From positions 226,687 to 290,686 of the forward strand of contig CALUHR010000013.1 of assembly GCA_944320495.1 (NCBI GenBank): a stretch of DNA of 64,000 nucleotides, read 5' to 3'. The stretch is from Candidatus Methanomethylophilaceae archaeon (GTDB lineage Archaea; Thermoplasmatota; Thermoplasmata; Methanomassiliicoccales; Methanomethylophilaceae). How positions within the stretch are numbered: position 1 is the stretch's first letter; each line of letters opens with the position of its first letter. The notes under the pieces were generated by a model. It was not told the origin of the DNA and searched no databases. It saw only the letters and a list, made by a program, of their open reading frames with translations. A program made the translations under genes and the position numbers. Below are positions 1 through 64,000 of this stretch, in pieces.

Positions 1-142
1 CGCCCATCAGGTAGTCGAACGCCTCCCCGCGCCCGTGGGAGATCAGCCCTGTGGGCGTCACAACGCCCTGCGAGACCATGTCGACCAGGTGCTCCCTGGT
101 CATGAGCGACTTGTATCTGGGATGGCTCTTGGGAATCTGCAC
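1..142 (-). CDS. 4-phosphopantoate--beta-alanine ligase, 5' part only
   Basis: This is the N-terminal 47 residues of a gene that runs off the left edge. The segment [15 protein letters not shown], followed by [14 protein letters not shown], matches the start of the archaeal COG1701 (DUF137) family, which makes 4-phosphopantothenate for CoA synthesis in archaea. The start is GTG at 142. A TATA-like element (about 165-175 on the minus strand) lies some 25 bases upstream, so the mRNA is probably leaderless. An in-frame CGA lies just upstream of the start. The assignment rests on a short but distinctive stretch. Confidence 0.8.
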
Positions 143-213
143 GCCCGCTCGATGTCGGTCACCCGTATATGGGTTCCCGTCAAGCGTTAATATCAAACGG
201 CGATGCGAGACGC

Positions 214-933
214 ATGGCAGATTTCAGGATCGTCCTCGTGGGACCGAAGTTCCCGGGTAACATAGGCGCTGTGGCCCGCTCGATGGCCAACTTCGGACTC
301 AGGGACCTGGTCCTGGTCAACCCCGCCTGCGACCTCGACGACGACGCGTACCGCAGGGCGAAGCACGGGTCCTTCATCCTCGACGGAGCGAGGGTCGTGT
401 CCACCTTCGACGAGGCCCTGGAGGACTGCTTCCTGGTCGCCGGCACCAGCGGCGTCACCACCAAGGGCGAGAGCAACTACACCCGCATCCCGGTTCCCGT
501 CAGGGAGTTCGCCGAGGGCACCCGCGGATACCGCGAGAAGATCGCCCTCGTGTTCGGAAGGGAGGACATCGGCCTCCTGCAGGAGGAGCTGGAGATGTGC
601 GACGTGCTCGTCTGGATCCCGACCGGCGACGAGTTCCCGATCCTCAACCTGTCCCACGCCGCGACCATCGCCATGTACGAGATGTACCAGGCGGAGCACG
701 TGCCGCCCAAGACCCACCCCGCCAACAGGGAGCAGAAGGAGCGCCTGTTCAACACCTTCGACGACCTGATGGAGGAGGTCCGCTATCCGGAGAACCGCAG
801 GAACGGGACCAGAGTCATGTTCAGGCGCATGATGGGGCGCTCCATCCCCTCGGAGTACGAGTTCCGCACCATCATGGGCGTCCTCGGCGACGCCGTGAGG
901 ATCATCAGGAACGGGAAGCCCTGGGAGAAGTGA
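214..933 (+). CDS. SPOUT-family RNA 2'-O-methyltransferase (TrmJ/SpoU-like)
   Basis: 239 residues. The N-terminus ([22 protein letters not shown]) and the later [10 protein letters not shown] and [14 protein letters not shown] motifs are the classic SpoU/TrmJ motifs that build the knotted SAM site and bind 2'-O-methylation substrates. In archaea this subfamily methylates tRNA; I infer tRNA here from family only. I chose ATG 214 because a TATA-like element (about 186-194) sits 25 bases upstream and homologues begin just before the VLVxPxxPxN motif; an upstream ATG at 169 would add a non-conserved tail. It ends in TGA and overlaps the convergent FtsZ-like gene by 29 bases. Confidence 0.88.
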
Positions 934-1714
934 GACGGACCGGCAGGAAGACGAGGACCTTCGTGTCCTCCCTGTCGTCCCTTTTGACGATATCCGGGAT
1001 TATCCCGGTGTTGCTCACCACCGTATGGAATATCTGCTCGAGCTGGGCGGTGCCGAAGCCCGAGCTCACGGTGACGATGAGCTTGCCGTAGGCCGGATCG
1101 GTGGGGAAGACCGTCGCGCCCATCGCGCGCTGGACCGCCTCCGCCGGATCGATGTCGTTGACGTAGGAGAAGGTGTAGGCAGGCTCCGGGAATGTGCTGA
1201 AGAACGGCCCGTCCACAATCGCCGCCAGATTGTCCATGGACAGGGATATCGTGTGTCCTATGACGCGGAGGCCCGAATCGATCTTCACACCGCCGTTGAT
1301 CTTCTCGAACATCCCCATGTCCATCAGGAAGATGCGATCGGCGGTGCCACGTATCGAATCCAAGGTCCCGATCGCCTTTCCACGGCGTTCCTTCTCGATC
1401 GGATGAGGAAGTCCGGCGACGGCAATGACCCTGCAACCGGACCGCCTGGCACATTCAGCCACATGAAGCAGCATCGCCGATCCCGACTCGCCTCCGAGCA
1501 TCGCATAGACGAACGCGACCCTGACGCCCGAGAGGGCGTTCCTTATGGCGTACTCCTCGCCGCGAGACATCGGCGTGCGGAAGTCCGGATTGCCGGCGGC
1601 GGCCTCGCGGGGATTTATGCGGTACGTCGGTATGCGATCGAACCCCGTGCTCGCGATGATGCGGCATGCGGCACCCCCGCACGCGAAGAGGACCGCATCG
1701 TCCAAGTCTCTCAC
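905..1714 (-). CDS. FtsZ/tubulin-superfamily protein (non-canonical)
   Basis: 269 residues. Two short elements recall the FtsZ nucleotide site: FACGGAACRI near residue 10 (compare GGAGCN) and LGGESGSAM near residue 74 (compare the GGGTGTG tubulin signature), followed by the hydrophobic strand VIAVAGLPHP. The signature is imperfect and the protein is shorter than normal FtsZ, so GTPase activity and polymerisation are uncertain. The start is GTG 1714; an in-frame TGA lies a few codons upstream. It follows a ribbon-helix-helix gene that ends 17 bases inside it, recalling the CdrS-FtsZ gene pairs of other Euryarchaeota. Role in division is inference. Confidence 0.6.
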   Translation of the reverse strand: MRDLDDAVLFACGGAACRIIASTGFDRIPTYRINPREAAAGNPDFRTPMSRGEEYAIRNALSGVRVAFVYAMLGGESGSAMLLHVAECARRSGCRVIAVAGLPHPIEKERRGKAIGTLDSIRGTADRIFLMDMGMFEKINGGVKIDSGLRVIGHTISLSMDNLAAIVDGPFFSTFPEPAYTFSYVNDIDPAEAVQRAMGATVFPTDPAYGKLIVTVSSGFGTAQLEQIFHTVVSNTGIIPDIVKRDDREDTKVLVFLPVRLTSPRASRS

Positions 1715-1988
1715 CGACGCCCATCCTCTGGCTCAGGTACCTGTCGGCGGCGGCGCGGACCATGTCGTCCAGACTCCTGCCGTCCGGTGTCAGGTCGGAG
1801 ATGTCGAGGACCTCCTGGACGTCGTACTCCGGGACCACGCCCTCGGTGATGCGCCCGTCGGCGTAGGAATCGAGGACCGAGCGTACCGCATCGTTGATGG
1901 AGCGGAACTCCCCGCGGGAGACGAGCGCCCTGTAGACGGCGACGGTGTCGGGGGAAAGCCTCAGAACGATCCTCTCGTCATCAGACAT
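1698..1988 (-). CDS. Ribbon-helix-helix (CopG/CdrS-like) regulator, ends at CGA
   Basis: 96 residues. The segment RIVLRLSPDTVAVYRALV followed by FRSINDAVRSVLDSY is a typical RHH fold: a beta strand that enters the major groove, then two helices. A C-terminal helix of about 35 residues follows. The frame has no TGA, TAA or TAG until 1455, deep inside the FtsZ-like gene, but meets CGA at 1700-1698, which I take as the end. That C is the third base of an Asp codon (GAC) in the overlapping gene. Its place directly upstream of an ftsZ homologue suggests control of cell division, as for CdrS in haloarchaea; inference. Confidence 0.7.
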
Positions 1989-2030
1989 CGCGGCGCCTCG
2001 TTGAAGAAATGAAGGTAAAGGGTTTGAGGT

Positions 2031-2050
2031 GGGGTCCGGAATCGAACCCC
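2031..2050. terminator. Hairpin after rpl12
   Basis: A GGGGT/ACCCC stem with a 10-base loop follows the rpl12 stop codon. It probably marks the 3' end of the L1-L10-L12 transcript. It resembles a tRNA T-arm superficially but no tRNA surrounds it. Confidence 0.35.
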
Positions 2051-2052
2051 GA

Positions 2053-2367
2053 TCATCCGAAGAGAGCGGAGAGACCGGCGGCGGCCTCTTCCTCGCTGAC
2101 AGCCTCTTCCTCGGGCTCGGCCTCTTTGGCGGGAGCCTCGGCGGCCGCGGCGGCGGCAGCGGGGGCGGCGGCAGCGGCGGCAGGCGCAGCGACGGCTGCG
2201 CTGGCGATGGCCTCCTTGATGTCGACTCCGTCCAGAGACGCGACGAGCGCCTTGATCTTGGCTGCGTCAGGCTCGACTCCGGCGGCGGTCAGGATGGCCT
2301 GGATGGCATCCTCGGTGATGTCCTTGCCGGCAGAGTAGAGCACCATAGCGCTGTAGATATACTCCAT
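2053..2367 (-). CDS. rpl12: Ribosomal protein L12 (P1-type stalk protein)
   Basis: 104 residues: an N-terminal helical dimer domain ([15 protein letters not shown]), an Ala-rich hinge at about 60-80, and the acidic tail [13 protein letters not shown], which is the factor-binding C-terminus shared with L10. It forms the ribosomal stalk that recruits elongation factors. It is third in the L1-L10-L12 operon, 24 bases after rpl10, with an AGGAG ribosome-binding site. Ends in TGA. Confidence 0.97.
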
Positions 2368-2391
2368 ATCAAATCAACTCCTATTGATTGT

Positions 2392-3396
2392 TTAACCGAA
2401 TAGTGCACTGAGACCAGCGGCGGCTTCCTCCTCGCTGACCTCCTCTTCTTCTTCCTCGACCTTCTCCTCGACCGGAGCCTCGGCAGCGGCGCTCGCAACA
2501 GGTGCGGCGGCTGCGGCGGAGCTGAGCCTGGCGGCGATCTCGTCGCTGGTGTATCCGGATGCGGAGGCGAGCGCCAGCATCTGGGCGTCAGCCTTCGCGA
2601 GGAGTCTGTCGATGTTCTCCTTGGTCGGTATCGCGGCCTCAATGGAGAGTCCCATGGACTCCCTGAACGCCTTCGCGATGAGCGGAACGATCGTCTCCTT
2701 GGTCGGGAACGCGATCGAGACACCCAGAGCAAGGGCGTTGTGAGCGGCCGTAGCGAACATTGTAGCGTAGTAATCCTCGGGGATGTCAAGGACGTCCCTT
2801 CCGTAGATGACCCCGTCCTCGTAGGCGGCCCTGAGGTCCATTCCCACAACCATGGGAAGGATCTCGAGCTTGGGGAGCATCGCGGCCACGGGTCCGGGGA
2901 TGGGCTCGCCCTCCTTGACCAGCGTGGTGTCCTTCTTGATTACTATCTTTCCCGCATCGATAGCTGCGGGAAGGCCTATCTTCTGAAGTTCCCCGATGAT
3001 GGGGCCGGGTCCGAAGGGTGTGGGTCCCTTGGGGACGACGATGTCGTAGGGCGCGAGCTGACCCTCCTTAGCGGGGGCCGCGGTCATCGTGGCCTCAAGC
3101 TTCTTGAAAAGCTTGAAGGGATCGATGTCCGTAGTGACGATCGCGCACTGTCCGTGCACCGAGTCCTTGAGTCCCAGGATTCCGGGCTTCTCCTTCGCCG
3201 CCTCCTCGATGGCCAGAAGCATGAGCTTGTTCTTGGTCATCTTGAGCTTGGCGTGGGCCCTGAGTCCCGCCCTCATGGACTGGACCTGCTGTCCGGGAAT
3301 CCCGTGCATGTCGACGACGGCGACGACGGGATACTCGCGCATGTCCTGTACCAGCTCCTCGACGAGGTCCTTCTTCCAAGTTGCGACGTGTGCCAT
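2392..3396 (-). CDS. rpl10: Ribosomal protein L10 (P0)
   Basis: 334 residues, the length expected for archaeal P0. The N-terminal rRNA-binding domain begins MAHVATWKK; the C-terminus carries the Ala/Glu-rich hinge and the same SALFG tail as L12. It anchors the L12 dimers on the 50S stalk base. Of two in-frame ATGs (3402 and 3396) I chose 3396 because GGAGG lies 7 bases upstream of it but only 1 base from 3402. It follows rpl1 by 12 bases. Ends in TAA. Confidence 0.96.
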   Translation of the reverse strand: MAHVATWKKDLVEELVQDMREYPVVAVVDMHGIPGQQVQSMRAGLRAHAKLKMTKNKLMLLAIEEAAKEKPGILGLKDSVHGQCAIVTTDIDPFKLFKKLEATMTAAPAKEGQLAPYDIVVPKGPTPFGPGPIIGELQKIGLPAAIDAGKIVIKKDTTLVKEGEPIPGPVAAMLPKLEILPMVVGMDLRAAYEDGVIYGRDVLDIPEDYYATMFATAAHNALALGVSIAFPTKETIVPLIAKAFRESMGLSIEAAIPTKENIDRLLAKADAQMLALASASGYTSDEIAARLSSAAAAAPVASAAAEAPVEEKVEEEEEEVSEEEAAAGLSALFG

Positions 3397-3408
3397 CTTC
3401 ATGCCTCC

Positions 3409-4047
3409 TTAGAGGACCCTCTCCGAGGGACCCATGGTGGTCTTGACGTAGGCGGAAGCGATGTTGTGCCTTCCCTTCTCCAGGTGGGACTCGACACGCT
3501 TCAGGATGAGATCGACGTTCTCGGCGATCTCCTCCGCGGGCATGTCAACGGTTCCGACGGGAGCGTGGAAGGTCTTCCTGTCCTTCGTCCTGATGGTCAC
3601 AGACTTGCGGAGACCCGCGATCATCGCGGCCGGATCGGCTCCGGGGGCGATGGGCTTGGGCATCTTTCCGCGAGGACCGAGAACGGTACCGAGCCTCTTA
3701 CCGACGACGGCCATCAGGGGCGCCTCGGCGATGAAGTAGTCGGTGTTGTTCGCGATCTTCTTGGCCTGCTTCTTGTCGTCCGCGATCGCTCCGAGTTCCT
3801 CGGGGGTGATCACGGAATCGGCCACGTCCTTGGCTTTCAAGGCAAGTTCGCCACCACCAATCACGCAGATCTTGACTTCCTTGCCGCGGCCGTACGGGAG
3901 GATGATATCCTCGGTGATACGGTTCTTCGGCACGGTGAGGTCGACATCTTTGAGATTGATGGCCAACTCAACCGTCTCGGTGAAATTGCGCTTCTTCGCA
4001 CTCTCCAGTGCCTTCTGCACAGCCATCACGGTTGGTTTTTCTGCCAA
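3409..4047 (-). CDS. rpl1: Ribosomal protein L1
   Basis: 212 residues with the conserved L1 signature GPRGKMPKP and the two-domain layout of the L1-stalk protein. It binds 23S rRNA at the E site and, in characterised archaea, represses its own operon by binding mRNA. The start is TTG at 4047, with GGAGG 7 bases upstream. First gene of the L1-L10-L12 operon. Ends in TAA. Confidence 0.97.
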   Translation of the reverse strand: MAEKPTVMAVQKALESAKKRNFTETVELAINLKDVDLTVPKNRITEDIILPYGRGKEVKICVIGGGELALKAKDVADSVITPEELGAIADDKKQAKKIANNTDYFIAEAPLMAVVGKRLGTVLGPRGKMPKPIAPGADPAAMIAGLRKSVTIRTKDRKTFHAPVGTVDMPAEEIAENVDLILKRVESHLEKGRHNIASAYVKTTMGPSERVL

Positions 4048-4072
4048 TACAATTCCTCCTCGTAGTGCGTAC

Positions 4073-4089
4073 GAGCCCTTTAGGGGCTC
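4073..4089 (-). promoter_or_regulatory. Leader hairpin of the L1 operon (possible L1-binding site)
   Basis: A 6-bp stem (GAGCCC/GGGCTC) sits in the 5' leader between the promoter and the TTG start of rpl1. Archaeal L1 represses its own mRNA by binding an rRNA-like hairpin, so this is a candidate site. That role is inference; only the hairpin and its position are seen. Confidence 0.4.
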
Positions 4090-4120
4090 TCCTACAAGTG
4101 ATTGGGGCTATAGGCATGCC

Positions 4121-4130
4121 CTATTTAAAG
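4121..4130 (-). promoter_or_regulatory. TATA box of the L1 operon
   Basis: CTTTAAATAG on the minus strand, placed for transcription of the L1-L10-L12 leader. The same AT-rich patch may serve the divergent membrane-protein gene. Confidence 0.5.
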
Positions 4131-4184
4131 GTAACACCCGGGCCCCCGCGCAACCGATATCTTTGTGCAGACGCATGCGGGGAC

Positions 4185-5498
4185 GTGGTTCAGTACAGGA
4201 CCCTCGTGGTCGTATCCCTGGCGTTGGCCGTCGCCCTGGCGGTCATATCGTTCCTCGCTACGGACTGGATGTGGTTCTGCATCAACATCCTGTGCGCGAT
4301 GCTCCTCTTCCTGCCCCGCTGGAAGAAGTTAGGCTACTACTACGACAGGAGGGTCGTCACACTCACAATGGTGGCCCCCGCCCTGATGGTGGTCCTGTTC
4401 ATTGTAGCGATGTTCCTGCCCATCAGGGACGTCTATGTCCTGGAGGTGTCGGTGTACACGTACGTCACCGCCATGATACAGACCATCCAGTCCTACACCG
4501 CGGGTCTGATGTTCGCCCTCATCCTCAACAGGTCCGGCGTCGTGCACATGACCACTTCGTGGGTGGCCATCTTCGCCATGGTCTTCTCCATGGCCGTGTC
4601 CGCCCTCGACCTGCTCTTCACGTTCGGGGACATGTACAGCAAGGGCTATCCCGTGTTCAACAAGGACTTCACCGAGGGGGAGGCCATCCTCACCAACAGG
4701 ATCATGATGTCCTCACCCGTGGCCGCGACCTTCGTGTCCCTGGCCCTCACGATAGGGATCTACATCAAGGACGGCGGGAAGGACGCCATGGAATACATCG
4801 TCGAGGGAGAGTGCGCCAAGCCGCAAGCGATCGACACCACGACGGAGTCAGCCGAGGCCTACGAGCCGAAGAGGTTCTGGGCCGATCTGATGAACCTCCT
4901 CTCGGTCATCGTCGCGGTCGCCCTGATGATCGGCGCGCTGACGTCCGAAAAGGGCAACGTCTCCGTGACCACCGTGTTCTGCTGCATCGTCTGCCTCGTG
5001 TCTCCGATACTGGGATACCTCAGGCTCGTGAGGATACCGCCCGCCCTCACGCTCCTCATCTTCCTGGCCGCGGGGCTCCACGCCTACGGCCTCCTCGCCG
5101 AGATCTACGGGTTCACCGGAAGCTACGATGTCCTGACCCATACCCTGTCCTCCACGACCATCGGCATCTGCGTGTTCTACACCCTGATGTGCTTCCAGGT
5201 CTATTCGGGCGGGATGCTGGGGTTCACAGGCAACGGGCTGGCCCTCTTCACGGGTATAATCACTCTCGCGTTCAGCACGTACTGGGAGGTCATCGAATTC
5301 TTCTCCGACCTTATCACCGGCGCCCATGCGCAATACAGCCCGTACGACACCCTCACGGACATGGTCTGCGACATGTCCGGCATGTTCATCGCATCCTTCG
5401 CCGTCGGGATCGCCCTGAAGAAGCTCACGGTCCCCCAGCTGGTGGCCTCGTTCCGGCTCGACGACCGTCTCAAGTCCAAGCTGGCCAAGAAGGACTGA
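4185..5498 (+). CDS. Polytopic membrane protein with C-terminal YjdF (DUF2238)-like domain
   Basis: About 437 residues with roughly 11-12 hydrophobic segments. The last third contains YDVLTHTLSS, STYWEVIEFFSDL and YDTLTDMVCDMSG, which follow the spacing of the conserved acidic motifs in YjdF/DUF2238 membrane proteins; a charged loop (about 200-225) separates it from the N-terminal half. Function unknown. The start is uncertain: GTG 4185 is preferred because an upstream extension would be Pro/Arg-rich and cross the promoter. Divergent from the L1 operon. Confidence 0.6.
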   Translation: MVQYRTLVVVSLALAVALAVISFLATDWMWFCINILCAMLLFLPRWKKLGYYYDRRVVTLTMVAPALMVVLFIVAMFLPIRDVYVLEVSVYTYVTAMIQTIQSYTAGLMFALILNRSGVVHMTTSWVAIFAMVFSMAVSALDLLFTFGDMYSKGYPVFNKDFTEGEAILTNRIMMSSPVAATFVSLALTIGIYIKDGGKDAMEYIVEGECAKPQAIDTTTESAEAYEPKRFWADLMNLLSVIVAVALMIGALTSEKGNVSVTTVFCCIVCLVSPILGYLRLVRIPPALTLLIFLAAGLHAYGLLAEIYGFTGSYDVLTHTLSSTTIGICVFYTLMCFQVYSGGMLGFTGNGLALFTGIITLAFSTYWEVIEFFSDLITGAHAQYSPYDTLTDMVCDMSGMFIASFAVGIALKKLTVPQLVASFRLDDRLKSKLAKKD

Positions 5499-5693
5499 GC
5501 CCGGTCGGCCCCTCCCATATTCTGGGCTTCGGCCCTCCATTATTATACGGCTATCGAAATCGTATTGCCCGTCCGCTTCAATTGGTATGCATCCGACATT
5601 TGACAGCATGATCACCGTTGCAGTATCCTTGATGGTCGCAGGTGAAATCCTTATCGATAAAAATCTGGGGAATACTACAGCCCTCATAGCAAG

Positions 5694-5909
5694 TTGGGCA
5701 GGATCGCCGAAGCTGGATGGGAGATCACCGGGCCCATGCGCAATCTCTACGGGACCGATGCGAACGCCCCGTCGTACCTCGTGGCCAAGGACCACTGCGG
5801 ACCCTCGTGCATCTCCTCCGAGTACGCCCTGATGAGACGCAAAGGTCTTCAGGACCCCTCTGGACATGAGGGCCCTCGATATCCTGGATCCGGAGAGCGC
5901 CGAGGGTGA
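5694..5909 (+). pseudogene. Decayed coding remnant in a 540-base gap
   Basis: The 5499-6038 gap holds no intact gene. One frame reads LGRIAEAGWEITGPMRNLYG then DHCGPSCISSEYAL, a coherent protein-like stretch that recalls GyrI/effector-binding domains weakly. A second frame continues with FRTPLDMRALDILDPESAEG and then meets TAG at 5935-5937. The frame break and lack of a good start suggest a gene relic. Family unsure. Confidence 0.35.
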
Positions 5910-6003
5910 TGCGGGAGGCTTCCCCTTCGACGACTAGTGCCTGGGCCCCTGGTGCCCGCATTACCCCAAGATCCCACCGTGGAGATCGTAGCAGAATGAT
6001 GAC

Positions 6004-6024
6004 GGGGTGGGGGAAGCCCACCCC
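6004..6024. terminator. GC hairpin after rpl11
   Basis: An 8-bp stem (GGGGTGGG/CCCACCCC) with a 5-base loop lies 14 bases beyond the rpl11 stop. It is one of a series of strong hairpins at gene ends in this window. Confidence 0.5.
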
Positions 6025-6038
6025 CTGAATGTTTTGAA

Positions 6039-6515
6039 TCACTCGACCAGGAGAGTGTCGTACTCTCCGGCCCTGACGGCGGCCTGGAAGGATTTGGCAT
6101 CCTTGCCGTCGATGGTGACGCCCATGGGGATGCAGCTTCCGGCGATCTCCATGGCCTTGGCCTTCATGGTGGCTCCCAAGAGGTCGTCACCCTTCATGCC
6201 AACGAGCTTCTTCATCTGGTCGATGGTGAGGTTCCCGACCTTCTCCGTCTTGGAGTTGTGGGCACCGATCTCGATTCCGAGCTCTCCCTTGATGAGGGCG
6301 GAGATCGGAGGGGTTCCGACCTTGATGTCGAAGGTCTTGTCGTCGTTGATGAGGATCTTGACAGGGACCTTCATGCCGTCGTAGGCTTTCGTCTTCTCGT
6401 TGATTTTCGCAATGACCTGGCCGATGTTCACGCCCTTGGGTCCCAGAGCGGGGCCGAGGGGCGGACCTGCGGAGGCCCTGCCCCCGTCAACCAATGCCTC
6501 AACAGTGTCTACCAT
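6039..6515 (-). CDS. rpl11: Ribosomal protein L11
   Basis: 158 residues. The N-terminal domain has ASAGPPLGPALGPKGVNI, the proline-rich factor-contact region, and the C-terminal domain has the rRNA-binding TIDQMKKLVGMKGDDLL helix. It sits at the GTPase-associated centre beside the L10/L12 stalk. Last of secE-spt5-rpl11; its AGGAGAG ribosome-binding site overlaps the spt5 stop. Ends in TGA. Confidence 0.97.
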   Translation of the reverse strand: MVDTVEALVDGGRASAGPPLGPALGPKGVNIGQVIAKINEKTKAYDGMKVPVKILINDDKTFDIKVGTPPISALIKGELGIEIGAHNSKTEKVGNLTIDQMKKLVGMKGDDLLGATMKAKAMEIAGSCIPMGVTIDGKDAKSFQAAVRAGEYDTLLVE

Positions 6516-6518
6516 TGT

Positions 6519-7322
6519 TCATCTCTCCTTTTCAAGAACCCTGACGCTGTCTCCTTTGACAGTGACGGGTATGGGGACCATGGCCTCGATGAGCTCGACC
6601 GTGATCTCCTCCTTCTCAGAGTCTATCTTCTGGACTCTGGCCTTCTCGCCCTTGAACGGTCCGTTCACGAGCTCGACTATGTCTCCGTCCACGATGCCGA
6701 CGACGGCGGACACCGGCGTGAGGTAGGGACTGATCTCTTCGATGCTTGTCTCACCGTCGATGAAGTTCCTTGCCTTCTTGATGTCGCGCGTCTTCTCGTG
6801 GAGACGGTCCGTGTTCATGCCTTCGACGAACACGTATCCCCTGAGCCCGGCGGGGCTGAGGATGGCATAGATGTCCTTCTCTCCCAGGTTGGCCTTGGAG
6901 GCGAGGGCGTCTGCGACGACCTTCTCCTGGTCGATCTGGGTCTTAAGGATCATGATTGATTGGGTGGCGACGGCCTTGAACGAGATCGAGTTCGGCATCC
7001 CGTCGTCCGCGGTAACCGTGACCTCGACCGTGTCACCGTATCTGGCTCCCTTGGGGCAGATGACCCCGAGGAACAGCTGCTTCTGACCCTTTCCGGGGGT
7101 CTCGACCGTGATCTCAGTGGCATTGCGGTAGTTGCTCCAGAGCTCCTCGTGCGCCGCATCGTAGAGGACGACGTCCCAGTCGGGAGCGCTCTCGTCGGGC
7201 CCGGTCGTGATGGAGAACGCGATCTTCACGTTGGGTCCGTCCGTCGATACGGTGAAGGGCCACTCCGCGGAGCTTCCCGCGTGGACCTTCTGGATTGCAC
7301 CGTCTCCTGAAACTGATGCCAT
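6519..7322 (-). CDS. spt5: Transcription elongation factor Spt5 with N-terminal extra domain
   Basis: 267 residues, against about 150 for most archaeal Spt5. The NGN domain (about 125-205, LSPAGLRGYVFVEG) and the KOW domain (VDGDIVELVNGPFKGEKARV) are normal and bind the RNA polymerase clamp and the ribosomal protein L11 side of coupling. The first ~110 residues form a predicted all-beta segment rich in Thr/Val/Asp that I do not recognise. ATG 7322 is preferred over TTG 7331. It sits between secE and rpl11, the standard archaeal order. Confidence 0.9.
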   Translation of the reverse strand: MASVSGDGAIQKVHAGSSAEWPFTVSTDGPNVKIAFSITTGPDESAPDWDVVLYDAAHEELWSNYRNATEITVETPGKGQKQLFLGVICPKGARYGDTVEVTVTADDGMPNSISFKAVATQSIMILKTQIDQEKVVADALASKANLGEKDIYAILSPAGLRGYVFVEGMNTDRLHEKTRDIKKARNFIDGETSIEEISPYLTPVSAVVGIVDGDIVELVNGPFKGEKARVQKIDSEKEEITVELIEAMVPIPVTVKGDSVRVLEKER

Positions 7323-7332
7323 TGTGACCAAC

Positions 7333-7557
7333 TCAGAAAGACTCGGGGAGAATGGTCATGAGCCACCAGATGGCGAAACCGATCGCTCCGATGAGTATGA
7401 TCCCCACTGCAGTGATGGTCAGAGTCTTGGCGTACTCATCCCTGGAGGGCGTGTGCGCCATCTTCAGGATCCTGCCGTACTTGCCCTTTCCGAAACCTTT
7501 GGCCTTGGACTCGAACTCGTCCTGGAGCTCGTATGCCATGGACTCTTCTTCTGCCAT
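7333..7557 (-). CDS. secE: Preprotein translocase subunit SecE (Sec61 gamma)
   Basis: 74 residues: a charged amphipathic N-terminus ending KMAHTPSRDEYAKT and one transmembrane helix (ITAVGIILIGAIGFAIWWLM). SecE clamps SecY in the translocon. ATG 7557 is preceded by GGGGAGA at 8 bases. First gene of secE-spt5-rpl11. Ends in TGA. Confidence 0.93.
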   Translation of the reverse strand: MAEEESMAYELQDEFESKAKGFGKGKYGRILKMAHTPSRDEYAKTLTITAVGIILIGAIGFAIWWLMTILPESF

Positions 7558-7622
7558 TTTATCGTTCTCCCCCGCTGCGCGGGCCTTCCTCGTTACCACT
7601 GAAGGATAACGGGTCAAGGTTG

Positions 7623-7655
7623 CCCTTTATTAAGGAGTCTATTAAAAATCTTTCG
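7623..7655 (-). promoter_or_regulatory. Promoter of secE-spt5-rpl11
   Basis: Two AT-rich TATA candidates on the minus strand (CTTAATAAAGG and TTTTTAATAG) lie 65-100 bases before the secE start. Either could direct the operon. Confidence 0.45.
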
Positions 7656-7804
7656 TCGGAGGGAACACCTGGCCGCAATCGGCCCGACGACTCGTCCCAT
7701 TCCCTCCTTATAATGATTCAAATATCTAACGGGCCCGCCGATGACTGGTTCATTTTTATATGAGATTCGGGTACGGGCAGTTAATACCCCAGGGGGAACA
7801 CTTA

Positions 7805-7972
7805 ATGGAAGAAGAAGTGCTTTGCAACGTTGAACTCGTCAAAGACAACAATGATTTCGTCATCAAGATCCAGAGCGACCTCGGCGGAGTCAGGGAATAC
7901 AGGTCATCCAACTTCGAGGAAGTCCTCGAGCAGCTGATGCAGGACCTGCAGGAAGAGTTCGAGTCCCTCTGA
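7805..7972 (+). CDS. Small acidic protein, function unknown
   Basis: 55 residues, very acidic, with a strand-like DNNDFVIKIQSDL and a C-terminal helix FEEVLEQLMQDLQEEFESL. A clear TATA box (7752-7762) and GGGGGA before ATG 7805 support expression. I recognise no family. It lies 17 bases before a UPF0147 gene and is probably co-transcribed with it. Confidence 0.7.
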   Translation: MEEEVLCNVELVKDNNDFVIKIQSDLGGVREYRSSNFEEVLEQLMQDLQEEFESL

Positions 7973-7989
7973 ATACATGGAGTGATTTC

Positions 7990-8250
7990 ATGGCTGCAGA
8001 TAAGATCAAACAGGTCACCGACGTCCTCGACATGCTCGCCGAGGACACTTCCATCCCCAGGAACATCAGGAAGGGTGCCACCGACGCCAAGGCCCGCCTT
8101 CTCGACACCAAGGAGTCCATGGATGTCCGCGCCACCGGCGCCATCGTCATCCTCGACGACCTCGCCAACGACCCCAACATACCTCTGCACGGCAGGACCA
8201 TCATCTGGAACGTCATCAGCCAGCTCGAGGTCCTGAGCCAGCAGAACTGA
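7990..8250 (+). CDS. UPF0147 family protein
   Basis: 86 residues, all helical. The pattern DVLDMLAEDTSIPRNIRKGA, then ILDDLANDPNIPLHGR, is the hallmark of archaeal UPF0147. Function is unknown. Second of a two-gene unit with the small acidic protein. Ends in TGA and converges on guaAA. Confidence 0.9.
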   Translation: MAADKIKQVTDVLDMLAEDTSIPRNIRKGATDAKARLLDTKESMDVRATGAIVILDDLANDPNIPLHGRTIIWNVISQLEVLSQQN

Positions 8251-8282
8251 TCCCCTTCTAACCCCGTCGTGCCGGGCGGCGC

Positions 8283-8858
8283 TCAGCGGCGCCGCTCGGC
8301 CACGATGTCCAGGAAGTTCTGGAATATCTCCGGGCCGTGCTCGGTGTTCTCGACCTCCGGATGGAACTGCACGCCGTAGATCGGCCTGTCGATGCATCTG
8401 ACCGCCTCGTGCGGGCACGTGTCGGATGATGCGGTTATCTCGAACCCCTCCGGGATCCTCTTGACCTCGTCGTTGTGGGACGCCCACACCTGGAACGTGT
8501 CCGGAAGACCCTTGAAGAGGTCGTCGTGGGACCTGACCCTCAGACCGACCGGGCCGAACTCCGGGACGGACCCTGGGCCCAGCTCCCCGCCGAAGTGCTC
8601 GCAGAGGAACTGCATGCCGGCGCAGATGCCCAGAATGGGGAAGTCCGCCCTGTCGAGGTACTCGCCGTTGTTGCCCATGCGGGCGGCGTCGCTGGCGACG
8701 TTGGGGGCCCCTCCGGAGAGGATGAGCCCGTCCACGTCGGCGATCTCCTCGAACGGCGTGGTGTTGGGGACGATCTTGGTCTCCACCTTCAGGTATCTGA
8801 GGACGCGCCACTCGCGGTGGGTCCACTGCCCACCGTTGTCGACGACGTAGACTTTCAT
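8283..8858 (-). CDS. guaAA: GMP synthase, glutamine amidotransferase subunit
   Basis: 191 residues of a class I glutaminase: nucleophile Cys in GICAGMQF and the catalytic His-Glu in FHPEVE. It makes ammonia for amination of XMP; the ATP-pyrophosphatase half is a separate protein in archaea. A minus-strand TATA (about 8880-8890) 25 bases before the ATG suggests a leaderless mRNA. The two candidate partner subunits lie at 10984-12979, not adjacent. Confidence 0.95.
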   Translation of the reverse strand: MKVYVVDNGGQWTHREWRVLRYLKVETKIVPNTTPFEEIADVDGLILSGGAPNVASDAARMGNNGEYLDRADFPILGICAGMQFLCEHFGGELGPGSVPEFGPVGLRVRSHDDLFKGLPDTFQVWASHNDEVKRIPEGFEITASSDTCPHEAVRCIDRPIYGVQFHPEVENTEHGPEIFQNFLDIVAERRR

Positions 8859-8894
8859 GCTCTGCCGTAGAAAAACAGCGTATAAGTTTGTGAT

Positions 8895-8912
8895 GCCCGG
8901 GTCGCCCCGGGC
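8895..8912. terminator. GC hairpin between aldehyde dehydrogenase and guaAA
   Basis: GCCCGGG/CCCGGGC, 7-bp stem with a 4-base loop, between the dehydrogenase stop and the guaAA promoter. Confidence 0.5.
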
Positions 8913-8939
8913 TTAAGGTCGGGCGGATGCCCGTTCGCC

Positions 8940-10430
8940 TCACGGATAGAATCCCGTGGGGGCCTCCTTGAGGTCTATGACTATGTTCTTGGTCTGGGTG
9001 TAGGCGTTCATGATCATCTTGTGGGTCTCGCGACCGATGCCCGACTCCTTGTATCCGCCGAACGGCATGCCCGCGGGGAGCTGGTTGTAGCAGTTCACCC
9101 ACATGCGACCGGTCTCCACACCCCTCGCGACGCGGATGGCCCTGTTGATGTCCTTCGTCCAGACGGCACCGCCGAGTCCGTAGACGGAGTCGTTGGCCAT
9201 GGCGATGACCTCCTCCTCGGAGTGGAACTTGATGACCACGGCCACGGGCCCGAAGATCTCCTCCTGGGCAACGCGCATGTTGTTGGTGACGTCCACGAGC
9301 AGGGTCGGCTCCATGAAGCATCCGTCCGCGCAGGCGCCCTTGGTGCAGCGCTTGCCGCCGACGGCGACCTTGGCGCCCTCGGCCTTGCCGATCTCGATGT
9401 AGTCCAGCACCCTCTGGACCTGCCCCTCGTTGATGCAGGCGCCCATCTGGGTGGCGGGATCCATCGGGTCCCCGACCTTGACCTTCTTGAACGCCTTGAC
9501 GGCGTCCTTCACGAACCTGTCGTAGATCGTGTCCTGCACGAACACGCGGGACCCGGCGCAGCACACCTGACCCTGGTTGAACAGGATGCCCATCTGGAGA
9601 CCGTCGATGGCCTTGTCCCACTGGCAGTCCTCGAAGTAGATGTTGGCGCTCTTTCCTCCGAGCTCCAGGGTCGCCGGTATGAGCTTCTCGGCCGCGGCCT
9701 TGCTGACGCTCAGCCCGACCTCGGTGGATCCGGTGAAGGCGAGCTTCCTGAATCCGGGGTGGTCGAGCATGTACTGCCCGGACTTGGACCCCTTGCCGGA
9801 GATTATGTTCACGACGCCGGGAGGCAGCAGGTCCCCGATCACATCCATCAGGACGTAGGCGCTGAGCGGCGTTGTGGACGACGATTTCAGCACGATGCAG
9901 TCCCCCGCGGCGAGAGCGGGTGCGAGCTTCCATGCGACCATCAGGAACGGGAAGTTCCATGGGACGATCATCCCGACCACACCTATGGGCTCCCTGAGGA
10001 TAAGGCTGACGAGGTCCCCGTCGAGGACGCTGGCCGATCCCTCCTCCGACCTGATGACGCCGGCGAAGTACCGGAAGTGGTCCACCGCCAGCGGGACGTC
10101 GACGCCCTTGGTCTCCCTGATGGGTTTGCCGTTGTCGAGCGTCTCCACCTCCGCCAGGAGGTCCGCGTTGGCCTCGATGCGGTCCGCTATGTCCAGGAGG
10201 ATCTTCGACCTGACCGACGGGTCGACCCTCTTCCAGGAATCGAATGCCTTCCACGCGGCCTTCACGGCCTTGTCCACGTCCTTCTTCGTCGCTTCGGCGC
10301 AGTCGGCGAGCTTCTCGCCATTCGCGGGATTGTGCGTCTCGAACGTGCCCTTGTCCGATGCCGCCACCCACTTGCCGTTGATGTACAATCCGTAGCTTTC
10401 CTTGAGTTTGGGTTTGGATGCTTTTGCCAA
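8940..10430 (-). CDS. NAD(P)-dependent aldehyde dehydrogenase
   Basis: 496 residues, full length for the ALDH superfamily. General base Glu in LELGGKSANIYF, nucleophile Cys in NQGQVCCAGSR, and the PWNFPFLM cofactor-site motif are present. It oxidises an aldehyde to the acid; the substrate cannot be read from sequence, though the overall pattern resembles betaine/lactaldehyde-type enzymes. The start is TTG 10430, with GGAGGG 6 bases upstream. Divergent from the PH-domain gene. Confidence 0.93.
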   Translation of the reverse strand: MAKASKPKLKESYGLYINGKWVAASDKGTFETHNPANGEKLADCAEATKKDVDKAVKAAWKAFDSWKRVDPSVRSKILLDIADRIEANADLLAEVETLDNGKPIRETKGVDVPLAVDHFRYFAGVIRSEEGSASVLDGDLVSLILREPIGVVGMIVPWNFPFLMVAWKLAPALAAGDCIVLKSSSTTPLSAYVLMDVIGDLLPPGVVNIISGKGSKSGQYMLDHPGFRKLAFTGSTEVGLSVSKAAAEKLIPATLELGGKSANIYFEDCQWDKAIDGLQMGILFNQGQVCCAGSRVFVQDTIYDRFVKDAVKAFKKVKVGDPMDPATQMGACINEGQVQRVLDYIEIGKAEGAKVAVGGKRCTKGACADGCFMEPTLLVDVTNNMRVAQEEIFGPVAVVIKFHSEEEVIAMANDSVYGLGGAVWTKDINRAIRVARGVETGRMWVNCYNQLPAGMPFGGYKESGIGRETHKMIMNAYTQTKNIVIDLKEAPTGFYP

Positions 10431-10560
10431 GGTGTACCCTCCTGTTTTGTAATCGCGGCGTACGGGCTTAAAAGGAACCGTGGTTGGATGGGTGGGGGCA
10501 CCCCGCCCAGGCACATGCGCGTCATATTTGAATCGGAGACGCCATTCGTCATGCATGCCG

Positions 10561-10935
10561 ATGACATTCGAGAACAAGGAGTACCTCAAGCTGAAGGAGA
10601 CGAAGGATGACGAGTTCTCCGACCTCATAGGGGGCATCCTGGTGAGCGGCGAGACCATCGTCCATACCTACAGGAGCGTCCGCGACGGGATCGTCTTCAC
10701 CAACAAGAGGCTGATCGCGATCGACATCCAGGGGATCACTGGCAAGAAGAAGAACATCACGATACTGCCCTTCGACCGCATCCAGGCGTTCAGCGTGCAG
10801 ACCGCGGGCGTGATCGACATCGACAGCGAGCTGTACCTCTGGTTCGCCGGCATGGGCGAGGTGAAGTTCGAGTTCACCGCCAGGACCGACGTGTCCAGGA
10901 TCTGCCGCTGCATCAGCGAGTGCATCCTGGACTGA
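10561..10935 (+). CDS. Bacterial-type PH domain protein (bPH_1/PF08000-like)
   Basis: 124 residues. RDGIVFTNKRLIAIDIQGITGKKKNI followed by PFDRIQAFSVQTAGVIDIDSELYLW is the beta-sandwich core of the single-domain bacterial PH family. Such proteins oligomerise in rings; role unknown. No signal peptide. Starts at ATG 10561, ends in TGA just before a strong hairpin. Confidence 0.82.
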   Translation: MTFENKEYLKLKETKDDEFSDLIGGILVSGETIVHTYRSVRDGIVFTNKRLIAIDIQGITGKKKNITILPFDRIQAFSVQTAGVIDIDSELYLWFAGMGEVKFEFTARTDVSRICRCISECILD

Positions 10936-10950
10936 AACGATGATTTAGAA

Positions 10951-10971
10951 GGCGGGGCCTCGGGCCCCGCC
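10951..10971. terminator. Bidirectional GC hairpin
   Basis: A perfect 9-bp stem (GGCGGGGCC/GGCCCCGCC) with a 3-base loop lies between the convergent PH gene and guaAB. Confidence 0.6.
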
Positions 10972-10983
10972 GTTTATCGGCCG

Positions 10984-11964
10984 TCACTCCCACTCGATGG
11001 TTCCCGGGGGCTTGGCCGTCACATCGTAGACGACGCGGTTTATGCCGGGGACCTCCGCGGTGATGCGGGCCGCGATCCTCTTCAGGAGGGGGTACGGGAT
11101 CTCCTCCACCTCGGCAGTCATGGCGTCGGTGGTGTTGACCGCGCGAATGATGACCGGGCGCTCGAAGGTGCGGTTGCCGTCGCGTACGCCCACGGACCTG
11201 AAGTCAGGGACGACGGTGAAGTACTGCCACACCTTGCCCTCGAGACCGTTCGCGGCGAACTCCTCGCGGAGGATGGCGTCGGACTCCCTGACCATCTCGA
11301 GCCTGTCCCTGGTGATCGCGCCTAGGCAGCGGACGCCGAGGCCGGGTCCGGGGAAGGGCTGGCGGTAGACCATGGAGTCGGGGAGGCCGAGGGTCTTCCC
11401 GACCACGCGGACCTCGTCCTTGAACAGGAACTTCACGGGCTCGACCAGCTTGAACTTCAGGTCCTCGGGGAGGCCGCCGACGTTGTGGTGGGCCTTCACG
11501 GTGCCGCTCTCGAGGATGTCGGGGTAGATCGTCCCCTGTGCCAGGAACTCGACGCCCTCCTGCTTGCGGGCCTCCTCCTCGAACACGCGGATGAACTCCG
11601 CTCCGATGATCTTCCTCTTCTGCTCGGGCTCGGATACCCCGGCCAGCTTGTCTAGGAAGCGGTCGACGGCGTCGACGTAGACGAGGTTGGCGTCCATCTG
11701 GTTGCGGAACACCTCCACGACCTGCTCCGGCTCCCCCTTCCTGAGGAGGCCGTGGTTCACGTGAACGCACACAAGGTTCTTCCCGATGGCGCGGATGAGG
11801 AGGGCGGCCACGACGGAGGAGTCGACCCCTCCGCTTAGGGCGAGCAGGACCTTGCCGTCCCCTACCTGGGCCTTGATCTCGGCGATCTTCTCGGCGATGA
11901 ACGCCTCGGCCAGTTCGGGCGTCGTGATTCTCTGCATGTCGTCCGGACGTTTGTTGCAGTCCAT
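10984..11964 (-). CDS. guaAB: GMP synthase ATP-pyrophosphatase subunit, paralogue 1
   Basis: 326 residues. The PP-loop [10 protein letters not shown], the [11 protein letters not shown] motif, [12 protein letters not shown] and the C-terminal dimer signature ending PPGTIEWE define GMP synthetase. It adenylates XMP and uses ammonia from GuaAA. ATG 11964 lies about 25 bases after a minus-strand TATA (CTTTTTACATC), so leaderless. A second full paralogue lies just upstream on the same strand; the two are clearly diverged in sequence, so one may have another role. Confidence 0.92.
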
Positions 11965-11999
11965 GTTATCGGACCGGCAAAGCCGTACGGATGTAAAAA

Positions 12000-12019
12000 G
12001 GGGGCGGAGGACCGCCCCC
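12000..12019 (-). terminator. Hairpin plus T-tract after guaAB paralogue 2
   Basis: GGGGGCGG/CCGCCCCC, 8-bp stem, followed on the minus strand by a run of Ts, like a bacterial intrinsic terminator. The T-run also supplies the promoter of the next guaAB. Confidence 0.6.
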
Positions 12020-12031
12020 GCGGAAGGCGTT

Positions 12032-12979
12032 TCACTCCCACTCGATGGTCGCGGGAGGCTTGTTCGTGATGTCGTAGACGACACGGTTGACGGAATCCTT
12101 CATCGTGTTCGTGATGCGGACCGAGATGGCGTCGAGCACGTCCAGCGGGATGCGGGCATAGGTGGCGGTCATGCCGTCGACGGAGGCGACGGCGCGGACG
12201 GCGATGGTCCTTCCGTACGCCCTCCTGTCGCCCTGCACGCCGACGGACCTGGACGGGAGGAGGACAGCGAAGTACTGCCACGGCATCTCCATCTTGCCGG
12301 CCTCGGCGGCCTTGCGGATCTCGTCCTCGACGATGTGGCAGGCCTCGCGGACGATCGCGATGCCCTCGGGTGTGACCTCACCGAGGCACCTGACTGCCAG
12401 TGCGGGGCCGGGGAAGGGCTGCCTCTCGGACGCCTTGACGCCGAGCAGTCTGGCAACATCCCTGACCTCGTCCTTGTAGAGGTCCCTGAGGGGCTCGACC
12501 AGCGTCATGCCCATGTCCTTGGGGAGCCCGCCGACGTTGTGGTGGGACTTGATGGTGTCCCTGACACCGTCGCCGCTCTCGATCCAGTCGGGGGCGATGG
12601 TCCCCTGGACGAGGTACTCCGCGCCGAAGTCCCTGGCCTCCCTCTCGAAGACCCTGATGAACTTCTCGCCGATGATCTTCCTCTTCCTCTCGGGGTCGGA
12701 GACGCCCTTCAGGGCGTCGAAGAACTCCTGGCCGGAGGAGGCGATCCTGTAGTTGATGCCCATGTCCCTGAGCATCCCCTCGACCTCCTCGGTCTCCCCC
12801 TTCCTCATGAGGCCGTTGTCCACGTAGACGGCGAGCAGCCTGTCGCCGATGGCCTTGCTGGCCAGAGTGGCGGCGACCATGCTGTCGACGCCGCCGGAGC
12901 AGGCGATGATGGCCCTGCCCTGTATCCTGGACCTGAGGTCCTCGACGGTCTCCTCGATGAAGTCCTCGGCACCCAGCAT
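12032..12979 (-). CDS. guaAB: GMP synthase ATP-pyrophosphatase subunit, paralogue 2
   Basis: 315 residues, typical archaeal GuaAB length. PP-loop [34 protein letters not shown] and the PPATIEWE C-terminus are intact. It starts at ATG 12979 with AGGTGG upstream, and purE ends 14 bases inside it, so the two are translationally linked purine genes. This copy, next to purE and closer to the archaeal pattern, is the likelier partner of GuaAA. Confidence 0.93.
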
Positions 12980-13445
12980 CCTGAACCACCTTCTCGGAAT
13001 CGGCGACGACCTTGTCCGCCTGCTCCCTCCTGTACGCGACCAGCGCGTCCCTGACGGCCGCGTCGTTCACGGCGATGATCTCGCAGGCGAGGATCGCCGC
13101 GTTGTCGCCGCGGTCGAGGCCGACACAGGCGACCGGGATGCCCGGGGGCATCTGGACGATCGAGAGGATCGCGTCCAGGTTCATGGCCCCGCTGACGGGG
13201 ACGCCGATGACGGGCTTGACTGTGAACGATGCTACGACTCCGGGGAGGGCCGCCGAGAGGCCCGCGATGGCGACGAAGGCGTCGGCGTCGCTGCCCTTGA
13301 CGAGCTCCTCTACCCTGGCGGGGGTCCTGTGGGCGGATGCAACCGCGATGTCGAAGGCGACGCCCAGCTTCTTCAGGACGTTGATCGCCTTCTCCGCCAC
13401 GGGCATGTCGCTCTTGCTACCCAGGATGATGGAGACCTTTGACAT
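12966..13445 (-). CDS. purE: N5-CAIR mutase PurE, ends at CGA
   Basis: 159 residues. ILGSKSDMP near the N-terminus, SAHRTP, and [15 protein letters not shown] are the PurE signature residues for the CAIR mutase step of purine synthesis. ATG 13445 lies 25 bases after a TATA element (about 13468-13477). The protein reaches normal PurE length at CGA 12968-12966. Otherwise the frame stays open for another 590 bases through guaAB. The C of this CGA is a silent third base (GCC, Ala) in guaAB. Confidence 0.9.
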
Positions 13446-13550
13446 TGTGTCTGCCATCCCCTCATCGATTAAAATCTATTGTAAAGACGGAAAAGCGAAC
13501 GGGTGCAGAAGGGTGAAGGATGTTTTGGTAAGGGGTTTCTCCGAGTCCGA

Positions 13551-13859
13551 TCAGCTCTTGAGAACGACGACCAGGAAGATGCCGACGGCGATGAGGGCTC
13601 CGATCAGGATTCCGATGAGGTCGATGATCGCGGTGTAGATGAGATCGAACGCATCGACTTCGTCGAAGACGGAGATGCTGCCATCAGCAAGCAGGTAGGC
13701 CCAGATGATTCCGATGACGAGACCGAGGACGGCCATGCACGCGCCTGCGGACCTGCTCTTACCAGATCCGAAGTACGCGGAGAAGATACCCGCCACCAGC
13801 ATGACCAAGGCGAATGCGAAAACCACCAGGGTCAGGAAGGCCATAAGGGTGAATTCCAT
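13551..13859 (-). CDS. Small integral membrane protein
   Basis: 102 residues with three hydrophobic helices (about 5-28, 38-58 and 73-98) and a short KSRSAG loop. No family recognised. GGAGG lies 8 bases before ATG 13859, and a TATA (TTATTATAAAAAT, 13919-13931) sits upstream behind a leader hairpin (GCCCGC/GCGGGC). The 300-base gap to gar1 holds only the two divergent promoters. Confidence 0.75.
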   Translation of the reverse strand: MEFTLMAFLTLVVFAFALVMLVAGIFSAYFGSGKSRSAGACMAVLGLVIGIIWAYLLADGSISVFDEVDAFDLIYTAIIDLIGILIGALIAVGIFLVVVLKS

Positions 13860-14158
13860 GTCTTAAACCTCCGATTTGGCCCGCAGAGCGGGCTCCGTTA
13901 GGTGCGCAACACAATCGTTATTATAAAAATAATTGGACAGGGGAACAGTCTGGCTCCCTGATGCACCATCCGGTCCATTCGGATATTACGTACGTATCCT
14001 GGATATACTGTGGCTGACCCATCCAAGAATCACAACAGTTAAAGTCGCAACGATCGACTTTTCGCTCAAAGTATAATAAATAAAGCCAAAGTTTTAAATA
14101 AAATACCAATATTCCTCTTATAACATTGTTGTCGTTCGAACTGGACTGCGTGATTCCG

Positions 14159-14419
14159 ATGGATATTCTGGGTGTTGTCGAGGAAACGACCTGCGATGGC
14201 AGGATCATCATCCGCTGCGACGCCCTGCCAGACATCGGAGACTCGGTGTTCGCCAAGGGTGGGAGGCTGGGCACCGTCGGCAGGGTGTTCGGACCGGTCG
14301 ACAGCCCATACGCATCCGTGAACCCCGTCGGGGGCGCCACGGCCGCGAAGGGCACAAGGACGTCTTTCAAGGGGAGAAAGCACGATGCCAAAAGTAAGAG
14401 AGGAAACAGAAGAGATCGA
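14159..14419 (+). CDS. gar1: H/ACA RNP component Gar1, ends at CGA
   Basis: 86 residues with the Gar1/Naf1 beta-barrel: [15 protein letters not shown], the turn [20 protein letters not shown], and a basic tail ([16 protein letters not shown]). Gar1 helps substrate loading in pseudouridine-guide RNPs. The gar1-tfb order is widely conserved in archaea. The frame meets CGA at 14417 after the basic tail; a TGA comes only 13 codons later. Overlaps tfb by 35 bases. A TATA (about 14093-14100) leaves TTG 14126 or ATG 14159 as starts. Confidence 0.85.
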
Positions 14420-15317
14420 AGTCTGTCCCGAGTGCGGAAGCCACCACCTCATCCGTGATTACGAGCGCGGAGAGCTGCTGTGCGAGGACTGCGGACTGGT
14501 CCTCGACGACCAGTTCATCGATCAGGGACCCGAGTGGAGGGCCTTCGATGTCGAGCAGGGCGAAAAGCGCGCACGCACCGGAGCCCCGATGACGTACACC
14601 ATCCACGACAAGGGTCTGTCCACCGAGATCTCCTGGAAGAACAAGGACAGCTACGGCAAGAGCATCCCCACCAGGAACAGGGCCCAGCTGTACAGGCTGA
14701 GGAAGTGGCAGAGGAGGATCCGTGTCTCCAACGCCACCGAGAGGAACCTCGCGTTCGCCCTGTCCGAGCTGGACAGGATGGCATCCGCCATGGGACTCCC
14801 CAGGAACGTCAGGGAGACGGCCGCCATGATCTACAGGAAGGCCGTCAACAAGAACCTGATCAGAGGAAGGTCCATCGAAGGCGTCGTGGCCGCGTCGCTC
14901 TACGCCGCCTGCAGGCAGTGCGGTGTCCCGAGGACGCTCGACGAGGTCGCCAACTCCAGCCGTGTCGGCAGGAAGGAGATCGGCAGGACCTACAGGTTCA
15001 TGACCCGCGAGCTGAAGCTCAAGCTGATGCCCACCAAGCCCCAGGACTACGTCCAGAGGTTCTGCTCCGAGCTCAAGCTGAGCGGGGAGGTCCAGAGCAA
15101 GGCCGCCGAGATCCTCAAGGACGCCTCCGAGAAGGAGCTCACCTCCGGCAGGGGACCCACCGGCGTCGCCGCCGCGGCCATCTACATCTCCTCCATCCTG
15201 TGCAACGAGCGCAGGACCCAGAGGGAGGTGGCCGACGTCGCGGGAGTGACCGAGGTCACCATCAGGAACCGCTACAAGGAGCTCACCGAGAAGCTGGGCA
15301 TCGAGATCCAGCTCTGA
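14385..15317 (+). CDS. tfb: Transcription initiation factor TFB
   Basis: 310 residues: zinc ribbon (CPECGSHHL...CEDC, residues 10-31), the B-reader/linker, and two cyclin-like repeats (about 110-205 and 210-305). It recruits RNA polymerase to TBP-TATA. It overlaps gar1 by 35 bases, so the pair is coupled. Ends in TGA, followed by a hairpin. Confidence 0.97.
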
Positions 15318-15341
15318 GCGCCAGAGGCGCAAACACTCACG

Positions 15342-15368
15342 CCTGTCCGTCGCCCCCAGACGGACAGG
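15342..15368. terminator. Hairpin after tfb
   Basis: A 9-bp stem (CCTGTCCGT/ACGGACAGG) with a 9-base loop, 24 bases after the tfb stop. The 3' arm runs into the TATA element of the next gene. Confidence 0.5.
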
Positions 15369-15397
15369 TTTAATTTTGGTATGCCTTAACATCCTGC

Positions 15398-15736
15398 ATG
15401 GAACAGCAGGACCAGAGACCCAGCAGACATGTCTGCCTCACACGCAGGGCGCCGCTCGGCATATCGTCGGACCCGGAGCTGGACATGCTCCAGGCCCTGG
15501 CCGACCCGGACGTGCTGACGATGGTACGCGGGCTGGCGAGAGAGGAGGCCAGGTCCCCGTTCCCCGACGGACTGTTCGGACTGGACTCGCCGAGGACCAA
15601 CGCCGCGATCAGGAGGATGAGGGATGCGGGACTGATCTCCTCGCGCAGGGACGGCAACGATCACGTCTACTTCCTCAACGCCCCCAGGTTCCGCGACTTG
15701 GAGCACTTCATATCGGGACTGATCGCGAAGGACCGA
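15398..15736 (+). CDS. Winged-helix (ArsR-like) protein, ends at CGA
   Basis: 112 residues. LDMLQALADPDVLTMVRGLA, then TNAAIRRMRDAGLISSRRDGNDHVYFL, is a winged helix with recognition helix and wing. Target unknown. A TATA (about 15368-15376) puts the transcript start at the ATG, so leaderless. The frame meets CGA at 15734-15736, exactly one base before the last base of the convergent endA gene; without that CGA it would stay open for 1.1 kb of endA antisense. Confidence 0.75.
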
Positions 15737-16792
15737 TCACGGCTTGAACCAGCGGAACTCGAGGTACTCGACCCTGTTCCTCCTGACCAAACCGAAGAGG
15801 ATCTCCTTCTTCACGCCGCCCGAGAGACGCACGGTCCTGGATATCTCCGGCCACATCCTGAGGCCGTCCTCCGTCACGGCGTGCACCAGGTAGCGCGCAT
15901 GGGAGTCGTCGGGGGACGTCTGGTACACCCTGAAGTGAGTGCCGTACTTGAACCCGGTCTTGACCACGAGGCCCCTCTCACGGAGGTCGGAGTAGACCAG
16001 GTACCTGATCCTGAACTCGTCCTGGATCCTCTCGCCGAACTCCATGAGGTCGTCGAAGGTCACAGGATTGTCGTCCTGGTCCAGGACGGTGAGCCTGCCC
16101 TTTCCCATGAGGTGTACGCTCTCGATCAGCGACAGTTGCAGGGCCTCGCTCATCGACTTGCCGTAGTAGCCGTAGTCCCTGAGGGCCTCCGAATGCCCGC
16201 GGTCGAACACGAACACCCTGTCCCTGACCAGACGTCCGACAGGCTTGGCGGACATGGGTTCGGGATACACCCTCCCGGACGGGTCGCGGAGATCAAGGGT
16301 GTAGTAGGTCAGGTCGCCCTCCTCGTCCACGACGCCGTAGAGCAGCTTCTTCCTCCTCTCGGAGACGTCGGAGACCTGCCTGACGAGGCCGGCGATGCCG
16401 ACCGCGTTCCTCTCGGACACGGCACGGACCATGAACTCCGGACGGGAGTTGCTCATCGTCTTGCCGCGGGGGAAGACGGAGATGTCGTAGTCCCCCGACT
16501 CGATCTTGACGACGAATCCGCGGTTCCTCAGGTCGCGGTAGACCATGTACTTGATGTCGAAGCCCTCGAACTCGGCCGCGGCGCGGCAGAGAAGCTCCTC
16601 GAAATGGACGGGCTCGCCCTCGGGGGTGACCACCTCGAGCCTGCGGCACTCGGTGAGGTAGACGGCCTCCACGAGGTCAAGGTCGACCCCTCCGCCACTG
16701 CGGGGGTACCCGAAATTACCCCTGGTGTAGAGCCTGCTGCCCTCGCTCTGCTCCCTGACCTCGACACGGTCCGCAAGAAGAATGCCCGCCAT
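15737..16792 (-). CDS. endA: tRNA-splicing endonuclease EndA (tandem-repeat form)
   Basis: 351 residues made of two EndA repeats. The C-terminal repeat keeps the catalytic triad context (YGTHFRVY and a Lys in SGGVKKEILFG); the N-terminal repeat has a degenerate site (YDISVFPRGK). Two such chains form the active dimer that cuts bulge-helix-bulge introns. ATG 16792 is 25 bases after TTATATAC, so leaderless. Ends in TGA. Confidence 0.93.
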   Translation of the reverse strand: MAGILLADRVEVREQSEGSRLYTRGNFGYPRSGGGVDLDLVEAVYLTECRRLEVVTPEGEPVHFEELLCRAAAEFEGFDIKYMVYRDLRNRGFVVKIESGDYDISVFPRGKTMSNSRPEFMVRAVSERNAVGIAGLVRQVSDVSERRKKLLYGVVDEEGDLTYYTLDLRDPSGRVYPEPMSAKPVGRLVRDRVFVFDRGHSEALRDYGYYGKSMSEALQLSLIESVHLMGKGRLTVLDQDDNPVTFDDLMEFGERIQDEFRIRYLVYSDLRERGLVVKTGFKYGTHFRVYQTSPDDSHARYLVHAVTEDGLRMWPEISRTVRLSGGVKKEILFGLVRRNRVEYLEFRWFKP

Positions 16793-16849
16793 CGGCGGGT
16801 CCACGCCATCGCCGTATATAAGGGAAAAGGGGTCTGGGATGGAATTTAA

Positions 16850-16864
16850 ATTACACAATGTAAT
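16850..16864. promoter_or_regulatory. Palindromic operator candidate
   Basis: ATTACA-CAA-TGTAAT, a perfect inverted repeat, sits between the divergent endA and CMD-cupin genes and just upstream of the latter's TATA-like TAATTAAATAA. A dimeric regulator site is plausible; the protein is unknown. Confidence 0.45.
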
Positions 16865-16915
16865 TAAATAAGCCCGTGACCATGTCCCTGCGTCCGCAAG
16901 GACGGATGATGTCAT

Positions 16916-17656
16916 ATGGTGAAGCAGACCGCTGGAAGGGATTCGCTCGGGGATTTCGCACCGAAGTTCGCCGAGCTGAACGACGATGTGCTGTTCGGGG
17001 AGGTGTGGTCCAGGGAGAACGGGCTGTCGCTGCGCGACAGGTCGCTGGTGACGGTCGTATCCCTGATGTCCCAGGGACTCACGGACTCGTCGTTCAGGTA
17101 CCATCTGGAATCAGCGAGGAGGAACGGGATCACCAGGACGGAGATCGCCGAGATCCTCACGCATGCGGCGTTCTACGCCGGCTGGCCGAAGGCCTGGGCC
17201 GCGTTCAACATGGCCAAGGAGGTCTGGGCCGAGGAGCCGGCGGACGATGCCAGGGCAAGGCACCAGACAGAGATGGTCTTCCCGATCGGGGAGCTCAACG
17301 ATTCGTATGCGCGGTACTTCACCGGAAGGAGCTACCTGGCGCCCGTGTCCACGTCCCAGATCGGGGTGTTCAACGTGACCTTCGAGCCGGGCTGCAGGAA
17401 CAACTGGCACATACACCACGCGGAGACCGGCGGAGGGCAGATACTCATCTGCGTCGCGGGGAGGGGGCGCTACCAGGAATGGGGCGGCGAGATCCGCGAG
17501 CTGAATCCCGGGGACGTCGTCAACATCCCCGCCAACGTGAAGCACTGGCACGGGGCGGCGCCGGACAGCTGGTTCTCCCATCTTGCGATAGAGGTCCCCG
17601 GAACGGGGACGTCGAACGAATGGTGCGAGCCCGTGGACGACTCGCAGTACCGCCGA
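16916..17656 (+). CDS. Carboxymuconolactone decarboxylase-cupin fusion
   Basis: 246 residues. The N-terminal half (to about 115) is a CMD/AhpD-like helical domain (LSLRDRSLVTVVSL...ILTHAAFYAGWP) without the CxxC redox pair. The C-terminal half is a cupin (NNWHIHHAETGGGQILICVAGRG...LNPGDVVNIPANVKHWH) with the metal-binding His/Glu set. CMD-cupin proteins are common in anaerobes; substrate unknown. The first in-frame CGA (17654) is followed by CCG CGA TGA, so CGA shortens the protein by only three residues. Confidence 0.88.
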
Positions 17657-17784
17657 CCGCGATGAACGGGCCTCAGACGATCGCCCGTGCTGGACGAAGC
17701 TCCGTTCAGACCGCTTAAATACAGAACGACAGAAGTCGGATTGGGCCGGACGAAGGAATTCTTCCGGACCCAGGGCGTGGAATC

Positions 17785-18453
17785 ATGGATGAGATCGACA
17801 TGATGGAGGCGATCAGGGAGAGACACTCCGTCAGGAGGTACACGAACAGGAGGATCGAGGATCCCGAGAGGAGCCGGCTCCAGGAGGTTGTAGAAGCCTG
17901 CAACGCGCAGGGCGGCCTCAGGTTCCAGCTGTTCACCGACTCTCCGGGCGCCTTCGACGGCATCCTCTCCGGGGGGTTCAGGAACGTCGTGAACTACGTC
18001 GCCCTCGTCAAGAAGATCTCCGAGCCCGACGAGAAGGTCGGGTACTACGGAGAGGAGGTGGCACTCCGCGCACAGCAGCTGGGTCTGAGGACCTGCTGGG
18101 TCGGGCTCTCCTACAGCAAGAGGAGGTGCAGGGCGGAGATCGCCGACGACGAGAAGCTGGTATGCTTGCTGGCCGTCGGGTACGGAGAGAACGATGGGAC
18201 GGCCCACAGGAGCAGGCCCGCGGACCAGATCGGAAGATGCGAGGGGGATGCCCCGGAATGGTTCTCAAAGGGCATCGAGGCCGTGATGCTGGCGCCCTCG
18301 GCCATGAACAGGCAGAGGTTCAGATTCGTCCTCCAGGGGGACGGGCGCGTAAGAGCGGAGACCTCTGGGGGCGCCTACTCCGAGGTGGACCGGGGCATAG
18401 CGAAGCTGCACTTCGAGATCGGCGCCGGGACCGACAACTTCGAGTGGGCCCGA
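17785..18453 (+). CDS. Nitroreductase-family flavoprotein (PF14512-like), ends at CGA
   Basis: 222 residues. MMEAIRERHSVRRYTNRRIED is the nitroreductase N-terminus that binds FMN; VMLAPSAMNRQRFRF begins the second half of this duplicated fold, which ends near HFEIGAGTDNFEW as in relatives. Redox substrate unknown. Two tandem CGA codons (18451 and 18454) follow FEWA. Without them the frame is open through trpB antisense to 19869. A strong hairpin follows 21 bases later, as after other genes here. Confidence 0.85.
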
Positions 18454-18474
18454 CGACGGGATCGGGGTTTGAAG

Positions 18475-18500
18475 GGCCCCGCCCTGAATCGGGCGGGGCC
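18475..18500. terminator. GC hairpin between nitroreductase and trpB
   Basis: A perfect 10-bp stem (GGCCCCGCCC/GGGCGGGGCC) with a 6-base loop between the convergent genes. Its position supports the nitroreductase ending at the preceding CGA. Confidence 0.6.
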
Positions 18501-18507
18501 GTCTGAT

Positions 18508-19833
18508 TCAGTCGTCGATCGACGAGGACTGCATGGTGCCCTCGAGATACTGGTCGTAGCCGTAGAGGTCGAGGAACCCGTGGCCGGAGAGGCAGAACAC
18601 GATGGTCTTCTCCTCGCCGGTGGCCTTGCACTCCAGGGCCTTGTCGATGGCCGCCTTGATCGCATGGCAGGACTCTGGCGCTGCCACGATGCCCTCGGTC
18701 TTCGCGAAGAGAACGCCGGCCTCGAACGTCTCGGTCTGGTCGTACGCCACCGCCGTCAGGAGGTTCTGGTCGTACGCGGCGGACACGAGCGGGGACATGC
18801 CGTGGTATCTGAGGCCTCCGGCGTGGATACTCTTGGGGATGAACTCGGACCCGAGGGTGTACATCATCAGAAGGGGCGTGACGCCGGCGGTGTCGCCGTA
18901 GTCGTACCTGAACTCCCCCTCGGTGAGCGAGGGCGCGGCCTTGGGCTCGACGGCGATGATCTCGGTCTCGCTCCTGCCCTTGATCTTCTCGTGCATCATG
19001 GGGAAGGTGAATCCGGCGAAGTTCGAACCGCCGCCGACACAGGCGATCATGTAGTCCGGGGTAATCTCGGCCTTCTGCATCTGCAGCATGGCCTCCTCCC
19101 CGATGACGGTCTGATGCAGCATCACATGGTTCAGGACGCTGCCGAGGGCGTAGCACGTGCCCTCGTCCTTCATTGCGAGCTCGCAGGCCTCGGAGATTGC
19201 GATGCCCAGGGACCCTGTGGTGTCCGGATGCTCCTTGAGGATCTTCTTCCCGAACTCGGTGTACTCGGACGGGGAAGCGTAGACCTCGGCACCGTACATG
19301 TGCATCAGGGTCTTCCTGAAGGGCTTCTGGTTGTAGCTGCCCTTGACCATGAACACCGTGGTGTCTATGTCGAAGAGATTGGACACCATGGCGAGGGCTG
19401 TGCCCCACTGACCGGCGCCGGTCTCGGTGGTGAGTGTGTGGATGCCCGACTCCGCGTTGTAGTACGCCTGTGCGAGGGCTGTGTTGCCCTTGTGGCTGCC
19501 CAGGGGGCTCATGTCCTCCCTCTTGAAGTAGATCTTCGCGGGGGTCTTGAGGTACCTCTCGAGGCGGTAGGCCCTCTGGAGGGGCGACGGCCTGTTGAGG
19601 GCGACAAGGTTGTCCCTGACCTCCTCGGGAATGTCGATGTACCTCTCGGTGGAGGCCTCCTGCTGGATGATGGGCTTGCAGAAGATCGCCTCGAAGTCCT
19701 GCGGCTTGGCGGGCTCCTTCGTGACGGGATTGAGCGGGGGCTTGATCTCCGGGAGGTCCGCGGCGAGGTTGTACCAGCGCTTGGGGATCTCCTCGGGATC
19801 GAGTGTGATGCGAACGTCCTTCGGTATTGCCAT
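18508..19833 (-). CDS. trpB: Tryptophan synthase beta chain, TrpB2 type
   Basis: 441 residues. The PLP lysine lies in GSHKGNTALAQ and the phosphate loop in GGGSNFAGF. Length, N-terminal extension and lack of an adjacent trpA mark it as TrpB2, which condenses indole and serine without an alpha subunit. A TATA (CATTATATAC) precedes the ATG by about 30 bases. Ends in TGA. Confidence 0.93.
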   Translation of the reverse strand: MAIPKDVRITLDPEEIPKRWYNLAADLPEIKPPLNPVTKEPAKPQDFEAIFCKPIIQQEASTERYIDIPEEVRDNLVALNRPSPLQRAYRLERYLKTPAKIYFKREDMSPLGSHKGNTALAQAYYNAESGIHTLTTETGAGQWGTALAMVSNLFDIDTTVFMVKGSYNQKPFRKTLMHMYGAEVYASPSEYTEFGKKILKEHPDTTGSLGIAISEACELAMKDEGTCYALGSVLNHVMLHQTVIGEEAMLQMQKAEITPDYMIACVGGGSNFAGFTFPMMHEKIKGRSETEIIAVEPKAAPSLTEGEFRYDYGDTAGVTPLLMMYTLGSEFIPKSIHAGGLRYHGMSPLVSAAYDQNLLTAVAYDQTETFEAGVLFAKTEGIVAAPESCHAIKAAIDKALECKATGEEKTIVFCLSGHGFLDLYGYDQYLEGTMQSSSIDD

Positions 19834-20551
19834 GAGAGGATGATGGCCATCGCTGATATTTGTATATAATGGTATGTTGGTGTATAATATTATTCAATAT
19901 TTGACTTGTTAATGATTAAATGTCTGATGACCATATACCAATGAACGTGGATGTCATGAGACCACCTTTTCGGGATGAACAATCGTAGCGTGCGCGGGCG
20001 ATCGCCTCGAAGAATGGGGACGGCAGCCGCCTGAGGATCATCCAGAGCCAATGCTCGGACGTCTCGTACGGGAATCGGCGGCGAGGCGCGAATGCGACCT
20101 CGGGGAAGGCATTCGTGGATCCGATGGGGGCGGGATCGGCATCATCCTGCAGATTCGAGGCTCCTAACGGCGCGATCCTCGTGAGGCATGTCGCAGGCCG
20201 CTGCCTCCACCTCGTCCATGGTCCTTCCCCAGCCGACCGCCTTTCCATCCCGGCGACCGGGTCGCATCCCATCCCAGCTCCGGGAATCCCACAGGCCAGG
20301 CGATGTGGCACATAGCGTACCCGTATTAAAGGCAATTCGCCTAACATGAACGAATAAAATATGTGATGTAGCTCAATATAATGGTCTGTCGGAATTGTCT
20401 GGCACTGTCCGAGACCGAGGGATCCCTCATGGGTCAATCATCTCGCGGATGCCAGGTCGGACCCATCGGCCATCGCGGCGTTCGCGTCGCGGGCGGGCGC
20501 GCCTTTTAGATTAAATATTTAATCAAAGCACCCATCGCACCGCCGATTAGC
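19834..20551. other. 718-base stretch without a convincing gene
   Basis: Only promoter elements are clear: the trpB TATA at about 19860-19870 and the lysK TATA at about 20514-20522. The middle is GC-rich and has short protein-like runs in several frames (for example MDEVEAAACDMPHEDRAVRS on the minus strand), which could be a decayed gene, but none keeps a frame or a start. Confidence 0.4.
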
Positions 20552-22096
20552 ATGCACTGGGCAGACGTTATTGCCAAGGATGTCGTGGACAACTGCGACC
20601 ATCCGCTCATCGCGACCGGGATCAGCCCGACGGGTATCCTGCATGTGGGCAGCCTCAGGGAGGCCATCACCGGCGAGTCCATCCGCAGCGCCGTCGAGGC
20701 CATGGGGAAGGAAGTCAGACTCATCTACCTCATCGACGACTTCGACCCCCTGAGGAAACGCTACCCGTTCCTCCCCGAGGAGTATGAGCAGTACGTCGGG
20801 ATGCCCATCTGCCGCATCCCCTGCCCCTGCGGGAAGCACCAGAACTACGCCCACCACTTCATCCAGCCGTTCCTCGACACCATCGAGACCCTGGGCATGC
20901 ACTGCGAGGTGGTCTGGACCCACGAGCTCTACGAGAAGGGCGAGTTCGCCGAGTGCATCGACAAGGCCCTGACCAAGAGGGACGAGGTGATCGAGATCCT
21001 CCACGAGGTCACCGGCAAGGCGGCGGACCCCAACTACGCCCCTTACAACCCCATCTGCAGCAAGTGCGGGCGCTTCTGCCACCCCAAGTTCGACACCTAC
21101 AAGTTCCCCCACCTGGAGTACGAGTGCACCTGCGGGAACAAGGGCGTCGCCAACGTCTCCAAGGGCGAGGGGAAGCTGACCTGGAGGCTCGAGTGGCCCG
21201 CCAAGTGGTCCATCTTCGGCACCTCCGCGGAGCCCTTCGGCAAGGACCACGCCGCGGCCGGCGGATCCTACGAGTCCGGCAAGATCATCATGGAGAGGAT
21301 CTACGGCGGCAAGGCACCGTTCCCCATACCCTACGAGTTCGTCCAGCTCAAGGGGATCGGGCAGATGCACAAGTCCCTGGGGAGCCCCGTCACCGGCCTC
21401 GACGCCATCAATATGATGCCCCCGGAGGTCCTGAACTACCTGTTCCTCAGGGTCAACCCCCCGAAGAGCATCGACTTCGACCCCGGGCTCGGAGTCCTGG
21501 ACATGATCGACGAGTACGACAGGATGGAGAGGCTCTACTTCGGCGGCGAGTGGTCCGAGTCCGAGGAGAACTCCGTCGCGGCGTACAAGATCGCCCAGCA
21601 CAACCGCATCCCCTCCAAGCTTCCCCTGCAGATCCCCTGCAGGCACCTGATCAACGTCATCCAGATGGCCAACTCCTTCGACGAGGTCGTCGAGATCCTG
21701 AAGAGGACCATCGACCTGTCCCAGGCCACCATGGAGGACATGGACAGGCTCAGGACCAGGGTCGACTGCCTCAGGTACTGGCTCAACGGATTCGCACCCG
21801 ACATGGTGAAGTTCAGCATCCGCCAGACCATCCCGACCTCCGTCGAGCTGACCATGAACGACAAGACGTTCTACCAGGCCCTCGTCCAGAGGTTCAACGA
21901 CATCAACTGGGACGTCGACTCGATCAACACGGCCTTCAACGAGGTCGCCAAGACCATGCCCGTCGGATCCAAGGGCGCCTACAAGGCGATGTACAAGATC
22001 CTCATCGCCAAGGAGGCGGGACCCAGGCTCGCGCTCTTCCTTGCCAGCATGGACAAGAAGTTCGTCATCAACAGGCTCATCCAGGCCTGCCAGTGA
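20552..22096 (+). CDS. lysK: Lysyl-tRNA synthetase, class I
   Basis: 514 residues. Class I signatures are present: HVGS for HIGH (near residue 32) and MHKSLGS for KMSKS (near residue 276), with two CxxC knuckles (CSKCGRF...CTCGNK). It charges tRNA-Lys; class I LysRS is the usual archaeal form. TTAAATATTTAA 30 bases upstream gives a near-leaderless mRNA. No CGA codon occurs in this gene. Ends in TGA. Confidence 0.96.
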   Translation: MHWADVIAKDVVDNCDHPLIATGISPTGILHVGSLREAITGESIRSAVEAMGKEVRLIYLIDDFDPLRKRYPFLPEEYEQYVGMPICRIPCPCGKHQNYAHHFIQPFLDTIETLGMHCEVVWTHELYEKGEFAECIDKALTKRDEVIEILHEVTGKAADPNYAPYNPICSKCGRFCHPKFDTYKFPHLEYECTCGNKGVANVSKGEGKLTWRLEWPAKWSIFGTSAEPFGKDHAAAGGSYESGKIIMERIYGGKAPFPIPYEFVQLKGIGQMHKSLGSPVTGLDAINMMPPEVLNYLFLRVNPPKSIDFDPGLGVLDMIDEYDRMERLYFGGEWSESEENSVAAYKIAQHNRIPSKLPLQIPCRHLINVIQMANSFDEVVEILKRTIDLSQATMEDMDRLRTRVDCLRYWLNGFAPDMVKFSIRQTIPTSVELTMNDKTFYQALVQRFNDINWDVDSINTAFNEVAKTMPVGSKGAYKAMYKILIAKEAGPRLALFLASMDKKFVINRLIQACQ

Positions 22097-22180
22097 AACA
22101 CGTTCCAGGAGGGGTGGATATGCCCCTCCGCAACCCTTCTCCGTCGATACCATTACAATGGTGACCCCGATACGGCGGTC

Positions 22181-22654
22181 ATGGAACTGACCCCCAAGAG
22201 ATTCTTCATCACGCACAGCTCGGCCACCAGCGAGGTCTCCGACCTCAACGCGTTCGACAGGGCGCTGATCAAGGCAGGCATAGGGGAGCAGAACCTCGTG
22301 TCAGTGTCGTCGGTCATCCCCATCGACGCTGAGCGCGTCGAGATCTGCGAGATGCCCATGGGGGCTGTCACGCACTGCGTGCTCGCGCAGATGAGAGGGA
22401 CCGAGGGGGAGATGATCGCAGCCGGGATCGCCTACGCCTTCAGAAAGGACGGCAAGGGCGGATACGTGGCCGAGGGACACATCCACGGATCGGCGGAGTC
22501 CCTGAGGGAGAACCTCGCCTGGAAGATGAGGGAGATGTCCAACATCAGGGGAGTGGAATTCGGGGAGGTCCAGTTCGCCCTGGAGGAGCTCCGCATCCCC
22601 AAGGACATGTACGGGTGCTGCGTGGCGGCGCTGGTGTTCACCGAGTACAGGTGA
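22181..22654 (+). CDS. pdaD: Pyruvoyl-dependent arginine decarboxylase
   Basis: 157 residues. The autocleavage site is the Ser-Ser in SVSSVIPIDA, which yields the pyruvoyl cofactor; KRFFITHSSA and GYVAEGHIHGSAESL are family motifs. It makes agmatine from arginine, the precursor of polyamines and of agmatidine at tRNA-Ile2 position 34, which TiaS (49443) makes. Ends in TGA. Confidence 0.93.
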   Translation: MELTPKRFFITHSSATSEVSDLNAFDRALIKAGIGEQNLVSVSSVIPIDAERVEICEMPMGAVTHCVLAQMRGTEGEMIAAGIAYAFRKDGKGGYVAEGHIHGSAESLRENLAWKMREMSNIRGVEFGEVQFALEELRIPKDMYGCCVAALVFTEYR

Positions 22655-22705
22655 ACAGAGAGGTCCATATTTCGATGGCACGGGCAATAGACTGGGGATT
22701 CCACT

Positions 22706-24301
22706 TCGTTCGACCCTAGCTACAACATCGAAATCGTCACTAACGCCCAGAGCCTCGAACAGCCTTGGCACTCTCCTGTCCCGCGACCCTCTGATCAATC
22801 CATTGACCGTAATCGTCGCCTTGTATGTCGAGGCCATGAGGAACGCCCTGGAGACGTCGACATCCTTCATACCGGCGGCGTCGAGAGTCCTCTGTATCTC
22901 CGAGTAGATCGTTATCGCGATGAACTCGATGAACAGATGCGGTTCTGTGCGGACGCCCTTGCAGATATAACGCTTCAGCTGCCTGGAGCCACCATTGAAC
23001 TGGGCTATCGCCCTGGAGATCGCGGTCCTCGCCACGCGCCCGGACACCACGTCATCCCATTCAGCCGAGCGCAGGACGACAAACGTCTTCCCCGCATCGG
23101 TCCTGAACTCAGAAATCCTGCCGCGCCTTCTGATGAGACTCATGGTCCCATCCTCATCGATGACGTAGCGTAGGAACCGCTCGAACCGCCCTGCGACCTT
23201 CTCGAAGGCCTCCGCCGGATACTCGAACACCTTCCCCTCCAGACGGAATTCTATGTCAGAGAGGGCATCCCTCAGGGCCACGACCTCCTCCGCCCTCATA
23301 CGCGGGTCGTAACAGAGGAACGATATGAGGCCCATAACCGCATCCCCGAACCTGGGATCTGTCTGTGGCACCAAGATCTGCCCTCCCGTGCCCTGCAAAA
23401 GCCCGACGACCCCCTCCTGAAGATAATACTCCCTCCCGGAATGCTCCTTCCTGAAGCATGGGGATTCCACGTCCCGGTAATCGGACTGCACCGCCCGGAA
23501 CTGATCGGAATCTGCGGCGTACGGTATCGCGAAGTCCACATCGCCATCTATCAAGCCCGTGAGATCCAGAGTGGGACTGATCGCCGTGTCCGCGATGAAC
23601 ACACAGTCCGAGGTCTTGCGAATCGACTGCATGACCTCCACCAGCTCCGACGTATCACGGGAAATGTCACCCACGGGGCTGAACGCTATAGGCATCCCGT
23701 CCTCGGTCATTATGATCAGGATGGAGACCTCGGTCGCGGGGTCCCTCCTCTCCCGGGCCTGTATGATGTCGTCAGAATCGATCGTCTGATGCGCATATGC
23801 GTAGAGCTTCCCGGAATGCATGGACCATCTGCGTCTGAAGAATGCGAACATCCTGTCAAGGTCGATGGAATTTACAATCCCGCGCACATCCGCGCTCCCG
23901 ATGCGAGCATCGAGACCCAGCAGGTATGGGATGCACGAAGAGTTGAGCACCAGATCGATCGAATCCGATGGTGTCGGCCTGATAGCCTGCGCCAGCGCCA
24001 GGGCGAGTATCCTGTCCGCATCCTTCCCGAACACTCCCTCAAGGTCCTCGCGAATGCCCAGGCGCTCGGCCACGGTAAACGCCAGAAGGGCATCCCCATA
24101 GTTGACCATCCTGGCCCCGTCCGGGGGCAGCTCGCGTGGAGGTACACGGGCGACCTTCTCATGTATCTCCCCCGTCTCCGGATCGACCACGCCCAGATAC
24201 CGCTTGACCGAGACGGGGTTCTTCCTCCCCGGCACGCGTTTGGACGTGGACGTGTATGCGTATGTCTTGCCGTTGCGGTTCTCGTACCTTATGGACGACA
24301 T
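22706..24301 (-). CDS. IS1634/IS4-type transposase-like protein, ends at CGA
   Basis: 531 residues, normal for IS1634-type transposases. The N-terminus (SSIRYENRNGKTYAYTSTSKR, VKRYLG) and the core (FIADTAISPTLDL, later HLFIEFIAITIYSEIQ) fit the DDE family. The frame meets CGA at 22708-22706 after FDVVARVE; the next standard stop is 400 bases on, inside pdaD antisense. About 65 Arg codons, none CGA before the end. I see no terminal inverted repeats, and intact genes abut both sides, so it may be an IS relic or a fixed gene. Confidence 0.75.
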
Positions 24302-24329
24302 GGCGACCATCCATCCTCGGTCTGTGCGA

Positions 24330-24515
24330 TCGGTCCCTGTCGGACAGGAGCCTTCCCGCGGTCGCGATGCTCTCGCGCGGCAGCTCGTGGAACAACACTG
24401 TGATGGCCTGCTCGGGGATGCCAGATATCCTGGAGAACTCCGTCGTGATGACGGTGGCCGCCTCCCTCTTCTTCTCCACCGTGAGCTGCGACGATTCGAT
24501 GGTTATTACCGGCAT
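24330..24515 (-). CDS. 4-oxalocrotonate tautomerase-like protein, ends at CGA
   Basis: 61 residues, the typical 4-OT subunit size. The catalytic Pro follows the initiator Met (MPVITIESSQLTVEKKRE), and the chain ends ATAGRLLSDRD as in relatives. It catalyses keto-enol tautomerisation through a hexamer; the natural substrate is unknown. Without the CGA at 24332-24330 the frame continues 56 codons into the transposase gene. Confidence 0.82.
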
Positions 24516-24558
24516 GCGCAGTGCATGGAGCTACGCGCAAATCAATATTTTGTCGGTT

Positions 24559-26298
24559 TCATCTGCGACGGCCCTTACCGCCCCTGCCGTTCCCCTTCGG
24601 CTTGGACCTCTTCTCGTAGCCGTCATCGACGAAGATCGACTCGAACACGGCGGTCTCGCCCAGCTGCTCGAACCTGGAACGGAGGAACTCCTTCGCCGCC
24701 GCGTCCTCGCAGACCTTGGACAGCCACTTCACGGACGGGAGCGACCTGTCGCCGTACATCGCCATGTACAGCTTGGCGGACTCCAGCTCCTCACCGATGT
24801 CGTGCAGGATGTAGACCAGCTGCTTGGAGTTGTGCTCGCCGGACCTGGCCATGGTGACCAGTTCATGCCTGCACTCGTCCATGCCCTTGAGACAGCCCCT
24901 CTTGAGCCAGTCGAGGCCCCTGGACCCGCCCATGAGCCTCGCCACCTCGACGGTCCTGTTCCCATCGAGGCCGCAGTACCTGTCCAGATGTTCGGCGTCC
25001 TCCCCGTCGTAGCATCCGACCAGCCCGGCGGCGTCCCCGCGGGCCAGGTACATGGATGCGAGCCCTTTCCTGACGTCCTTCCTGTTCTTGACGGGCATCA
25101 GCTCGGCGACAGCGTCGTCGGAGCCGGCGACGGCCGCGTTGATCATGGGCTGTATCCAGTCCCCTCCCTGGGCCTGGACCTTCTTGGCGGAGAGGAACCT
25201 GCCGAACGGCGTGTCGGAGATGCCGAGCTCGGCGGACATGGAGACGATGATGCGGGAGAAGTCCTGCATGCCGCCCCTCAGGTACGCCTCTCTGTCCTCA
25301 GAATCGAGGTATCCCAGGAGGAATCCCGCATCCGGGAACGTTGAGGACAGGTCGGCGAGACGCCTCCTGGCGGATGCGTCGCCCTTCATGGCCTTGATGA
25401 ACGCCGGGCTTATGGACTGGCGCTCCTTGGCCCTCCTGTCCATCGCCTTGAGATGGTTCTCGGCCTTCCTGGAATCCTTCTTCCTGACCAGGAGCTTCAG
25501 GCCGTCGCGGACCATGGCCTCGTCATCGTCTGCATGGGATGCGAGAACATCGATGCGGGGGTCGTCACCCCCGATGCGCCCGAGGCGGATCAGGCTGTAG
25601 ACGGCGAGAGGATCGCCCTCGGACGACCTGGACTCGAGGAACGAGCCGTCGTAGTCCGGATCGAGGGTGGAGCAGATGTAGTCGAAGGCCACGAGGACCT
25701 CCTCGGGGGAGTCCTTGGCGGCCCTTCCCCTGGCCGTGGCGAACTCGTCCCTTCCCATCTCGTGGAGCATGCGGGCGGCGTTGCTCTCGCATCCGCCGCT
25801 GAGCTTGGCTGCGCCGTGGAGGTACAGCCTGAGGGCCAGGTCCTTCCTGCCGTTGACCTCGCAGTCGATGCCTTTGAAGAGGATCTTCTCCGGGGTGGAC
25901 GGGATGGTGAGCCTGACCTCCGTCTGCTCCCTCGGCCTCTGCTCCTCCTTCCCGCGCGGAGCGCGGTCGTCGCGCCTATGCTCGCGCCTCTGCCCGTGCT
26001 GATTGTCGCGCCTCCCGTCGTACCGGCGGTCGCGTCCCTGGGGCCTGTCGCCCTTCGGGCGGTCCCCCTTGCCCTTGTCATCATGGTTCCTGGGGCGGGC
26101 ATCGCGCCTCTGCCCGTCCCTGCGATCCTGACCGTGTCCCTGCCCATCGCGGCGTCCGTCCCTGCGGCTGTCGCAGGGAGCGCCCCTGTAGTCCCTCTTC
26201 GGGCCCTTTCCGCGGTCGCCCCTTGCATCATCGCGTCTGCGGTCTCCGCGGTAGCCGCTCTTTCCGGAGGTTCTCCTGTCAGCATCGTCCTGGCTCAT
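24559..26298 (-). CDS. Arg/Asp-rich N-terminus plus helical-repeat protein
   Basis: 579 residues. The first ~130 are low-complexity RD/RG/DR-rich, likely disordered and able to bind RNA. From about 135 on the protein is helical with Sel1/TPR-like repeats (LALRLYLHGAAKLSGGCESNAARML, DPLAVYSLIRLGRIG, and so on), and the last 15 are basic (SKPKGNGRGGKGRRR). No family recognised. ATG 26298 is preferred. The gene has some 70 Arg codons without one CGA. Ends in TGA. Confidence 0.75.
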   Translation of the reverse strand: MSQDDADRRTSGKSGYRGDRRRDDARGDRGKGPKRDYRGAPCDSRRDGRRDGQGHGQDRRDGQRRDARPRNHDDKGKGDRPKGDRPQGRDRRYDGRRDNQHGQRREHRRDDRAPRGKEEQRPREQTEVRLTIPSTPEKILFKGIDCEVNGRKDLALRLYLHGAAKLSGGCESNAARMLHEMGRDEFATARGRAAKDSPEEVLVAFDYICSTLDPDYDGSFLESRSSEGDPLAVYSLIRLGRIGGDDPRIDVLASHADDDEAMVRDGLKLLVRKKDSRKAENHLKAMDRRAKERQSISPAFIKAMKGDASARRRLADLSSTFPDAGFLLGYLDSEDREAYLRGGMQDFSRIIVSMSAELGISDTPFGRFLSAKKVQAQGGDWIQPMINAAVAGSDDAVAELMPVKNRKDVRKGLASMYLARGDAAGLVGCYDGEDAEHLDRYCGLDGNRTVEVARLMGGSRGLDWLKRGCLKGMDECRHELVTMARSGEHNSKQLVYILHDIGEELESAKLYMAMYGDRSLPSVKWLSKVCEDAAAKEFLRSRFEQLGETAVFESIFVDDGYEKRSKPKGNGRGGKGRRR

Positions 26299-26378
26299 GG
26301 GAAGTCTGAGCGACGACAAGCGGAGCCCCTTTTATTATTATGGGAAAGGAGGGGGCCCTCGCCGACCCCATAAACAAA

Positions 26379-26391
26379 GTTTTTTATAGAA
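26379..26391 (+). promoter_or_regulatory. Promoter with TTTTTATAGAAG motif
   Basis: TTTTTTATAGAAG lies about 60 bases before the regulator-cdc48 pair. The same TTTTTATAGAAG, followed by CTCT or TTCT, precedes the COG1395 gene (29732), and a shorter version precedes the small ORF at 48897. Confidence 0.5.
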
Positions 26392-26443
26392 GTTCTTGCA
26401 TATACAGAGGTTGTGAACTGAAGGTTAACAACCTAGAGGTGAG

Positions 26444-29118
<2,675 letters not shown>

Positions 29119-29142
29119 GCCTGGGGCCGCATGAAACCCCTT

Positions 29143-29160
29143 ACCCTCCCCCGGGAGGGT
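29143..29160. terminator. Hairpin between cdc48 and hsp20
   Basis: ACCCTCCC/GGGAGGGT perfect inverted repeat 24 bases after cdc48. Confidence 0.5.
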
Positions 29161-29186
29161 CAAACATACTGAATGAGGTGAGAAGG

Positions 29187-29675
29187 ATGAGTGGAACAGA
29201 CGACATTTGGAACGACCTCTTCGGAGGCTTCGACAGCCTGAACAGGAGGATCGAGGACATGTTCTCCAGGATGGACATGTCCGGGCCCGACGTGAAGACC
29301 TACGGGTACACGATGTGGCAGGGTCCAGACGGTGTCAGGCACGTGAAGGAGTTCGGCAACACCGGCAGCAGGATGGGGGCCCTCGGCCCCGCCGGCGTGA
29401 AGGAGCCCTTCACCGACGTGTCCGAGGAGGACAGCGTCGTCCGCGCCGTTGCGGAGATCCCCGGCGTGGAGAAGCAGGACATCGAGCTGTCCTGCACGAG
29501 GAACGTCCTGAGCATCAGGGTCAAGACCCCCGGCAGGGAGTTCGAGAAGGACCTGGCACTGCCCTGCGACGTGGACGTGGACTCCGCCAGGGCGGAGTAC
29601 AACAACGGCCTCCTCGAGGTCACCCTGGACAAGGTCTCCCCCTCCGACAGGGGCAAGACGATCAGCATCGCATGA
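29187..29675 (+). CDS. Small heat-shock protein (Hsp20/alpha-crystallin)
   Basis: 162 residues. The alpha-crystallin domain spans about 80-160 (VVRAVAEIPGVEKQDIELSCTRNVLSIRVK...YNNGLLEVTL, with the L-EVTL strand). An N-terminal FGGFDSLNRRIEDMF segment precedes it. The C-terminal I-x-I contact is KTISIA. ATP-independent holdase. ATG 29187 has GAGAAGG upstream. Placed after cdc48, fitting a stress group. Confidence 0.92.
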   Translation: MSGTDDIWNDLFGGFDSLNRRIEDMFSRMDMSGPDVKTYGYTMWQGPDGVRHVKEFGNTGSRMGALGPAGVKEPFTDVSEEDSVVRAVAEIPGVEKQDIELSCTRNVLSIRVKTPGREFEKDLALPCDVDVDSARAEYNNGLLEVTLDKVSPSDRGKTISIA

Positions 29676-29679
29676 TGCC

Positions 29680-29695
29680 GGGGCCTCCGGGCCCC
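29680..29695. terminator. GC hairpin after hsp20
   Basis: GGGGCC/GGCCCC stem 5 bases after the stop; a second stem (CCGCGG/CCGCGG) follows directly. Confidence 0.5.
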
Positions 29696-29759
29696 GCGGC
29701 CTTCCGCGGGTCCCGTGCCTCCTCTTCATATGTTTTTATAGAAGCTCTGACACTAGTGA

Positions 29760-30722
29760 ATGACCAGTGAGACCATGGGCAGGACCGAACTCATCAACAC
29801 GACACGTGCCATCCTGGCCAAGGCGGGATTCGACGTTTCATCCGCGCTGAGCATGCGCGGGATATGCTTCGACGTTGTCGCCAGGCTGGACGACCGCGTC
29901 CTGATCATCAAGGTCCTCAGCAACGTGGACGCGTTCTCGAAGGAGAACGCCGCGGAGATCAAGACGCTCTCCGAGGCCCTGGGCGCGACCCCGCTCGTCG
30001 TTGGGGAGAGGTCCAGCTCCGGTGACCTGGAGCCCGGCATCGTCTACTCCAGGTTCAACATCTCCATAGTGTCGAACGAGACCCTGGCGGACCTCCTGCT
30101 GGAGGATTCGCCGCCCTTCATATTCGCCGCGCCCGGCGGGCTCTACGTCAAGCTGGACGGCGCCCTGCTGAAGCAGGCGCGCGAGAGCATGGGCATGAGC
30201 CTCGGCGCCATGGCCGAGATCGCCGGCGTGTCCAGGCGCACCATCCAGATGTACGAGTCCGGCATGGGCGCCATGATAGACGCCGCGCTCCGCATAGAGG
30301 AGAAGCTCGGCCTGCCGATCATCGAGCCCATCGATCCCTTCGAGTTCAAGAACGAGGAACGCGAGAAGGAGGAGAAGTCCGAGAACGCCCCCGTGGACAC
30401 CTTCGCCGTGAACCAGCTCTGCAACCTCGGGTTCTCCGTCAGACCGGTGGTTCGCAGCCCGTTCGAGGCCGTGAGCACCGGCAACAGGTCGCTCATGCTG
30501 ACCGCCTACGGGTCGGACGACGACCGTCTGGCACAGCGTGCGCTGGTAGCATCGGACATTGCGCGCATCATGGACCGCTTCTCCATCCTCATCGTGGAGC
30601 GCAAGCACGTGGACAGGGACAACATCGATTCCACGGCTGTAGTCTCCAACGAGGAGCTCAAGAAGATAGACGCCCCCGAGGAGCTAACGGACCTCGTCGC
30701 CTCGAGGGGGTCCCGCAGATGA
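29760..30722 (+). CDS. COG1395-type HTH transcriptional regulator
   Basis: 320 residues. N-terminal nuclease-like fold (about 10-115), a classic Cro-type HTH in the middle (LKQARESMGMSLGAMAEIAGVSRRTIQMYESG, about 137-168), and a C-terminal domain resembling the first. This is the widespread archaeal COG1395 family. A TTTTTATAGAAG promoter lies 20-30 bases upstream, so leaderless. Its TGA overlaps the ATG of the next gene. Confidence 0.88.
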   Translation: MTSETMGRTELINTTRAILAKAGFDVSSALSMRGICFDVVARLDDRVLIIKVLSNVDAFSKENAAEIKTLSEALGATPLVVGERSSSGDLEPGIVYSRFNISIVSNETLADLLLEDSPPFIFAAPGGLYVKLDGALLKQARESMGMSLGAMAEIAGVSRRTIQMYESGMGAMIDAALRIEEKLGLPIIEPIDPFEFKNEEREKEEKSENAPVDTFAVNQLCNLGFSVRPVVRSPFEAVSTGNRSLMLTAYGSDDDRLAQRALVASDIARIMDRFSILIVERKHVDRDNIDSTAVVSNEELKKIDAPEELTDLVASRGSRR

Positions 30723-31330
30723 TCCACGTCGCCGTTGGCGAGTGCGAGGTGGACATCCTGCCGGTGGTCAACGGCATCGTGTCGGAGTGCGACAGGGTGC
30801 GTGAGGCCTACGGCGGATACGAGTCGTACGCCGCATCCATGGGCATCGAGGGCATCCAGGCGATAAGGGCCAGACTCACCCTGGACGGGGACGCCGAGGT
30901 CAGCGAGCTGGACATCGCGTACGCCCGCAGGATGATGGCCCTCACCGGCGAGGAGGTGCAGATGCCCTCTCCCGCCATGTGCACCCTTGTGGACCTTGTG
31001 ACCGCCGACGGCGGCAGCGTCATCGCCCTGGACATGAACGACGAGGAGTTCACCGAGATGTACTGCGAAACTGTGCCAGCCTTCGATTTCGTGAAGGAGC
31101 ACCGCCTGGCCAAGAAGGGGCTGAAGAAGCGCTTCTCGTCCGAGACCCCCGAAGGGTTCGCCCTCGAGTGGGACGCGTACGTGAACACCGTCAAGAGCTA
31201 CCGCCAGGTCTCCCTGAACCGCGAGAGGCACATGGCGGACGAGATCAGGGACATAGCCAGATACCGCCGCAGCCTCCTCGCCGTCATCGAGGTCGAGCGC
31301 GCCGAGGGCGTCGCATCACTGCTGAGGCGA
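30719..31330 (+). CDS. Conserved-looking protein of unknown function, ends at CGA
   Basis: 203 residues, soluble, mixed alpha/beta, with no motif I can name (MIHVAVGECEVDILPVVNGIV at the start; helical C-terminus). It overlaps the regulator by 4 bases (ATGA) and ends at CGA 31328-31330, four bases before the next ATG. Without that CGA the frame stays open through all of the CPBP gene to 32392. No internal CGA. Confidence 0.7.
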
Positions 31331-31334
31331 TACG

Positions 31335-32378
31335 ATGGCCTGCGACATGTGCGAGGAGTCCCGCGAGGCCGGGATGAGGTTCTGCCCCCATTGCGGCCAG
31401 CCCCTGGCCGCCGACATCGTCCCGAAGGAGGAGCCGAAGCCGTTCCTCAAGACGGTCGTCGCCTGGACCACGGCCGTGGTCATGGCGCTCCTGGCTTTCG
31501 AGACCCTGTTCCTCATCATAGGCGCCCCGGACGTCTTCGACTGGTGCCAGTACCACTCCATGGACGTCCTGGTGCTGATCCCCAACCTGGTGACCGCGTG
31601 CACCATATCGGGGAAGGCTCTGCAGCTCGCCTGGGTCCTGATCTTCGCCGCGGCCGTCGCATCCATAGCCATGGTGATCTGGAGGACGTACCGCCAGATC
31701 TCGGACAACAGCGACGAGCCGGACTGCATCGAGAGGACCGACGCGTACGGGATGTCCAGGCTGTTCGCCGCATCCATAGCCCTGAGCGTGATATCCAGCA
31801 TCTTCCTGATGTCCTTCGGGAACGGGATCGACGTGCCGGAGGACCTCCCCGTCGGGAGCGAGTCCTCCGCCATCCTCTCGTTCACCAACGCGGCGGTGTG
31901 GGAGGAGATCATAGCCAGGGTGGCCTACATCGGCCTGCCCATGGCGGTCATCGCGGCCGTGTGCGGGAAGGGGAGGGGTTCGTTCAGGTTCCTGCTCGGA
32001 GGGTTCGGCCTCAGCAAGGCCGCCGTCGTGCTGATCGTCGTCTCCTCGCTGATCTTCGGATTCGGCCACATGAGCGGATGGGGGCTGGAGAAGGTGCTCC
32101 CGACCACCCTGTCCGGACTGATAATGGGTTACGCGTTCGTGAGGTACGGCATCCACGTGTCCATCGGGATACACTTCCTGACGGACTTCCTCGGGGTGAT
32201 CGCGGGACCGGACACGATGACGCTGGCCGCGATATTCATCATGGCCATCCTGGTGCTCGGGATCCTCTGCCTCATCGACCTGCTGATCGGTCTGAATCGC
32301 TCGCTCGACGGAGTCCGCGACCTGCCGAACTGGGTCCCCGATCGGGAGAGCAGCGCCTCGAGGCGCGACAGCGACTGA
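31335..32378 (+). CDS. Zinc-ribbon CPBP-family intramembrane protease
   Basis: 347 residues. An N-terminal zinc ribbon (CDMCEES...CPHCG) is followed by about eight membrane helices. The glutamic protease motifs of the CPBP/Rce1 family are visible: EEIIARVAYIG (EExxxR), FGFGHM and IHFLTD. It cleaves substrates within the membrane; target unknown. Third gene of the 29760 unit. Its TGA-ended tail overlaps the convergent isomerase by 37 bases. Confidence 0.87.
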   Translation: MACDMCEESREAGMRFCPHCGQPLAADIVPKEEPKPFLKTVVAWTTAVVMALLAFETLFLIIGAPDVFDWCQYHSMDVLVLIPNLVTACTISGKALQLAWVLIFAAAVASIAMVIWRTYRQISDNSDEPDCIERTDAYGMSRLFAASIALSVISSIFLMSFGNGIDVPEDLPVGSESSAILSFTNAAVWEEIIARVAYIGLPMAVIAAVCGKGRGSFRFLLGGFGLSKAAVVLIVVSSLIFGFGHMSGWGLEKVLPTTLSGLIMGYAFVRYGIHVSIGIHFLTDFLGVIAGPDTMTLAAIFIMAILVLGILCLIDLLIGLNRSLDGVRDLPNWVPDRESSASRRDSD

Positions 32379-33100
32379 ACCGCGGACTCTAGGCTCTTGG
32401 ATTCGATGATCCAGTTCCCGCGGTATCCGCGAAGACGCGAGACGACGTGACCGAAGTCGATGTCCCCGTCACCTATCGTCAGATGCTCGTCCCTCTGACC
32501 GTGGTTGTCGTGGATGTGGATGTTCACCAGCCTGTCGGCGAACCTGTCGATCATGGCGTCGACCTGCCCCGTGGTGTTGGCGTGCCCGATATCGAAGGTC
32601 ACACCGAGATCGGTGCCCTCGATGAGGCTGCCGAGGCTCTCGGCGGTCCTCCCCAGGAAGAACGGGACATTCGGCATGTTCTCGATCCCCAGCCTGATGT
32701 CCCTGCCGGCGACCAGCCTGTCCAGGGCCCTGAGCGACTCCCTGGCACGCACCATGGCGCGCTCCTCAGTTCCCGGCACGGACATGGACGACAACCCGGG
32801 GTGGGCCGTGACGACCTTGGCGCCGAGCTCCTCGGCCGCCTCGATGTTCGCCACAGTCTCCTTCAGCGAGGCCTCCCTGAGCCTGTCGCTGAGGGCGGCG
32901 ATGTTCCAGTCGCATATGGGCGAGTGGACCTGCCTGGAGAGGCCGGCGGAATCCAGGATGCCCTTGATCGCTGGCGTGTCGCGGTAGACGATGTGGTCCG
33001 CCTCCGAGAATATCTCCCACAGGCGGAAGTGCTCGGAGATCGGTCCCGCCCACTCCGCGACTGGCGTCGCGCTGAACCCGGGGCAGGACACCCCGATCAC
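32342..33100 (-). CDS. Sugar phosphate isomerase/epimerase (AP endonuclease 2 family), ends at CGA
   Basis: 252 residues, a TIM barrel with metal ligands in VVTAHPG, LGIENMP, VTFDIGHANT and IHIHDNHG, and Glu in WIIESKSL. Reaction not readable. The start is GTG 33100, overlapping the UPF0201 stop (GTGA). The expected C-terminus (SLSRLEALLS) is followed at once by CGA 32344-32342; without it the frame runs 70 codons further antisense to the CPBP gene. Confidence 0.85.
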
Positions 33101-33486
33101 GCTACGACCTCCTCCCCGTCGACGGTGATCGGCGCGACCCTGTCTATCAGGGCCTGGAGGTCCTCATCCTCGATGGTCACCTCTATCGCCCCCAGGACGG
33201 GGTTGCGGTCGGCGAAGGAGATCTTCCCGACGGTGGCGACCTGCTTGTTCAGCATCAGCCTGGTGCGGTTCCCCCTCATGTTGGAGATCATCACGGCGCG
33301 AGTGGCGTCCAGGATGCGCTGCCTCCTGATCTGCTTCGAGAAGTGGTCCAGACCTGGGGCGGTGCCCCCGTACGCTCCCTCGCCGAGCTCCATGAAGGCG
33401 TCCGGGAATATGGACATGACCGCCGAGAGGACCTTCTCGGGATCCTCGCTGGGGTTGACGGGGCATGAGATGCTGACTTGGACCAT
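33097..33486 (-). CDS. UPF0201 family protein (COG1325)
   Basis: 129 residues. SCPVNPSEDPEKVLSAVMSIFPDA, RRQRILDATRAVM, and LNKQVATVGKISF match the archaeal UPF0201 family, thought to bind RNA. Function unproven. The stop overlaps the isomerase start by 4 bases. Divergent from the MFS gene. Confidence 0.88.
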   Translation of the reverse strand: MVQVSISCPVNPSEDPEKVLSAVMSIFPDAFMELGEGAYGGTAPGLDHFSKQIRRQRILDATRAVMISNMRGNRTRLMLNKQVATVGKISFADRNPVLGAIEVTIEDEDLQALIDRVAPITVDGEEVVA

Positions 33487-33639
33487 GACGGGCAGATGGT
33501 CGTGCGCGTACTTATCGGCGACGGACGACGTCTACTCAATTCTGGGTTGATAATTTCACAACATATTGTATATATGGTTTTTCCAGGATATAGCCAGCGT
33601 TCCAGCAACCTTTCTATACCACCCTACTCTGGGTCGGGT

Positions 33640-34863
33640 ATGAAGAACAAGGAAGGAGGATTCACGCCGACGAGGGTCACTTTGATAGCCCTCCTGCTGA
33701 GCTCCATGCTCATCCTGATGGGTGGAGCCGCCGTGGCGCCCGCGCTCAACGAGATCAAACTCGCATTCCCCGGAAACGACTTCCTCACATCGCTCATCAT
33801 CACACTGCCGTCGCTGGCCGTGGCCATCGTCGGTTACGCCATCGGTGTGGCCGCCGACAGATTCGGCAAGGTCAGGGTCCTGCTGACCGCCCTCGCGATA
33901 TTCATCATCGCCGGAGTGGCAGGATACTTCCTCCCGACGCTGGAGACGATCCTCGTGGCCAGGTTCGTCCTGGGCATCGGCATCGCTGGGATCACCAGCA
34001 CGGTCACCGCGCTCATCGCCGAGTACTACGCCGGCATCGACAGGGTCCGCGTCCTGAGCTACCAGTCCGCCGCAATGGGGATCGGCGTCCTCATCCTGGA
34101 GTTCACCGGCGGGACGCTCGCCGAGATATCCTGGAGGACCCCGTTCCTCGTGTACCTCATCGGCATCCCCATCCTGATCATGGCCATCCTCTCCATGAGG
34201 GAACCCACCATGTCCGACAGGGACAGGGCGGAGATCGAGGAGATCGCCCACAAGATGAGACCGAAGAGGGTGGACCACGGCATCGTCGCGCTCTGCTATA
34301 TCTCCGTCTTCTTCTGCATGAACCTGGTGTTCCTGCTACCCACCAGCATCCCCATCGTCCTCGCGGACCTGGGGGTGTCGTCCTCCATCGTCGGGCTGTT
34401 CCTGGGATTCCACGGGGTGGCGAACGCCGTGCTCAGCATCAACTACGGCAGGCTGACCACCCGCATCCCGCCCTTCAGGATCCTCGGGATGGGATTCCTG
34501 TGCATGGGGATCGGCCTGGCGGTGCTCATCATGTGCCCAAGCGTGCCCCTGGCGATCTTCACGCTGATCATCACCGGCGTGGGAGTGGGCATGATCGTCC
34601 CCTCCCTGGTGAACACCCTGGCGGGACAGATCTCCAGCTCCAACTCCGGGAAGATCATGGGAGGGTACGGGACTTGCCTGAACTTCGGGCAGTTCGCCAT
34701 CTCCCTGATCAGCGTGCCCCTGCTGGCCTTCCTGCACGACTCCTACTACGAGATGTACTGCCTCATGGGCGTCATCGCCGTGATCTACGGCATCGTCATC
34801 GCAGCCTGGAGCGTCGGGTACTACCGCCGCAGGTCCGAAAGGGCCGTTGCCATGACTGACTGA
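33640..34863 (+). CDS. Major facilitator superfamily transporter
   Basis: 407 residues, 12 predicted helices. The loop 2-3 motif appears as GVAADRFGKVRVLLT (G-x-x-x-D-R-x-G-R/K) and a central loop (REPTMSDRDRAEIEEIAHKMRPKR) splits the halves. It resembles bacterial drug/sugar efflux MFS proteins; substrate unknown. ATG 33640 is preceded by TATA-like CTTTCTATACC. Confidence 0.9.
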   Translation: MKNKEGGFTPTRVTLIALLLSSMLILMGGAAVAPALNEIKLAFPGNDFLTSLIITLPSLAVAIVGYAIGVAADRFGKVRVLLTALAIFIIAGVAGYFLPTLETILVARFVLGIGIAGITSTVTALIAEYYAGIDRVRVLSYQSAAMGIGVLILEFTGGTLAEISWRTPFLVYLIGIPILIMAILSMREPTMSDRDRAEIEEIAHKMRPKRVDHGIVALCYISVFFCMNLVFLLPTSIPIVLADLGVSSSIVGLFLGFHGVANAVLSINYGRLTTRIPPFRILGMGFLCMGIGLAVLIMCPSVPLAIFTLIITGVGVGMIVPSLVNTLAGQISSSNSGKIMGGYGTCLNFGQFAISLISVPLLAFLHDSYYEMYCLMGVIAVIYGIVIAAWSVGYYRRRSERAVAMTD

Positions 34864-34872
34864 GCCTTGCGG

Positions 34873-34888
34873 CCCGGGATTTCCCGGG
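34873..34888. terminator. Hairpin between MFS gene and DP1
   Basis: CCCGGG-ATTT-CCCGGG, 10 bases after the transporter stop. Confidence 0.45.
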
Positions 34889-34941
34889 TCGCCGAACACC
34901 TCTACGAAGGTACTTTACCGACGGCGGACATCGGGTCCCTC

Positions 34942-36384
34942 ATGAGGGAGGAGATACTGTCCGCGGCGGCCAAGCGCAAGCTTTTCTTCGCGCCGGACGC
35001 CCTCGAGATGATCCTGTCGAACGATCATCCCATGGAGTTCACGAACACCGTCTTCTCCAACCTGTCCAAGAACGTCATGTTCGTCAGCAAGCAGGACGTC
35101 CTGGACTGCATCGCCGGGGACAAGGTCATCTTCGAATCCCCGAAGGAGATCGTCCCCCGCAACAAGTTCACCTCGGACATCCATGTCATGGAAGGGTCCG
35201 ACATCACCGGCGAGTCCACCTGCGAGGGGAAGATCAACGACTTCGCCCAGTACTTCCGCGCCCGCTTCTTCTCGTTGAAGAGGCTCATCGAGAAGCGCCC
35301 GGACTTCGGCAGGGGAATGGACATCTCCCGCGCCAAGACCCTGGACAGGGAGGTCAAGGTCGTCGGCATCGTGTACGAGAAGAGCACCACCAAGAACGGC
35401 CACACGATGCTGACGATCGAGGACGATACGGACACCATCAAGGTCTTCATCGCCAAGGACTCGCCCCTCTCCGGGGAGACATTCGTCGACGACGAGGTCA
35501 TCGGCGTTCTCGGCAAGCCGAACATGCAGAGGACCATGATCATCCCCGAGAAGATCTTCCGCCCGGACATACCCCGCAACCATCAGTGGGAGCCCTCGGA
35601 CACGTCGTCGAAAGTCGCGTTCCTCTCCGACGTGCACGTGGGCAGCACCACGTTCCTGGAGAAGGACTGGGAGAGGATGACCGCCTGGCTCAGGGCCAAC
35701 TCCGAGAAGGAGAACATCAACTACCTCGTGTTCCCCGGCGACGTCGTCGACGGAATCGGCGTGTTCCCCGACCAGGACAAGGAGCTCCAGATCGCCGACA
35801 TCGACGACCAGTACGCCAGGCTCGCCGAGTACCTCAAGGAGATCCCCGACCACATCAAGATGGTCATACACCCGGGCAACCACGACGCAGCCAGGCTGGC
35901 GGAGCCGCAGCCCGCGCTGAACAAGAGATTCACCACGGGGTTCGACTCCAACGTGCTGCTCCTGGGTAACCCCGTATATCTGGACATCGAGGGCAGGACC
36001 GTGCTCACCTACCACGGCAAGGGCCTCGACGACTGGATCGCCGGGGTGCAGGGCCTGACCTACGACAATCCGCTGGCCGTCATGAGGCAGATGTGCGTCC
36101 GCAGGCACCTGGCACCGATCTACGGACAGAGGAACGCCCTCGCGCCGGAGAAGAAGGACTACCTCGTGATGGAGCACGTGCCGGACATATTCGTCACCGG
36201 CCATGTCCACGGGGCGGGCCAGGAGATCTACAACGGCGTGCGCATGATCAACGCATCCACATGGCAGTCCCAGACCGAGTATCAGAGGCAGCACAACTTC
36301 AACCCGGACCCGGGGATCATGCCCGTGGTGGACCTCGGCACCGGAAGGATCAGGATGCACAGCTTCCATGAGGAGAGCACGTGA
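34942..36384 (+). CDS. polB: DNA polymerase D small subunit DP1 (exonuclease)
   Basis: 480 residues. OB-fold region (about 150-220) and an intact phosphoesterase domain: LSDVHVGS, FPGDVVDG, HPGNHD and VTGHVHG. In Euryarchaeota DP1 has Mre11-like 3'-5' exonuclease activity and supports the DP2 polymerase. I prefer ATG 34942: a TATA-like TACTTTACC lies 25-30 bases upstream, and the TTG at 34867 would run through the hairpin. It ends GTGA, overlapping the next gene. Confidence 0.94.
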   Translation: MREEILSAAAKRKLFFAPDALEMILSNDHPMEFTNTVFSNLSKNVMFVSKQDVLDCIAGDKVIFESPKEIVPRNKFTSDIHVMEGSDITGESTCEGKINDFAQYFRARFFSLKRLIEKRPDFGRGMDISRAKTLDREVKVVGIVYEKSTTKNGHTMLTIEDDTDTIKVFIAKDSPLSGETFVDDEVIGVLGKPNMQRTMIIPEKIFRPDIPRNHQWEPSDTSSKVAFLSDVHVGSTTFLEKDWERMTAWLRANSEKENINYLVFPGDVVDGIGVFPDQDKELQIADIDDQYARLAEYLKEIPDHIKMVIHPGNHDAARLAEPQPALNKRFTTGFDSNVLLLGNPVYLDIEGRTVLTYHGKGLDDWIAGVQGLTYDNPLAVMRQMCVRRHLAPIYGQRNALAPEKKDYLVMEHVPDIFVTGHVHGAGQEIYNGVRMINASTWQSQTEYQRQHNFNPDPGIMPVVDLGTGRIRMHSFHEEST

Positions 36385-37148
36385 CGGATCCGGCCGCGAT
36401 CAGAGAGGGCATCATCGCCTATTCGAGGGGACTCGGGGCGACGCTCGTCCGCATGTGCCCCACGGACAGATGGTCAGAGCATCCGATCCAGTCGGAGATG
36501 TTCCGTCCCAGGAGCATCTGGCCCTGGGCCGAGACGGCGATCGTCCTGGGCATCCCCCTGTTCGCTCCCATGGTCGCCACCACACCGTCCATGGTCTATC
36601 AGGAGCTGTACCACACGAGCAACCGCATACTGGACGACATGGGCTATCGCCTCTCGTCGCATCTGACCTCGGAGGGGTACCGCGCGATGTACTTCCCAAG
36701 GGACTGCTACTTCAGCGTCGAGGCACTGCTCGACCGTCCCGCTGCCGCGTTCTCCCATGTGCTGTCGGCGTACTACGCGGGCATGGGTACAATCGGGGAC
36801 AGCCACAACCTCATCACGAAGGAGTACGGACCGAGGGTCCGCATGGTCACCGTCCTGACGGACGCCATACCGGAGTGCGACGACATGCTCGATGAGGACC
36901 TCTGCATCCACTGCGGGAAGTGCCTGAGGGAGTGCCCGTCGAAGGCGTTCACCGACAAGGGAGAGGGCATCTACGACATGGACGCTCGCGCATGCACGGA
37001 GTACCACCTGGAGCTGAAGAGACAGCGTCACTGGCCCTGCGGGAGATGCATCGCCGTCTGCCCGGTGGGAGAGGACCTGAGGTCATATCGCGGATCGAAG
37101 ATCGCCACCGACCAGGGGATCGGACATTGCAGAACGTACGGATCCCGA
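36381..37148 (+). CDS. QueG-like 4Fe-4S protein, CGA then TAA
   Basis: 255 residues. A C-terminal ferredoxin-like module carries CIHCGKCLRECP and a second cluster motif CGRCIAVCP; the N-terminal two-thirds resemble the epoxyqueuosine reductase QueG/reductive dehalogenase-like fold (FPRDCYFSVEALLD, GTIGDSHNL). Cofactor and substrate not assigned. GTG 36381 overlaps polB by 4 bases. CGA (37146) is immediately followed by TAA, like a tandem stop. Confidence 0.78.
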
Positions 37149-37374
37149 TAACAATTGCACATCGGACGTTCTGACGAACAGTGAACCATCCTTTCTGCGG
37201 GATGTCCTCAGGGACCATCGCAGGAGCGCTCGCCGTTGATGACTATCGAATGTCGTTCAACATTTCTGACTACGATTTCAACATAGTAATATCGATACAA
37301 TCGATTGTCAATTCATGAAATTCGACATGCAATCCCTTCGAGGGGATGCGATATGAAAACGTAGATGGTATAAT

Positions 37375-37392
37375 CCCCGCCTTCCGGCGGGG
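37375..37392. terminator. Hairpin after the ATP synthase operon
   Basis: CCCCGCC-TTCC-GGCGGGG, 11 bases past the last gene on the minus strand; a weaker ATCCC/GGGAT stem follows. The rest of the 254-base gap to the 4Fe-4S gene shows nothing I can name. Confidence 0.6.
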
Positions 37393-37402
37393 GTTAAGGG
37401 GT

Positions 37403-37558
37403 TTATTGGAACAGATAGGTGTAGGCGAGGATTCCGACGATGAGGAGCGCCCCGAGCATCAGCATCCCGTAGGATATGATGTATATCGCGGAGAACGCCC
37501 GCTTGAACTTCACGGGGTCCTCCTTGATGTCCTCCAGGCGGTCCTCTATCGACTTCAC
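37403..37558 (-). CDS. Small single-helix membrane protein at the end of the ATP synthase operon
   Basis: 51 residues: a charged cytoplasmic part (KSIEDRLEDIKEDPVKFKRA) and one transmembrane helix (about 24-48, SAIYIISYGMLMLGALLIVGIL). GTG 37558 overlaps the atpD stop (GTGA), the same coupling used inside this operon, and it ends in TAA. Too short for routine gene calling. Linked to ATP synthase by position only; no family recognised. Confidence 0.75.
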   Translation of the reverse strand: MKSIEDRLEDIKEDPVKFKRAFSAIYIISYGMLMLGALLIVGILAYTYLFQ

Positions 37559-38190
37559 TCCTCCACCTCACCCTTTCCCTTGAGGTGTTTGAGACGGGTG
37601 GTGTTCTCGCGGTCCATCTCCTCGAGACGGAACTTGACGAACCTCTCCGACTCCTTGAGCTCGGGGATTATCTTGAACTCAAGGGCGTTGACACGCCTCT
37701 TGGTCTTCTCGATCTCGTCGAGCAGCTTCTTCATGGTGGTCTCCACCTCGGCGGCGCGGACGAGCGTGTCGAGAAGCTTCTCGAACGCCGCTGCGGCCTC
37801 CTCGATGTAGGCGGATGTCGAGATCACACCATAGCCTTTGTCGAGCATGCTGGTGTGGATCCTCTCGGCCTCGACCTTGGGGACCATCATTCCCATGATG
37901 CTCTTGCTCCCGAGCTTGACCTGCGGGTCTGCCTTGAGGGCGTACGCCGCGCTCTTCACGGCGATCTCTCCCTCGACCGCTCTGGCGATGGTGATCTTCT
38001 CCATTGCCGACTCGTAGTCGGAGGAGACGCCCTCACGCATCTTCCTCGCCTTCTCCAGGACCTCGAAGAACTCGATGATGAGGCCGTCCCTCTTCATCTT
38101 CAGGATCTTGTACCCTCCCTGGGAGAGCTTGATCCTCTTCTTCAGGTCCAGGAGGACGGAGCGGTTGGGGGTGACATCGTGTGCGGCCAT
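37555..38190 (-). CDS. atpD: A-type ATP synthase subunit D
   Basis: 211 residues, long coiled-coil termini with the PNRSVLLDLKKRIKLSQGGYKILKMKRD signature. It is the central rotor shaft inside the A3B3 head. ATG 38190, 4 bases after atpB. Ends in TGA. Confidence 0.95.
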   Translation of the reverse strand: MAAHDVTPNRSVLLDLKKRIKLSQGGYKILKMKRDGLIIEFFEVLEKARKMREGVSSDYESAMEKITIARAVEGEIAVKSAAYALKADPQVKLGSKSIMGMMVPKVEAERIHTSMLDKGYGVISTSAYIEEAAAAFEKLLDTLVRAAEVETTMKKLLDEIEKTKRRVNALEFKIIPELKESERFVKFRLEEMDRENTTRLKHLKGKGEVEE

Positions 38191-38194
38191 GGGA

Positions 38195-39574
38195 TCACTT
38201 CTTCGGCAGGTACTTCTCGATGTACTTGCGGTCGATCCTGGTCAGCTGGTCGAGGTCGAGCTCGGTGAAGATCTCCCATCCGATATCGAGGGTCTCCTCG
38301 ATCGAACGGTCCTCGTCGATGCCCTGGCGGACGATGCGGTCCTCGAAGATGTCGGCGAAGTCCAGGAGCTTCCTGTCCTTGGCGGAGAGGGAGTCCTTTC
38401 CGACGATGGCCACGAGTCCGCGGAGGTCCTTACCCTCGGCGTAGGACGCATAGAGCTGGTCGGAGACCGCCTTGTGGTCCTCACGGGTCTTGCCCTTTCC
38501 GGTTCCGCCTCCCATCAGCCTGGACAGGGACGAGGAGACGTTGACCGGCGGGTAGATACCGTTCCTGTGGAGCTCCATCGACAGAACGATCTGACCCTCG
38601 GTGATGTAACCGGAGAGGTCGGGGATCGGGTGGGTGATGTCTCCGCCGGGCATGGTCAGGATGGGGATCTGGGTGATGGAACCCTTCTTGCCCTTGATCC
38701 TTCCCGCACGCTCGTACAGCTGGGCGAGGTCGGTGTACATGTAACCGGGGTAACCGCGCCTTCCGGGCACCTCCTCACGGGCCGCTCCGATCTGACGGAG
38801 GGCCTCGCAGTAGTTGGTGATGTCGGTCATGATGACCAGCACCTGCATGCCCAGGTCGAACGCCATGTACTCCGCGGTGGTGAGACCGAGACGCGGGGTG
38901 AGGGTACGCTCGACGGCGGGGTCGTCGGCGAGGTTCAGGAAGACGACGGCGTTCTTCAGAGCGCCGGTCCTCTCGAACTCCTTCATGAACATCTGCTTCT
39001 CTTCGTTGGTGATACCCATGGCGATGAACACCACAGCGAACTCCTCGTTCTCGCCGCGGACCTTGGCCTGCCTGGCGATCTGAAGGGCCATCTCGTTGTG
39101 GGGGAGACCGGACTGCGAGAAGATCGGCAGCTTCTGTCCCCTGACGAGGGTGTTCATTCCGTCGATGGTCGAGATTCCCGTCTGGATGAAATCGGACGGG
39201 CTGTCCCTGGCCCACGGGTTGATGGCGGCTCCGGTGATGTCGACCTCCTTCTCGGGGACGATCCTGGCTCCGCCGTCGAGGGGCTCTCCGGCTCCGGAGA
39301 GAACCCTTCCGAGCATGTCCTTGGAGACGGGCATCTTCATGGTCTCGCCGAGGAAGCGAACGGACGCATCCCTGTCGACACCGGAGGTGCCCTCGAAGAC
39401 CTGGACGACGACGATGTCGTTGGACGAGTCGAGGACCTGTCCCCTCCTCATGGTACCGTCGGACATCCTGATGTTGACCATCTCGTAGTAACCGACGGGC
39501 TCGGTGTTCTTGACGTACACCAGAGGTCCGGCGATCTGGGAGATCGTCTTGTACTCTTTGGATACTTCTGCCAT
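38195..39574 (-). CDS. atpB: A-type ATP synthase subunit B
   Basis: 459 residues. Non-catalytic nucleotide subunit: [10 protein letters not shown] replaces the P-loop, with the conserved [13 protein letters not shown] and [16 protein letters not shown] stretches. ATG 39574 is preferred over the GTG at 39583, because GGGAG is 10 bases upstream; the GTG overlaps the atpA stop. I found no CGA codon here. Confidence 0.96.
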
Positions 39575-39579
39575 GTGAA

Positions 39580-41310
39580 TCACACTCCCAGCTCGGCGAA
39601 CTGCTTGTCCATGTCCTCGCTGACGGCCTGAAGCTCGGCGTCGATGTTCTCCTCGTACTTGGCCTGGTTGAACCTGGACCTGACGGGGAGGTACGCGATC
39701 TTGTCGACCTGGACGCCGGCCGCGAGGGCCTTGTCGGACAGGTCGGAGTACTTCTTGATCAGGCCGAGCATGACGTGCTGCCTCTGGATGGGGCAGTAGC
39801 AGTCCACGGGGTGGTACGCATTCTGCTGGAGGAAGATCTCACGGATCATCTTGGCGACCTCGAGGGTCATCTTCTGCTCGTCCGGCAGAGAGTCGGAACC
39901 GACCATCTGCACGACCTCCTGCAGCTCGGACTCCTTCTGGAGGACCTGCATGGCCCACGCCCTGAGGGTGGGGAAGTCCTCGGCGACATTGGCCTTGTAC
40001 CAGTCGACCAGCTGTTTGTCGTACATGGTGTACGAGGTCAGCCAGTTGATGGTGGGGAAGTGACGCCTCTCCCTCAGCTTGGTGTCCAGCGCCCAGAAGA
40101 CGCGGACGATACGGAGGGTGTTCTGAGTGACCGGCTCGGACAGGTCTCCTCCGGGCGGGGAGACGGCTCCGATGACGGAGATGGATCCGTCCTCTCCACA
40201 GAGGGCCCTTGCACGGCAGGCACGCTCGTAGAACTCGGACAGACGTCCGGCGAGGTACGCGGGGTAACCCTCCTCACCGGGCATCTCCTCGAGCCTGGAG
40301 GAGATCTCACGCATGGCCTCGGCCCACCTGGAGGTGGAGTCGGCCATCAGCGCGACGTTGTATCCCATGTCGCGGAAGTACTCGGCGATGGTCATGCCGG
40401 TGTAGACGGACGCCTCACGGGCCGCCACAGGCATGTTGGAGGTGTTGGCGATCAGGACGGTCCTCTTCATCAGGGACTCGCCGGTCCTGGGGTCCACCAG
40501 CTCGGGGAACTCTGTCAGAACCTCGGTCATCTCGTTTCCGCGCTCGCCGCATCCGATGTAGACGACGATCTCGGCGTCGGAGTACTTGGCCAGGGACTGC
40601 TGGGTGACGGTCTTTCCGGTACCGAACGCACCGGGGATGGCGGCCGCACCTCCCTTGGCCAGGGGGAACATCGTGTCGAGGACACGGAGTCCGGTGACCA
40701 GGGGGACATCCGGCTGGTACTTCTCGGCGACGGGCCTGGGGACACGGACGGGCCAGTGCTGGCACATCGTGACCTCTTTGCCGTCGATGACGGCGACGGT
40801 CTCGTCGACGGTGAAGGATCCGCTCTTGATGGAGTCGATCTTTCCCTTCTTGATGTCGATGGGGACCATGATCTTGTGGACCATGGGCCCCTCCTGGACG
40901 GTACCGATGACCTGTCCAGCGGCGACCTCGTCTCCGACGTTGGCGACGGGGACGAAGTCCCATTTCTTCTCGTGGTCAAGACCGGGGGCGGAGACTCCGC
41001 GGTAGATGAAGTCTCCCATCTTCTCCCTGAGTACGGGCAGGGGCCTCTGGATTCCGTCGTAGACCGAGGTCAGGAGACCGGGTCCGAGCTCGACGGACAG
41101 GGGTTTGCCCGTGTTGGTGACGGGCTCACCAGGTTTGATACCGGACGTGTCCTCGTAAACCTGGATGATGGAGTAGTCGCCGATGATCTTGATGACCTCA
41201 CCCATCAGCTGCTCCTTGCCCACGTGCACGACGTCGTACATCTTGGGGGAGATGCCTGTGGCGGTCACCACGGGTCCGGCGACCCTGTAGATTACACCTT
41301 CAGTGCTCAT
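39580..41310 (-). CDS. atpA: A-type ATP synthase catalytic subunit A
   Basis: 576 residues. Walker A GAFGTGKT (near 235), the non-homologous insert typical of A/V-type A subunits (about 110-190), and [16 protein letters not shown] with the catalytic Glu region. It makes ATP using the Na+/H+ gradient. ATG directly follows the atpF TAA (TAAATG). Ends in TGA. Confidence 0.97.
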
Positions 41311-41616
41311 TTATTCATCCTCTGATTTGTATAAGTCAACTCCAATCGCTCTCTTCACCTTCTCACGGAGATCGCTCTGATCCCCTCCGACCGGCACGAC
41401 GACGGGCTGGATCGAATCCATGACCCTGTGCCTGACGGCGAAAGAGAGGTTGTCCAGATCCTTCGCGTCCACTGCGAGGATACCGATGTTGGGCTGGGAC
41501 ATCGCCTCCAGCATTTTTTCCTGGTAGTTGTCTTTCTCAGCAACGAAGACGCGCCTGATACCGGCGAGCCTGAAGCCGAGCACGAACTCATCGCTGCCTA
41601 TTACTGCGATCTCCAT
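41311..41616 (-). CDS. atpF: A-type ATP synthase subunit F
   Basis: 101 residues, CheY-like fold (IAVIGSDEFVLGFRLAGI...NIGILAVDAKDLD), part of the central stalk. Its ATG at 41616 shares the A with the CGA that ends atpC (CGATGG), the same geometry as the common TGATG overlap. Ends in TAA. Confidence 0.94.
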   Translation of the reverse strand: MEIAVIGSDEFVLGFRLAGIRRVFVAEKDNYQEKMLEAMSQPNIGILAVDAKDLDNLSFAVRHRVMDSIQPVVVPVGGDQSDLREKVKRAIGVDLYKSEDE

Positions 41617-42671
41617 CGGATCACCAGCAACCCTTTGATGGTGTCTGCGTCCAGTCCGCTCTCCACTCCCCTCGAGATGGTCCTGATGTTGCTGACCTCG
41701 ATCTCCTTGTGGATCATGTAGTCGATGATGGGGACCACCGACAGGGGGTACATGTGGGAGAACTTGTTCGCGGCGGCGATCTCGTACTTCTTCATCTCGG
41801 TGACGACCTCCCTGATGCTCACCTTGTCGGATTCCACGAGTCCCTTGATGGAGTCGTAGAATTCGAGGCGGGACAGGTCGGAGGACGCGGCGGCGATGGT
41901 CTCCGCGTTGGCGAGCTGAGTCGCGTAGCGGGTGTCGATCTGCCTTCCCCCGGGGATGATGTACTTCATCACGACCTCGCCGTGGATCCCCTCCGCCTTG
42001 AGCTTGAGGATCGTCTCGAGGTTCTTGATGTCGATCTCCGTCCTGACGTAGTCCTGGAACATCCTGGTCGGCCTGGAGGTGGGGTTGATGCTCTTGACCA
42101 GCCTCACGTAGTGGGCCTTGTCCAGGTAGTCCTCGATCTCTCCCAGGTTCCCGGTCGACTTGTAGGTCGAGATGACGTCCTGGGGGATCGTGATGTGTTC
42201 CATCTTGTCGTAGTTCGCGATTATGTCTTCCACACTGTCGAGCGAGAGCAGCTTCTCCAGAGACTCGGAGTCCAGACTTCCGGCGGGGACCAGGTCCTCC
42301 CTGATTCCCTCGGGGTCAAGTCCGTACGACTTGCCGCGCAGGATGACCTTCAGGTTCCAGATGTCCCACTTCTCGAGGTACGCCTGGACCATGCCCTTGA
42401 GCTCTCCCTGGGAGGCCTGCAGGATGCTGCTGAACACCTTCGCCATGTTGGTGTAGGTGGCGTGCTCCACGAGGTCCATCCCCTCCAGCCTGCCGGCGAG
42501 GTCGGTCATCTCCTTCTGATAACCGGACTCGCTGATGTAGCGGGAGATCTCCGGGACGCTCATGAGCAGCATCTTGTTGTAGTCCTCGTCCTTGAGGAGA
42601 AGGGCCTTCTTGGCCTTCACCCTGGACACGGCATACGCGTAGTTGCCTGCCCTTCCGCTGCGGTTGAACAT
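41616..42671 (-). CDS. atpC: A-type ATP synthase subunit C, ends at CGA
   Basis: 351 residues, three helical repeats of the funnel that couples the c-ring to the stalk (NYAYAVSRVKAKKALLL at the start). ATG 42671 is preferred: GGTGA lies 5 bases upstream. The frame meets CGA at 41618-41616 after TIKGLLVI, overlapping the atpF ATG; it then reads four more codons to a TAA. No earlier in-frame CGA in about 350 codons. Confidence 0.92.
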
Positions 42672-42676
42672 TGCTC

Positions 42677-43234
42677 TCACCCGAAGAGGATGTCGGACAC
42701 CTTCTTGATCTCGCGGTCCCAGATGGACTGCAGGATCGTGGAGTACTGCATGTCGACCTCGACGGAGCCGTCCTCGCTCTGGAAGATCAGTCCGGAGGAG
42801 ATCTTGGAGTCCTTCACGACCTCGCTGACACCGAGCTCGGCGGCGGTGAAGTCGTCCTTCTCGGACATGAGAGCCCTGGGGTTCTCGATGATGCCCTTGG
42901 CGACTTTGACCATTGCCTTGTACTGGGTGAGCTTCTCCGCGGCGGAGGCGCCCTCCAGGTCAGCGAGCATGCTGTCGAACGTCTGGGCGAGGATCTCCTT
43001 CTTCTTAGCAAGGACGATCTTCTTGCTCTCGAGCTCGGCGCTGGAGAGCTCCTGGCGCTCGAGGCGCTCAATGGCCTCCTTCAGCCTCTTGTCCTCTTTC
43101 TCCTTCAACTCGGCGATCTTCGCCTCGGCGTCGGCGGTGATCTTCGCGACCTCCTCGTCAGCCTCGGCCTTCAGGGCAGCCGCCTTGGCGTCTGCATCCC
43201 TGGAGATCTCCTGAGTTACGTTCGCTAGTGCCAT
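42677..43234 (-). CDS. atpE: A-type ATP synthase subunit E
   Basis: 185 residues: a long charged N-terminal helix (ADAKAAALKAEADEEVAKI...) and a C-terminal alpha/beta domain (SSGLIFQSEDGSVEVDMQ). Peripheral stalk partner of subunit H. Ends in TGA and overlaps the possible GTG start of atpC. Confidence 0.93.
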   Translation of the reverse strand: MALANVTQEISRDADAKAAALKAEADEEVAKITADAEAKIAELKEKEDKRLKEAIERLERQELSSAELESKKIVLAKKKEILAQTFDSMLADLEGASAAEKLTQYKAMVKVAKGIIENPRALMSEKDDFTAAELGVSEVVKDSKISSGLIFQSEDGSVEVDMQYSTILQSIWDREIKKVSDILFG

Positions 43235-43253
43235 GAGAATACCTCTCGACGGC

Positions 43254-43493
43254 TCACATCACGAAGATACAGAGGATAGAGATGACCAGACCGAAGATGA
43301 CGATAGTCTCGGGCAGCACGGTGAACATCAGCGCCTTTCCGAAGAGGGACATGTCCTCGGTGATGGCTCCGACGGCCGCGGCTCCGATGTCTTTCTCGGC
43401 CATACCGGATCCGATACCGGCGAGTCCGACGGCGAGTCCAGCTCCAATAGCGACGAGTCCAGGGGTAATGTCGACGATTCCGTTCTCTATCAT
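43254..43493 (-). CDS. atpK: A-type ATP synthase membrane rotor subunit K (c)
   Basis: 79 residues, one helical hairpin (two transmembrane helices). The ion-binding Glu is in LPETIVIFGL of helix 2, preceded by the Gly-rich GAGLAVGLAGIGSGM of helix 1. I could not decide Na+ or H+ specificity from the ligands. Ends in TGA. Confidence 0.94.
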   Translation of the reverse strand: MIENGIVDITPGLVAIGAGLAVGLAGIGSGMAEKDIGAAAVGAITEDMSLFGKALMFTVLPETIVIFGLVISILCIFVM

Positions 43494-43515
43494 TTGTTAC
43501 ACCTCATTGTTTGCT

Positions 43516-45570
43516 TTACGCGTTGGTTGAAACTGTTTTCTTGCGTTTGATTGCGAGAGGCTCAAACTCGATTCCTCCGCCGTCGAAGAACTTGGCCATG
43601 AACTCCACGTACTGCAACCTGAGACCGTGCAGACCGGCGGAGATGATAGCCAGAGTCCAGATCATAAGATGGCCGAAGGCGATCATGATCAGGCAGAACA
43701 CCAGACCGACGATGCTTCCCTCGAATGATCCAGTTCCCGCGGTCGCGTCCCAGACATAGCCTCCGAACATGTCGATGGCGATGTAGTTGAACGCGAGCGC
43801 CATACCCGCCTTGGACATACCGATGGCAGCCAGACGAGCGTATGAAAGGACGTTTCCGATGATTCCGGGCAGCTCCAGGATAGCCTGCGCACCCTCGTGG
43901 CGGTTCAGGACCGTTCCGACGATGATCAGGACGATACCGAGGATGATGCACACCAGGTCAACGGTCATCAGGCCCGACTCGAGCCAGAAGATAAGGTAGT
44001 TGGCGAGTCCGTAGCACATGAAGACGATTCCGAGGAAGGCGAGCAGCCAGCCGCCCTTCTCCATGAACGCGTGCTTGAATCCGTGCTGGATCGTCTTGTT
44101 GTAGATGGCGCATATGTACCCCAGTGCGAGGTGCACGACACCGATGTAGACGGTCAGCTTCATCAGGAAGCCGATCCACTCGGCACCGATCTTGCTGACT
44201 CCGTGGCCCTCGGGCAGGAACGAGAAGAAGCCGGCGATGGCCTCGTGGTTGAGACCCAGCAGCTGCTCCCATGTATGGGTGACTCCATCAGTCGGGATGC
44301 CGACGAAGTGCATTCCGAGGCATTCTCCGAAGAAGAAGAATCCGAAGATGAATGCCCATATTCCTCCGAAGAAGAACACGGTGGCGATTGCGCGCCAGTC
44401 TTTGTGGTGCGTGACCTTGAGGCCGTACGCTCCAAGGATTATGAACGGGATTGCATATCCCACGTCTCCGACCATGAACCCGAAGAACAGGGGGAAGAAG
44501 ATGGCGATCAGGATGGAAGGGTCAATCTCCTGATACTTGGGCACCGACACCAGCTTGGTGGGGTACTCGAACTCCTTCGCGACCACTCCGTTGTTCATCT
44601 TGGTCGGCGGTTCCCTGAACCTCTTCTCGATGTCGTCCACTCCGTCGAGGGACCTGCCGCGGGTCTCCTGGACCTCCACGTAGACGCTCTCGACCTTGGT
44701 CTCGAGCTCGTTCTTGACGAACCCGGCCTTGGACTCGGGCACCCACGCGTCGATCACGAAGGTGTACTCGCTGTTGGCAATCCTGAGGGGAAGCTCCCCT
44801 TTCTCGACCTCGATGGACAACTCCTCATCGGAGGCTTCGAGGAAATCCGTATACTTCACCATGAGGCTCTCGATATGTTTTCCGATGCTGTCGAGCTCGC
44901 TCGTCGCAGCCTCTTCCTCGCGCGCAATCGCCGTGAGGGCGGCGGACGGGGATCCGGTGATGCCCTCGGGGACGACGATCTCGGAGAAGCCGTGCTCGGC
45001 CAGAATGCTCTGGACCTTGTCACGGACCTCGTTCCTGGCGAAGACCGCTATGACATTGCCCTCCTTCTTGTCGAAGGAGGAGAAGACCTCCACATCCGCG
45101 TTGACGAGGTCTGTGGAGGGGTCGTCTGCGACGGTGCCGACCATGGAGAATATGCTCCTGTAACCGGAGTACATCTCGAGGTCGATCGGCAGCCTGGAAA
45201 GGATTTCGAGATTCCTCTTGGTAGCGCTTAGCTCGGTGATTCTCTGATTGAGATCATTCCGCCTGTCGAAGACGGCATTAACCTCCGCCTCGACAGTCTC
45301 GACGCTGTCAGATGAAATCTGGCTCTTGATCTCGGCCTCGGGTATGGGGTTGGACTTCACCTTGGGGGTGATGCCGAGTCCCTTCTCCATCGCACGCACC
45401 TTCAGCAGCCTCTCGGATGCCTTAGGCGAGTACGGACGGGAAGTCCCGAGACTGAAACCTTCATCCGCGCCGACGGTATGATCGATCAGGTGGATGGATC
45501 CTACATCGTAGATGACCTGGATGGCATCGTCGATGTGGGATTTGGCACCCACAATCACAATCCTACTCAT
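43516..45570 (-). CDS. atpI: A-type ATP synthase subunit I (a)
   Basis: 684 residues: cytosolic N-terminal half (coiled coils, about 1-340) and a C-terminal membrane half with about 8 helices; the ion-channel Arg lies in LSYARLAAIGMSKAG. It forms the stator half-channels. ATG 45570 (MSRIVIVG) follows the atpH stop by 4 bases; a further ATG lies at 45588. No in-frame CGA in 685 codons. Ends in TAA. Confidence 0.94.
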   Translation of the reverse strand: MSRIVIVGAKSHIDDAIQVIYDVGSIHLIDHTVGADEGFSLGTSRPYSPKASERLLKVRAMEKGLGITPKVKSNPIPEAEIKSQISSDSVETVEAEVNAVFDRRNDLNQRITELSATKRNLEILSRLPIDLEMYSGYRSIFSMVGTVADDPSTDLVNADVEVFSSFDKKEGNVIAVFARNEVRDKVQSILAEHGFSEIVVPEGITGSPSAALTAIAREEEAATSELDSIGKHIESLMVKYTDFLEASDEELSIEVEKGELPLRIANSEYTFVIDAWVPESKAGFVKNELETKVESVYVEVQETRGRSLDGVDDIEKRFREPPTKMNNGVVAKEFEYPTKLVSVPKYQEIDPSILIAIFFPLFFGFMVGDVGYAIPFIILGAYGLKVTHHKDWRAIATVFFFGGIWAFIFGFFFFGECLGMHFVGIPTDGVTHTWEQLLGLNHEAIAGFFSFLPEGHGVSKIGAEWIGFLMKLTVYIGVVHLALGYICAIYNKTIQHGFKHAFMEKGGWLLAFLGIVFMCYGLANYLIFWLESGLMTVDLVCIILGIVLIIVGTVLNRHEGAQAILELPGIIGNVLSYARLAAIGMSKAGMALAFNYIAIDMFGGYVWDATAGTGSFEGSIVGLVFCLIMIAFGHLMIWTLAIISAGLHGLRLQYVEFMAKFFDGGGIEFEPLAIKRKKTVSTNA

Positions 45571-45574
45571 CGAC

Positions 45575-45916
45575 TCAGGAAGTGACATTTAGGGTCCTCT
45601 CGAATTCATTTTTGAGAAAATCTTTGACTTCCTGCATTTTCGCCTCGGAGCCCTTGGTGAAGGTCTCGGCCTCCAGCCTGCCGGTGGCAAGCATGGACTC
45701 GCGCTTGACCTTCAGGTCGGCGGTCTCCTTGGCGATCGCGGATTCGTAAGAGCTGCGCATCTGAGCCTCAGCGTCCTGAATCTTCTTCACAGAATCCCTG
45801 CGGGATTCGGCGATGGCGGACTTCTTGTCGGCCTCGGCCTGAGCGACCTTGGCGTCGGCATCCGCCTCCGCTTTCTTAATTTCCGAAAGTATGTCGATTC
45901 GGCTCAAATTCAACAC
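45575..45916 (-). CDS. atpH: A-type ATP synthase subunit H (peripheral stalk)
   Basis: 113 residues, almost entirely one Ala/Lys/Glu-rich coiled coil with right-handed-like 11-residue periodicity, pairing with subunit E. The start is GTG 45916 or TTG 45913, behind a TATA-like GGTTATAGTTAAG. Codon 6 is CGA (45901-45899), the only in-frame CGA I found inside a gene. No standard start codon lies between it and the conserved coil, so here CGA is apparently read, or a non-standard start is used. Confidence 0.85.
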   Translation of the reverse strand: MLNLSRIDILSEIKKAEADADAKVAQAEADKKSAIAESRRDSVKKIQDAEAQMRSSYESAIAKETADLKVKRESMLATGRLEAETFTKGSEAKMQEVKDFLKNEFERTLNVTS

Positions 45917-46016
45917 TCCCCGACCCTAGGAGTTCGTATCTTCTCGCGATACTTAACTATAACCCCCTCCAGAGGGTGCTGGGTGGCGGACGGCACGATA
46001 AGAGCCAGACGCTCCA

Positions 46017-46466
46017 TCATTGGAGATGGAACTGTCTTGTCACAATGTCAGTCTCTTTGAGAAGGCTGTGGGACAGATCGTCGATGTATCCCTCGTCGTA
46101 GACGATCTCCCTGATTCCCGCGTTGATGAGGATCTTGGCACACATGGAGCACGGGAACGTGGTCGTGTATATCGTCGCCCCGTTCACGCTGACGCCGAAA
46201 TATGCGGCCTGGGTCACCGCGTTCTGTTCTGCGTGGACGCCCCTACACAGCTCGTGCCTGGTCCCGGACGGGATGTTCATCTGGACTCTGATACAACCGA
46301 GCTCCTCGCAGTGGCGCGTACCCTTGGGGGAACCGTTGTAGCCCGTGGACAGAACCCTCTTGTCCTTGACGATGACGGCCCCTACCTTCCTCCTGAGGCA
46401 TGTGGACCTCGTGGAGACGAGCCGGGCCATCTGCATAAAGTACTCGTCGTTGCTGGGTCTGTCCAT
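46017..46466 (-). CDS. dCMP deaminase (ComEB family)
   Basis: 149 residues of a zinc cytidine/deoxycytidylate deaminase: ligands and proton shuttle in HAEQNAV and PCSMCAK, plus the second-metal region TRHCEELGC. It makes dUMP for thymidylate synthesis. Ends in TGA; divergent from the signal peptidase gene. Confidence 0.92.
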
Positions 46467-46568
46467 ACGCTTGTATCATGCGTCACATATAAGGGAATTC
46501 TGAACGGAAACTGGGTCGTCCGGACGTCCGTACTGTTTTTATTTATTCGAAACCAGTTGTGGTGTCCA

Positions 46569-47426
46569 GTGAGCGGGGACAACAAGGGATTCATTCTGAC
46601 GATTCTGGTCATAGTCATCGTGTTTGTCGGCGGATACGCCGCACTCGTAGTGTACACAGGATCCAGCGTCCCCTTCAGCTCCGTCGTCTCCGAGAGCATG
46701 CAGCACGACAACGACAGGTCCCAGATCGGCGTCATAGACACCGGGGACATAGTCATCGTGCGCGACCCGGACAAGACCGACATCCACAGCTACGTGGAGA
46801 GCGTCGCCGACGGCTACGAGTCCTTCGGGAACTACGGATCCGTGATAATCTACAACCGCGTGGGACAGAACCCCGTCATCCACAGAGCGATGCTGTGGCT
46901 GGACTACAACGGGGACGGAACGTGGTCAGCTCCCGACCTCGCGAACATCCAAGGAAGCTGGTACTATCAATACGAGACCGTGAACAGCGAGACCGGCGAG
47001 GTCACCGTCACGAGGGGCACTGACTACATGAACATACGCGGGGAGCTCCACTTCCTTGACCTGGACGGAAAGACCCCGTACATCGACCTGGATTCCCTCG
47101 CAGTCAAGAAGAGCGGATTCCTCACCATGGGCGACAACCACGAGACCAACCCGAACTTCGACCAGCAGTCCGGGATAGTCGACCATCTGATCTCCCATGA
47201 GGACATCAAATCGGTGGCGGTCATCGAGATTCCATGGATGGGATCCCTGAAGCTGCTCATCAACGGAAGCGACAATCTGGCACATGTGCCGAACAGCGTC
47301 CCGTCCCTGATAATGGAGATAGTCCTCGTGTTCTCGGCGCTCATGCTCCTCGATTTCCTCACCGTGTTCAGATACAACAGGAAGAGACAGAGGAAGATCG
47401 AGCTGGTCGAGAAGTGGAAGGGACGA
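46569..47426 (+). CDS. Signal peptidase I (archaeal/ER type), ends at CGA
   Basis: 285 residues. An N-terminal membrane anchor (ILTILVIVIVFVGGYAALVV), Ser nucleophile in VVSESMQHDN, His in PVIHRAM (the Sec11-type Ser-His pair), MGDNHETNPNFDQ, and a second membrane helix near the C-terminus. GTG 46569 follows TTTTTATTTATT by about 25 bases. The frame meets CGA at 47424 after VEKWKG; the next 38 codons to TGA would translate an origin repeat and enter cdc6, so the CGA end is favoured. Confidence 0.85.
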
Positions 47427-47430
47427 CGCC

Positions 47431-47461
47431 GACCCACCCACCCCTCCATTTCCACTGCGAA
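47431..47461 (-). repeat. Origin recognition box, distal copy
   Basis: A 31-base sequence identical, in inverted orientation, to the one at 49009-49039. It contains CAGTGGAAATGGAGGGG, close to the archaeal ORB core (TCCAGTGGAAAC plus a G-string). It lies between the signal peptidase and cdc6 ends. Confidence 0.75.
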
Positions 47462-47506
47462 CTCCGGAAGGGTGTACCCCCTTCGAAGACACGTGAAAAA
47501 CGACGC

Positions 47507-48739
47507 TCAGATGAGCGTCGTCTGCTTCGGAGGCTTGTAATCAGCGAAGACCTCGTCCTCCTTCAGCATCTCGATGATGTCCTTGGAGATGCAAAGCTCG
47601 ATCTCCTTTGTGCGACCCGCGTTGCCATAGGATTTGAGTTTCGCATGGATGACACCGAGCATGTCGAGCTCCTGGATGAGACCGGTGATCCTCCTCTGGG
47701 AGAGGACCGACTGACCTATGTTCTCGCAGACGTATCTGTAAGAAGAATAGACATCGCCGGTCGTCATGACGGGCATGTCATTCTCGGTGTTCCTGATGAT
47801 GCCCATGAGAAGGATCTTGGACTGGATGGTGAGGGTTTTGATGACCTCGGTCATCGCATCGATCTCGATCTTGTTCTTGGCGGAACGGACATGAGCCGAG
47901 GTAATCTTGGAATCACCGTTCCTTCCGGCTATCTCCGCGGAGATCCTCAGAAGATCGAGGGCGCGTCTCGCATCCCCCATCTCCTGCGCAGAGAGAGCAG
48001 CGCAGTAGGGAATCACATCCTCGTCGAGGACTCCGTCCTCGAACGCGAACTTCGCCCTGTTGTAGAGGATGTCCTCGAGCTGCTGGACGTTGTAAGGAGG
48101 GAAGACGATCTTCTCCTCTCCGAGCCTGCTCTTGATCTTCGGACTCAGGAGATCCGTGAACTTGGCATTGTTGGTGATGCCTATGATGGAGACCCTCGAT
48201 TTCTTCAGGACCTCGTTCAGTGTGGTGAGATAGTAGAAGATGTCGTCGCCGTTCCTCTCGACGGATCTGTCGATTTCGTCCAGAACGACAACGAAGATCC
48301 TGTTCTCGTTGTCGATGACCTCTGCCAGAGCGGTGAGGATTTTGTCCAGACTCCACCCGGTGAACGGGATCTTGTTGTTGCTCGGATCCTTGACGATCTG
48401 GTTGGAGATGCTGTACATTATTCCGTATGCGGTGTCGTTGACCTCGCAGTTCACATAGATGAAACACACATGGTCCTCGTTCGGGTCGGCCTTCTTCAGT
48501 TCCTTCCCGATGTAGGTCATGACCGCGGTCTTTCCCGTTCCCGTCTTTCCGAAGATCAGGATGTTGGATGGCTTGTTGTCTCCCAACGCAGGTGCGAGGA
48601 TCTCGACGATGGCGTCGATCTTGTCCTTCCTGTGCGGCAGGTTGTCCGGGATGTAGGTGGTCTGCAGTATCTTCGAGTCCTTCACGAGACTGTGCCTCGT
48701 GCTCACGTACTGTGTGAAGATGCTGGATCCCTCTTCCAT
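47507..48739 (-). CDS. cdc6: Orc1/Cdc6 origin-binding initiator
   Basis: 410 residues. Walker A FGKTGTGKTAVM (near residue 62), Walker B VVVLDEIDR, sensor 1 IGITNNAKF, and a C-terminal winged helix (SVLSQRRITGLIQELDMLGVI). It marks the replication origin and loads MCM. I prefer ATG 48739: the TATA (GCATTATATCAT, about 48773-48784) is 25-30 bases from a start just before it, whereas ATG 48760 lies too close. Origin repeats overlap its 5' end. Ends in TGA. Confidence 0.95.
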   Translation of the reverse strand: MEEGSSIFTQYVSTRHSLVKDSKILQTTYIPDNLPHRKDKIDAIVEILAPALGDNKPSNILIFGKTGTGKTAVMTYIGKELKKADPNEDHVCFIYVNCEVNDTAYGIMYSISNQIVKDPSNNKIPFTGWSLDKILTALAEVIDNENRIFVVVLDEIDRSVERNGDDIFYYLTTLNEVLKKSRVSIIGITNNAKFTDLLSPKIKSRLGEEKIVFPPYNVQQLEDILYNRAKFAFEDGVLDEDVIPYCAALSAQEMGDARRALDLLRISAEIAGRNGDSKITSAHVRSAKNKIEIDAMTEVIKTLTIQSKILLMGIIRNTENDMPVMTTGDVYSSYRYVCENIGQSVLSQRRITGLIQELDMLGVIHAKLKSYGNAGRTKEIELCISKDIIEMLKEDEVFADYKPPKQTTLI

Positions 48740-48766
48740 TGGAAACACCGCTGTTTCCATTGAATG
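48732..48766. repeat. Inverted pair of short ORB elements over the cdc6 start
   Basis: TTCCATTGGAAACA and its near-inverse TGTTTCCATTGAA face each other across four bases (arms 48741-48747 and 48752-48758). They cover the region between promoter and start of cdc6, so binding could also autoregulate it. Confidence 0.6.
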
Positions 48767-48799
48767 GGAGATATGATATAATGCTTTGGGAGACCTCAG

Positions 48800-48812
48800 T
48801 TTCCAGTGGAAA
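48800..48812. repeat. Palindromic mini-ORB
   Basis: TTTCCAGTGGAAA, the symmetrical core of the ORB consensus, 60 bases upstream of cdc6. Confidence 0.6.
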
Positions 48813-48896
48813 TCCCACGACTCCGGACATCCGGTGTGGAAGTTGATTTTATAGAAGAATGCTGTACGCGGATTAAGCCCCAGGAGTGGTTAGAAA

Positions 48897-48977
48897 ATGA
48901 AAGGATGGCTTGTCATCGGCGCCTGTGTAGTGTGTATTCTCCTCTTCATCGGATTCCTCTACGTCGTCGGATCCTGA
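48897..48977 (+). CDS. 26-residue membrane microprotein within the origin
   Basis: MKGWLVIGACVVCILLFIGF then LYVVGS: one hydrophobic helix and nothing else. TTTTATAGAAG (48847) gives a promoter about 45 bases upstream and AGGAG precedes the ATG by 11 bases. Ends in TGA. Too short to judge coding status by composition. Confidence 0.45.
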   Translation: MKGWLVIGACVVCILLFIGFLYVVGS

Positions 48978-49008
48978 ACTCTGAAACACACCCATACCCC
49001 TCTAGCGG

Positions 49009-49039
49009 TTCGCAGTGGAAATGGAGGGGTGGGTGGGTC
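49009..49039 (+). repeat. Origin recognition box, proximal copy
   Basis: The 31-base ORB that matches 47431-47461 exactly in reverse complement. The G-rich flank GGGGTGGGTGGG corresponds to the ORB G-string that orients Cdc6 binding. Confidence 0.75.
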
Positions 49040-49102
49040 CTCGTCGGTGCAGTGCTGACGCAGGACATCGACATTATATCCCAGTGCCGACAGGGACGTC
49101 CC

Positions 49103-49390
49103 ATGTCTGCACACAGGTATGCCGCCTTGGGAATGGCAGTCGTATTGGTCGTTCTCACTCTGGTCCTGTTCTCGGACGAATCCATGCAGGAGGATCCGGA
49201 CATGACCGGGATAGTGAGTGATATCAAAGAGGGAACGAACGGATATACCTTCATTCTGAACACATACGACGGAAGTGTGAGGTGCTTCTTCCGCGAGAGG
49301 CCTGCAGATCTCTCGTACTGCGGCGTCTCTGGGACCTTCTCCGACGACGGGTCCATACTCTTCGTGGAGAGATTGGTCCATTTGGATCGA
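49103..49390 (+). CDS. Membrane-anchored OB-fold-like small protein, ends at CGA
   Basis: 95 residues: an N-terminal hydrophobic helix (ALGMAVVLVVLTLVLF) followed by a short beta domain (GIVSDIKEGTNGYTFILNTYDGSVRCFF...CGVSGTFSDDGSILFVERL) with the rhythm of an OB fold. TATA at about 49069, leaderless. The frame meets CGA at 49388 after VHLD and a TAA six codons later (SSHHQ). Confidence 0.65.
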
Positions 49391-49442
49391 TCGTCGCATC
49401 ATCAATAAGAATCCGAACGGGATATGTCGTCGCGGTGCAGAG

Positions 49443-50768
49443 ATGTACGTAGCTGTCGATGACACGGATTCCATGAGGGGCAATTGCACGACGTTCCTCG
49501 CAACGGAGATCATCCGCGAACTCTCCGATCTGGATCTCATAGGGAATCCGAGGCTCGTCCGTCTCAATCCTGCCGTTCCGTGGAAGACCCGTGGGAACGG
49601 GGCCTTGGTCATGCGCTTCGGACGCGGGAGAGGTCCATCCAGAATGATCGGCAGGATCGGTGACAGGGATATCGTCTGCTACGACGACTGCACGGCATGG
49701 GAGCCGGATCCCGAATCCATAAGATCGAGGGTGATCCCCCTTATGGAGGAATACCATGATCCGGAGCTATCGGATCCGGGTCTCCTGATATCGAGGACGA
49801 AGCCGTCCCAATCGTTCTATTGGAGAGGTGTCCGGACCATCATGGGTCGCGAGGACGTCGATCCCGAGATATCGAGGCTCGGGGCTATTACGCATGAGAT
49901 AAACAAGGGCCGCGGATTGATAGGATGCGTCTGCGGCATGGCATGGAGGCCCCGCGACAGCACCTTCGAGCTCCTGTCGTACAGGCCCCGCGAGAGATGG
50001 GGCACGAAGAGGGTGTTCGATCCGGACACCATAAGGTCCGTCGAGTTCGGATATCCGTCGACGTTCAACTCGTGGGAGGAGAGGTCCCATAAGGTCGCGA
50101 TGGTTCCATCGACCCCCTGTCCCGTCATGTACGGCCTCCGCGGCGATGATGAGGACGATCTCATAGAGGCCGCTCCGAGGATATCCACCGAGACCATCGA
50201 CAGATGGATGGTCTTCCTGACCAATCAGGGGACTGACGACCACATAATCCATGATCCCGACGAACTCGTTCCGAACAGGTCCTATTCAATCCACGGAACC
50301 GTATCATCCAATTCGACGCATTCGGAGGGAGGCCACACTTTCATCCGCATCGACACGGAGCTCGGCGGTCTGGACTGCGCCGCGTACGAGCCTTCTAAGG
50401 AGTTCCGCTACGTCCTCGATTGGCTGCGCCCCGGGGACGAGGTGGAGATGCTCGGAGAGCTTAGGGAGGAACCGAGGACCCTGAACCTCGAGAAGGTACA
50501 CGTCGTATCCACAATCGAGGATTCCATGAAGATCTCCAACCCGATATGTCCGATATGCTCCCGTACGATGAAGTCCACCGGGAAGGGGAACCGCTTCAAA
50601 TGCAAGAAGTGCGGGACCCGCTCGTCAGAACCCGTGACCCGCAGGGTGAGGAGGCAGATCGTCCCCGGATGGTATGAGCCTCCCACATCGGCGAGGCGCC
50701 ATCTATCCAAGCCCCTGAAGAGGATGGGTCTGGAACAACCGGTAGAGTTCGTCAATGGTCGTACTTGA
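49443..50768 (+). CDS. tiaS: tRNA(Ile2) 2-agmatinylcytidine synthetase
   Basis: 441 residues. N-terminal kinase-like domain (MYVAVDDTDSMRGNCTTFLA), KGRGLIGCVCGMAWR in the ferredoxin-like domain, an OB fold (about 275-350) and a C-terminal zinc ribbon (CPICSRTMK...CKKCGT). It attaches agmatine to C34 of tRNA-Ile(CAU) so that it reads AUA. Agmatine comes from PdaD at 22181. No CGA among some 45 Arg codons. Ends in TGA. Confidence 0.95.
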   Translation: MYVAVDDTDSMRGNCTTFLATEIIRELSDLDLIGNPRLVRLNPAVPWKTRGNGALVMRFGRGRGPSRMIGRIGDRDIVCYDDCTAWEPDPESIRSRVIPLMEEYHDPELSDPGLLISRTKPSQSFYWRGVRTIMGREDVDPEISRLGAITHEINKGRGLIGCVCGMAWRPRDSTFELLSYRPRERWGTKRVFDPDTIRSVEFGYPSTFNSWEERSHKVAMVPSTPCPVMYGLRGDDEDDLIEAAPRISTETIDRWMVFLTNQGTDDHIIHDPDELVPNRSYSIHGTVSSNSTHSEGGHTFIRIDTELGGLDCAAYEPSKEFRYVLDWLRPGDEVEMLGELREEPRTLNLEKVHVVSTIEDSMKISNPICPICSRTMKSTGKGNRFKCKKCGTRSSEPVTRRVRRQIVPGWYEPPTSARRHLSKPLKRMGLEQPVEFVNGRT

Positions 50769-50820
50769 TAATCGACACTATTTTATAAAGTACGCCGATG
50801 ACTAGCCGAGGGAACATCCC

Positions 50821-51999
50821 ATGGACGAAGCAGTCATCGTAAGCGCCGTAAGGACGCCTATAGGAAAATACGGCAAGAGCCTCGCTGGTTTCAAAGCCAC
50901 CGAACTCGGGGCCATGGTCGTGAAGGAGGCCGTCTCCCGTGCCGGTCTCCAGCCCGAGGACATCCAGGAATGCATCATGGGCAACGTCATCGGCGCAGGT
51001 CTCGGACAGAACCCCGCCAGGCAGGCCGCCATCGGCGCCGGCCTCCCCGTGGAGATCGGTTCGTTCACCGTGAACGACGTCTGCGGATCCGGACTCAAGG
51101 CCGCCATGCTCGCCTCCGACGCCATCAAGGCCGGGGAGTACGAGGTGCTCGTCGCCGGAGGAATGGAGAGTATGTCCAACGCCCCCTACCTGCTCAACGG
51201 TGCGAGGTGGGGATACAAGATGAACGACCAGAAGGTCGTCGACTCCATGGTCCACGACGGACTCTGGGACATATTCAACGACCAGCACATGGGATTCACT
51301 GGCGAGATTGTCGCCGAGAGGTTCAACGTCACCAGGGAGGACTCCGACAGGCTCTCGATGGAATCCCACATCAAGGCCGCCAAGGCCACCAAGGAGGGCA
51401 AGTTCAAGAACGAGATCCTCCCGATCACCATCCACTCCAGGAAGGGGGACACCGTCATCGACACCGATGAGGGCATCAGGGAGGACACGACCATGGAGGG
51501 CCTCGCCAAGCTGAAGCCCGTCTTCAAGAGCGACGGACAGGTCACCGCGGGTAACTCCTCCCAGCTCAGCGACGGAGCTTCCGCCCTCGTTATCACTTCC
51601 AGGAAGTGGGCCGAGGAGCACGGCATCAAGCCGATGGCGTCCATCGTCGCCTACGGCGAGAGGGGAGTCAAGCCCGAGTACATCATGGAGGCCCCCATAC
51701 CCACCACCAGGCACGTGCTGAAGAAGGCTGGAATGACCATCGACGACATCGACCTCTTCGAGCACAACGAGGCCTTCGCCTCCGCGTCCTGCGCGGTCAA
51801 GAAGGACCTGAACGTCCCCGACGAGATCTTCAACGTGAACGGAGGGGCGGTCGCGCTCGGACACCCCATCGGATGCTCCGGAGCCCGTGTCATGACCACG
51901 CTGCTCTATGCGCTCCAGGACAGGAACAAGGAGACCGGACTGGCCACCCTGTGCCTCGGCGGCGGCAACGCGGTCACCATGATTGTTCGCCGCGAGTGA
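50821..51999 (+). CDS. Acetyl-CoA C-acetyltransferase (thiolase)
   Basis: 392 residues. Nucleophile Cys in NDVCGSGLKAAM, catalytic His in EHNEAFAS and GHPIGCSGAR, and the closing GGGNAV. Unlike the archaeal DUF35-linked thiolase, this looks like a bacterial-type biosynthetic/degradative thiolase. CTATTTTATAAAG gives the promoter about 30 bases upstream. Ends in TGA. No neighbour from the mevalonate or beta-oxidation pathway is present. Confidence 0.93.
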   Translation: MDEAVIVSAVRTPIGKYGKSLAGFKATELGAMVVKEAVSRAGLQPEDIQECIMGNVIGAGLGQNPARQAAIGAGLPVEIGSFTVNDVCGSGLKAAMLASDAIKAGEYEVLVAGGMESMSNAPYLLNGARWGYKMNDQKVVDSMVHDGLWDIFNDQHMGFTGEIVAERFNVTREDSDRLSMESHIKAAKATKEGKFKNEILPITIHSRKGDTVIDTDEGIREDTTMEGLAKLKPVFKSDGQVTAGNSSQLSDGASALVITSRKWAEEHGIKPMASIVAYGERGVKPEYIMEAPIPTTRHVLKKAGMTIDDIDLFEHNEAFASASCAVKKDLNVPDEIFNVNGGAVALGHPIGCSGARVMTTLLYALQDRNKETGLATLCLGGGNAVTMIVRRE

Positions 52000-52166
52000 T
52001 ATTCGCAATCACAAACCATTTAACAAACCACTTACCATCGATTATCTTCCAGCATTGCATTATAGAGATTGTCAGATGATTATGAATAATCGATATTCTG
52101 TTGACAATTGCATTTTGGATATGTCGCATCCGTTCCGTTAGGATGGCAACGCGTATGAACGGATGA

Positions 52167-53414
52167 GTGGATTACTCCGTTATGAAGAGCCTCCAGTCCG
52201 TCTTCGGAGAGATAGATGCCAGCATGGAAGAGATAATCCAGACAGCCGTCGAGTTGGTCGGATATCCCGCATTGGCACCGATCAACGGAGGGACTGGCGA
52301 GGGGGCCAAGGCGGATTACATCGTCTCCAAGCTCAGGGGGTTCGACAGCGTCGAGCGTATCGAGTTCCCCGATGTTACTGATCCTTCTGTGATGAGGCCC
52401 AACATAATCGCCAGGAAGAATGGCAAGGGCAAGGGGACCTTGTGGATAGTGTCCCATATGGATGTGGTCCCCACTGGTGACCCGGAGTTGTGGGACACTC
52501 CTCCGTTCGAAGGAGTCTACAAAGACGGTCGCATCTACGGCAGGGGGACCGAGGATAACGGACAGTCCGTCGTGGCCTCGATGTTCGCCGCCAAGCCGTT
52601 CCTGGATGAGGAGTTCGATGGGATGTCGCTTGCCTTAGCCTATGTGGCGGACGAGGAGACCTCCAGCGTCCTCGGCATACAGAGCCTCCTGGAGAAGGGT
52701 CTGTTCTCGGAGGACGATGCGATAATGGTCCCGGACTGGGGATCCCCAGGAGGAACCATGATAGGCCTGGCGGAGAAGTCCGTCCTATGGCTGAGGTTCG
52801 TGATCGAGGGGAGGACCACCCACGGTTCCACTCCCGAGCTCGGTGTCAACGCGTACCGCGTCTCCACTCTCCTGTTGATGGACCTGATGGAATCCCTCCC
52901 GGAGAAGTTCGGCGAGAGGGATGACCGCTTCCTGAATGGCGTGTCCACGTTCGAACCGACCAAGAGGCCAGCCACTGTCGACAACGTGAACACGATACCC
53001 GGCCACGACGAGTTCTGCATGGACATCCGCCTCCTCCCTGAATACGACCCCGATGATGTGCTGCGCGAGGCCGAGGCCATCGCGAGATGCTATGCGAGGG
53101 ACACGGGCGCCGAGATCCGTGTGGAGGTCATCCAGAAGGCCGTAGCGGGAAGACCGTCGCCAGATGACAGGGAGGAGTTCACCGCCCTGGCGGAATCCGT
53201 CGAGGAGGTAATCGGAGTGAGACCGAGAGGTGTCGGGATGAGCGGCGGCACATGTGCCAACTTCTTCAGGCTCAAGGGACTGGACGCGTATGTGTGGCAG
53301 TCGGAGGGAGGGACCCTTCATGCGCCCAACGAATACGTGACGGTGGACCATCTGCTGACCGATGCGAAGGTGTACGCCTCGCTTATCCGCAGGATGTGCG
53401 TCACTCGTCGCCGA
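52167..53414 (+). CDS. M20 family metallopeptidase/deacylase, ends at CGA
   Basis: 415 residues. Dinuclear zinc ligands in SHMDVVPTG (His/Asp), GRGTEDNGQ and ADEETSSVLG (catalytic Glu); the GVNAYRVSTLL dimerisation domain follows. Close to the dipeptidase/ArgE-DapE group; substrate unknown. Start is GTG 52167 or ATG 52182. The frame meets CGA at 53412, 14 bases inside the convergent ftsY, or TGA at 53448 if CGA is read. No other in-frame CGA in 415 codons. Confidence 0.88.
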
Positions 53415-54594
53415 AGAGCCTCTGGATCATCCACTCGGTGTCGAACTTGACGATGTCGCCGTATTCCTGACCGTTGCAGACGAAGGCTATCGGCTTGTTG
53501 ATGGTGTGGGCGATCGACAGCGCGGCGCCTCCCTTGGCGTCGGTATCGATCTTCGTCAGAATGATGGTATCGATGCCGATCGCTTTGTCGAAGACGCGGG
53601 CCTGCTCTATGGCGTCGTTGCCGGCGAGGGAGTCTCCCACGAAGACCTTGAGATCGGGCTTAGCGATCCTCACGATCTTCTTCATCTCCTCGATGAGGTT
53701 GCTGTTCGTCTGCATCCTCCCGGCGGTGTCGATGAGGACGACGTCCTTCCTCTTGGAGCGGGCGTGCTCTATGGCGTCGTAGGCGACCGCCGAGGGATCG
53801 GCATCGTGGTCCTGTTTGACGATCTTGCAGCCCAGCCTCTCCGAATGGATGGTGAGCTGCTCGATGGCCCCCGCCCTGAAGGTGTCGCAGGCCGCGAGGA
53901 CGACCGTCTGGCCGTTGTTCATGATGCGGTTGGCGATCTTGGCGATGGCGGTGGTCTTGCCGGTGCCGTTGATACCGACGAACATGATGACGGTGGGTCT
54001 CTCCTGTCCGGCGAGCCATCCGTCGAAATCGAACTCGTTTATCTTCAGGACGTCGCGGACGGCGTCCCTGACGGCCATCTCCACGACCTCTTCGAGACTG
54101 TAGGAGCGGTCGTACTTCCTTCCAACTAGGTTCTCGCGGACCCCGGCCTTGATCTCCTCGACCACAGGGTATGCGACGTCCGCCTCAAGGAGGATGATCT
54201 CCAGCTCGTCGAGGATCTCGTTGAGCGGGTCCTCCTTGATCCTCTTGCCGGAGTCGCCGACGGGGACGTCGGTGGATGCGGAGGGCTTCTTACCTTCCTT
54301 CCTCTCCTGTTTCTTGAGCTTCAGCATCTCCTTCCTGGAGAGCTTGGGTTCCTCGCGGACGGGTTCCGGCTCGGGCTGCTGGATTGTTGGCTGGGAGACG
54401 ACGGGTTCCTCGGTCCTCTGGGGGACCTCGGGGGTCTCCGTCTCCACGGGCGCATGGGTGGCCTCCGGTCCCTTCTCGGGGACCGGGGGTGCGGGCGGCT
54501 GTTCGGCCTCCTCCGTCCTGTAGACCTGCTCCTCGTTGAGCTTCTTGCCCTTCGAGAAGAGTCCCTTCATCTTGGACTTGAGGGAGTCGAACAT
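53401..54594 (-). CDS. ftsY: Signal recognition particle receptor FtsY
   Basis: 397 residues. Acidic, Pro-rich A domain (about 15-90), N helical bundle, and the G domain with GINGTGKTTAIAK, DTAGRMQTN, and TKIDTDAKGG. It docks SRP-ribosome complexes to the membrane. ATG 54594 is preferred; GTG 54600 is the alternative. Directly after pfdA in a conserved rplX-pfdA-ftsY unit. Ends in TGA. Confidence 0.96.
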   Translation of the reverse strand: MFDSLKSKMKGLFSKGKKLNEEQVYRTEEAEQPPAPPVPEKGPEATHAPVETETPEVPQRTEEPVVSQPTIQQPEPEPVREEPKLSRKEMLKLKKQERKEGKKPSASTDVPVGDSGKRIKEDPLNEILDELEIILLEADVAYPVVEEIKAGVRENLVGRKYDRSYSLEEVVEMAVRDAVRDVLKINEFDFDGWLAGQERPTVIMFVGINGTGKTTAIAKIANRIMNNGQTVVLAACDTFRAGAIEQLTIHSERLGCKIVKQDHDADPSAVAYDAIEHARSKRKDVVLIDTAGRMQTNSNLIEEMKKIVRIAKPDLKVFVGDSLAGNDAIEQARVFDKAIGIDTIILTKIDTDAKGGAALSIAHTINKPIAFVCNGQEYGDIVKFDTEWMIQRLFGDE

Positions 54595-54604
54595 CGCCAC
54601 CGCC

Positions 54605-55042
54605 TCACTGCGCTCCGGCCTGCTGGCGCCTGGCCTCGTATTCCTGCTGGACGGTCTCGGACATCGCCGCCAGGTTCCTCTGGGCGTCGTTGAGCGCCTC
54701 GACGGACTTCTTGAGGGCCTCGTTGATCTCGGCGGCGTTGGCCTCGAGGTACTCGATGGAGTCGTCGGAGGTCTTCTGGACTGAGATGCCGGACCCGATG
54801 TTGGTGACGACGGTCCTGTTCCCGGTGACCTTCACGGGGATGTAGCACGAGGCTCCAACGGGCACCATGATCTCGTCGCCCTCCTTGGCGTCCTTGAACG
54901 CCTTGACGGACTCGAGGGCGAGGGAGACCTCGTCGAACGAGACGCGGAGGACCTGGACCTGGCGGTTCATGGCCTCGACCCTCTCCCTGTAGGCGTCCAC
55001 CAGGGCGATTGCCTGACGGAGCTCGTTGTCGTTCACGTTCAC
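54605..55042 (-). CDS. pfdA: Prefoldin alpha subunit
   Basis: 145 residues: two coiled-coil arms joined by a beta hairpin region (MVPVGASCYIPVKVT, GSGISVQKT). It hands unfolded proteins to the thermosome. Between rplX (4-base overlap) and ftsY. Confidence 0.95.
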   Translation of the reverse strand: MNVNDNELRQAIALVDAYRERVEAMNRQVQVLRVSFDEVSLALESVKAFKDAKEGDEIMVPVGASCYIPVKVTGNRTVVTNIGSGISVQKTSDDSIEYLEANAAEINEALKKSVEALNDAQRNLAAMSETVQQEYEARRQQAGAQ

Positions 55043-55266
55043 TCACCGATCTGGTACTTGACGGTGTGGTTGACGACCTGGTCCGCGGGGATCTCGGCGA
55101 CATCGGTGATGTCGATCTGCCACCTCTTCAGCTTGTGCTTGCTGCCGATGGTGGACAGGGCCTTCTCCTTGACGGCGGCCTCGTCCTCGGCGGCCATCTC
55201 GATGGAGAAGGGCTGCCTGATCTGCCTGGGGTCTGCGTAGTTGCCAGTGACACGGAATGCTTTCAT
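55039..55266 (-). CDS. rplX: Ribosomal protein LX (L18ae)
   Basis: 75 residues with KAFRVTGNY at the N-terminus and FSIEMAAEDEAAVKEKALSTIGSKHKLKR, the archaeal LX signature. First of rplX-pfdA-ftsY. A TATA (CTTTATTAAGGG, about 55298-55310) lies upstream in the gap after priS. Confidence 0.93.
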   Translation of the reverse strand: MKAFRVTGNYADPRQIRQPFSIEMAAEDEAAVKEKALSTIGSKHKLKRWQIDITDVAEIPADQVVNHTVKYQIGE

Positions 55267-55384
55267 GGTGATTACCTTGCCGTGTGCAACCGCACCCCCT
55301 TAATAAAGGGTTCGCTCGCGCGTAATATAGCGGGCGCAGCGTCTTCGGAGGCCAGGATGTTGTCCGGACGAATGTGCCAGACCA

Positions 55385-56614
55385 TCGGAAAAGCCTCTGT
55401 CTGCCCGCCTCCTCCGATGCGAATCCGAAATCGGCCATCTTCCTGCCTATGAGGAACACGGCGGCGAACTCGGGGACCTCCGTCTCCCCCTCCAGGGAGA
55501 AATGCTCCCCCTTCATGTCCAGCTTCGCGGGCCTCCTCATCGTGATCTTCACAGGGTCGTCGGAGTAAGCGTCAGGCACTGCCATCTGCAGGGGGTCGAA
55601 ATCCGTGAGCTGGTCCCTGGTGATGGGGGTCACGCGGAGCCCGCTCTTGCCGTGGACGGACCCGGGGAGGCGTATCAGCCTCTTGATGTCCGCCGTGACC
55701 GGCTCGTCCACCTCGCCCGAGAGTCTCGGTGCCATGTCCTCGGCCATGATCTTCACGAGGATGTTCTGGGTGGACGTGGACAGCATGGCCATGGTGTTCC
55801 TCTCGAACAGCCTGGTCCTGGCGCCCTTCAGCTCCTCCTGGGCCTTGTAGACGGTCTTGATGTCGCTGCCCTTGATGCTGGGGTACTCGCGTTTGAGCTC
55901 CTTCCCGTCCCCGTCGCAGAAGTCGTTGACGACGTCCATGAGGCCGTGGCGCATTCTCAGCCTCCATCCTCCCGCATCCGCGGGAGGGATCAGCCTGTCC
56001 TTGGCGACGTTGGTGCGCATGCCTGACCCCGTGACGACCTTGGACGTGGCGACCCTGTTGTAAGGGAAGACCCAGTCGATGTTGAGGCCGGACCCGGTGA
56101 TGTAGTCCACGAGCTCGCGCCTCTCGTGCGTCCCTAGCTCCATGACGTCCGGCGTGCGGACGTGGGCGTGGTACCCCCTTCCGCCGGAGAACGTGATGTG
56201 GACCTGCTCCTCCGAGAATCCCAGGTCCCCGAGCAGGAAGGAGTCGACGAGGTTCATCATCTCCGAGCGGATCTGCCTGAGCATCTCCGCATAGGTCATG
56301 TTCGCGGCGCCCTCCAGGTGGTCGGCGTCCAGGTCGAAGATGAGCTCCGCCCCGAGCCACTCCTTCTCGTCCATGGTGGGGGCGTCCGGCTTGCGGTAGT
56401 ATGACGTGGAGTAGTAGCTGTGCGCGGGGACGTTCCCCTGCATGTACCGGCGCAGCTCTTCGGGGCTGCTGAACGATAGGTGCCTCTGGACGTAGTTCCT
56501 GTCGAAGAACATGAAGCCGAACTCCCTGCGGGCGAACCTGTCTGGCACAATGGGACCGTCCGTCCGGTAGTACTTCTTGAACGCCTTGAGCATGAAGCGG
56601 GAGTTCGGGTCCAT
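55385..56614 (-). CDS. priS: DNA primase catalytic small subunit PriS, ends at CGA
   Basis: 409 residues. The catalytic Asp pair is in LIFDLDADHLEG, with SGGRGYHAHV and the RLPGSVHGKSGLRV region behind. It makes primers with PriL. ATG 56614 is 25 bases after a GGATATACGC TATA, so leaderless. The frame meets CGA at 55387-55385 (after AGRQRLF), in front of the rplX promoter; otherwise it stays open across that promoter and all of rplX. No other CGA in 410 codons. Confidence 0.92.
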
Positions 56615-56709
56615 CGCCACGAGGACGGGGAGCGCGTATATCCATTTTCTGGGGAGCGTACGAAGGAACCTCCGAGATGCCTTTATCCGGTGACGGCTTA
56701 CGAGGCCCG

Positions 56710-57546
56710 ATGAGCGAGAGCGTCCCAGTCTACGACAACCACATCCACATGTCCCCCTCCGGGAGGAACGTCGAGGCCCTGAAGGAGTACCAGGCCGCCG
56801 GCGGGACGGGGCTGACGCTGGTGACGTTGCCCTACCCCGAGGTCCGCATCCGCGAGGGCGCGGACTTCGAGAGGTCGTATCAAATAACGTACGGTCTGGC
56901 ACAGCGCGCCAGGGAGGAGACGGACCTGGAGATCAACATCGCCGTGGGGCCGTATCCGATTCTCCTGATATCCCTCGCCGAGGCCTACGGCCTGGAGAGG
57001 GCGGAGGAGATCATGATCGAGGGGATGGAGGCTGCCGCGAGGGACGTGGCCGAGGGGCGCGCCGTCGCCCTCGGCGAGATAGGGAGGCCCCACTTCCCCG
57101 TGTCCGAGGAGATATGGGACGCGTCCAACAGGGTCCTGCTCCGCGGCATGTAGCTCGCCCGCGAGGTAGACTGCCCCGTCATCATCCACTGCGAGTCCGA
57201 GGCCGACACCGACCGCTCCCTGGCGGAGCTGGCCGACCGCGCAGGTCTGGACAGGGGCAGGGTCGTGAAGCACTCGTCCCCGCCGTGGGTGACCCCTGAG
57301 GAGACGCACGGGGTGATGCCGTCGATACCCGCCTCCAAGACCAACACCAGGGAGGCCATCGGGAAGGGCACCGACCGCTTCATGATAGAGACCGACTACA
57401 TCGACGACCCTTCCAAGCCGGGCGCGATCATGTCGGTGAACACAGTCCCCAAACGGGTCAGGGCATGGCTCGCCAACGGCGAGGTGTCCGTGGAGAGCAT
57501 CCACAGGATCTGCGGGGACATTCCGAACTCACTTTACAGGAGATGA
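56710..57546 (+). CDS. TatD-related metal-dependent hydrolase with in-frame TAG (pyrrolysine candidate)
   Basis: 278 residues if TAG at 57151-57153 (codon 148) is read. The first part has the TIM-barrel metal motif YDNHIHMSP and ALGEIGRPHF; the part after TAG continues in the same frame with LAREVDCPVIIHCESEADTD, HSSPPWVTPEE and FMIETDYIDDP, completing the COG1099-type metal site. Both halves are needed. Position 148 lies in a helix before the IIHCE strand. Leaderless start 30 bases after CTTTATCC. Ends in TGA, 5 bases before the next gene. Confidence 0.9.
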
Positions 57547-57551
57547 CAGCG

Positions 57552-58298
57552 ATGGCAAGGATACTCTGCGTGTACGACGAGGGCTCTGTGGTGGACACGC
57601 CCCTGATCGGGGCCAAGGGCTTCTCGATGCTCATAGAATCGGGCGGGAAGCGCGTGCTCTTCGACACAGGCCTCAGGGACAGGTACCTCTCCCACAACCT
57701 GGAGTACCTGGAGATCGACCCCGCCTCGATAGACGCCGTGGTCGTGTCGCAGTCCCATCCGGACAACTGCAGGGCGATAAACGCCCTCCTCGACCGGAGG
57801 TCCGAGCCGGTGGACGTGTACGCTCCGTCCGGCCTCTACGCGGGGAAGAAGGGCGTGCTGTCCAAGAGCGCCGGCCTCTCCGACGAGAACAGGGAGAAGG
57901 TCCGTCTGCACGACCTGGAGGGATGGTTCGAGGTGGCCCCGGACGTATGGGTCACACCCCCGATCGCCTACGCCGACGGCTACAGGGAGGCGTTCGTCGT
58001 CATCGACGGGAAGCGCCTGACCATCGTGAGCGGCAGGGCCCGCGACGGTCCCGGCCCCGTCCTGGACGCCGTGAGGCAGAGGTTCGGCAGGGATGCAAGA
58101 TCATTCGTGGGGGCGATCCTCCTGGAGAAGGTGAAGAAGCCCGTGGCGGAGGCATACGCGCAGGAACTGGACGCATGCGGATGCACCGACCTCCACCTGA
58201 ACCACTGCACCGGCAGGGACGGCATGACAAACATGAGGGTCCACTTCGGCCTCACGGGCGTGGATGAGTTCTACGTCGGCATGTCCCTGGATGTCTGA
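57552..58298 (+). CDS. Metallo-beta-lactamase-fold protein with degenerate motif
   Basis: 248 residues of the COG1237 group (GFSMLIESGGKRVLFDTG near the start). The canonical HxHxDH becomes SQSHPDN, losing several ligands, although later elements (NHCTG near the C-terminus) are in place, so metal use may differ. It follows the TatD-like gene closely, with GGAG before ATG 57552. Substrate unknown. Confidence 0.75.
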   Translation: MARILCVYDEGSVVDTPLIGAKGFSMLIESGGKRVLFDTGLRDRYLSHNLEYLEIDPASIDAVVVSQSHPDNCRAINALLDRRSEPVDVYAPSGLYAGKKGVLSKSAGLSDENREKVRLHDLEGWFEVAPDVWVTPPIAYADGYREAFVVIDGKRLTIVSGRARDGPGPVLDAVRQRFGRDARSFVGAILLEKVKKPVAEAYAQELDACGCTDLHLNHCTGRDGMTNMRVHFGLTGVDEFYVGMSLDV

Positions 58299-58352
58299 GG
58301 CTTTTGTAACATAGGATTATATACAAGCTCAATCCAACTGGAGACGATTCAA

Positions 58353-59240
58353 ATGCACTGGCGTCTAAGGACAGCGGCCATGTTCGTGGCGATGACCGGC
58401 ATACTCGTGGTCGTCGGCACGGTAGTGGGCTCGTTGCTCGGGAACTGGACGATGGGACTGCTCGCGATGTTCGCGGTGTCGGTCATCTTCAACCTCTACA
58501 CATACTTCTTCTCCAAGAAGTGCGCCCTCAGGGCCAACAAGGTCAGGCTCGTCACGAGGGAGCAGGAGCCCAGGCTCTACGGCATCGTGGAGAACCTGGC
58601 CATGAAAGCGGGGCTCCCCATGCCGGAGGTCGGCGTCTCCGAGGTGCCCATGCCCAACGCGTTCGCCACCGGCAGGAATCCCAAGGACGCGGCCGTCGTG
58701 GCCACCCGTCCCCTGCTCAACCTCCTCACCGACGAGGAGCTCGAGGGCGTCATGGCGCACGAGCTCTCCCACGTGAAGAACAGGGACATCCTCGTCATGT
58801 CGGTCGCATCCCTGATGGCCTCCCTCGTCGCCTACGTCACGAGGATCGCCGTCTGGTCCACGATGTTCAGCGACGAGAGGAACGGTGCCAGCATGCTCCT
58901 CGTGCTGCTTGCCGACATAACCCTGCCCATCGCGGCCATGCTCGTGCAGCTGGGTGTCTCCAGGAACAGGGAGTACCTCGCCGACGAGACCGGCGCGAGG
59001 ATGACCGGCAAGCCCATGGCGCTGGCCAGCGCCCTCACGAAGATCGAGGGCGGATGCAGCTCCAGGGCGAACAACTACGACAACCCCTCGTACGAGAGCG
59101 TGTGGATCTCCAACCCCCTCGGGAGCAGGAAGGCCAGCGGGCTGATCAACCTCTTCAGGACCCACCCGACCACCCCCGACAGGATCGCCAGGCTGAAGGC
59201 CCTGGACGAGGAGATCAACGGCGTAAGGCACGTGCTCTGA
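58353..59240 (+). CDS. htpX: HtpX-type membrane zinc protease
   Basis: 295 residues. Membrane helices at 6-45 and about 152-200, catalytic HELSH (MAHELSHVKNRD) and the third ligand region SRNREYLADETGA. It degrades misfolded membrane proteins. Start ATG 58353, TATA-like TTATATACAAGC upstream. Ends in TGA. Confidence 0.94.
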   Translation: MHWRLRTAAMFVAMTGILVVVGTVVGSLLGNWTMGLLAMFAVSVIFNLYTYFFSKKCALRANKVRLVTREQEPRLYGIVENLAMKAGLPMPEVGVSEVPMPNAFATGRNPKDAAVVATRPLLNLLTDEELEGVMAHELSHVKNRDILVMSVASLMASLVAYVTRIAVWSTMFSDERNGASMLLVLLADITLPIAAMLVQLGVSRNREYLADETGARMTGKPMALASALTKIEGGCSSRANNYDNPSYESVWISNPLGSRKASGLINLFRTHPTTPDRIARLKALDEEINGVRHVL

Positions 59241-59325
59241 GGTCTCCGTCCGAGGCCGTAAACCCTTTCCGTTGTCCTTAAGTCGGGACTGGACATGGGG
59301 TTCGTTTTCTTTTCCATATGGGCCT

Positions 59326-59366
59326 CCGGAACCTTCACAATGGAAAAACCCGGAACCTTCACAATG
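59326..59366. repeat. Tandem 17-base operator-like direct repeats
   Basis: CCGGAACCTTCACAATG occurs at 59326-59342 and 59350-59366, 24 bases apart, just upstream of the TATA-like TATATCTATAATTG of the ATPase gene. The spacing (about two helical turns) suggests binding of one regulator to both copies. Confidence 0.6.
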
Positions 59367-59408
59367 TATATCTATAATTGATTGCGTTATTCCAAACCGT
59401 GAGCCCCA

Positions 59409-60680
59409 ATGGTCATCAGATACATGCCAAGGACTGCCGATGCGGAGCTGAACCTCGATATGGAGGCAATGGGCGCGGTGCTGATAACTGGTCCTAAATG
59501 GTGTGGTAAGACGACGACGGCCATGCAGGTCGCCAAGAGCGTGGTCAATGTCGACGATCTCATCATGGACGTTCGGACCAGCGGGATCGAGGAGATAGCT
59601 CCAGAGTCGCTTCTCAGGGGGGAGAGGCCTCATCTCATCGATGAATGGCAGCTCGCTCCCAAGGTGTGGGACCTCGTGAGGAGGGAGGTCGATTCTTCGG
59701 GTGAGACGGGGGCGTTCATACTCACGGGGTCCACGGCGACAGATTTCCGCAAGGTCGTCCATTCAGGTACCGGACGCATAGGGCGTCTTCACATGCGCAC
59801 CATGAGCCTGTACGAGAGCGGCGACTCATCTGGGGACGTCAGTCTCGGCTCGCTGTTCCGGACGGGTGACGAAGGCATATCCGGTTATTCCGACTGCGAT
59901 GCGGAATGCATAGCGAGGCTGCTGACCCGTGGGGGTTGGCCAGCGGCTATCGGCAAATCGGAGGCGGCGGCCCAGAGGATCGTGGAGGCGTACTGTGAGT
60001 CCATGATAGAGGGCGACGTCAGGTGGCCGGACGGGCACAGGCACAGCCCCGAGAAGATGAGGGCTGTCCTGTCATCGTTGGCGAGGAACAGTGCAACGTC
60101 CGCATCACGCTCGAAGATCCTGGAGGATGTGGAGGGCCACGGGGTCAGGATGCACGAGAACACCTTGGACAACTATATCCGTGATCTGAAGAAGACGTTC
60201 GTGATAGAGAACCTGGATGCCTGGTGCCCGAAGCTCCGTTCCAAGACGTCGGTCAACAGCTCTCCCACGAGACATCTCACGGACCCGGCCATAGCAGCCT
60301 GGATGCTGGACGCGCATCCGGAGGACCTGCTCTCGGACCTCGAGACGTTCGGTCTCCTGTTCGAGTCCATGGCGGTACGCGACCTGAGGTCCTACGCCCA
60401 AGCCATAGGGGGAAAGGTCCATCATTACAGGGACTCCGAGGGCCTGGAGTCCGACACTATAATCCATCTGAACAACGGCAGGTGGGCGGCAGTGGAGATC
60501 AAGCTCGGCTCGGAGGCCGGCATAGAGTCCGGTGCGAAGAGCCTCAGGTCCCTCGAGAGGAAGGTCGATGGGGCGTACCGTAACAAGCTGGCCTTCAAGG
60601 CGATAGTGACGGCGACCAAGGCGGCCTATACCCGCGACGACGGCATCCACGTCGTTCCGTTGGCATGCCTCAGGCCGTGA
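59409..60680 (+). CDS. DUF4143-type AAA ATPase (archaeal/bacterial AAA_14 family)
   Basis: 423 residues. Walker A GPKWCGKTTTA (near 30), Walker B-like LIDEWQLAP, sensor region FILTGSTATDFRK, then a DUF4143-like C-terminal part (FESMAVRDLRSYAQ...RWAAVEIKLGSEAGI). These ATPases of unknown role are often acquired horizontally, and codon choice here is more varied than in its neighbours. No CGA among about 35 Arg codons. Ends in TGA. Confidence 0.9.
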   Translation: MVIRYMPRTADAELNLDMEAMGAVLITGPKWCGKTTTAMQVAKSVVNVDDLIMDVRTSGIEEIAPESLLRGERPHLIDEWQLAPKVWDLVRREVDSSGETGAFILTGSTATDFRKVVHSGTGRIGRLHMRTMSLYESGDSSGDVSLGSLFRTGDEGISGYSDCDAECIARLLTRGGWPAAIGKSEAAAQRIVEAYCESMIEGDVRWPDGHRHSPEKMRAVLSSLARNSATSASRSKILEDVEGHGVRMHENTLDNYIRDLKKTFVIENLDAWCPKLRSKTSVNSSPTRHLTDPAIAAWMLDAHPEDLLSDLETFGLLFESMAVRDLRSYAQAIGGKVHHYRDSEGLESDTIIHLNNGRWAAVEIKLGSEAGIESGAKSLRSLERKVDGAYRNKLAFKAIVTATKAAYTRDDGIHVVPLACLRP

Positions 60681-60683
60681 GCG

Positions 60684-61976
60684 TCACTTCACGGGCTCCC
60701 ACTTGGCGAGCTCGTTGACCTTGGACAGGGTCGATCCGCGCTCGATCTCCTCGCGGGTCCTGTTCTCCCTCTCGTGGACGTCTAGCGCGCGGTTCGCGAC
60801 CTCGACGGCCATCTCCTTGGGGATGACGATGATGCCGCTCTCGTCGCCGACGATCCAGTCGCCGGTGCGGACCCTCTGTCCTCCCACGATGATCTCGATA
60901 CCGATGCCGCCGTAGCCCTTCGGCTCCCCGGCGCAAGGCGCGACGGTGCGCGAGAATGCGGGGAACCCGAGGTCCCTGATGTCGTCGATGTCCCTGACGG
61001 CGCCGTCGATGACCACGCCGCGGACGCCCATGACCATCGCCGAGTGGGCGGCGAGCTCGCCCCAGACGGCTACGGGCGCCCCTCCGACGTCGATGACGAT
61101 CACGTCCCCGTCCTTCGCCCTGTCGATGGCCTCCACGGGCTTCGCCCAGTCGCCGTTGGCCGTCTGGACGGTGAGCGCCCTGCCGACCATCTTCTGCTTA
61201 TGTTTGAGGGACTGTGGGACTATGCCGAACATGACGCCCTGCTTGTGGAAGGCGTCGGAGATGTTGCAGGTGGAGACCCTCGAGAAGGCCTCGAACAGGT
61301 CCTCTTCGGAATATTTCCTGGCGAGGTCGGTGTCTACCTTCGCGCCGGCCATGGCGCTCCTGATGTCGCGGGCGGCGGCGGGGATGTCGGACGTCTTGAT
61401 GATGGCCCCTCCGACGATGACGTCCGAGGCACCTGCCTCGACGTACTCTCCAGCGTTCTCGGCGGTGATTCCGCCGGCGACCGCCACGGGGATGGAGACC
61501 TCGGATACGATCCTCCTGAGGATGTCCACCGGGGGCTCCTCGCCCCTCATCTGGGTGTCGATGCCCATGTGCATGCACACATACGACGCCCCGAGCTCCT
61601 GGACGCGCTTCGCGCGGGCGACACGGTCCGGCACGTTGATGAGGTCCACCATTACCTCCGCCCCGTACTTCCTTCCAGCCATGACGGCCTCCTCGATGGT
61701 GGCGTCGTCGGCGAGACCGAGGACGGTGACGATGTCCGCGCCGGCCTTGGCCATGATCTCCACCTCGAACGAGCCGGTGTCCATGGTCTTGGTGTCCGCG
61801 ATGATCTTGAGCGAGGGGAACTCCCTCCTCAGTGCGCGGACCGCCTCGGCCCCCTCGCTCTTGATCAGCGGGGTGCCAGCCTCGATCCAGTCAGCTCCGC
61901 CCTCCACCGCCTCGCGGGCGATGTCTACGGCTCTGTTCAGCTGCATGAGGTCGAGTGCTACCTGTAGGTGGGGCAT
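60684..61976 (-). CDS. 3-hexulose-6-phosphate synthase fused to RraA-like domain
   Basis: 430 residues. The N-terminal half (1-210) is an Hps/KGPDC barrel (LQVALDLMQ, ADTKTMDTG, GGITAENAGEY); the C-terminal half is a DlpA/RraA-type domain (VGRALTVQTANGDWAKP, VWGELAAHSAMVMGVRGVVIDGAVRD). Such Hps-RraA fusions are found in methanogens and link formaldehyde and ribulose phosphate. Ends in TGA. Confidence 0.9.
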   Translation of the reverse strand: MPHLQVALDLMQLNRAVDIAREAVEGGADWIEAGTPLIKSEGAEAVRALRREFPSLKIIADTKTMDTGSFEVEIMAKAGADIVTVLGLADDATIEEAVMAGRKYGAEVMVDLINVPDRVARAKRVQELGASYVCMHMGIDTQMRGEEPPVDILRRIVSEVSIPVAVAGGITAENAGEYVEAGASDVIVGGAIIKTSDIPAAARDIRSAMAGAKVDTDLARKYSEEDLFEAFSRVSTCNISDAFHKQGVMFGIVPQSLKHKQKMVGRALTVQTANGDWAKPVEAIDRAKDGDVIVIDVGGAPVAVWGELAAHSAMVMGVRGVVIDGAVRDIDDIRDLGFPAFSRTVAPCAGEPKGYGGIGIEIIVGGQRVRTGDWIVGDESGIIVIPKEMAVEVANRALDVHERENRTREEIERGSTLSKVNELAKWEPVK

Positions 61977-62166
61977 GTGCGAAGCATCGGACGCCGATTA
62001 TATACCGATGTCCCCGGAGAAGTGCCACTCAGCTCGCCCGTCTCTCGTCATTGCTCGGCTCGAAGTAACGATCATCACCGTGGCGATGGCGGGCATAAAC
62101 CCCATTTCTCATAACGCTTCCGCGCGATGGTTATATCTGGGAGCGGGAAATCGTCGTTCCGATACC

Positions 62167-62649
62167 ATGTTCGGCAGGAAGCAGTCCAAGGTCAAGACCC
62201 GCATCCTCTTCGTCGAGGCCAAGAACGACTTCGCCTCGCAGATGGCGGAGTACTTCACGAGGCAGCTCTACGACGGCATGTACGATGCGTACAGCGCCGG
62301 GCCCGAGAAGGACATCGTGGACTGCGACATGATCACCGCCATGTACGAGAGCGGGGAGGACATCAGGAGGCAGATCTCCAAGGACTTCAAGGACCGCGAC
62401 TTCCTCAGGGAGGACGAGGAGTACGACGTCGTGGTCTACATGGACCGCCCCACGTTCGAGGAGTGGTCCGGACGCACCCCCTGGAAGGGCAAGCAGATGC
62501 TCGCCGTCGTGAAGCAGCGCTCCGAGTTCACCGCCACCGACGACGCCGAGCTCTTCGACGAGTACGTCGCCTGCATGAACGAGGTGAAGGCCTGGGTCGA
62601 GGAGAACCTCGCCGACCCCGAGAAGCTCAAGTCGATGGTCACCGCATGA
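62167..62649 (+). CDS. Low-molecular-weight phosphatase-like protein lacking the catalytic Cys
   Basis: 160 residues. ILFVEAKNDFASQMAEYF occupies the place of the LMW-PTP/ArsC loop (CxxNxCRSxMAE), but the nucleophile Cys is Glu and the Arg is Ala. A later DRPTF recalls the Asp loop. It is therefore probably a binding protein rather than an enzyme. It is coupled to tsr3 by an ATGA overlap. Confidence 0.7.
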   Translation: MFGRKQSKVKTRILFVEAKNDFASQMAEYFTRQLYDGMYDAYSAGPEKDIVDCDMITAMYESGEDIRRQISKDFKDRDFLREDEEYDVVVYMDRPTFEEWSGRTPWKGKQMLAVVKQRSEFTATDDAELFDEYVACMNEVKAWVEENLADPEKLKSMVTA

Positions 62650-63176
62650 TCCCGGTCATCGTCTACGACGAGTGTCAGTGCGACCCCAAGAAGTGCACCG
62701 CGAAGCGGATGCTCAAGTTCGGCCTCGCCAAGGAGGCGAAGACCCTCGGATCGATACCACGCGGATCCGTCGTCCTCTCGCCGTTCTCCGACAGGGCGCT
62801 CTCGCCTGCGGACATACAGCACGCGAGGCGCGGTCTGGTCGTCATGGATCTGACATGGGCGAACATCGACGGGTTCCCCAGGCTCAAGCACGCGGAGGAG
62901 AGGGCCCTGCCGTATCTGCTCGCCTCCAACCCGATCAACTGGGGCCGTCCCATGGAGCTGAACAGCGCCGAGGCCGTGATGGCCGCTCTGTACATCCTCG
63001 GCGAGAAGGACCAGGCGGCGGAGTTCCTGGGCAGGTTCAACTGGGCCCCGGAGTTCATGAGGCTCAACGGGAACATGCTCGAGGACTACTCCAAGGCGAA
63101 GGACAGCACCGAGGTCGTGAGGATCCAGGGCGAGTATCTGGAGTCGATCGTGGGCGGTCCGGAGAACCCGGAGCGA
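62646..63176 (+). CDS. tsr3: Tsr3-type rRNA aminocarboxypropyltransferase, ends at CGA
   Basis: 176 residues. VYDECQCDPKKCTAKRML at the N-terminus and SRGLVVMDLTWANIDG-like core (here RGLVVMDLTWANIDGF) define Tsr3/DUF367, which adds the acp group to hypermodified pseudouridine in small-subunit rRNA. Ends GGPENPE then CGA 63174, with two more CGA within four codons; without them the frame runs 47 codons antisense to the ferredoxin gene. A GCCCGCC hairpin follows. Confidence 0.9.
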
Positions 63177-63213
63177 TCGCGAAGTCGAAATTCTGACAGA
63201 AGGTTGGGGTTTG

Positions 63214-63236
63214 TGCCCGCCCTCGCGGGCGGGCGT
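63214..63236. terminator. GC hairpin between tsr3 and ferredoxin
   Basis: GCCCGCC-CTCGC-GGGCGGGC inverted repeat between the convergent genes, consistent with tsr3 ending at CGA just upstream. Confidence 0.5.
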
Positions 63237-63243
63237 TGCAATC

Positions 63244-63411
63244 TCAGTCGGAGATGGCGCTGGAGGGGCACTCGTCGACGCAGGCTCCGCAGTCGACGCA
63301 CTTTCCGGCGTCGATGACGGCGATGTCGTCGCAGGTGATGGCGCCCTCGGGGCACACATCGACACAGGCTCCACACGCAACGCACTCGGACTCATTGACT
63401 ACTGCTACCAT
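63244..63411 (-). CDS. 2[4Fe-4S] ferredoxin
   Basis: 55 residues with two CxxCxxCxxxCP motifs (CVACGACVDVCP and CVDCGACVDECP). Electron carrier of methanogenesis-type metabolism. ATG 63411; TATA CCTTTTATACC about 35-45 bases upstream. Ends in TGA. Confidence 0.95.
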   Translation of the reverse strand: MVAVVNESECVACGACVDVCPEGAITCDDIAVIDAGKCVDCGACVDECPSSAISD

Positions 63412-63712
63412 TTTTATGGCCTCGGAGGAAAAACCGACGAGGGGGTATAAAAGGCCGATGGATTTCCAGTTAGGTACGGTTAAAACAGGCCGATTTTTGT
63501 TAGGATGTATTAACTCCGCCAGACGGGACATCCCGGACGTCTGGCTATGTGTCCCGAACGCCCTCCGCCTCCCCGATCGGGCGCCGATGCGGGGCCTCCG
63601 GGATGCGGACCCCCTAAACGCGTTCTCGGAAACGCCTCTCCGCGCGGTCCCGGAGGAGCGCTCCGACGGCCCCCGGATACCTTTATTTCAGATGGGCCCA
63701 TCGTCCGGCGCT
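63412..63712. other. 301-base gap with structured sequence
   Basis: Beyond the ferredoxin promoter (63446-63456) the gap holds an 8-bp inverted repeat (63518-63525 with 63538-63545), further GC-rich short repeats and the TATA of the next gene (about 63681-63688). A small RNA is possible but unproven. No protein gene seen. Confidence 0.3.
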
Positions 63713-63949
63713 ATGAGCGGAGACGACCTTCTGAGGATGATATGGGACGCCCTCGGAGCCGATCAGGTGACCACGAAAGAGGCCACCGACAGGCTGGAGC
63801 AGGCGTTCGGCTACAGGTGTCCGGACGACCTCGCAAAGACGTTCATGAAGTTCCGGAAGGAGGGCCTAATCAAGGGCCAGATCTCCATGGACCGCGGAGG
63901 ATGGGTCTGGTGGGTCGACGACGAGTGCCGCTCCAGGAGGTCGCTCCGA
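63713..63949 (+). CDS. Small winged-helix-like protein, ends at CGA
   Basis: 78 residues: helices (LLRMIWDALGADQVTTKEATDRLEQAF), a second pair (DDLAKTFMKFRKEGLIKG) and a wing-like strand pair (RGGWVWWVDDECR), suggesting a small nucleic-acid-binding fold; no family recognised. Leaderless start 25 bases after CCTTTATTTC. It ends SLRR-type at CGA 63947-63949, whose A is the A of the next ATG (CGATGG). No standard stop occurs before the window ends. Confidence 0.7.
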
Positions 63950-64000
63950 TGGCGTCCAACTACCAGGACGAGGACATCCAGGCCGCGTGGGGCGACGTGT
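63949..64000 (+). CDS. Start of a further gene, truncated by the window
   Basis: ATG overlapping the preceding CGA begins MASNYQDEDIQAAWGDV, 17 residues before the window edge. Too short to identify; listed because the overlap geometry supports a real start. Confidence 0.5.
   Translation, partial: MASNYQDEDIQAAWGDV

Follow-up and report, generated by a model that had tools for sequence, protein, structure and literature searches.

The arginine codon CGA very likely acts as a stop codon in a member of Candidatus Methanomethylophilaceae, since it ends about a quarter of called genes and is nearly absent from their interiors. Judging from sequence patterns, the release factor aRF1 is predicted to recognize CGA directly and to compete for it with tRNA-Arg(UCG). 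The effective set of stop codons would comprise TGA, TAA, and CGA; TAG is rare at gene ends and probably encodes mostly pyrrolysine. The underlying observation, made in an initial annotation of a 64,000-nucleotide stretch of this genome (the window), is confirmed: genes in the window end at CGA. Two mechanisms had been proposed there, C-to-U editing of CGA to UGA and a decoder that accepts YGA, and the latter is the better of the two.

CGA at gene ends in the window

A gene caller based on codon scores and given four stops finds 72 genes in the window, ending in TGA (47), CGA (19), TAA (5), and TAG (1). These are the same 19 CGA ends, at identical coordinates, that had been read by eye. When the 61 sense codons were scanned as additions to the stop set, CGA raised the coding score of the window by 604, and the runner-up, CGG, by 246.

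Ten of the 19 genes have an orthologue in the sample, and for all ten at least one orthologue ends there with a standard stop codon. The atpC gene for A-type ATPase subunit C (41616..42671, minus strand) ends at CGA 41616-41618 in a CGATG overlap with the next gene; PF01992 covers residues 15-346 of 351, and orthologous loci, some genomes being counted twice, have 39 TGA, 5 TAA, and 1 CGA. For the primase small subunit gene priS (55385..56614, minus; CGA 55385-55387; PF01896), readthrough would add 114 amino acids, and orthologous loci, again with some genomes twice, have 28 TGA, 2 TAA, and 4 CGA. An M20 peptidase gene (52182..53414, plus; CGA 53412-53414) matches PF01546 to residue 403 of 410, and its orthologous loci have 11 TGA, 3 TAA, and 1 CGA. 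The 285-amino-acid product of a gene initially named a signal peptidase (46569..47426, plus; CGA 47424-47426) has no Pfam match; orthologous loci end there in six cases with TGA and in one with TAA, and further on in one case each with TGA and CGA. TGA is found at the corresponding end in four orthologues of a xylose-isomerase-like TIM barrel gene (32342..33100, minus; CGA 32342-32344; PF01261) and in three of a 203-amino-acid gene (30719..31330, plus; CGA 31328-31330; readthrough +354 amino acids), and a 68-amino-acid gene (49184..49390, plus; CGA 49388-49390) has orthologues with one TGA and two TAA. A single orthologue, ending in TGA, is available for a small protein gene (15485..15736, plus; CGA 15734-15736; readthrough +371 amino acids), a nitroreductase gene (17785..18453, plus; CGA 18451-18453; readthrough +472; PF14512 at 5-214 of 222 residues), and the AIR carboxylase gene purE (12966..13445, minus; CGA 12966-12968; readthrough +196; PF00731 at 3-144 of 159), the last from an outgroup.

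The remaining nine genes lack an orthologue in the sample and were judged by the extent of Pfam domains. Matches extend almost to the CGA, covering residues 2-60 of 61 in a 4-oxalocrotonate tautomerase-like product (24330..24515, minus; CGA 24330-24332; PF01361) and 42-165 of 176 in tsr3 (62646..63176, plus; CGA 63174-63176; PF04034; readthrough +47 amino acids). Domains stop farther from the CGA, at residue 214 of 246 in a CMD-cupin protein (16916..17656, plus; CGA 17654-17656; PF02627 and PF07883), 191 of 216 in a 4Fe-4S protein whose CGA is followed immediately by TAA (36498..37148, plus; CGA 37146-37148; PF13237), and, as an HTH domain, 59 of 169 in a winged-helix regulator (26444..26953, plus; CGA 26951-26953; PF12840). 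PF04410 falls below the cut-off in a Gar1-like gene (14159..14419, plus; CGA 14417-14419). No Pfam match was obtained for two genes with CGATG overlaps, of 96 amino acids (1698..1988, minus; CGA 1698-1700) and 78 amino acids (63713..63949, plus; CGA 63947-63949), or for the 534-amino-acid product of a third (22706..24310, minus; CGA 22706-22708), whose earlier label of transposase thus finds no support.

CGA at gene ends beyond the window

Across 464 kb of the window's genome (G000), the 428 called genes end in 302 TGA, 102 CGA, 20 TAA, and 4 TAG. Reading through the 102 CGA ends would add at least 50 amino acids in 32 cases and at least 100 in 23. With one orthologue pair counted per genome, 98 of 100 orthologues have their stop at the corresponding position (94 with TGA, TAA, or TAG and 4 with CGA). 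Agreement holds for 67 of 68 same-genus pairs (58 TGA, 5 TAA, 4 CGA) and for 31 of 32 outgroup pairs (21 TGA, 9 TAA, 1 TAG), whereas none of 575 interior points picked at random as a control agrees. All 19 CGA-ended genes of this genome that were tested are matched by a standard stop at the corresponding site in at least one relative. In a tally where overlapping loci bring in some genomes twice, 122 of 124 pairs agree; pairs excluded from it had coverage below 70% (147), a C-terminal gap of more than 12 residues (78), or a contig end (4), and pairs with the near-identical assembly G008 were counted separately.

In a wider set of relatives, with matches accepted down to 30% identity, 21 of 21 CGA-ended genes of the window's genome pass. 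In this wider comparison a few matches are to SIG8's own tRNA loci, counted as another genome; each gene matched by them is also matched elsewhere, among the matches listed. As negative controls, order-mates outside the family and two Methanoplasma-type loci were forced to accept CGA ends, and 6 of 80 and 0 of 6 genes passed, respectively; the contrast is 44 of 46 CGA-ended genes in G000, SIG8, COG_1, 1R26, and UBA78 versus 6 of 86 in the controls. One outgroup set, G031, yielded no genes when gene ends were counted. Leaving aside the Methanoplasma types, 17 family sets contain a testable CGA-ended gene, and in these 68 of 88 genes pass; of the 20 misses, nine come from the aRF1 fragment that results from a cut at its internal CGA (see below), and others are weakly similar or fast-evolving genes.

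A T at position +4 after CGA ends is present in G000 and SIG8 and not in two other groups. The expected fading of this T in SIG8, which lacks tRNA-Arg(UCG), was not found (20 of 35 CGA ends).

CGA inside genes

A segmentation that ignores both CGA and stops places CGA inside genes at 0.42 per 1000 codons, versus a background of 27.8; the interior values for TGA, TAA, and TAG are 0.60, 0.18, and 0.11. For several high-GC loci, self-training of the segmentation from long open reading frames took the wrong frame and was rejected in favor of seeding from the window's genome. Left out were the low-GC loci L132, L139, and L147, and also L120, which gave a plainly wrong result (33 CGA per 1000). The count of 0 CGA among 3,030 CGN codons of called genes carries no weight, because it is built into the caller.

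Homology provides a separate view. The initial annotation had reported no internal CGA and had named many such codons in conserved genes as evidence that would count against a stop. At homologous arginine positions in the 464 kb, CGA accounts for 0 of 855 codons, and in the separately fetched aRF1 locus for 1 of 87. This lack of CGA at conserved arginines, with the 98 of 100 orthologue pairs, supports a stop function. Over 22 family sets, 21 of 8,679 homologous arginine codons are CGA, 18 of them at the aRF1 site, a gene over-represented in this count since named loci were centred on it and its loci in G000, G014, and G007 were included as extras. If these extras are set aside, the counts are 0 of 855, 1 of 541, and 0 of 473 for the three genomes, respectively. 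A TiaS-like gene of G014 holds a further internal CGA. In nine outgroup sets, which represent order-mates from outside the family, CGA serves as an ordinary arginine codon (152 of 2,219). CGG is likewise rare (10 of 349 CGN codons), and both CGG and CGT occur within conserved genes.

The internal CGA of the aRF1 gene

The internal CGA of aRF1 lies at Arg87 in the window's genus, an arginine shared with human eRF1, and at Arg34 in Methanomethylophilus types. It is present at Arg87, as the sole CGA of the gene, in all 14 genus members that were fetched regardless of CGA; the invariance rests on these members, because the 24 distinct sequences used to study the flanking codons were selected for CGA87. 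The preceding codon is NCT in 22 of these 24, versus 77 of the gene's other 1,143 alanine or TCN codons (p=6e-23). A C follows in 24 of 24, which is weak evidence because 778 of 818 other leucine codons of the gene begin with C. Conserved RNA structure was sought downstream of CGA87 and none was found. CGA34 occurs also in Methanoplasma-type loci, where it has the appearance of an ordinary codon.

This codon might act as a leaky stop, with arginine readthrough when aRF1 is scarce and termination when it is plentiful. Such an arrangement would let aRF1 limit its own production, as in bacterial prfB (RF2), where available accounts describe an internal UGA-C that is read by RF2 and bypassed by a +1 frameshift (PMC12421855, PMC13245932, PMC5289835). 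Both release-factor genes carry an internal codon followed by C (UGA-C in prfB, CGA-C here), although reading by aRF1 is a prediction. The aRF1 frame runs unbroken through CGA87, and therefore a frameshift of the prfB type is not involved; the site would only work like one. Unlike prfB, full-length aRF1 would need in-frame decoding of CGA as arginine by tRNA-Arg(UCG).

An unusual aRF1 had been anticipated, and this was only partly seen: the NIKS, YxCxxxF, and GGQ motifs look normal in the window's genome. A comparison seeking a residue that tracks CGA-stop use found none, and Methanoplasma-type loci, where CGA is arginine, share the glutamine that aligns with human F56.

The cognate tRNA

Loss of tRNA-Arg(UCG) had also been anticipated. 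The gene is present in the window's genome, with an A-A mismatch closing the anticodon loop, but is absent from the sister species SIG8. It was identified in 17 of the family genomes inspected, 14 of which have an A-A or C-A mismatch at 31-39 of the anticodon stem; G007 has a 27-43 mismatch instead, and G022 and COG_1 have none. Given its presence here and in these 17 genomes, CGA can probably still be decoded as arginine at times. In SIG8, judged from one assembly, tRNA-Arg(TCG) alone is absent of the 42 tRNA kinds of G007 and G000, and the spot beside an AIRS-family gene is empty of tRNA in an unbroken contig.

According to the favored explanation, CGA would first have become rare in the family. 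Termination by aRF1 at CGA might then have become frequent enough for TGA-to-CGA transitions at gene ends to be tolerated, with a competing tRNA-Arg(UCG) that is taken to be weakened.

Alternative explanations

Other readings of CGA must be weighed against direct recognition by aRF1. The least improbable, though still unlikely, is that CGA is unassigned or starved, such that ribosomes stall and a rescue pathway of the aPelota type, rather than aRF1, frees the protein. The near absence of CGA even in congeners that hardly end genes with it, the loss of the cognate tRNA in SIG8, and the normal look of the aRF1 recognition motifs all fit this proposal. However, rescue would be needed by 102 of 428 genes here, including atpC, priS, and purE, and by 35 of 81 in SIG8, and stalling does not predict a conserved internal CGA with a constrained preceding codon in a release-factor gene. 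Considerably less plausible is C-to-U mRNA editing that makes CGA into UGA, followed by ordinary UGA termination. The term "CGA stop codon" does appear in papers on plant organelles, to judge from the available portions of those papers. Plant-organelle CGA stop codons are produced by editing, and an edited CGA would likewise vanish from gene interiors. Frame-blind editing, however, would recode NCG followed by A, and it is disfavored because CGA is plentiful out of frame and shows no avoidance there: scored genes hold 2,279 such sites, and A follows NCG in 25.9% of cases versus 27.7% after NCC. Editing would need knowledge of the reading frame, and it leaves the conserved CGA of aRF1 unexplained.

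That CGA is merely a rare arginine codon, with proteins continuing to the next standard stop, is very improbable. The tRNA exists and CGG is rare too, but CGG and CGT are present inside conserved genes, orthologues stop at the position of the CGA in nearly all pairs, and readthrough of at least 100 amino acids would follow in 23 of 102 cases. Errors of assembly or base calling that turn T to C at stop codons are the most remote of these proposals. Most of the named records are labelled as MAGs or bear metagenome bin names, yet the separate assembly G008, with 96.6-99.5% nucleotide identity over three pieces, carries CGA at the two orthologous ends that were compared, and SIG8, COG_1, 1R26, and UBA78 share the habit. 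Errors would neither empty gene interiors of CGA nor accompany the loss of one tRNA gene.

Relation to known systems

Sense-to-stop changes are known for UCA and UCG in green-algal mitochondria (PMC6821328) and, as given in excerpts of a 2025 paper that calls its plastid case the first outside mitochondria, for UUA and UCA in peDinoflagellate plastids (PMC12574857). As here, a sense codon has gone from gene interiors and come to stand at gene ends; release factors and tRNAs changed along with it, as may also be the case here. The organelle cases, insofar as the available text describes them, involve RF1/RF2-type factors and keep U at position 1, whereas the present case concerns the genome of an archaeal cell, aRF1, and C at position 1. 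Our literature search found no report of a sense-to-stop change outside organelles.

Competition of this kind has a eukaryotic parallel: the accessible part of PMC6755126 describes termination by eRF1 at rare sense codons and lists CGA among codons that stall ribosomes. There, a class I factor of the eukaryotic type contends with tRNAs at rare codons and protein output is lowered, whereas CGA is a regular gene end here. Codetta, per the portion available, found bacterial arginine codons reassigned to other amino acids by a method that cannot detect new stops (PMC8629427); a rare CGN codon changes meaning in both settings, here very likely to a stop. The unpaired 31-39 in 14 of 17 tRNA-Arg(UCG) sequences also resembles the bacterial tRNAs with 4-bp anticodon stems surveyed, by the excerpts of that study, with an assay of UGA readthrough by tRNA-Trp (PMC13092985).

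Distribution and implications

The organism of the window falls in Candidatus Methanomethylophilaceae. The family consists of methane-producing archaea, and many of its members come from animal gut samples. Avoidance of CGA is family-wide and CGA ends occur in several lineages, so neither is peculiar to this genome. In SIG8, 35 of 81 genes end in CGA, nearly as many as in TGA, including the aRF1 gene itself, which has no internal CGA. Avoidance and stop use are separable, because several congeners, such as G007 and G019, avoid internal CGA but hardly end genes with it (1 of 86 and 0 of 63). Living species look like a series of stages, from a rare arginine codon (Methanoplasma types) to an emptied codon (G007 and kin), a shared stop with the tRNA kept (the window's genome), and a full stop with the tRNA lost (SIG8).

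Taken as a whole, these data probably describe a new code in cells: CGA as a stop in much of Methanomethylophilaceae, with aRF1 policing itself through its last conserved internal CGA and with stages surviving in living species. It would be the first change from sense to stop in a cellular genome, and also the first in which position 1 is C. In practical terms, annotation under table 11 overruns CGA ends in these genomes, by at least 100 amino acids in 23 of 102 cases here. The finding is also relevant to the way in which class I factors such as aRF1 and eRF1 discriminate U from C at position 1. The change appears in cellular genomes of 1.5-2.4 Mb, and relatives stand at what look like successive stages, which opens codon capture by a release factor to direct testing.

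CGA at Gene Ends and in Gene Interiors

The genome that carries the window, G000, comprises 1.77 Mb in 14 contigs and is 90.6% complete; the window sits on its contig C13. All the evidence below comes from DNA sequence. The initial annotation had proposed that CGA serves as a stop codon at 19 gene ends, and a gene caller based on coding score that accepts TAA, TAG, TGA, and CGA as stops returned exactly those 19 sites among 72 window genes. Over 464 kb of G000, the 428 genes called end with 302 TGA, 102 CGA, 20 TAA, and 4 TAG codons. With the threshold first used, the count was 435 genes, 104 of which end at CGA. A second segmentation assigns zero weight to all four of these codons, and its 119,305 interior codons include 50 CGA, 71 TGA, 22 TAA, and 13 TAG, alongside 2,338 CGC, 386 CGT, and 222 CGG. 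The trinucleotide background for CGA is 27.8 per 1000, yet interior CGA is as scarce as the stops. In G000, TAG probably is mostly pyrrolysine because it closes so few genes and a pyrrolysyl-tRNA synthetase is present (L368, G000:C9:67854-68522). The synthetase is also carried by the congeners G014 and G007 and by the Thermoplasmata archaeon isolate SIG8 (L365-L367).

Relatives were compared as a genus (G000-G024, from a relatives search) and an outgroup (G025-G040, from other families of the same order, plus loci L151 and L156). At positions where arginine is aligned, CGA accounts for 0 of 855 Arg codons in the 464 kb of G000, and for 1 of 87 in its separately fetched locus for the archaeal release factor, aRF1. 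Across 22 family sets the count is 21 of 8,679, with 18 of the 21 at a single site in aRF1. That gene is over-sampled here, as it was the means by which many loci were retrieved. The other three comprise one codon in a TiaS-like gene of G014 and two in an apparently frame-shifted stretch of 1R26. Nine outgroup sets together use CGA for 152 of 2,219 Arg codons. Intermediate use is seen in the Methanoplasma types, which are family members with CGA as a rare Arg codon (27 of 1,422), and in UBA72/421/370 (19 of 735).

The G014 codon (L226, single contig, minus strand near base 912) is residue 45 of an open frame that we take to be TiaS-like from its motif, and is the sole aligned-Arg exception outside aRF1 and the frame-shifted stretch. 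In the 1R26 record (L150), it is a conserved gene adjoining aRF1 that appears frame-shifted, at 11808-11826.

Orthologues Stop Where CGA Occurs

CGA-ended genes having orthologues were examined for a stop no more than eight codons away from the CGA, with each genome counted once. For every one of the 19 G000 genes tested, at least one relative has a standard stop at that place. A stop occupies the place in 67 of 68 same-genus pairs (58 TGA, 5 TAA, 4 CGA) and in 31 of 32 outgroup pairs (21 TGA, 9 TAA, 1 TAG), and 575 random interior points yielded no standard stop. When standard-code order-mates were forced to end at their own CGA codons, 6 of 80 genes passed, as did 0 of 6 from two Methanoplasma-type loci (L123, titled Candidatus Methanoplasma, and L119, placed there by our own grouping).

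Counted by gene, the test was passed by 21 of 21 in G000, 14 of 15 in SIG8, and, among the Methanomethylophilus types, 5 of 6 in COG_1 and 2 of 2 each in 1R26 and UBA78. Other relatives gave 11 of 14 (G001), 5 of 7 (L113), 3 of 6 (L105), 3 of 5 (L109), 1 of 1 (G014), and 1 of 2 (G016), and G018, G003, G005, G010, G020, and UBA71 gave 0 of 1 or 0 of 2 each. Nine of the 20 family misses are the aRF1 gene itself, split by the caller at an internal CGA. The gene at window positions 57316-57546 ends with TGA in G000 and with CGA in G001, G004, G006, G011, and G021; here, close relatives differ in whether the stop is TGA or CGA.

RNA Editing and Stop Context

C-to-U editing of CGA, one of the mechanisms offered originally, would need to be frame-aware. 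Blanket editing would change the amino acid at NCG codons that precede A, of which there are 2,279 in the scored genes. Avoidance of these sites was sought in the same genes and was absent, with A following 25.9% of NCG versus 27.7% of NCC codons. Sensing the reading frame is the job of a translation factor.

In G000, T directly follows 58 of 102 CGA ends versus 79 of 302 TGA ends (p=3e-8), and in SIG8 it follows 20 of 35 versus 7 of 40. There is no clear excess in other congeners (20 of 46 versus 67 of 205) or in Methanomethylophilus types (2 of 13 versus 17 of 51). Part of the excess arises because a CGA end can overlap the next start as CGATG, which occurs at 31 of 102 CGA ends versus 20 of 302 TGA ends in the 464 kb of G000.

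A Conserved CGA within the aRF1 Gene

The internal CGA of aRF1 falls at Arg87 (IAARLKTYK), which aligns with Arg in human eRF1. All 14 genus members with a fetched aRF1 carry CGA87 and no other CGA past the start region. The codon is also present in 19 of 20 named loci of at least 81% identity that cover the site, several of these being the same genomes, and the exception is SIG8. The best aRF1 match among named genomes is an uncultured Methanomassiliicoccales isolate (SI.A92.metabat-bins.58), followed by assemblies labelled Candidatus Methanomethylophilaceae, the family to which G000 probably belongs; labels of the named matches are Methanomassiliicoccales or their families, Thermoplasmata, Thermoplasmatales, Euryarchaeota, and plain 'archaeon'. 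Among 24 distinct CGA87-type sequences, the codon varies in 12 of 14 other invariant Arg columns, with columns 59 and 195 constant. The preceding codon ends in T in 22 of 24 sequences, and the figure for comparable codons in the rest of the gene is 77 of 1,143. The following base is C in 24 of 24, which is of little surprise because Leu88 would mostly supply C anyway. Methanomethylophilus types (COG_1, 1R26, UBA78) carry CGA at Arg34 in place of Arg87. In L117 (UBA328), the only aRF1 CGA is at yet another position, column 20; codon 87 is CGC, and CGA ends 0 of 23 genes.

aRF1 as the Candidate Reader of CGA

The strongest reason to infer that aRF1 is the reader of CGA is that this conserved internal codon sits in the release factor's own gene. 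aRF1 would read CGA as a stop in competition with tRNA-Arg(UCG), and the internal CGA would be bypassed by in-frame reading as Arg. Bacterial prfB is described as regulating itself through UGA-C and a frameshift (PMC12421855, PMC13245932, PMC5289835). Like prfB as portrayed there, the aRF1 gene has an internal codon followed by C, here a candidate stop, but the proposed bypass is in-frame Arg reading rather than a frameshift. Eukaryotic eRF1 is likewise described as able to terminate at rare sense codons (PMC6755126).

An unusual aRF1 had been anticipated. Changes near the codon pocket do exist, but none follows CGA use. At the position matching human F56, genus members have Gln and most of the outgroup has Tyr or Phe. 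This residue fails as a marker because Methanoplasma-type loci also have Gln; for human eRF1 we assume the customary motif numbering. NIRS replaces NIKS in L149 and in G001 (L077), where CGA ends 15 of 58 called genes, and G000 has GRSTEL in place of GRGTEL.

The tRNA-Arg(UCG) gene, whose loss had been suggested as a check, is present in G000. An A-A mismatch closes its anticodon loop, and that pair is mismatched in 14 of 17 genomes. The gene adjoins an AIRS-family gene in G000, in G014, and in the genomes from which L105 and L113 come. In SIG8 (L155), a single metagenome assembly with 43 tRNA matches, tRNA-Arg(TCG) was not found and is the only one absent of the 42 tRNA kinds in G007 and G000. 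Its AIRS-family gene lies on an unbroken contig without this tRNA beside it. Lacking this tRNA, SIG8 would be unable to translate an internal CGA in aRF1, and codon 87 of its aRF1 is CGC, with zero internal CGA in the gene. Of 81 SIG8 gene ends, 35 are CGA and 40 are TGA, and its aRF1 (L155 10004-11233) is itself called as CGA-ended. This pattern is expected if aRF1 and tRNA-Arg(UCG) compete.

Relation to Known Codes

Searches of open-licence PubMed Central, excluding preprints, for CGA stops, sense-to-stop reassignment, and code work on the order gave no cellular-genome report among the matches listed. The nearest precedents are described as organelle sense-to-stop cases (PMC6821328, PMC12574857), and Codetta is, in its authors' account, unable to detect new stop codons (PMC8629427). 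We would place the CGA case within sense-to-stop reassignment, at the outer limit of this category.
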